From IMG/VR virus record IMGVR_UViG_3300022074_000482, positions 1-20,300 of that record: a DNA stretch of 20,300 nt, one strand, 5' to 3'. Position 1 is the stretch's first letter; every line of letters begins with the position of its first letter. The DNA is from a virus. Both the position numbers and the translations under genes were made by a program. Positions 1-20,300 of the stretch are shown here, piece after piece. The notes under the pieces are model-generated. The model saw only the letters and a program-made list of their open reading frames with translations. It was not told the DNA's origin and did no database searches.

Positions 1-144
1 CTACAGCTGGCCCAAGGTGCTAAGTCTGAGTACGTTCAGCTTGAGGCGTCCAAGGATATACTGGACAGGGCTGGCTTCAAGGCTGTGGATAGGACGATGC
101 ATCTACATGCTGGTGAGATCTCGGTGAGTATCGACTTGACCTGA
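1..144 (+). CDS. Terminase small subunit, C-terminal end (partial, probable)
   Basis: The reading frame is open from the left edge and stops at TGA 142-144, leaving 47 residues. The segment YVQLEASKDILDRAGFKAVD, followed by a short beta-like end ISVSIDL, matches the C-terminal pattern I know from many phage terminase small subunits, where a helix ending in LLDRAG precedes a short strand. Such proteins recognise phage DNA and start packaging with the large subunit. The large subunit lies about 3.2 kb downstream on the same strand, which fits functionally but is farther than usual. The N-terminal DNA-binding part lies outside the window, so the call rests on a short match. A different helix-rich protein remains possible. 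Confidence 0.55.
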   Translation, partial: LQLAQGAKSEYVQLEASKDILDRAGFKAVDRTMHLHAGEISVSIDLT

Positions 145-189
145 GAGTGCAGACAAAGTCTGTGCGATCTGTGCAGTTGTACCATGTCA

Positions 190-202
190 GGGGGGTGGGG
201 GG
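190..202 (+). other. G6-T-G6 tract
   Basis: Two runs of six G separated by one T are followed by five A. A C5 run lies at 233-237, so T-G5 (196-201) could pair with C5-A (233-238). The tract lies in the gap between the terminase-like end and the small membrane protein. Its role is unknown: it could be a G-quadruplex, a hairpin arm or chance. Confidence 0.4.
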
Positions 203-266
203 AAAAACCACGGCGAGTATACTGCAACAGGTCCCCCACAAGCATTATTGACTTCAAAGGCTCGCA

Positions 267-280
267 CTGCAATAATGCAG
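267..280 (+). repeat. Palindrome CTGCA-ATAA-TGCAG
   Basis: A 5-base perfect inverted repeat with a 4-base loop ends one base before the ATG at 282. The same stems with other loops occur at 4839-4852 and 8155-8168, and a 4-bp version (TGCA-TTAG-TGCA) lies within 18494-18507. Here it overlaps the place where a ribosome binding site would be expected, and no TGTGCGT box stands at the usual distance. Confidence 0.45.
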
Positions 281-281
281 C

Positions 282-455
282 ATGACTGAGTTTATCAACT
301 ATTGGTTCTTGTGGTGTGTAGACGCTATCCTCTGGATGGAAGCGGTATCTGGCATATCTTATGAAGCTTGGAATCTAATACTGTTTGTGTTGCTTCAACC
401 GCTTCTCATCATGGTTTTTTTCAGTCTATGGGTTCATGCAAGATTTGTGCGTTGA
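282..455 (+). CDS. Small membrane protein, 57 residues
   Basis: The ORF runs from ATG 282 to TGA 453-455. The protein is rich in Trp, Phe, Leu and Ile. It has a hydrophobic N-terminal part (about residues 5-19), a short polar stretch with EAVSGISYEAW, and a clear membrane segment at about residues 30-52, ending in HARFVR. It therefore probably sits in the host inner membrane with a short basic tail. Its size and topology would suit a holin or another small phage membrane protein, but no endolysin is seen nearby and I cannot assign a family. There is no clear Shine-Dalgarno sequence, because a palindrome occupies that position. Later in-frame starts would destroy the first hydrophobic segment, so I keep ATG 282. 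Confidence 0.6.
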   Translation: MTEFINYWFLWCVDAILWMEAVSGISYEAWNLILFVLLQPLLIMVFFSLWVHARFVR

Positions 456-468
456 TGCATAATTAGAA
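446..468 (+). promoter_or_regulatory. Recurrent element, copy 1: TGTGCGT box plus TGCATAA
   Basis: TGTGCGT at 446-452 starts 42 bases before the ATG at 488, and TGCATAATTAG follows at 456-466. The same box lies 42 bases before the start at 4870 and 41 bases before the start at 18522. The box overlaps the last codons of the membrane-protein gene. TGCATAAT resembles an extended -10 hexamer, so a promoter is the leading guess. No palindrome is formed in this copy. Confidence 0.45.
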
Positions 469-487
469 TGCCGGTGATATTGCTGGC

Positions 488-1366
488 ATGCGTGATTACC
501 AAAAAGTCTTTCTAAAAGCTGCATTCAATTCAATGCTTCCTGAGTTTATGGATCAGGACCGGCTTACGGCAGATAACATATCGCCGGAGTTACTTGCTGT
601 GCTTCGCAAGATTGGCGATCACTATTATAAAGATGAAGCAACCACACAGTCCCATATTGATCGATACCAGAAGCAAGGCAGCACAGGCAGGGTTCGTAAG
701 CTGCGTGCTGGATCGATTGACTATGGGCTGGTCAATGATTTTTTTGGTACTGGTGGGTTCTTCAAGGATTTTGAAGATCAGGGCTTTGCCACAGATCTGA
801 AAATGATGCTTGGCACGTTTTCAATAAAGCGTGAGGGCAACGGTTATCGTGTCACTGACAAGTATGACTTCTCAAGCAATCCCGCTTTTGTACGCGAGTA
901 CATCGATGAGATTGGTGATGTGATGCTGGACAATGGCAATAACGTCGATGTTGTGACCCAGTTCAAAGCTGCTATGCGTAAATCAAACAAAGAGCGTTCT
1001 AGGGGCATGAACCTAACAGGTCAGGCTTATCCGTTCCTGCGTATTCTTGGCAATCAGTTTGCGCCAGACACAATGTCTCCTGAGGACAGTGGGTCTATGT
1101 ATGTGGATATCTTTGTACCTGATGAGGACAAGGTTGATGATCTCACCCCTTCTCCACGTCCTGTCTTCTTTGAGGATGATGAGATAACGCCTGTATTCCC
1201 TGCCTCTCCAATGGATAGTGAGCGCAAGGGTTTACTAGATAGCGCAATGGACGCTTTGTTCCCTGCTGCCAAAGCCGATGAGCCGCAAGGCATGACACTT
1301 CCTACTCCCAAGCCTGAAAAGCCAATGGATATGCGTAGGGGAAGGAACATGGCCCGTGGCACCTAA
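488..1366 (+). CDS. Unrecognised phage protein, 292 residues
   Basis: The frame runs from ATG 488 to TAA 1364-1366. A possible ribosome binding site GGTGA lies at 473-477. Residues 1-190 look globular and include a stretch GTFSIKREGNGYRVTDKYDF (about 109-128) that resembles paired beta strands. From about residue 205 the chain becomes proline- and acid-rich (DDLTPSPRPVFFEDDEITP), then turns basic at the end with MDMRRGRNMARGT, which suggests a flexible tail. I do not recognise the family with confidence. Its place between a terminase-like end and the small-ORF island, in a structural cluster, suggests a late or packaging-associated role. The next gene starts inside its last codons at a GTG, so the two are probably translated together. 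Confidence 0.8.
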   Translation: MRDYQKVFLKAAFNSMLPEFMDQDRLTADNISPELLAVLRKIGDHYYKDEATTQSHIDRYQKQGSTGRVRKLRAGSIDYGLVNDFFGTGGFFKDFEDQGFATDLKMMLGTFSIKREGNGYRVTDKYDFSSNPAFVREYIDEIGDVMLDNGNNVDVVTQFKAAMRKSNKERSRGMNLTGQAYPFLRILGNQFAPDTMSPEDSGSMYVDIFVPDEDKVDDLTPSPRPVFFEDDEITPVFPASPMDSERKGLLDSAMDALFPAAKADEPQGMTLPTPKPEKPMDMRRGRNMARGT

Positions 1367-1664
1367 AACTCCGGCATGGACTCGTAAAGCAGGCAAGAAC
1401 CCCAAGGGCGGGCTGAATGCCAAGGGACGTGCTTCTTATAAGGGTGGCAAACTCAAGGCTCCTGTTAAGTCAGGAGACAACCCGCGCCGTGCCAGCTTCC
1501 TTGCTCGTATGGGAGGCATGCCGGGGCCAGAACGTGATTCCAAAGGCAGACCCACTCGCTTGTTGCTTTCGCTTCGGGCATGGGGTGCCTCGTCCAAGGC
1601 TGATGCCAAGAAGAAGGCAGCTGCCATATCTGCACGCAACAAAGCCAAGAAAGGTAAAGCGTAA
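1356..1664 (+). CDS. Small basic phage protein, DUF6321-like
   Basis: This 102-residue ORF begins at GTG 1356, inside the end of the previous gene. GGAAGG at 1340-1345 gives a fair ribosome binding site. The conserved core reads GKNPKGGLNAKGRASYKGG, then KAPVKSGDNPRRASFLARMG, MPGPERDSKGRPTRLLLSLR and AWGASS. I recognise this as the pattern of the small viral family I believe is DUF6321, found in phages and some algal viruses. The C-terminus is an Ala/Lys-rich helix. The strong positive charge suggests nucleic-acid contact, but no function is established. The stop TAA overlaps the ATG of the next ORF (TAATG). Confidence 0.82.
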   Translation: MAPKTPAWTRKAGKNPKGGLNAKGRASYKGGKLKAPVKSGDNPRRASFLARMGGMPGPERDSKGRPTRLLLSLRAWGASSKADAKKKAAAISARNKAKKGKA

Positions 1665-1774
1665 TGTATCACAGTAAAAAATCAGCACCGAAAAGTGGCG
1701 GTCTTACAAAGAAACAGAAGACATTGCCAAAGACCCTTCAATCAAAAATCATGAAGTCAAAAAAGAAAAAGTAA
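1664..1774 (+). CDS. Very small lysine-rich protein, 36 residues
   Basis: The ORF runs from ATG 1664 to TAA 1772-1774 and shares TAATG junctions with both neighbours. The product starts MYHSKKSAPKSGGLTKKQKT and ends MKSKKKK. About a third of its residues are lysine and it carries no acidic residue. I do not recognise a family, but lysine-rich peptides of this size are common next to packaging genes in marine phages. The exact overlap at both ends is the main argument that it is translated. It could be a DNA-condensing or minor head peptide. That is inference. Confidence 0.6.
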   Translation: MYHSKKSAPKSGGLTKKQKTLPKTLQSKIMKSKKKK

Positions 1775-2340
1775 TGTGTGTAGGCGCTCCCTCTGCTTCG
1801 CAGGAACAAGAAACCCGTTATACGCAAGCTACTATCTACGGCTCTGCCCAAGGTATGAATGACCCTATGGTCAGACGTAACAATGCTGCTATTGCAAATA
1901 TACAATCTCGTATAGATGCAAATGAAGAACGCATGGCAGCAATGAATCCTCTGATGCCGGGAAATGCAGCTGTCAGTGGTTTGTATGCTGCATCTAACTT
2001 CTTCAATGCCAGAATCATAGATGGGCTGCAAAGAGGCGGCACACCTGTAATGGATAGTAGCGGTAATGTTACTGGATCAAGAGATGCCAATAACAGACTG
2101 ACTGGTCGTGATCTAGCTGTTGAAGCCACTGAAGCCAAAAGGCAGCAACAGCAACAACAAGATGATCAAGATGAGAGAAGCCGTGCAGAAGAACGTGCAG
2201 CTGCTCAACCACAACCTCCAGCTGCGTCAGCAACAGCGCCGCCAGTGCCGAACACAAATAGGCGCCCAATCATTTATGAAGATCAGGCAATGAGTGGTGC
2301 CAGTAGTCGCGGCCCCGGCAGACGGAGTTTATTAGGATGA
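1774..2340 (+). CDS. Met-Cys phage protein with Gln/Pro-rich tail, 188 residues
   Basis: The frame runs from ATG 1774 to TGA 2338-2340 and overlaps both neighbours. It opens with MCVGAPSASQEQE, continues with a predicted helical segment (MVRRNNAAIANIQSRIDANE, about residues 32-51), and from about residue 110 turns low-complexity: EATEAKRQQQQQQDDQDE, then Pro/Ala-rich PQPPAASATAPPVP. It ends RGPGRRSLLG. The Met-Cys opening and the RSLL ending recur in the 70-residue protein at 4870, so the two may share a role or ancestry. Met-Cys proteins beside the portal or terminase genes are common in phages and are usually uncharacterised. I cannot assign a function. Confidence 0.75.
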   Translation: MCVGAPSASQEQETRYTQATIYGSAQGMNDPMVRRNNAAIANIQSRIDANEERMAAMNPLMPGNAAVSGLYAASNFFNARIIDGLQRGGTPVMDSSGNVTGSRDANNRLTGRDLAVEATEAKRQQQQQQDDQDERSRAEERAAAQPQPPAASATAPPVPNTNRRPIIYEDQAMSGASSRGPGRRSLLG

Positions 2341-2516
2341 GTAAAACCAAAAGCCGTGTGAATGAGGCTGGCAACTATACCAAGCCAACCATGCGTAAAA
2401 ATTTGTTCAACCGTATAAAGGCTGGCGGCAAGGGCGGTGCTCCGGGTCAATGGTCGGCAAGAAAAGCGCAAATGCTGGCTTTGCAATATAAGAAGGCTGG
2501 GGGCGGCTATCGATGA
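2337..2516 (+). CDS. Small conserved phage protein, 59 residues (AGNYTKP...GQWSARKAQ type)
   Basis: The ORF starts at ATG 2337 inside the previous stop (ATGA) and ends at TGA 2514-2516. Its core includes NEAGNYTKPTMRKNLFNRIK, AGGKGGAPGQWSARKAQML and a final KKAGGGYR. I recognise this pattern as a recurrent small ORF of marine phages, sometimes labelled structural or virion-associated, with no proven role. It is strongly basic and glycine-rich, which suits DNA or capsid contact. It is translationally coupled on both sides by ATGA overlaps. Confidence 0.75.
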   Translation: MSKTKSRVNEAGNYTKPTMRKNLFNRIKAGGKGGAPGQWSARKAQMLALQYKKAGGGYR

Positions 2517-2662
2517 AGCTGAGCGAAAGACAACAGAAGACTTTGTTAAAGCATGCAAAGCATCACTCATCAAAGCACATGAAACTCATGAGAAGCCTGA
2601 TGTCCAAAGGACAATCATTCACTAAGGCGCATAAGGCTGCTCAAAAGAAAGTCGGCACCTAA
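2513..2662 (+). CDS. Small His/Lys-rich helical phage protein, 49 residues
   Basis: The ORF runs from ATG 2513 to TAA 2660-2662. It overlaps the previous gene by ATGA and the next by TAATG. The product begins MKLSERQQKTLLKHAKHHSS and continues KHMKLMRSLMSKGQSFTKAH, ending KKVGT. It reads as two amphipathic basic helices with four histidines near the middle. I recognise near-identical small ORFs in other marine phages next to terminase genes, always without assigned function. The positive charge suggests nucleic-acid binding, but this is unproven. Confidence 0.75.
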   Translation: MKLSERQQKTLLKHAKHHSSKHMKLMRSLMSKGQSFTKAHKAAQKKVGT

Positions 2663-2913
2663 TGTCGCGCTCCAAGTCACAACGCTCATTAATGAACTGG
2701 ACCAAGCAGAAATGGCGCACAAAGTCTGGCAAGCCATCAACGCAAGGCTCCAAAGCAACGGGTGAGCGTTACCTACCAGAAGCAGCAATCAAGAATATGT
2801 CTGCGTCTGAGTATGCAGCAAGCACACGCAAGAAGCGCAAGGACAGGGCTGCTGGCAAGCAGTTCTCAAAGCAGCCAAAGAATATTGCCAAGAAAACCGC
2901 GAGGTACAGATAA
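2662..2913 (+). CDS. Small basic protein, DUF5872-like
   Basis: This 83-residue ORF runs from ATG 2662 to TAA 2911-2913. Its conserved features are LMNWTKQKWRTKSGKPS, GERYLPEAAIKNMSASEYAA, STRKKRKDRAAGKQF and SKQPKNIAKKTARYR. This W-x-x-x-K-W, SGKPS, RYLP and GKQF-x-x-QP order matches the small family I believe is DUF5872, found in viruses and some bacteria. It is highly basic. Its function is unknown, and the charge suggests DNA or RNA contact. It sits in the coupled island before the large terminase, with TAATG junctions on both sides. Confidence 0.82.
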   Translation: MSRSKSQRSLMNWTKQKWRTKSGKPSTQGSKATGERYLPEAAIKNMSASEYAASTRKKRKDRAAGKQFSKQPKNIAKKTARYR

Positions 2914-3122
2914 TGAAAACTAAGCCTAAGGCCCCAACCAAAAAAACATTACTTAAACAAACCGGCTCTTCTAACACATATGAAAGCCGCAAGCCATCAA
3001 GAGACACTGGGCTTAATGCAGAAGAGACTGACTATTTAAATCGTATGATTAAAAAGTTTGGTGATCTTGACGAAGCTCTTGACGCTCTGAAAGCTAAATA
3101 CGGTCATACTGGTCGTTTTTAA
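2913..3122 (+). CDS. Small phage protein, 69 residues
   Basis: The ORF runs from ATG 2913 to TAA 3120-3122 and starts inside the previous stop (TAATG). The N-terminal half is basic and probably disordered (MKTKPKAPTKKTLLKQTGSS). The C-terminal half forms a likely helical hairpin (AEETDYLNRMIKKFGDLDEA, then LDALKAKYGHTGRF). The family is not recognised. The split between a basic tail and a compact helical part would suit a small adaptor. One base separates it from the next start. Confidence 0.7.
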   Translation: MKTKPKAPTKKTLLKQTGSSNTYESRKPSRDTGLNAEETDYLNRMIKKFGDLDEALDALKAKYGHTGRF

Positions 3123-3123
3123 G

Positions 3124-3321
3124 ATGAGTACATTCCTTCATACATTAAAGCCGGAAGAGCGCCGCATCCTGCGTAAGGTGGTCAAAAAAGTACATTTCAA
3201 ATATCACCCGCGAGAGTTCTGCACTGACTTTGAAGCAGACAAGATGATTGCTGCCATTGGCCCAGAGACTGCTGCAAACCTTGTTCGTATCGGTAAGGAC
3301 TACCGTATAGATGAAATTTAA
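3124..3321 (+). CDS. Small phage protein upstream of the large terminase, 65 residues
   Basis: The ORF runs from ATG 3124 to TAA 3319-3321, and its end overlaps the start of the large terminase gene by 11 bases. The product opens MSTFLHTLKPEERRILRKVV, then has KVHFKYHPREFCTDFEADKM and IAAIGPETAANLVRIGKDYR. I recall similar short helical proteins directly upstream of terminase genes in marine phages, none with a known role. Consistent adjacency to the packaging motor makes an accessory packaging role plausible. It is less basic than most proteins of the preceding island. Confidence 0.72.
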   Translation: MSTFLHTLKPEERRILRKVVKKVHFKYHPREFCTDFEADKMIAAIGPETAANLVRIGKDYRIDEI

Positions 3322-4825
3322 GTACAAGCCTGATGGTGAAGTGCTGAAGTCATTCATGAAGAATGACACTTTCTTTCGGGGCATCCGCGGACCTGTAGGC
3401 TCCGGCAAATCTGTTGGGTGCTGTGTTGAAGTCTTCCGGCGTGCTTTGGAACAGAAGCCTAACGCAGAAGGCAAACGCAAAAGCAGATGGGCAATCATCA
3501 GGAACACCAACCCGCAGCTGCGTACCACTACAATCAAGACATGGCTTGACTGGTTCCCCGAAGATCAGTGGGGCAAGTTTACATGGTCTGTTCCCTACAC
3601 CCACAACATCAAAGCTGGTGACATCGAACTGGAGGTTATCTTCCTTGCGCTCGACAGGCCGGAAGATGTGAAGAAGCTGTTGTCACTGGAACTGACCGGC
3701 ATCTGGATTAATGAGGCCCGCGAAATTCCAAAGTCTATCATCGATGCTTGCACCATGCGTGTTGGCCGCTTTCCATCAATGCGTGAGGGCGGTCCCAGCT
3801 GGTCAGGTTTGATTGCAGATACAAATGCACCAGAGGAGGATCATTGGTGGCCTATCATGGCGGGCGAGGTTCCTGTTCCAGATCATATCCCAATGGAAGA
3901 AGCCAAGCTTCTTGTCAAACCAGACAATTGGGCATTCTTCTCACAACCCCCCGGCATGTCAGAAAAGCGAGACAGCGAGGGCGAACTCGACAGCTACGAG
4001 CCGAACAAGGAAGCAGAGAATGCACGGCACATGCTTCCCAGCTATTATCCAAATCTGATACAGGGCAAGTCTAAGTCATGGATCGATGTCTATGTGCTGA
4101 ACAAGCTTGGCTCTATCCAAGAAGGCAAGCCGGTTTATAATATGTTTGTCAGCGATACACACATAGCTAATGAAGAAATACCTGTTGCTGATTCGCTGCC
4201 AGTTATTGTGGGCTTGGACTTTGGCCTGACCCCAGCTGCTGTATTCGGGCAAAAGGTGCGTGGGCGTTGGCTTATCCTGCAAGAAATCGTTGCCTTTGAT
4301 ATGGGCATTGTTCGCTTTAGTGAACTCTTGAGATCTGAGATTGCTACTCGTTATGGCAACTGTGAGATCAATATCTTTGGTGATCCATCAGGTGATTTCC
4401 GCGCACAGACAGATGAATCCACACCCTTCCAAATCTTGCGCGGGGCTGGGCTTGTTGCCCGCCCTGCCCCGTCAAATGATGTTGCGTTGCGCTTAGAGGC
4501 TGTATCTACACCGCTTAATCGAATGGTCGAGGGCCAACCTGGCTTTTTAATTGATCCCCGCTGTAAGGAACTCATCAAAGGTTTTGAAGGCGGCTACAGT
4601 TACAGGCGCATACAGATATCTGGTGAGCGATATGATGACCGTCCAGACAAAAACCGCTTCTCTCATATCCATGATGCACTTCAATATCTGATGCTTGGAG
4701 CCGGTGAAGGGCGCAGGGTTCTCAACCACAATGCCAATGCAAGAGCATTCCAAGGGCGCAAAGAGTATGATGTCTTTGCCCGTTCTGCAAAGAAACGCAG
4801 ACAAGGCTTGTGGGCGCGTATGTAA
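3311..4825 (+). CDS. Terminase large subunit
   Basis: This is the DNA-packaging motor, 504 residues, with an N-terminal ATPase and a C-terminal nuclease. Residues 27-34 (GPVGSGKS) form the Walker A loop. Residues 131-135 (IWINE) form Walker B, with E135 as the likely catalytic carboxylate. The RNase H-like nuclease part shows D303 in VGLDFGLTP, D358 in IFGDPSGD and D455 in SHIHDALQY, the expected three acidic positions. The length is typical for a complete protein. The start at 3311 overlaps the preceding small ORF, so translation is probably coupled. The downstream genes encode the portal and head proteins it works with. Confidence 0.95.
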   Translation: MKFKYKPDGEVLKSFMKNDTFFRGIRGPVGSGKSVGCCVEVFRRALEQKPNAEGKRKSRWAIIRNTNPQLRTTTIKTWLDWFPEDQWGKFTWSVPYTHNIKAGDIELEVIFLALDRPEDVKKLLSLELTGIWINEAREIPKSIIDACTMRVGRFPSMREGGPSWSGLIADTNAPEEDHWWPIMAGEVPVPDHIPMEEAKLLVKPDNWAFFSQPPGMSEKRDSEGELDSYEPNKEAENARHMLPSYYPNLIQGKSKSWIDVYVLNKLGSIQEGKPVYNMFVSDTHIANEEIPVADSLPVIVGLDFGLTPAAVFGQKVRGRWLILQEIVAFDMGIVRFSELLRSEIATRYGNCEINIFGDPSGDFRAQTDESTPFQILRGAGLVARPAPSNDVALRLEAVSTPLNRMVEGQPGFLIDPRCKELIKGFEGGYSYRRIQISGERYDDRPDKNRFSHIHDALQYLMLGAGEGRRVLNHNANARAFQGRKEYDVFARSAKKRRQGLWARM

Positions 4826-4827
4826 TT

Positions 4828-4852
4828 TGTGCGTTGTCCTGCATTACTGCAG
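4828..4852 (+). promoter_or_regulatory. Recurrent element, copy 2: TGTGCGT box plus CTGCATTACTGCAG palindrome
   Basis: TGTGCGT at 4828-4834 starts 42 bases before ATG 4870. CTGCA-TTAC-TGCAG at 4839-4852 is a 5-base inverted repeat. AAGAGG at 4859-4864 follows as ribosome binding site. This is the clearest copy of the element, in a 44-base gap after the terminase stop. A start of transcription just past the palindrome would leave a short leader carrying the ribosome binding site. Confidence 0.5.
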
Positions 4853-4869
4853 CGTTGTAAGAGGAAATC

Positions 4870-5082
4870 ATGTGCCTAGCCAGACCACAAATGCCACGAC
4901 CTGACCCTGCTATCGAAGCAGAACGGCAGGAACGTATGCGTGCAGAAACAGAACAGAAGAAAGCAGACAGAGATAAGCGCGTCGATGATATGTCTGCCAA
5001 ACGAAGAACAGGTACAGGCATGCGCTCATTGCTTACTGGATCTAGTGGCGGCATTGGCTTTTATAATCCTTATAGGGACTAG
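4870..5082 (+). CDS. Small Met-Cys protein between terminase and portal, 70 residues
   Basis: The ORF runs from ATG 4870, with AAGAGG five bases upstream, to TAG 5080-5082. It begins MCLARPQMPRPDPAIEAERQ, has a highly charged central helix (RMRAETEQKKADRDKR), and ends MRSLLTGSSGGIGFYNPYRD. The Met-Cys opening with a proline-rich start and an RSLLTG-type end is a pattern I know from small phage proteins beside portal genes. Their role is not established, and a head or packaging accessory is a guess. The 188-residue protein at 1774 shares both ends. The portal gene starts three bases after its stop codon. Confidence 0.82.
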   Translation: MCLARPQMPRPDPAIEAERQERMRAETEQKKADRDKRVDDMSAKRRTGTGMRSLLTGSSGGIGFYNPYRD

Positions 5083-5084
5083 CA

Positions 5085-6623
5085 ATGCACGGCACAGCCA
5101 AGAACTTTCTCCAGAAATATGACAAAGCCAAATCACACCGGCTGCTGTTCGAAAACCTATTTGATGAGTGTTACGAGTATGCGCTGCCACAGCGTGAAGG
5201 GTTTTCATATCTAACACCGGGTCAACGACGCGATGATCGTATTTTTGATGAGACTGCTGTAGTCGGGGTGCAGGAGTTTGCATCACGCTTGCAGAACGGT
5301 ATCTGTCCAAACTTTGCACGTTGGGCTGACTTCATAGCTGGCAGTGAGGTTGCTGATGTAGACAGTGACCGTATTAATAATGAACTGGATGAAGTTACAG
5401 AATATGTATTCGAAGTTATCCAGAACTCAAACTTTGGACAGGAAGCACATGAAAGCTTCCTTGATCTTGCTGTGGGTACTGGCTGTCTCCTTGTTGAAGA
5501 AGGCGATGCCATCAACCCTGTTCGCTTCAATGCTGTCCCACTGCCGCAGCTTGTTCTTGAGAACGGGCCTGATGATCGTATTGATCATGTCTATCGTGAG
5601 CGCGAGTTACGTTGCGGTGATATACCTATTGCTTACCCAAAGGCTGACATTCCCAAGTCTATGAGTGAGCGCATCATGCGCCAGCCAGACAAGAAGATTA
5701 AGATCTTGGAAGTTGTCTGCCGCATGTATGACAAACCAAATGTCGAGCGTAACGGTTTCTATGTCATAGAAAAGGAAGCCGGTGAATTAATCTATGAGGA
5801 GATATTTGACGGTGCTGGCTCAAATCCTTTTGTTTGCTTCCGCTGGTCAAAAGCAGCGGGCGAAGTTTACGGACGAGGCCCGCTTGTCAATTCCCTCAGT
5901 GCGATCAAGACCACGAACCTCACAATCGAACTTGTGCTGGAAAATGCACAGATGGCGATCTCAGGCATCTACCAGATGGATGATGATGGAGTAATCAATA
6001 CCGATTCCATCAATCTGGTGCCGGGTACAATCATCCCGAAATCACCAACAAGCAGTGGCTTGCAACCAATTCGTGCTGCCGGTTCCTTTGATGTGGCTAA
6101 CCTGATTCTAAGTGACATGCGTAACAACATTAAGCGTGCGCTATATAATGACATGCTTGGTGATCCAAACAGAACACCGGCTACTGCTACTGAAGTGGCA
6201 GAGCGTATGGCTGATCTGTCTCGGCGTATTGGTTCTGCCTTTGGCAGATTACAGGCAGAGTTTATCCAGCCTGTATTACAGCGTGTTGTTTATATCCTGA
6301 AGAAGCAGGGCCGCATTGATATGCCGGTGATTAACGGGCGCGAAGTCAAAGTGCGCTCTGTATCTCCACTGGCACAGGCACAAGCCAATCAGGATATTGC
6401 ATCTGTTGATCGATTCTTGGAAATGGTTGGCATGCGCTTTGGTCCAGAGATGGTGAATTTACTGGTGTCTTCAGAGGAGACGGCAACCTTCCTAGCTAAG
6501 AAATTTGGTGTACCAGACGGTCTGATTAGGGATGCAGCTGAGCGTGAGCAAATCATGCAAGCAATGCAGCAGATGCAACAGATGCAGGGAGCAGCAAGTG
6601 GCGGGACAGCGCCTCCGACTTGA
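5085..6623 (+). CDS. Portal (head-tail connector) protein, T7 type
   Basis: This 512-residue protein belongs by overall pattern to the T7-like head-to-tail connector family. It has an N-terminal KNFLQKYDKAKSHRLLFENL, FDECYEYALPQREGF, the RIFDETAVVGVQEFASRLQN segment, and a wing region with FNAVPLPQLVLENG. Twelve copies would form the ring through which DNA enters and leaves the head. The C-terminus is Met/Gln-rich (MQAMQQMQQMQGAASGG), consistent with a flexible or coiled end. The length is close to the usual 500-550. AGGGA just before the preceding stop supports ATG 5085. The next gene starts at a GTG within its last codons. Confidence 0.93.
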   Translation: MHGTAKNFLQKYDKAKSHRLLFENLFDECYEYALPQREGFSYLTPGQRRDDRIFDETAVVGVQEFASRLQNGICPNFARWADFIAGSEVADVDSDRINNELDEVTEYVFEVIQNSNFGQEAHESFLDLAVGTGCLLVEEGDAINPVRFNAVPLPQLVLENGPDDRIDHVYRERELRCGDIPIAYPKADIPKSMSERIMRQPDKKIKILEVVCRMYDKPNVERNGFYVIEKEAGELIYEEIFDGAGSNPFVCFRWSKAAGEVYGRGPLVNSLSAIKTTNLTIELVLENAQMAISGIYQMDDDGVINTDSINLVPGTIIPKSPTSSGLQPIRAAGSFDVANLILSDMRNNIKRALYNDMLGDPNRTPATATEVAERMADLSRRIGSAFGRLQAEFIQPVLQRVVYILKKQGRIDMPVINGREVKVRSVSPLAQAQANQDIASVDRFLEMVGMRFGPEMVNLLVSSEETATFLAKKFGVPDGLIRDAAEREQIMQAMQQMQQMQGAASGGTAPPT

Positions 6624-6858
6624 TGGGTTCGCACGCGGTGAAGATGCGGACAACAAGATCTCATTGAATACAGCTTCGTTATTCAGCACGCCGAATGGCA
6701 AGGAAGTGCTGCGATATTTGCGTTCGATAACCATTGAAGCAGTCACTGGTGCGAATGTGAGTGATGCCGAACTCAGGCATCTGGAAGGTCAACGATATCT
6801 TGTTGGCCTGATTGAGCGACGTATGAAACATGCACAAAGGATTAAGCAAGATGGATGA
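6598..6858 (+). CDS. Bbp19-like phage protein, 86 residues
   Basis: The likely start is GTG 6598, six bases after an AGGGAG site at 6586-6591, overlapping the portal end by 26 bases. An ATG at 6532 in the same frame would add 22 Cys/Gln-rich residues read from portal codons and is less likely. The core is SLNTASLFSTPNGKEVLRYL, then VSDAELRHLEGQRYLVGLIE and RRMKHAQR. This matches small phage proteins of the Bbp19 type that lie between portal and scaffold genes: a peptide ending in LF..P.G..VL..L, then a helix with EG.R.LV..I. The function is unknown, and a minor head role is inferred from position. Its stop overlaps the scaffold start. Confidence 0.8.
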   Translation: MAGQRLRLDGFARGEDADNKISLNTASLFSTPNGKEVLRYLRSITIEAVTGANVSDAELRHLEGQRYLVGLIERRMKHAQRIKQDG

Positions 6859-7576
6859 AGCAGATAATGTGGAAGCTGTAGAAGCAGCTGAAGCACCTGT
6901 TGACGGTAGCCAATCTGGAGCCGACGAGCGACCCGAATGGCTTCCTGAAAAATTCAAGACACCAGAAGATCTTGTATCTTCCTACTCTCATCTTGAGACA
7001 AAGCTTGGCAAAAGTGATGATGAGTTACGAGCATCCATAAAGGATGAGTTGCATCAGGAACAATGGCAGGACAGACCAGCTACTGTTGGTGACTATCAGC
7101 TGCCGGAAAACCTCAATGAAGAAGAGGCTGTAGATAATGATCTGCTAAATTGGTGGGCGCAGTTCTCTTACGATAATGGTTATGGGCAGGAAAAGTTTGA
7201 AGCTGGCATCCAGAAATACGCCGATGCTGTCAATGCCGGTATGCCTGACCTTGAGGAAGAACATAAAATACTTGGCGATAATGCAGATGCACGCATCGAA
7301 GCTGTACGCTTGTGGGCTGATCAGTTCTTTGATGAAGCAGAATATGAAGCTGTCGAGCGTCTAGGACAGTCAGCTGCTGGCATCGAAGCTCTTGAAAAAA
7401 TCATGAGCAAGATCAATACACCATCTGTTCAAGGTGATGTCGTTGCTTCCAGCCAGCTGAATGAAGACGACTTGCGCGGCATGATGAATGACGAGCGTTA
7501 CTGGAAACAAGGAAGCCGTGATCAGGGTTTCATCAAACAAGTGAATGACGGCTTTGCCAAGCTTTACCAGCAATAG
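6851..7576 (+). CDS. Capsid scaffold protein, T7-like
   Basis: This acidic 241-residue protein would act as the internal scaffold for capsid assembly and leave before DNA packaging. I start it at ATG 6851 because AAAGGA at 6836-6841 stands nine bases upstream. An in-frame ATG at 6830 would add seven residues without such a site. The N-terminus is acidic and Ala-rich, followed by ERPEWLPEKFKTPEDLVSSY, a signature shared by many podovirus scaffold proteins. Then come an acidic helical middle and a C-terminal LNEDDLRGMMNDERYWKQGS with FIKQVNDGFAKLYQQ, the part that would contact the capsid protein. It overlaps the following gp13-like ORF. Confidence 0.88.
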   Translation: MDEADNVEAVEAAEAPVDGSQSGADERPEWLPEKFKTPEDLVSSYSHLETKLGKSDDELRASIKDELHQEQWQDRPATVGDYQLPENLNEEEAVDNDLLNWWAQFSYDNGYGQEKFEAGIQKYADAVNAGMPDLEEEHKILGDNADARIEAVRLWADQFFDEAEYEAVERLGQSAAGIEALEKIMSKINTPSVQGDVVASSQLNEDDLRGMMNDERYWKQGSRDQGFIKQVNDGFAKLYQQ

Positions 7577-8108
7577 CCGATACGGAAAGCTGATAGTAAA
7601 GCGTGCCACTGCGAAACATGCGGGTAAATTGCAGCACCTCCTCCGGCTGACAGATATCCGTGAATGTATGATTCAAGGCTCAACGCCGTGGCGCGCTTTA
7701 CACCAACCTCTGACAATCAAAGATGCTGAAACCTTTACAGCACTTGTTGGCAAGACACCGATCTGTATGGGTGGTGTGGTGCCACTGGTATTTGAAGATG
7801 GGTGTTACATAGGATCTATATGGCTGCTTGGTTCTCCTGCTGTCGAGGAGCATGCCAAGGACTTTCACAGGATGGTAATCGACTTGATTGATTACTTCCA
7901 AGACCAGTATGACCTTCTGGAAAACGTAGTTCCTGTCGAGCATGTACAAAGCATGAAATGGCTGGCACGTCTTGGCTTTGCATTTGCTGAGGAAGAAACA
8001 ATCATCAACGGCTTTGCTGTACGAAGATTTGTGCGTTGTGCGCCACAGTATTCAGTGTCATTCGAAGATAACGACGGCCCGCGTCTAACAGATGGCCCTT
8101 TAGGATAA
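7545..8108 (+). CDS. gp13-like protein (DUF2833, GNAT-like fold)
   Basis: This 187-residue protein resembles the T7 gp13 family, an internal or assembly protein. The segment YGKLIVKRATAKHAGKL (residues 13-29) and the terminal MKWLARLGFAFAEEE, TIINGFAVRRFVRC (137-165) follow an acetyltransferase-like fold, as in DUF2833. Whether it binds acetyl-CoA is unknown; I see no clear glycine loop. The start at ATG 7545 lies in the scaffold gene and lacks a good ribosome site. TTG 7554 is an alternative, and family similarity begins only at about residue 12. In T7 the gene lies after tail tubular B, but here it sits between scaffold and capsid. Codons remain protein-like for about 25 triplets past its TAA. 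Confidence 0.82.
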   Translation: MTALPSFTSNSRYGKLIVKRATAKHAGKLQHLLRLTDIRECMIQGSTPWRALHQPLTIKDAETFTALVGKTPICMGGVVPLVFEDGCYIGSIWLLGSPAVEEHAKDFHRMVIDLIDYFQDQYDLLENVVPVEHVQSMKWLARLGFAFAEEETIINGFAVRRFVRCAPQYSVSFEDNDGPRLTDGPLG

Positions 8109-8140
8109 CCAGTAGAAGAGCGAAGCGGACAACCGATCAC

Positions 8141-8168
8141 TGTTGAAACTCTTACTGCATTTATGCAG
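8141..8168 (+). promoter_or_regulatory. Recurrent element, copy 3 (weak box): TGTTGAA plus CTGCATTTATGCAG
   Basis: CTGCA-TTTA-TGCAG at 8155-8168 is a perfect inverted repeat (CTGCAT-TT-ATGCAG). TGTTGAA at 8141-8147 stands at the -42 position but matches TGTGCGT at only three of seven bases. The element lies in the 74-base gap before the capsid gene, a natural place for a promoter. The stretch also reads as protein in frame with the upstream gene, which is a caution. Confidence 0.35.
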
Positions 8169-8182
8169 GGAAGGACTGTAAA

Positions 8183-8995
8183 ATGGCGAATACGATTGAT
8201 ACCGCCTTCATTAAGCAGTTCGAGTCCGAGGTCATCATGGCGTATCAGCGCATGGGTTCTAAGCTAAAGAACACCATTCGTAATACGCAAGTGAGTGGAA
8301 ACACTGTTCGTTTCCAGAAAATCGGTACTGGTACTGCTTCTACTAAAAGCCGGAATGGCTCTGTAACACCTATGGAGCTTGCACACACAACCGTCGAATC
8401 GACTATGGCTGACTTCTATGCAGCTGAATATGTCGATAAGCTGGACGAGTTGAAGACAAACATCGATGAGCGTCAGGCTGTAGCAACCTCATCAGCTGCT
8501 GCCCTTGGTCGCAAGACTGACGAAATCATCTACACAGCAATGGATGCTGGTGCAAACAGCACACAGATTCATGACACAAGTTCAGCTATTGAAAAGGCTG
8601 ATCTGCTGAGTTTGTTTGAGACATTTGGTTCTGCCGATGTGCCAGAAGACGGTAGCCGCTTTCTTGCCATGCACCCGAAAGGGTTTGCTGATCTGTTCCT
8701 AATCAACGAATTCGCATCATCGGATTATGTTGGTGAGCAGAATCTGCCCTATGCTGGCGGCATGACAATGAAGCAGTTCCTTGGCTTCAATATCTTCTCA
8801 ACCTCTGCAATTACTGCCGGTAAGAACATGGCGTATCACACCAATGCTGTTGGCATTGGCGTAAACTCCGATGTCTCTACGGAAGTCAATTACATACCAG
8901 AGAAGGTATCTCACCTAACCACCTCGATGATGTCGATGGGCGCAGTTGTTATCAATGACAACGGTGTCTACGAAGTCCTCGACAACAATACCTAA
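8183..8995 (+). CDS. Major capsid protein
   Basis: This 270-residue protein is read as the major capsid protein. It begins MANTIDTAFIKQFESEVIMA and includes MADFYAAEYVDKLDELKTNI, DERQAVATSSAAALGRKTDE and a C-terminal VSHLTTSMMSMGAVVINDNG with VYEVLDNN. These match a capsid family of podoviruses expected to have the HK97 fold; the length is short but complete for that group. The ribosome site GGGAAGGA at 8168-8175 lies seven bases before ATG 8183, in keeping with high expression. A recurrent regulatory element stands just upstream. Scaffold two genes before and a small candidate decoration gene after support the call. Confidence 0.9.
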   Translation: MANTIDTAFIKQFESEVIMAYQRMGSKLKNTIRNTQVSGNTVRFQKIGTGTASTKSRNGSVTPMELAHTTVESTMADFYAAEYVDKLDELKTNIDERQAVATSSAAALGRKTDEIIYTAMDAGANSTQIHDTSSAIEKADLLSLFETFGSADVPEDGSRFLAMHPKGFADLFLINEFASSDYVGEQNLPYAGGMTMKQFLGFNIFSTSAITAGKNMAYHTNAVGIGVNSDVSTEVNYIPEKVSHLTTSMMSMGAVVINDNGVYEVLDNNT

Positions 8996-8996
8996 A

Positions 8997-9001
8997 GGAG
9001 G
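8997..9001 (+). promoter_or_regulatory. Consensus ribosome binding site GGAGG
   Basis: TAAAGGAGGT contains a full-strength Shine-Dalgarno sequence that begins directly after the capsid stop, with six bases to ATG 9008. It is the strongest site in the window and implies that the small protein at 9008 is made in large amounts. Confidence 0.8.
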
Positions 9002-9007
9002 TTTGTA

Positions 9008-9271
9008 ATGGCTTATGCAGCAGCAGGACTCCACAGGATTGGTGGAGCAAGTGGGGTGAATCTCTGGATTTACCAAACGACAGATGCAATAGCAGCTGTA
9101 AATAGTGCAAACTATTTCAACGATGCAGCCGCTATGCTGAATGTCCGTGATCTGATCATTGTTCAAGATACCAACACACCTACAACCAGTTTTGTAAGTG
9201 TGTTGTCGAACACTGGTACTGCGGTTGATGTGTCTGATGGCACAGCTGTCGCAGAAACAGATAGCGACTAA
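9008..9271 (+). CDS. Small beta-rich protein after the capsid gene, candidate head decoration protein
   Basis: This 87-residue ORF runs from ATG 9008 to TAA 9269-9271. It starts MAYAAAGLHRIGGASGVNLW, then has IYQTTDAIAAVNSANYFNDA, MLNVRDLIIVQD and ends FVSVLSNTGTAVDVSDGTAV. Alternating hydrophobic residues indicate a compact beta fold. I recall similar small proteins next to capsid genes in many phages, usually hypothetical. Its position and very strong ribosome site suggest a copy number near that of the capsid, so head decoration is a reasonable inference without direct evidence. A head-tail or capsid-stabilising role is the alternative. A hairpin follows. Confidence 0.85.
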   Translation: MAYAAAGLHRIGGASGVNLWIYQTTDAIAAVNSANYFNDAAAMLNVRDLIIVQDTNTPTTSFVSVLSNTGTAVDVSDGTAVAETDSD

Positions 9272-9279
9272 TGGAGTTA

Positions 9280-9318
9280 GGAGGCGGGTGGCACTTTGTT
9301 CTCCCTACGCTCGCCTCC
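9280..9318 (+). other. Hairpin between capsid block and tail genes
   Basis: GGAGGCG (9280-9286) can pair with CGCCTCC (9312-9318). Overlapping bases allow a second fold, GGGTGG (9286-9291) with CCACCC (9317-9322). No T-run follows, so it is not a standard intrinsic terminator. T7 has its terminator at the matching place, between capsid gene 10 and gene 11, and this hairpin might play a similar attenuating or processing role. Confidence 0.5.
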
Positions 9319-9332
9319 ACCCAACTAGATGA
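9288..9332 (+). CDS. Possible 14-codon leader ORF before tail tubular A
   Basis: GTG 9288 opens a 14-codon frame (MALCSPYARLHPTR if started by GTG). Its TGA at 9330-9332 overlaps the ATG of the tail gene as ATGA. GGAGG at 9280-9284 is only three bases before the GTG, which is short. The tail gene itself lacks a ribosome site near its start. Overlap coupling is used throughout this genome, so a leader is plausible but unproven. Confidence 0.3.
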   Translation: MALCSPYARLHPTR

Positions 9333-9916
9333 CATCTACGGTAGCTAATTCATCAGTTGATATTGCCGCACGCGCTCTCACGTTGATCGGTGCAAACCCG
9401 ATCACATCGTTTGACGACACAAGCACAGAAGCAACAGTCGCAAACAATATGTATGAAGATGTGGCACAGTCAGCACTTTGTGCATCGCGTTGGCGCTTTG
9501 CCACCAACCAAGCTGTCCTCAACTTACTCACAGATGCGCCCACAGGGCGCTTTGATCGTGCTTATCAACTACCATCAGACTTGCTGATGCTGCACGCGCT
9601 TACGGTAAATGATCTTGTTGTCGAATATACTGTCTACGGCGATAAGGCATTTGCAGATCTGAGCGCAACAGATCAGGTGGTGGCTGATTACAGCTTCCGT
9701 GCAAACGAGCAGACATGGCCGTCCTACTTTACACTGGCTGTTGAATATCAGCTGGCTGGTATCTTTGCATCAAGCATTGCACGCGATGAAGCCTTGATGA
9801 AGATGATGGACGATAAAGCCAATCGTCTTATGGCCAAAGCACGCTCTCTTGATAGCCAGCAGCAAACAACACGCAAGCTTGTAACCAATCGGTTTAAGAC
9901 TGAAAGGTTAAGCTAA
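9329..9916 (+). CDS. Tail tubular protein A (T7 gp11-like)
   Basis: This 195-residue protein matches the T7 gp11 family in length (T7: 196) and pattern: DIAARALTLIGANPITSFDD, an ANNMYEDVAQSALCASRWRF segment, RFDRAYQLPSDLLMLHALTV, WPSYFTLAVEYQLAG and a basic C-terminus. It forms the ring below the portal that connects head to tail nozzle. ATG 9329 is the first start after an in-frame TAG, so the start is well fixed. No purine-rich ribosome site lies in the 20 bases upstream, which are the pyrimidine-rich arm of a hairpin. Translation may depend on coupling. Its TAA overlaps the next ATG as TAATG. Confidence 0.92.
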   Translation: MTSTVANSSVDIAARALTLIGANPITSFDDTSTEATVANNMYEDVAQSALCASRWRFATNQAVLNLLTDAPTGRFDRAYQLPSDLLMLHALTVNDLVVEYTVYGDKAFADLSATDQVVADYSFRANEQTWPSYFTLAVEYQLAGIFASSIARDEALMKMMDDKANRLMAKARSLDSQQQTTRKLVTNRFKTERLS

Positions 9917-12147
9917 TGCCGCGTATCAGAGTTCCCCTGACTAGCTTCGATTACGGAGAGGTCAGTCCGACTTTGCGCTCTCGCACGGATGCAAAGATCT
10001 ATACACATGCGGCACAGAAACTGCGTAACTTTTTTATCAGATCAGAAGGCGGCATAGAGCGGCGTGCAGGAACAAGGGTCTGGTATGAAAGCCCTCTTTC
10101 CTATTCTGGTTCGGCAACAGGTTTGCAGCTTCGTATCGAACCATTTGTATTTTCTGATGATGAGAAATACCTGATTGGTTTTAGCAATGCGCGTATCGAT
10201 ATCTGGCGCTTGCTGACTGATGGCACAGTCTCTCACATACAAACGATTACAACTGATACATCTGGTGCCTCACTACCCTTCAATCAGTCAAAGGTTGGTG
10301 AACTGAACTTTGCCCAAGCTGGTGATGTGATGTTTATCGTCCACACCACCTACATGATCAGGAAACTGGTACGCACAGGCCTGACCACTTTCCAGGTCGA
10401 AACATTTGCATTTGAGCAATCGACTGATGGCAACCGTGTGTTCCAACCCTATCACAGCTTCCAGAATGTAGGTGTCACGCTAAGTGCATCAGCTACAACA
10501 GGCTCTGGCGTTACGTTTACGGCAAGCGCAAGTTACTTTGAGGCTGGTCATGTTGGCACGACTTTACTCGTTAATGAGACCGATGTTGATATCACTGGAT
10601 TCACAAGCGCCACAGTGGTTACAGGGACAATCAACGGCACCCTTCGTCAGCAGCTTACTATTGATGCTCTGGAAACAGTGGAAGGTAGTGACCGTGTTCT
10701 GGTCACTCATGTGGGCCATGGCCTTGCACCAAGTGCTTCGATCACTATTGATCGGGCTGCGGGGGTTGGCGGCATCAGCGCATCGAACATCAATGGTAGT
10801 AGAACGGTGGCTGGTGTTATCGATGAAAACACCTATGAAATAACAGCAGCTGCAAGCGCAACATCATCAGCTGTAGGGGGCGGCTCACCGCGCATCGCAA
10901 CTGGCGCAGCCACAACACAGTGGGCAGAACAATCCTATTCTTCACTGCGCGGTTATCCGGCAGCAGTCACATTTCATGAGGGCCGACTGTGGTTTGCAGG
11001 AACGCAAGCACAGCCCAATCATCTATGGGCATCCAAGAGTGGCCGCTTCTTTAACTTTGATGTAGGTGAAGGGCAGGACAATGATTCAATCGATGTTACA
11101 GGAAATGTGGGAACGTTTGATCAGATACGTCACTTGGTTTCAAACCGTGATCTTCAGATCTTTGCCAGTGAATCTGAGTTTTACATACCGGCGTTTACGA
11201 GCACGCCTGTTACGCCTGCTACAGCGCAAGTAAGAAAACAAACTCCCTTTGGGGCTTCGTTTGTAACTCCGACACCTTTTGATGGTGCAACCCTGTTTGT
11301 ACAGAAAGCTGGTAACGCAGTCCGCGAATACATTTTCAGTGATACAGAAGGTGCGTATGTATCAACTGATATCTCCGTTCTTTCATCGCATCTGATCAAT
11401 TCACCATTGCAGCAAGCAGCAACCAAGGGCGCACTTGGCAAGCCTGATAACTATGCTTTCTATGTAAACAATGATGGCAACATTGCTGTGTTTTATTCCA
11501 TGAGAGGTGATAAACGCCAAGGCTGGTCACTGTGGGAGACAAGCGGCAGCTTCCATTCCATAGCATCTGTAGGTGATCGCTTATTTACTATTGCAGTTCG
11601 TAACAATGGGTCAGGCACAAACAAGTTCTATCTTGAAGAATTTCAAGCAGATCAGCCTATGGATTATTGTAATTCATACTCAGGCAGCAACGGTGTGTTT
11701 AGCGTCAGTTCTGCATTCTCCAATGGCGCTGTAGTCAAGGTTGTAAGCGGCACCGATTACTTGGGCGAGTTTACTGTTGCTAGCGGTAATGTTGATGTAT
11801 CTGCTGTTGATGCCACTGCTTCCACAGCTTTTATCGGTTTTGCCTTTACACCTCAGATGCAGACCTTGCCTGTTGATGGAACGCTGTCAAACGGGCCGTT
11901 GACAGGTAAGCAACGGCGCATTGCATCAGTCATCCTAGATCTTGAAGAAACATTGTCTGTGTCTGTGGATGGCACTGATCTGATTATCCGTCAGGTTAGA
12001 GATGATTTCTCAACGGCACGCACAGCCATTTCTGGCAAGCGCGAGTTCTTTGTCTTGGGCTTTGATCGTGATCCCACTGTCACTGTATCTCAGTCTGCAC
12101 CGATGGCGCTCCAGCTGAATGGCATGGTTATGGAGTTGGCATTCTGA
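9916..12147 (+). CDS. Tail tubular protein B (T7 gp12-like nozzle)
   Basis: The 743-residue protein begins RVPLTSFDYGEVSPTLRSRT with YTHAAQKLRNFFIRSEGGIE and RRAGTRVW, the hallmark opening of podovirus tail nozzle proteins. Later it contains SLRGYPAAVTFHEGRLWFAG, TQAQPNHLWASKSGRFFNFD, the LVSNRDLQIFASESEFYI segment and a C-terminal beta domain ending LNGMVMELAF. It is slightly shorter than T7 gp12 (794). Six copies would form the nozzle below gp11 and carry fibres. A segment around residues 190-330, rich in Ser, Thr, Ala and Val, may be an inserted beta domain. It is coupled to both neighbours by TAATG and TGATG overlaps. Confidence 0.93.
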   Translation: MPRIRVPLTSFDYGEVSPTLRSRTDAKIYTHAAQKLRNFFIRSEGGIERRAGTRVWYESPLSYSGSATGLQLRIEPFVFSDDEKYLIGFSNARIDIWRLLTDGTVSHIQTITTDTSGASLPFNQSKVGELNFAQAGDVMFIVHTTYMIRKLVRTGLTTFQVETFAFEQSTDGNRVFQPYHSFQNVGVTLSASATTGSGVTFTASASYFEAGHVGTTLLVNETDVDITGFTSATVVTGTINGTLRQQLTIDALETVEGSDRVLVTHVGHGLAPSASITIDRAAGVGGISASNINGSRTVAGVIDENTYEITAAASATSSAVGGGSPRIATGAATTQWAEQSYSSLRGYPAAVTFHEGRLWFAGTQAQPNHLWASKSGRFFNFDVGEGQDNDSIDVTGNVGTFDQIRHLVSNRDLQIFASESEFYIPAFTSTPVTPATAQVRKQTPFGASFVTPTPFDGATLFVQKAGNAVREYIFSDTEGAYVSTDISVLSSHLINSPLQQAATKGALGKPDNYAFYVNNDGNIAVFYSMRGDKRQGWSLWETSGSFHSIASVGDRLFTIAVRNNGSGTNKFYLEEFQADQPMDYCNSYSGSNGVFSVSSAFSNGAVVKVVSGTDYLGEFTVASGNVDVSAVDATASTAFIGFAFTPQMQTLPVDGTLSNGPLTGKQRRIASVILDLEETLSVSVDGTDLIIRQVRDDFSTARTAISGKREFFVLGFDRDPTVTVSQSAPMALQLNGMVMELAF

Positions 12148-12578
12148 TGAAAGCATTGATTGCTCTACAGGTTTTGACAGCAATTACCGGCATGAGTGCT
12201 GCCCGTGCAGAGGCACGCAGCGCACAGGCACAGGCAAAAAGCCAAGCACAGAACGCCAAGCTGCAAGGCATGGAAGCGCACAACAAACGCATGCGTGATC
12301 TGGATGTATTGATATCTACAAACAATGCCATGTCAGCCTATCTGGGGCGCGATGACAGAAGCATCGATGCTATCAACAGGCGCATTCGGCGTGATGCTGG
12401 CACTGATGCTGCGCGTATAGCCCAGAACACGCTACAGAACGTGCAGACATCGCTTCTTCAAGGAGAGGTTGCACGGGCAAGGGGCGAAAACAGGGCGCGT
12501 TCTATCCTGCTTGATAGCCTGTCTAGTGGCTATTCAAATTATCTAAGAATGAAAACCACAATACCGGGTGGTGACTGA
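12147..12578 (+). CDS. Internal virion protein, small (T7 gp14-like position)
   Basis: This 143-residue protein starts at ATG 12147 inside the nozzle-gene stop (TGATG). It opens with a hydrophobic helix, MKALIALQVLTAITGMSAAR, followed by a long Ala/Gln-rich helix (SAQAQAKSQAQNAKLQGMEA) and a second helical half with NAMSAYLGRDDRSIDAINRR. Position, length (T7 gp14: 196) and the membrane-active start fit the small internal protein that is ejected first and enters the outer membrane. The hydrophobic start also resembles a signal sequence, but context favours an ejection protein. Its stop overlaps the next ATG. Confidence 0.8.
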   Translation: MKALIALQVLTAITGMSAARAEARSAQAQAKSQAQNAKLQGMEAHNKRMRDLDVLISTNNAMSAYLGRDDRSIDAINRRIRRDAGTDAARIAQNTLQNVQTSLLQGEVARARGENRARSILLDSLSSGYSNYLRMKTTIPGGD

Positions 12579-14683
12579 TGGCTGGTGTAATCAAATCAAA
12601 AGGCAATCAGGTATTCACGGCGCAAGTCAGGTCAATCAATACTGACACGGGTTCTGGCTATGTGACTGAAGCGTTGCAGCGTGCCAATGCGCGTATCTCT
12701 GATTCAATTTATCGTCAGGCTGTTGATCAACAAAAACGTGCAGGACAAGAGTTTGCACGCAATCAGATCATTACATCTGTCAAAGACCCTGATGGCACTG
12801 AGCGGTTTGTAAACTCATTTGGCGATCTCTCTCAGGTTGCGCGTGATACTGCACGTCCACTGATAGAGCGCAAATACGCAGCTGCTTTTAATCGTGATGT
12901 AGAAGAGATGCTTATTGCCAAGCGTCAGGAATCAAAGAACAGCACTGATTTTGAAACACTTGCGTCTGTCGGGCTTCAAGGATTGCTTGATGCTGTCCCT
13001 CCAGAGTTTGAGTTTGCAGCCAAAGACACACTGGAAAACAGCGGTGCCTTGTCGCTTCTTCAGCATAAGCAATCAATGGTTCTTACTGAGCTGCGTCAGG
13101 AACGACAAGCAGCAATAGAAGCACAACAATCGCTTATTACTAAAGGCGTCACTTCAATTTCTACCCTTGTTGCAAATGGTGATCTGGCTGCTGCAAACGA
13201 AATTCGCAGGAACCTTTTAGATGATATTCAAGAAGGCGTTGATAATGGTCCATTAACCGATCAATTTCAAAATCGTGCGATTAAACAGATTGAACACTAC
13301 TATTATGGCTCCCTCCTTGTGAAGGACGCGCAAGAAGCATTGTTTGTTGGTGATGAGCAAACCGTATTTGAGATGATCAATGCGTTAGAAGGCAATACAT
13401 CTTTTACGATTGGTGATGAAGATACGTTTATTTCTGAATTGAAAGACACACAGGATATAACATTTGATGAAACAAGAAAGGTTATAGCATCTGATATCCG
13501 TCGAACGGTTAGCAACTTTTCTGGGTACCTAACAAATCTTGCTAAAAGGCAGTTTGCTGAAAATGTTGTAACCAATCTTGAAATTGGTAATTACCAATCT
13601 GATGACGCAAAATCCAAGACAGCATTCGGAGATTATTGGGCGGCTATTGGCGTTACCCAAGACAGACGTGGCTGGTTAAGCAAGCGTGCTGTTGCACTTG
13701 TACAAGATCAACAAGGCACACCCCATAAAGCAATCGTCAATGGCAACTTCTTACCACCTGTACTTGAAGGTCTGATGAATGGCATTGCATCTGGAAATGT
13801 CAAAGATCTTTCTCAAGAAGAATTAGAAGCTGCGGTAACTATTTATCAAACTGTTACACAAGGTGTTGGCAGAAGCGGTGATACCTATTCTGATAAAGGT
13901 CTTTCAGATGAGACTGTTACATTTTTTGATAATATTGATGAGTGGATTAATACTTTTGGCATTGGTTCGATCTTGCAAGGCGGGGGCATTTATGCAGGAA
14001 AAACTGGTAAAGATCGTAATGATGCAATCGAAGGTGGTGTTTTAAACAAACTTGATGGCCGCAATGCAAATGGTGCGATTATTACTTATTTGCGAGAAGA
14101 AGGTTTTCTTGATGGCCTGCCCGGTGAAGCAGCTAAACGATTGCTTGTTATTGCAAGGCCAGCCTACGGGTTTCTGTCTAAAGACATTGCAGACAAGGTT
14201 GTCAAAAATGCAATTGATAGGATTTATACCGAAACATCTTTAATACGCATGCCTGAAATTATTGGTGTTCAAGGTCCTATTGAACGCTCTGAGTTTGCAC
14301 CAGAAAGATTTTATGGTGACAACGTTGTTATGCATTCTTTCCTGCGCTTTGCTCATAAAAGGATCGAATCTGTAACAGGCAACAAAGGCACTCTTGGTGA
14401 AGACCTTTTTCTTTATCCATCAAATCAATCAACCAATCGGCGTGTTCGTTGGTTTGTAATTGATGCAAATGGTCAGAACCTTCCAAACAGTGAAGGCAGA
14501 CCTTTGTTAATCGACACTATGAACGTAAACAAAAATCAAAACATGCGGAGTTCTTTTGATGCAGCATTAGAGAAAAAGCTGGCTGATGCTCAAAAGATTC
14601 GTGACTTTGAAATCAACGAACAAAATAAACCGCGCCGTGTATTTGGCGGCCTTTATCAAAGGCCCACATCGGAAACAAATTAA
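12578..14683 (+). CDS. Internal virion protein, 701 residues (T7 gp15-like position)
   Basis: This 701-residue protein (T7 gp15: 747) sits between the gp14-like and gp16-like genes, the usual place of the middle ejection protein. It is mainly helical and charged, for example YVTEALQRANARISDSIYRQ near the N-terminus and MVLTELRQERQAAIEAQQSL around residues 168-187. The C-terminus is basic (KPRRVFGGLYQRPTSETN). I see no enzyme motif. The assignment rests on order, size and helical character rather than a clear signature. From about position 13140 to the end the gene is mostly poorer in G and C than its neighbours, which hints at mosaic origin. Two bases separate it from the next gene. Confidence 0.75.
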   Translation: MAGVIKSKGNQVFTAQVRSINTDTGSGYVTEALQRANARISDSIYRQAVDQQKRAGQEFARNQIITSVKDPDGTERFVNSFGDLSQVARDTARPLIERKYAAAFNRDVEEMLIAKRQESKNSTDFETLASVGLQGLLDAVPPEFEFAAKDTLENSGALSLLQHKQSMVLTELRQERQAAIEAQQSLITKGVTSISTLVANGDLAAANEIRRNLLDDIQEGVDNGPLTDQFQNRAIKQIEHYYYGSLLVKDAQEALFVGDEQTVFEMINALEGNTSFTIGDEDTFISELKDTQDITFDETRKVIASDIRRTVSNFSGYLTNLAKRQFAENVVTNLEIGNYQSDDAKSKTAFGDYWAAIGVTQDRRGWLSKRAVALVQDQQGTPHKAIVNGNFLPPVLEGLMNGIASGNVKDLSQEELEAAVTIYQTVTQGVGRSGDTYSDKGLSDETVTFFDNIDEWINTFGIGSILQGGGIYAGKTGKDRNDAIEGGVLNKLDGRNANGAIITYLREEGFLDGLPGEAAKRLLVIARPAYGFLSKDIADKVVKNAIDRIYTETSLIRMPEIIGVQGPIERSEFAPERFYGDNVVMHSFLRFAHKRIESVTGNKGTLGEDLFLYPSNQSTNRRVRWFVIDANGQNLPNSEGRPLLIDTMNVNKNQNMRSSFDAALEKKLADAQKIRDFEINEQNKPRRVFGGLYQRPTSETN

Positions 14684-14685
14684 TC

Positions 14686-17600
14686 ATGTCAGAAATTGAT
14701 TCCGCATATGTCCTGCCAACAAATGAAGATCTGACAGAAGGCCGTGTTGGTGATCCAACAACTTGGGAAGCTTTCAAAGCAACATGGGGATATCAATGGT
14801 CGCCGATCATTGATCGTCTCAATGAATACGGCAAGTTTGGTGAACTACCTTATGATCCTGAGTTTGATCCATTTACTGAAGAAAACTACAGCGGTTATGA
14901 AGAGTATTTAAATGAGTTGGCGCGTGCCAGAAACGCTGAACATTTAGGCGTTATCAAAGCTGATATCGATAGAAGACTTACAAACAAACAAACACTTGGT
15001 GATGCTGGCTTCTGGAGTGCTGGAGTATGGATTGGTGCTTTTACTGATCCTTTGAATATTGCATTTGCCATTCCTATCTGGGGGCAGCTGGGCCTTATGG
15101 CACGCGGCGGTATGACTGTAGGTCAGGCTGCGAGTGCCAGCTTCAGAGGCAGCTTGGTTGCTGGTGCTGTTTCTGAGGGCATTAGAGCGCCCTTCGATAG
15201 AACCAATACGCTTACAGAAACTGGCCTTAACATGGCTACCATGACAGCTGCTGGCACGATCTTGGGATCGCTTCCATCAATGGTCACTGGTTATCGTAGA
15301 TCTATTGCCAAACAGAATGAGGTTTATGAGCCTCGTCCTGTTATGAATGAGAGTGTTGATGGCTTTAAGATTACAAATAAACAAGCTGCTATGCCTGACC
15401 CACCAAAGGGCAGCCGTGTTGAGATTAGCATCCCTGCTAAAGAACTGGCACGCCTACGCAAGATTAGAGATGACATTGCAGCTGATGAGACACGCATAAA
15501 TCGTCTTGTGCGCCCAGCTGAAAGCGATGCCAATCTTGTAGCGTTACGCATTGAGGCCAAGGCACAGGGCATCCAGCCAACGGTCTTGCAGATGCAGCTT
15601 AATAAAGAACTTGCTTCAGTTACCAAAGCACGCAAAGCAGCTGATAAAGAACTCAAAGCAGCTGAAGCTGTGGTTGCCAAGGAAACCAAAGCCAATGCTG
15701 CTTATGACGGTGAACAAAAAGCCTATAAGCGGAAGATGGCACAGCGCAAAGCTGTGTTTACCAAAGGCAAAGATATCTCTGTTGATGATGAGATTATCGC
15801 AGAGGAATTCAACAAGCGTGTCTGGGTTAGTGAAGAAGTCAGGGGTTCTTCACCATTTCGTGAGACAGATTTTAAGACACCATCTGAGTGGCGCGACTAT
15901 TCTATTAATCGTGAGATTGTGCGGCGCAACAATCCTCGCAAACCGGGTGAGACACAGGCTGCATTTTATGATCGAACAGCCAAGGAAGCTTATAAGCGCA
16001 TGACATCTGGCTATGGTGTGGCTGATACAGCCTACACTAAGTCTGTCTTTTATAAGTTCTTATCCACACCTGGCAAACGGATCATGTCGAATGGTACTGG
16101 CATGATGCAGCGTGATTATCATCTGCTTGCTGGTGTTGATCAGTACCGTATGGCTGGCATTGAGAGCAACAAAACGCAGCATCAGTCAGTTTCTCGTGCA
16201 GCTAAGACACATATAGCGCGTGGTATTGCACTGAACGCAGAGATGCAGAAGCTGTGGTCGCTTGATGTTCTGAATAGAGAGCAATCAACCAAGATACTTG
16301 GCTATAACACTGATGCGCTTGTTGCAAAGCGTATGAATGCCAAGTCCTACGAGGATTGGTTTGCCACTGTTGTCGAAGGCCGCTTGCAAAAGCAGGGCAA
16401 GATGTATGATGCTTCTCTTCATGGTGAGAATTACAACAAGGCTGTTGAGCGCCTTGATCAATTCTTCAAGGAATACCGGCAAGAACTTGTTGAGTTGAAC
16501 ATCATTGCTGATGGTGCAAAGTTTTTAGAACGTGCTGCTGATTACGACGACTTTATACAGCGCATCAGAACGGAAACCCAGAACCCGACAGCACGTCAGA
16601 TCGAAGCTGTTAAAAAAGCTGAAGAGGCATCTCAGTATTACAAAGATCTGTACGAACTACGCTATAACGAGCGTTATGCATTTCCGATCTATTACGATAA
16701 GCGCAAGCTTCTTCAGGGCAACAATGCTCAGAAGCTGGAGCGTATCTTTGCAGACTGGATACGCAACCATCCCATCAAGAAAATGTACAATGATGAGACT
16801 AAACGCTTTGAGGCTGTAGCATCCAGTAGATCACCAGAAGCAATAGCCAAAGATTCAGTCGCAGCAATCTTGGAAGAAGGCACGCCAGAAACGCATCTTG
16901 ATGTCATGGCTGGTCCGTCCAAAGGCAAGCACTTACGCCACAGGATGATTGATATTCCTGAGTATTTGATTGCTGATTTTATCATTAAAGAACCGCGCGT
17001 AATCCAATCTTATGTGAGCCGTGTTGGCAAGCGTATCGAGTTTCACAGAAACTTTGGTCAACGCAGCATCGATGACATTCTTGATGATCATGATGCAGAC
17101 ATGATTGCTTCCGGCTTTCCAGAAAAGAAGCGACAAAAACTAAGACAGGATTTTCTGTTCGATTACGAGCGTGTGATGGGTGAGCATGTCAAAAACCCTG
17201 ACCGCATCGATGCACAGGCTGGCAAAGCTTTGCAGGAAATAGCTGGCATGGCGTATCTGGATGCAGCTGCTGTTGCTTCCATAACAGATGTTGGCAACAT
17301 CATCATGGAACATGGTGTTCGCAAACTTTTCAATCCTCTACGCACTGACACTGATCGTATTCTCATGGCAAAAGCCAAGAAGGAGTTAATACATACAGGT
17401 GAAGCAACAGAGCTTGCACTAGCTGGTGTTCAACAGCGTCTTATCCAAGATAATATTGAAGGCATAAATCCTAATTTACAGGAGCGATGGTTCGCGCCTG
17501 TTACGCGCATGTATTACAACATTCCCGTTTTGGGTAACGGTCTTGGAGCAGTTACTTATTATTTTAAAAAAATAGATCATGTGTATCGCTCGTCAAAATA

Positions 17601-18480
17601 CATGCAGACCATGATTGGAATGCAGGATGGCACAGCTACAAGAGCCGATGTTATTGATCTGAATCGTGCTGGCCTGACTGATGAAGATGCCAAGATTATT
17701 GCTAGCTACCCCTATGAGAAGGGCAACAGATACGTCTTTGCCAACTCTGATAACTGGCCGATGAAGACAGAGCGTGATCGTGAGATCTATCGCAAGTTCC
17801 AGACCGCACTGAATATCGGCATGGGAAATACAATCATCCATGCAAATGCGTTTGATAAGCCGCGGATTATGGATGGCGTTTTATATGCACAAAAACGTGG
17901 ATGGATGGATGCGCTGCCGGGAGACTGGTCGCCTGATCCCCGTGCATCGACAGCAAACATCAAGATGGTTCGCATTGAATCACACATGATGACCCTGCCC
18001 TTTCAGTTTTTTAATTTTATCCTTGGCGCTACGAACAGAATTACTGCGGGTATGTTTGATCCTATGAAGCAGCATCGTCTTATTGGCGGTATGTCGTTGC
18101 TTGCACTTGGATATGGTGTGCTTAGTTTAAAGAATGATGACTGGTGGTTTGATGCAAGATCTAACGCCGAAGTTTTTCAAAGAGTTGTAGATCAGTCTGG
18201 CTTGTTCGGTGTTTATAACGAGCTTGCTTACATAGCGACACATACCGCTATTGGCATGGGTATGATGGAAGCAGACGAAACGCTGCTGCGTCCTAAATAC
18301 AATCCAACAATGGGTGATGCTCTTACTGAGCCACTTGGTGCTGGTCCCGGTCTTTTGTTTGCATGGGGCAAGGCTGGCAAAGCGTGGCTTGAAGGCGACA
18401 CAGATGAGGCTGCAAAGCAGTTTCGTTACAACTATCCCACAACCCCAGCAATCGCGTTGTACAGAGATTGGGTCCAGTAA
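14686..18480 (+). CDS. Large internal virion protein, 1264 residues (T7 gp16-like position)
   Basis: This is the largest gene in the window and close in length to T7 gp16 (1318). Such proteins are ejected and help form the channel for DNA across the envelope. Hydrophobic stretches lie at residues 109-138 (FWSAGVWIGAFTDPLNIAFA onward) and 181-201. A long Lys/Ala/Glu-rich helix covers about 285-355. A membrane-seeking C-terminal region lies near 1100-1145 (MTLPFQFFNFILGATNRI, then GGMSLLALGYGVLSL). I see no lytic transglycosylase motif at the N-terminus, where T7 gp16 has one. The weak ribosome site suggests dependence on the upstream gene. The family call is from position, size and the C-terminal pattern. 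Confidence 0.82.
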   Translation: MSEIDSAYVLPTNEDLTEGRVGDPTTWEAFKATWGYQWSPIIDRLNEYGKFGELPYDPEFDPFTEENYSGYEEYLNELARARNAEHLGVIKADIDRRLTNKQTLGDAGFWSAGVWIGAFTDPLNIAFAIPIWGQLGLMARGGMTVGQAASASFRGSLVAGAVSEGIRAPFDRTNTLTETGLNMATMTAAGTILGSLPSMVTGYRRSIAKQNEVYEPRPVMNESVDGFKITNKQAAMPDPPKGSRVEISIPAKELARLRKIRDDIAADETRINRLVRPAESDANLVALRIEAKAQGIQPTVLQMQLNKELASVTKARKAADKELKAAEAVVAKETKANAAYDGEQKAYKRKMAQRKAVFTKGKDISVDDEIIAEEFNKRVWVSEEVRGSSPFRETDFKTPSEWRDYSINREIVRRNNPRKPGETQAAFYDRTAKEAYKRMTSGYGVADTAYTKSVFYKFLSTPGKRIMSNGTGMMQRDYHLLAGVDQYRMAGIESNKTQHQSVSRAAKTHIARGIALNAEMQKLWSLDVLNREQSTKILGYNTDALVAKRMNAKSYEDWFATVVEGRLQKQGKMYDASLHGENYNKAVERLDQFFKEYRQELVELNIIADGAKFLERAADYDDFIQRIRTETQNPTARQIEAVKKAEEASQYYKDLYELRYNERYAFPIYYDKRKLLQGNNAQKLERIFADWIRNHPIKKMYNDETKRFEAVASSRSPEAIAKDSVAAILEEGTPETHLDVMAGPSKGKHLRHRMIDIPEYLIADFIIKEPRVIQSYVSRVGKRIEFHRNFGQRSIDDILDDHDADMIASGFPEKKRQKLRQDFLFDYERVMGEHVKNPDRIDAQAGKALQEIAGMAYLDAAAVASITDVGNIIMEHGVRKLFNPLRTDTDRILMAKAKKELIHTGEATELALAGVQQRLIQDNIEGINPNLQERWFAPVTRMYYNIPVLGNGLGAVTYYFKKIDHVYRSSKYMQTMIGMQDGTATRADVIDLNRAGLTDEDAKIIASYPYEKGNRYVFANSDNWPMKTERDREIYRKFQTALNIGMGNTIIHANAFDKPRIMDGVLYAQKRGWMDALPGDWSPDPRASTANIKMVRIESHMMTLPFQFFNFILGATNRITAGMFDPMKQHRLIGGMSLLALGYGVLSLKNDDWWFDARSNAEVFQRVVDQSGLFGVYNELAYIATHTAIGMGMMEADETLLRPKYNPTMGDALTEPLGAGPGLLFAWGKAGKAWLEGDTDEAAKQFRYNYPTTPAIALYRDWVQ

Positions 18481-18507
18481 TGTGCGTGGAGTGCTGCATT
18501 AGTGCAT
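18481..18507 (+). promoter_or_regulatory. Recurrent element, copy 4: TGTGCGT box plus CTGCATTAGTGCAT
   Basis: TGTGCGT at 18481-18487 directly follows the stop of the gp16-like gene and starts 41 bases before the fibre ATG. CTGCATTAGTGCAT follows at 18494-18507 with a 4-base stem (TGCA-TTAG-TGCA). AGGA at 18514-18517 is the ribosome site. The arrangement closely parallels copy 2, which suggests separate control of the fibre gene. Confidence 0.5.
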
Positions 18508-18521
18508 GATATGAGGACAAT

Positions 18522-20300
18522 ATGACTATTAGCTTATCAGATAATGATCCGCGTATTTCTTACACCGTTAATTCTGGTGTAACGCAGACAACTTTCACGG
18601 TGCCGTTTGAGTTTTTTGACTTGGACGATCTGAAAGTCTACGTCGATGGCACGCTCAAAACCAAAACAACGCACTATACGCTTGCTTCTGGTGGCTCTGG
18701 TGCAACTGGATCGATCACTATGTCGGTCACAGGCGCAGCAGGAAACAGTACAGTAGTCATAACACGCAGTATTGCACTCCAAAGAACGACTGACTTCCAG
18801 ACATCAGGCCCATTTGCTGTTGCTTCTCTGAATACTGAACTCGACAAGATCGTGGCGATTCAAGCAGATCTAAAAGATGACATTGATCGATCACTTAGAC
18901 TGACTGACTTTGATACTGACATTGCTCTTAGCTTACCTGATGTTGATACACGCAAAGGCAAGACACTGGCATTCAATGCATCTACTGGTGCTGTTGAATC
19001 TGGCCCGTCTATATCAGATGTGCAGACTGTATCAGCAGCAGCAGCTGATATTGCTTCATTGGCTGATATTGAAGATGGCACAACAGCTACGGATGCTATT
19101 TCCGGTGTGGCTGCAATAGCATCTAATGTATCTACAGTTGCCGGTGTTGCCAGTAATGTAACAACTGTGGCTGGTCAAACGACCAACATGACGAACATAA
19201 CGAACAATCTTAGTGCTGTTCAAAATGCTGCAACAAACGCCACTACAGCCACAACAAAAGCTAGTGAAGCTGCAACAAGCGCAACAAATGCGGCATCATC
19301 AGCAACTTCAGCAAACTCATCTGCCAGCACAGCAACGACAAAAGCCTCAGAAGCTTCAACATCAGCTACAAATGCGGCGAGTTCTGCGTCTACAGCATCT
19401 GGCCATAAAGATACTGCCACTACAAAGGCATCAGAAGCGGCATCATCGGCTACAGCAGCGGCATCAAGTGCCTCTACGGCTTCCACACAGGCATCTAATG
19501 CGTCTACAAGCGCATCGACATCATCGACCCAAGCTACAAATAGTGCCAACTCGGCAACAGCTAGTGCAAACTCTGCAACTGCGGCTGCAAATAGTGCTAC
19601 TGCTGCTGGATCATCAGCTACGGCTGCTGCATCAAGCCAGACGGCAGCCGCTTCTAGTGCAGCTGCTGCGGCTACAGCTTTAGATAGCTTTGATGATCGC
19701 TATCTTGGTGTGAAGTCTAGCAATCCAACTCAGGACAATGACGGAAACTCGCTGGTTTCTGGCGCATTATATTTTAACGATAGCGCAAACGAAATGAGAG
19801 TTTACGACGGAGCCAACTGGATCGCCGCCACCAGTGCTGGCAATGTCAGCCTCATTCTGTATGAGTACACAGCCACATCCAACCAGACCACGTTCTCTGG
19901 CTCTGACGACAACAGCGCCACGCTTTCCTATACCGTAGACAATCTGCAAGTGGTGATGAACGGCGTTGTCCTCGATCCATCAGACTACACAGCAACCAGC
20001 GGCACATCTGTTGTGCTGGCTTCTGGCGCTGCTACAGGTGACCTGATCAACATCTATGCGTTCAAGTCATTCACGACTGCTGACATGGTTTCCAAAACTA
20101 ATGGCGGTACGTTTGCTGGTGCGGTTACTGTGCCACAACTCAATGCTGACAACATCCGCATCGACGGCAACACCATCAGCAGCACTAACACGAATGGTGA
20201 CATCACGCTCGACCCGAATGGGACGGGCGACACTACTGTAAGCGGCAGAGCGGTCATTACTGGCGCATCAACATCGACATACGACGCTACAGCCGTAGGC
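18522..20300 (+). CDS. Tail fibre protein, N-terminal part (incomplete at right edge)
   Basis: The frame is open from ATG 18522 to the window end, 593 codons so far. Residues 1-125 resemble the T7 tail fibre N-terminal domain that docks on the tail: ISYTVNSGVTQTTFTVPFEF, FDLDDLKVYVDG, an ALQRTTDFQTSG segment and LNTELDKIVAIQADLKDDID. A Ser/Ala/Thr heptad region follows at about 244-385 and would form a trimeric coiled coil. Then come DDRYLGVKSSNPTQDNDGNS with MRVYDGANWIAAT, a beta module with YTATSNQTTFSG, VVMNGVVLDPSDYTA, GDLINIYAFKSF, and the start of a repeat-like beta region (IRIDGNTISSTNTNGDITLD). The receptor-binding tip is outside the window. Confidence 0.93.
   Translation, partial: MTISLSDNDPRISYTVNSGVTQTTFTVPFEFFDLDDLKVYVDGTLKTKTTHYTLASGGSGATGSITMSVTGAAGNSTVVITRSIALQRTTDFQTSGPFAVASLNTELDKIVAIQADLKDDIDRSLRLTDFDTDIALSLPDVDTRKGKTLAFNASTGAVESGPSISDVQTVSAAAADIASLADIEDGTTATDAISGVAAIASNVSTVAGVASNVTTVAGQTTNMTNITNNLSAVQNAATNATTATTKASEAATSATNAASSATSANSSASTATTKASEASTSATNAASSASTASGHKDTATTKASEAASSATAAASSASTASTQASNASTSASTSSTQATNSANSATASANSATAAANSATAAGSSATAAASSQTAAASSAAAAATALDSFDDRYLGVKSSNPTQDNDGNSLVSGALYFNDSANEMRVYDGANWIAATSAGNVSLILYEYTATSNQTTFSGSDDNSATLSYTVDNLQVVMNGVVLDPSDYTATSGTSVVLASGAATGDLINIYAFKSFTTADMVSKTNGGTFAGAVTVPQLNADNIRIDGNTISSTNTNGDITLDPNGTGDTTVSGRAVITGASTSTYDATAVG
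19251..19502 (+). repeat. Three tandem 84-base (28-residue) repeats in the fibre gene
   Basis: Units start at 19251, 19335 and 19419, each opening with codons for TTKASEA and spanning exactly four heptads. Units diverge in DNA, mostly at third positions, while the heptad pattern stays. Looser heptads of the SSATAAA type continue to about 19680. The encoded rod is a likely trimeric coiled coil. Confidence 0.75.

Follow-up and report, generated by a model that had tools for sequence, protein, structure and literature searches.

Which signal, if any, is marked by a short sequence that recurs before separate gene blocks of a marine podophage, and what reads it? Late transcription is the main switch in the phage life cycle, and the question is raised here by the window (the whole stretch of DNA analysed, a 20.3-kb marine podophage fragment), in which TGTGCGT begins at 446, 4828, and 18481, that is, 42, 42, and 41 bases before ATG 488, ATG 4870, and ATG 18522, respectively, as reported in a first-pass annotation and confirmed here. 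The recurrent box is real; the earlier list of copies and the second block described with it needed correction. The orthologous positions of the copies, their strand, their conservation, and the promoter geometry around them give good support to the earlier suggestion that this is a single regulatory signal, perhaps a late promoter.

Sequences and comparison set

The window contains the C-terminal end of a small terminase gene (at the window start); terL (3311–4825); the portal gene (5085–6623); a scaffold gene, between portal and an acetyltransferase-like gene, g7545 (7545–8108); the capsid gene (8183–8995), followed by tail tube genes and then internal virion proteins; and the start of a tail fibre gene (18522 onward). 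Among isolates in the phage collection, Pelagibacter phage Hodr is nearest (terL, 64%; capsid, 53%); record OQ414635.1 (L083) is titled EXVC031P Hodr, yet its locus tags are those of EXVC032PBaldr. The comparison set consisted of 80 IMG/VR contigs with capsids 79–89% identical, and near-complete contigs were added afterwards. Box-bearing phages are almost entirely uncultured marine bacterial viruses with a GC content of 36–52%. No Rfam families were matched, and generic promoter and terminator scans gave counts under shuffle expectation and were uninformative.

Copies and conservation of the box

Exact copies of TTTGTGCGTTG are found at 444, 4826, and 8028 of the window (three, with 0.02 expected; at least three were reached in 0 of 100 shuffles), and a variant, TGTGCGTGG at 18481, is the fourth box, at the fibre site. 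Sites are lettered by the five orthologous places occupied in relatives: (a) before terS, (b) g488, (c) the terL/portal junction, (d) capsid, and (e) fibre. Site b (444–454, + strand; exact match) has TGTGCG at 446–451 directly 5' of the -35, and its box is kept ahead of g488-type genes at 18 distinct sites in relatives. Site c (4826–4836, + strand; exact match) lies immediately 3' of the terL stop codon; the box follows terL throughout the box-bearing clade, and in the box-less clade only a ribosome site is present there. Site d (8028–8038, + strand; exact match) lies in the 3' end of g7545, 153 bases 5' of the capsid ATG, a place kept in relatives; this is the perfect copy of the capsid gene, and the 'degraded box' formerly assigned to it at 8141 is not a family member. 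Site e (18481–18489, + strand) lies immediately 3' of the stop of a 1264-aa gene, and relatives have the box at the same place ahead of the fibre gene.

An unbiased k-mer count placed the 9-mer TGTGCGTTG and the 10-mer TTGTGCGTTG at the top, both repeated in most genomes; k-mer counts for Hodr and for the box-less clade gave nothing comparable that could have replaced the box. Across 0.90 Mb of capsid-retrieved relatives, 77 copies of TTGTGCGTTG were on the late strand and 0 on the opposite strand. The 25 box-bearing contigs held 68 forward copies against 1.1 expected, and late-strand copies of the box family fell at the five places, once each, in 87 of 90 cases. The box is not as frequent elsewhere: 0.63 Mb held 68 copies of TTGTGCGTTG on the forward strand and 4 on the reverse, with about one expected per strand. 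As it is also kept in relatives, neither of the two sequence-based grounds that the first-pass annotation had named for dropping its reading was found. A literature search for the letters of the box gave only incidental string matches among the matches listed.

Sites b and d overlap coding sequence in the same reading frame (FVR-stop at b, FVRC at d), and on this ground shared descent or a constraint from coding might be held to account for the likeness of the boxes. This is refuted by sites a, c, and e, which are non-coding yet conserved. At site d, moreover, the box encodes Phe-Val-Arg-Cys with the codons TTT-GTG-CGT kept, even though 13% of valine codons are GTG and 31% of arginine codons are CGT (sites in this test were picked by motif, and L044, a locus with the box, has GTA); the spacer sequence around the box changes freely, whereas the box itself does not. 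The chance that ancestry or coding explains the box is next to negligible. Early-strand copies of TTGTGCGTTG (G045, 8876; G046, 29913; G049, 26433) belong to one early gene, where FVRC is also encoded; no promoter-like context was seen at these three copies.

Predicted promoter anatomy

The TTG ending TTTGTGCGTTG is the start of a -35 hexamer. Read from the window sequence, all on the + strand, the -35-like hexamers are TTGATG at site b (452–457; TTG within the invariant block), TTGTCC at site c (4834–4839), TTGTGC at site d (8036–8041), and TGGAGT at site e (18487–18492). The corresponding -10-like hexamers are GATATT at site b (476–481), 18 bases past the -35 and with ATG 488, the predicted +1, 6 bases on; a weak TAAGAG at site c (4858–4863), 18 bases past the -35 and overlapping the ribosome site AGAGGA of gene 4870; a weak CATTCG at site d (about 8059–8064); and TATGAG at site e (18510–18515), 17 bases past the -35, with ATG 18522 6 bases on and with a possible ribosome site GAGGA overlapped. 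Because of these two overlaps, translation may account for part of the TA at c and e.

For the relatives, sites were aligned on the box, columns were counted from the start of TGTGCG, and 2000 rotation controls were run per site group. A second conserved block was found 17–18 bases past the TTG-started hexamer, about 7–12 bases before the ATG at b and e. The best six-column window exceeded all 2000 rotation controls in each group, with the neighbouring G run (site a) and the ribosome site (site e) contributing to the best windows there. It was positioned at +31 in a and b, from +27 in c and e, and at +25 in d, where it is off the -10 position, coding sequence being a cause that may account for this. 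Conserved columns are A at +31, +33, and +34 in site a; ATA at +31 to +33 in 10–12 of 15 diverse sequences in site b; TTA at +29 to +31 in site c, with A at +31 in 14 of 20 diverse sites; and T at +29 (9 of 10 diverse sites) and A at +30 (10 of 10) in site e. Every copy of site a has TTGACA, TTGACG or TTGACT as -35. The arrangement fits sigma70-type promoters, whose -35 and -10 are 16–19 bases apart: TTG is invariant or replaced by the variants TGG/TAG, and the block stands at 17–18 bases in a, b, c, and e; -10 matches are weak overall and weakest at d. The first-pass annotation had paired the box at fixed spacing with TGCATTA and read the latter as a possible -10. TGTGCGT-N5-TGCATTA is not enriched (6 matches, 3.5 expected) and TGCATTA is neither conserved across relatives nor the -10; a -10-like block is found instead at -12 to -7.

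This 17–18-base -35/-10 arrangement bears on the nature of the polymerase. Strand-specific, dispersed, short consensus sequences also occur in systems where the phage supplies its own RNA polymerase or sigma factor, as at late promoters of the T7-like or phiEco32-like kind; in phage 7-11 (phiEco32-like), late promoters of the form GTAAtg-16-aCTA are read by a phage sigma factor (PMC8948821). Dispersed bipartite late promoters with a recurrent consensus are shared with phage 7-11, but here no sigma factor was found, the consensus is unrelated, and the -35/-10 arrangement is seen instead. In ten related contigs no single-subunit RNA polymerase (PF00940) was detected, the T7 positive control being detected, and sigma region 4 (PF04545) gave no match above cut-off in the same ten; MEP301, a distant relative, also is without RNA polymerase (PMC8024684). 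A phage-encoded polymerase or sigma factor as reader thus has, in our judgement, a very small chance of being right.

At site b, the ATG is at +41 to +43 in 18 of 18 sites and none of the 18 has a Shine-Dalgarno-like motif upstream, the start codon thus standing at the predicted +1. In the window, g488 (488–1366, + strand; 292 aa) is on the same grounds of ATG placement and no Shine-Dalgarno-like motif predicted to be leaderless; the short leader with a ribosome site that had been proposed is absent at this gene, the ATG being at about +1. The fibre ATG is at +41 in 12 of 14 sites, and at site c, relatives with the ATG at 54–65 have a separate ribosome site 3' of the -10. The distances add up: TGTGCG (6), TTGNNN (6), spacer (17–18), -10 (6), and a further 6 bases give 41–42. 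From the ATG position, the lack of a Shine-Dalgarno motif, and this sum, it follows that the 41–42-base spacing is the distance from the box to the predicted transcription start. The constant spacing is, as far as sequence can tell, sigma70 promoter geometry, with predicted mRNAs leaderless or nearly so at g488 and fibre.

The ATG positions also bear on a possible function of the box in RNA, as a translation, processing or antitermination signal 3' of stop codons. The box is often directly 3' of a stop, and several relatives have small inverted repeats after it at site c; these repeats are, however, not universal, site d lies inside a coding region about 150 bases from its ATG, and the ATG keeps its -35-geometry distance from the box even at sites that have no ribosome site. 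We regard an RNA signal as highly unlikely and retain the promoter reading.

A separate palindrome

TGCATTA belongs, as one half, to a different element, a palindrome with the consensus TACTGCATTAATGCAGTA (TGCA-N4-TGCA). Of the four blocks assigned earlier, those at 4840, 8156, and 18495 are left halves of the palindrome, and the one at 456 has no palindrome. Copies in the window are TGCAATAATGCA (268–279), which overlaps the -10 of the sigma70-like promoter of ORF 282–455; TGCATTACTGCA (4840–4851), in the -35/-10 spacer of site c; TGCATTTATGCA (8156–8167), just 5' of the capsid ribosome site, as an operator or an RNA hairpin; and TGCATTAGTGCA (18495–18506), in the -35/-10 spacer of site e. 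Close relatives have 8–13 copies (about 2 expected), and box-less relatives 0–1.

G046 encodes a tyrosine integrase, and several of its palindromes separate a CI-like gene from the Cro-like – XRE operon that diverges from it. On account of this placement and the integrase, the best reading of the palindrome is a CI/Cro operator in a temperate phage; it is probably the operator of a CI/Cro-like repressor of the close, integrase-bearing relatives. The alternative offered by the first-pass annotation, that the signal is an operator, thus suits the palindrome and not the box. Lambda-like immunity regions (a CI-like gene divergent from Cro-like, XRE, nuclease-like, and O-like genes) with operator palindromes, together with a tyrosine integrase, were seen in G046 (28450–29587), G041, G045, G049, G051, and G054. 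Close relatives of the window look temperate; other box-bearing genomes are without a recognisable CI or integrase.

The promoter of ORF 282–455 was observed as a strong sigma70-like one within 248–282 (TTGACT, 248–253; 17 bases; AATAAT, 271–276), with ATG 282 5 bases past the -10. The ORF, which the palindrome precedes, encodes a small hydrophobic protein and may also be leaderless.

Candidate reader

Comparison of gene content pointed to a single family of early regulators, that of a small XRE/HTH_3 protein. Its gene is present in 17 box-bearing contigs and in 0 box-less close relatives; for 7 of the 17 the search had not relied on XRE, and when XRE was the only query, each of the 10 contigs >20 kb that it brought up bore the box. 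The gene lies outside the window, for which we infer it from the close relatives G045 and G046. Two XRE members are above the curated cut-off of HTH_3 (PF01381) and the G046 member is below it; sequence relatives in the PDB include C.AhdI and P22 C2, and a weak PHROG match is to CII-like regulators. In G046, a CI-like gene (28988–29587) is divergent from a Cro-like gene (28655–28855; assigned by position, no Pfam match); the XRE gene (28450–28701) is directly behind the latter and is followed by a nuclease-like gene and then an O-like gene (27181–27795). Four box-less genomes have the neighbouring nuclease gene without the XRE gene.

In a terL+portal+capsid tree, the box-less contigs except Hodr form one clade nested among box-bearing contigs; box and XRE were therefore lost together once, not many times, and the XRE link therefore counts as one independent event. 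In this clade the whole spacer at site c is gone, shrunk to the ribosome site, fibre genes are without the box, and g488 and, in part, the Cro-like gene are also lost. All that Hodr has is a distant HTH within another, larger protein. The Cro-like protein, a second small HTH protein, was rejected as reader, being still present in five box-less genomes. XRE dimers usually bind palindromes, and the asymmetry of the box was counted against XRE as reader. From the one co-loss, the gene position, and the family, XRE is a plausible candidate reader of the box, with about even odds.

A host transcription factor, in place of a phage protein, would be another reader for the proposed promoters. The site of CtrA is TTAA-N7-TTAA, which the box does not resemble. 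The box furthermore spans phages of 36–52% GC and is missing in a nested subclade that is also without XRE. Phage promoters can nevertheless be organised by host factors (PMC9437464), as with CtrA in some alphaproteobacterial phages; a host reader seems to us unlikely, and the XRE protein is kept as the candidate.

Proposed mechanism

The sequences give good support to late promoters that are served by the host polymerase and carry an activator box. Host RNA polymerase would read a dispersed set of late promoters marked by the box, each consisting of TTTGTGCG abutting a -35 whose TTG completes the box, a 17–18-base spacer, and a weak -10, with transcription predicted to start about 6 bases past the -10. 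At g488-type and fibre genes this start would be the ATG, so that the mRNAs would have no leader or almost none; in many relatives, the start for the portal and capsid operons would lie 5' of a normal ribosome site. The weakness of the -10s and the position of TGTGCG right against the -35 make it most likely that an activator is needed; it would be bound at about -37 to -44, with TGTGCG as activator box, and the small XRE-type early protein is the best candidate. In the temperate clade of the window, CI/Cro-like proteins probably silence early and late promoters in the lysogen via the palindrome, copies of which stand in early promoters as well as in some of the late-promoter spacers. Transcription from the sites, activation, and the identity of the reader are the parts that we infer, and the model as a whole (late promoters, activator box, XRE as candidate reader, palindrome as operator) is judged probable.

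More tentatively, and with somewhat less than an even chance of holding in full, the early operon may be lambda-like (cro – XRE – O-like), the protein in cII position acting as master late activator of five dispersed promoters via one asymmetric box, taking over from Q-type antitermination or a phage polymerase; several late mRNAs would be leaderless, and CI/Cro operators in the spacers would close some of the promoters in lysogeny. If true, leaderless genes would be found in a late region and an XRE protein would be a late activator. The ten-base box would predict late promoters in metagenomic contigs; together with the candidate activator, it makes late regulation testable in a marine podophage lineage without a close isolate or an RNA polymerase of its own.

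Likeness to known systems

The system resembles activation of the lambda PRM or CII type with leaderless mRNAs. At lambda PRM, CI bound at OR2 acts by class II activation, and likewise here a proposed activator box is set against the -35 of a predicted host sigma70-type promoter, the regulator (here a candidate) is of the XRE family, and the mRNA starts at AUG (here predicted). Differences from PRM are that the promoters here are dispersed late promoters with an asymmetric box abutting the -35, and that there is no evidence here of a single protein as both repressor and activator. The lambda cI mRNA is leaderless (PMC3017554, PMC4965119).

With the CII promoters of lambda (PRE, PI, PaQ) are shared a small HTH activator (here a candidate), whose gene comes just after a Cro-like gene and before an O-like replication gene, and recognition at the -35 region (here proposed); the CII-type order cro – candidate activator – O-like, divergent from cI, was found in G046. 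CII reads TTGC-N6-TTGC around the -35, and the targets here, in contrast, are late genes. CII-type TTGC-N6-TTGC repeats flanking the -35 were not found, the box being TTG-N4-TTG, and the system is therefore not classed as a CII member. Middle promoters of T4 also combine a phage activator box with host RNA polymerase (here proposed); the MotA box has its centre near -30 and takes the place of the -35, whereas the present box is at about -44 to -34 and the TTG of the -35 is kept.

Additional sequence features

Site a of relatives (e.g., G046, 32621–32680) runs into a paired G run, e.g., GGGGGGGATTACAGGGGGGG, at the predicted start; the G-run pair is kept and its middle is variable, and a G-quadruplex or a packaging mark is possible. 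In the capsid leader (window 8109–8182; L003–L082), repeated GGATAACC/GACAACC-like segments occur in box-bearing and box-less phages alike, and in some clades a hairpin lies just 5' of the ribosome site, with compensating differences (CTGTCAAATGACAG vs. CTGCTTTTTGCAG). Within the fibre gene, 19056–19700 is a long Ala/Ser/Thr-rich stretch, SATSANSSASTAT-like.
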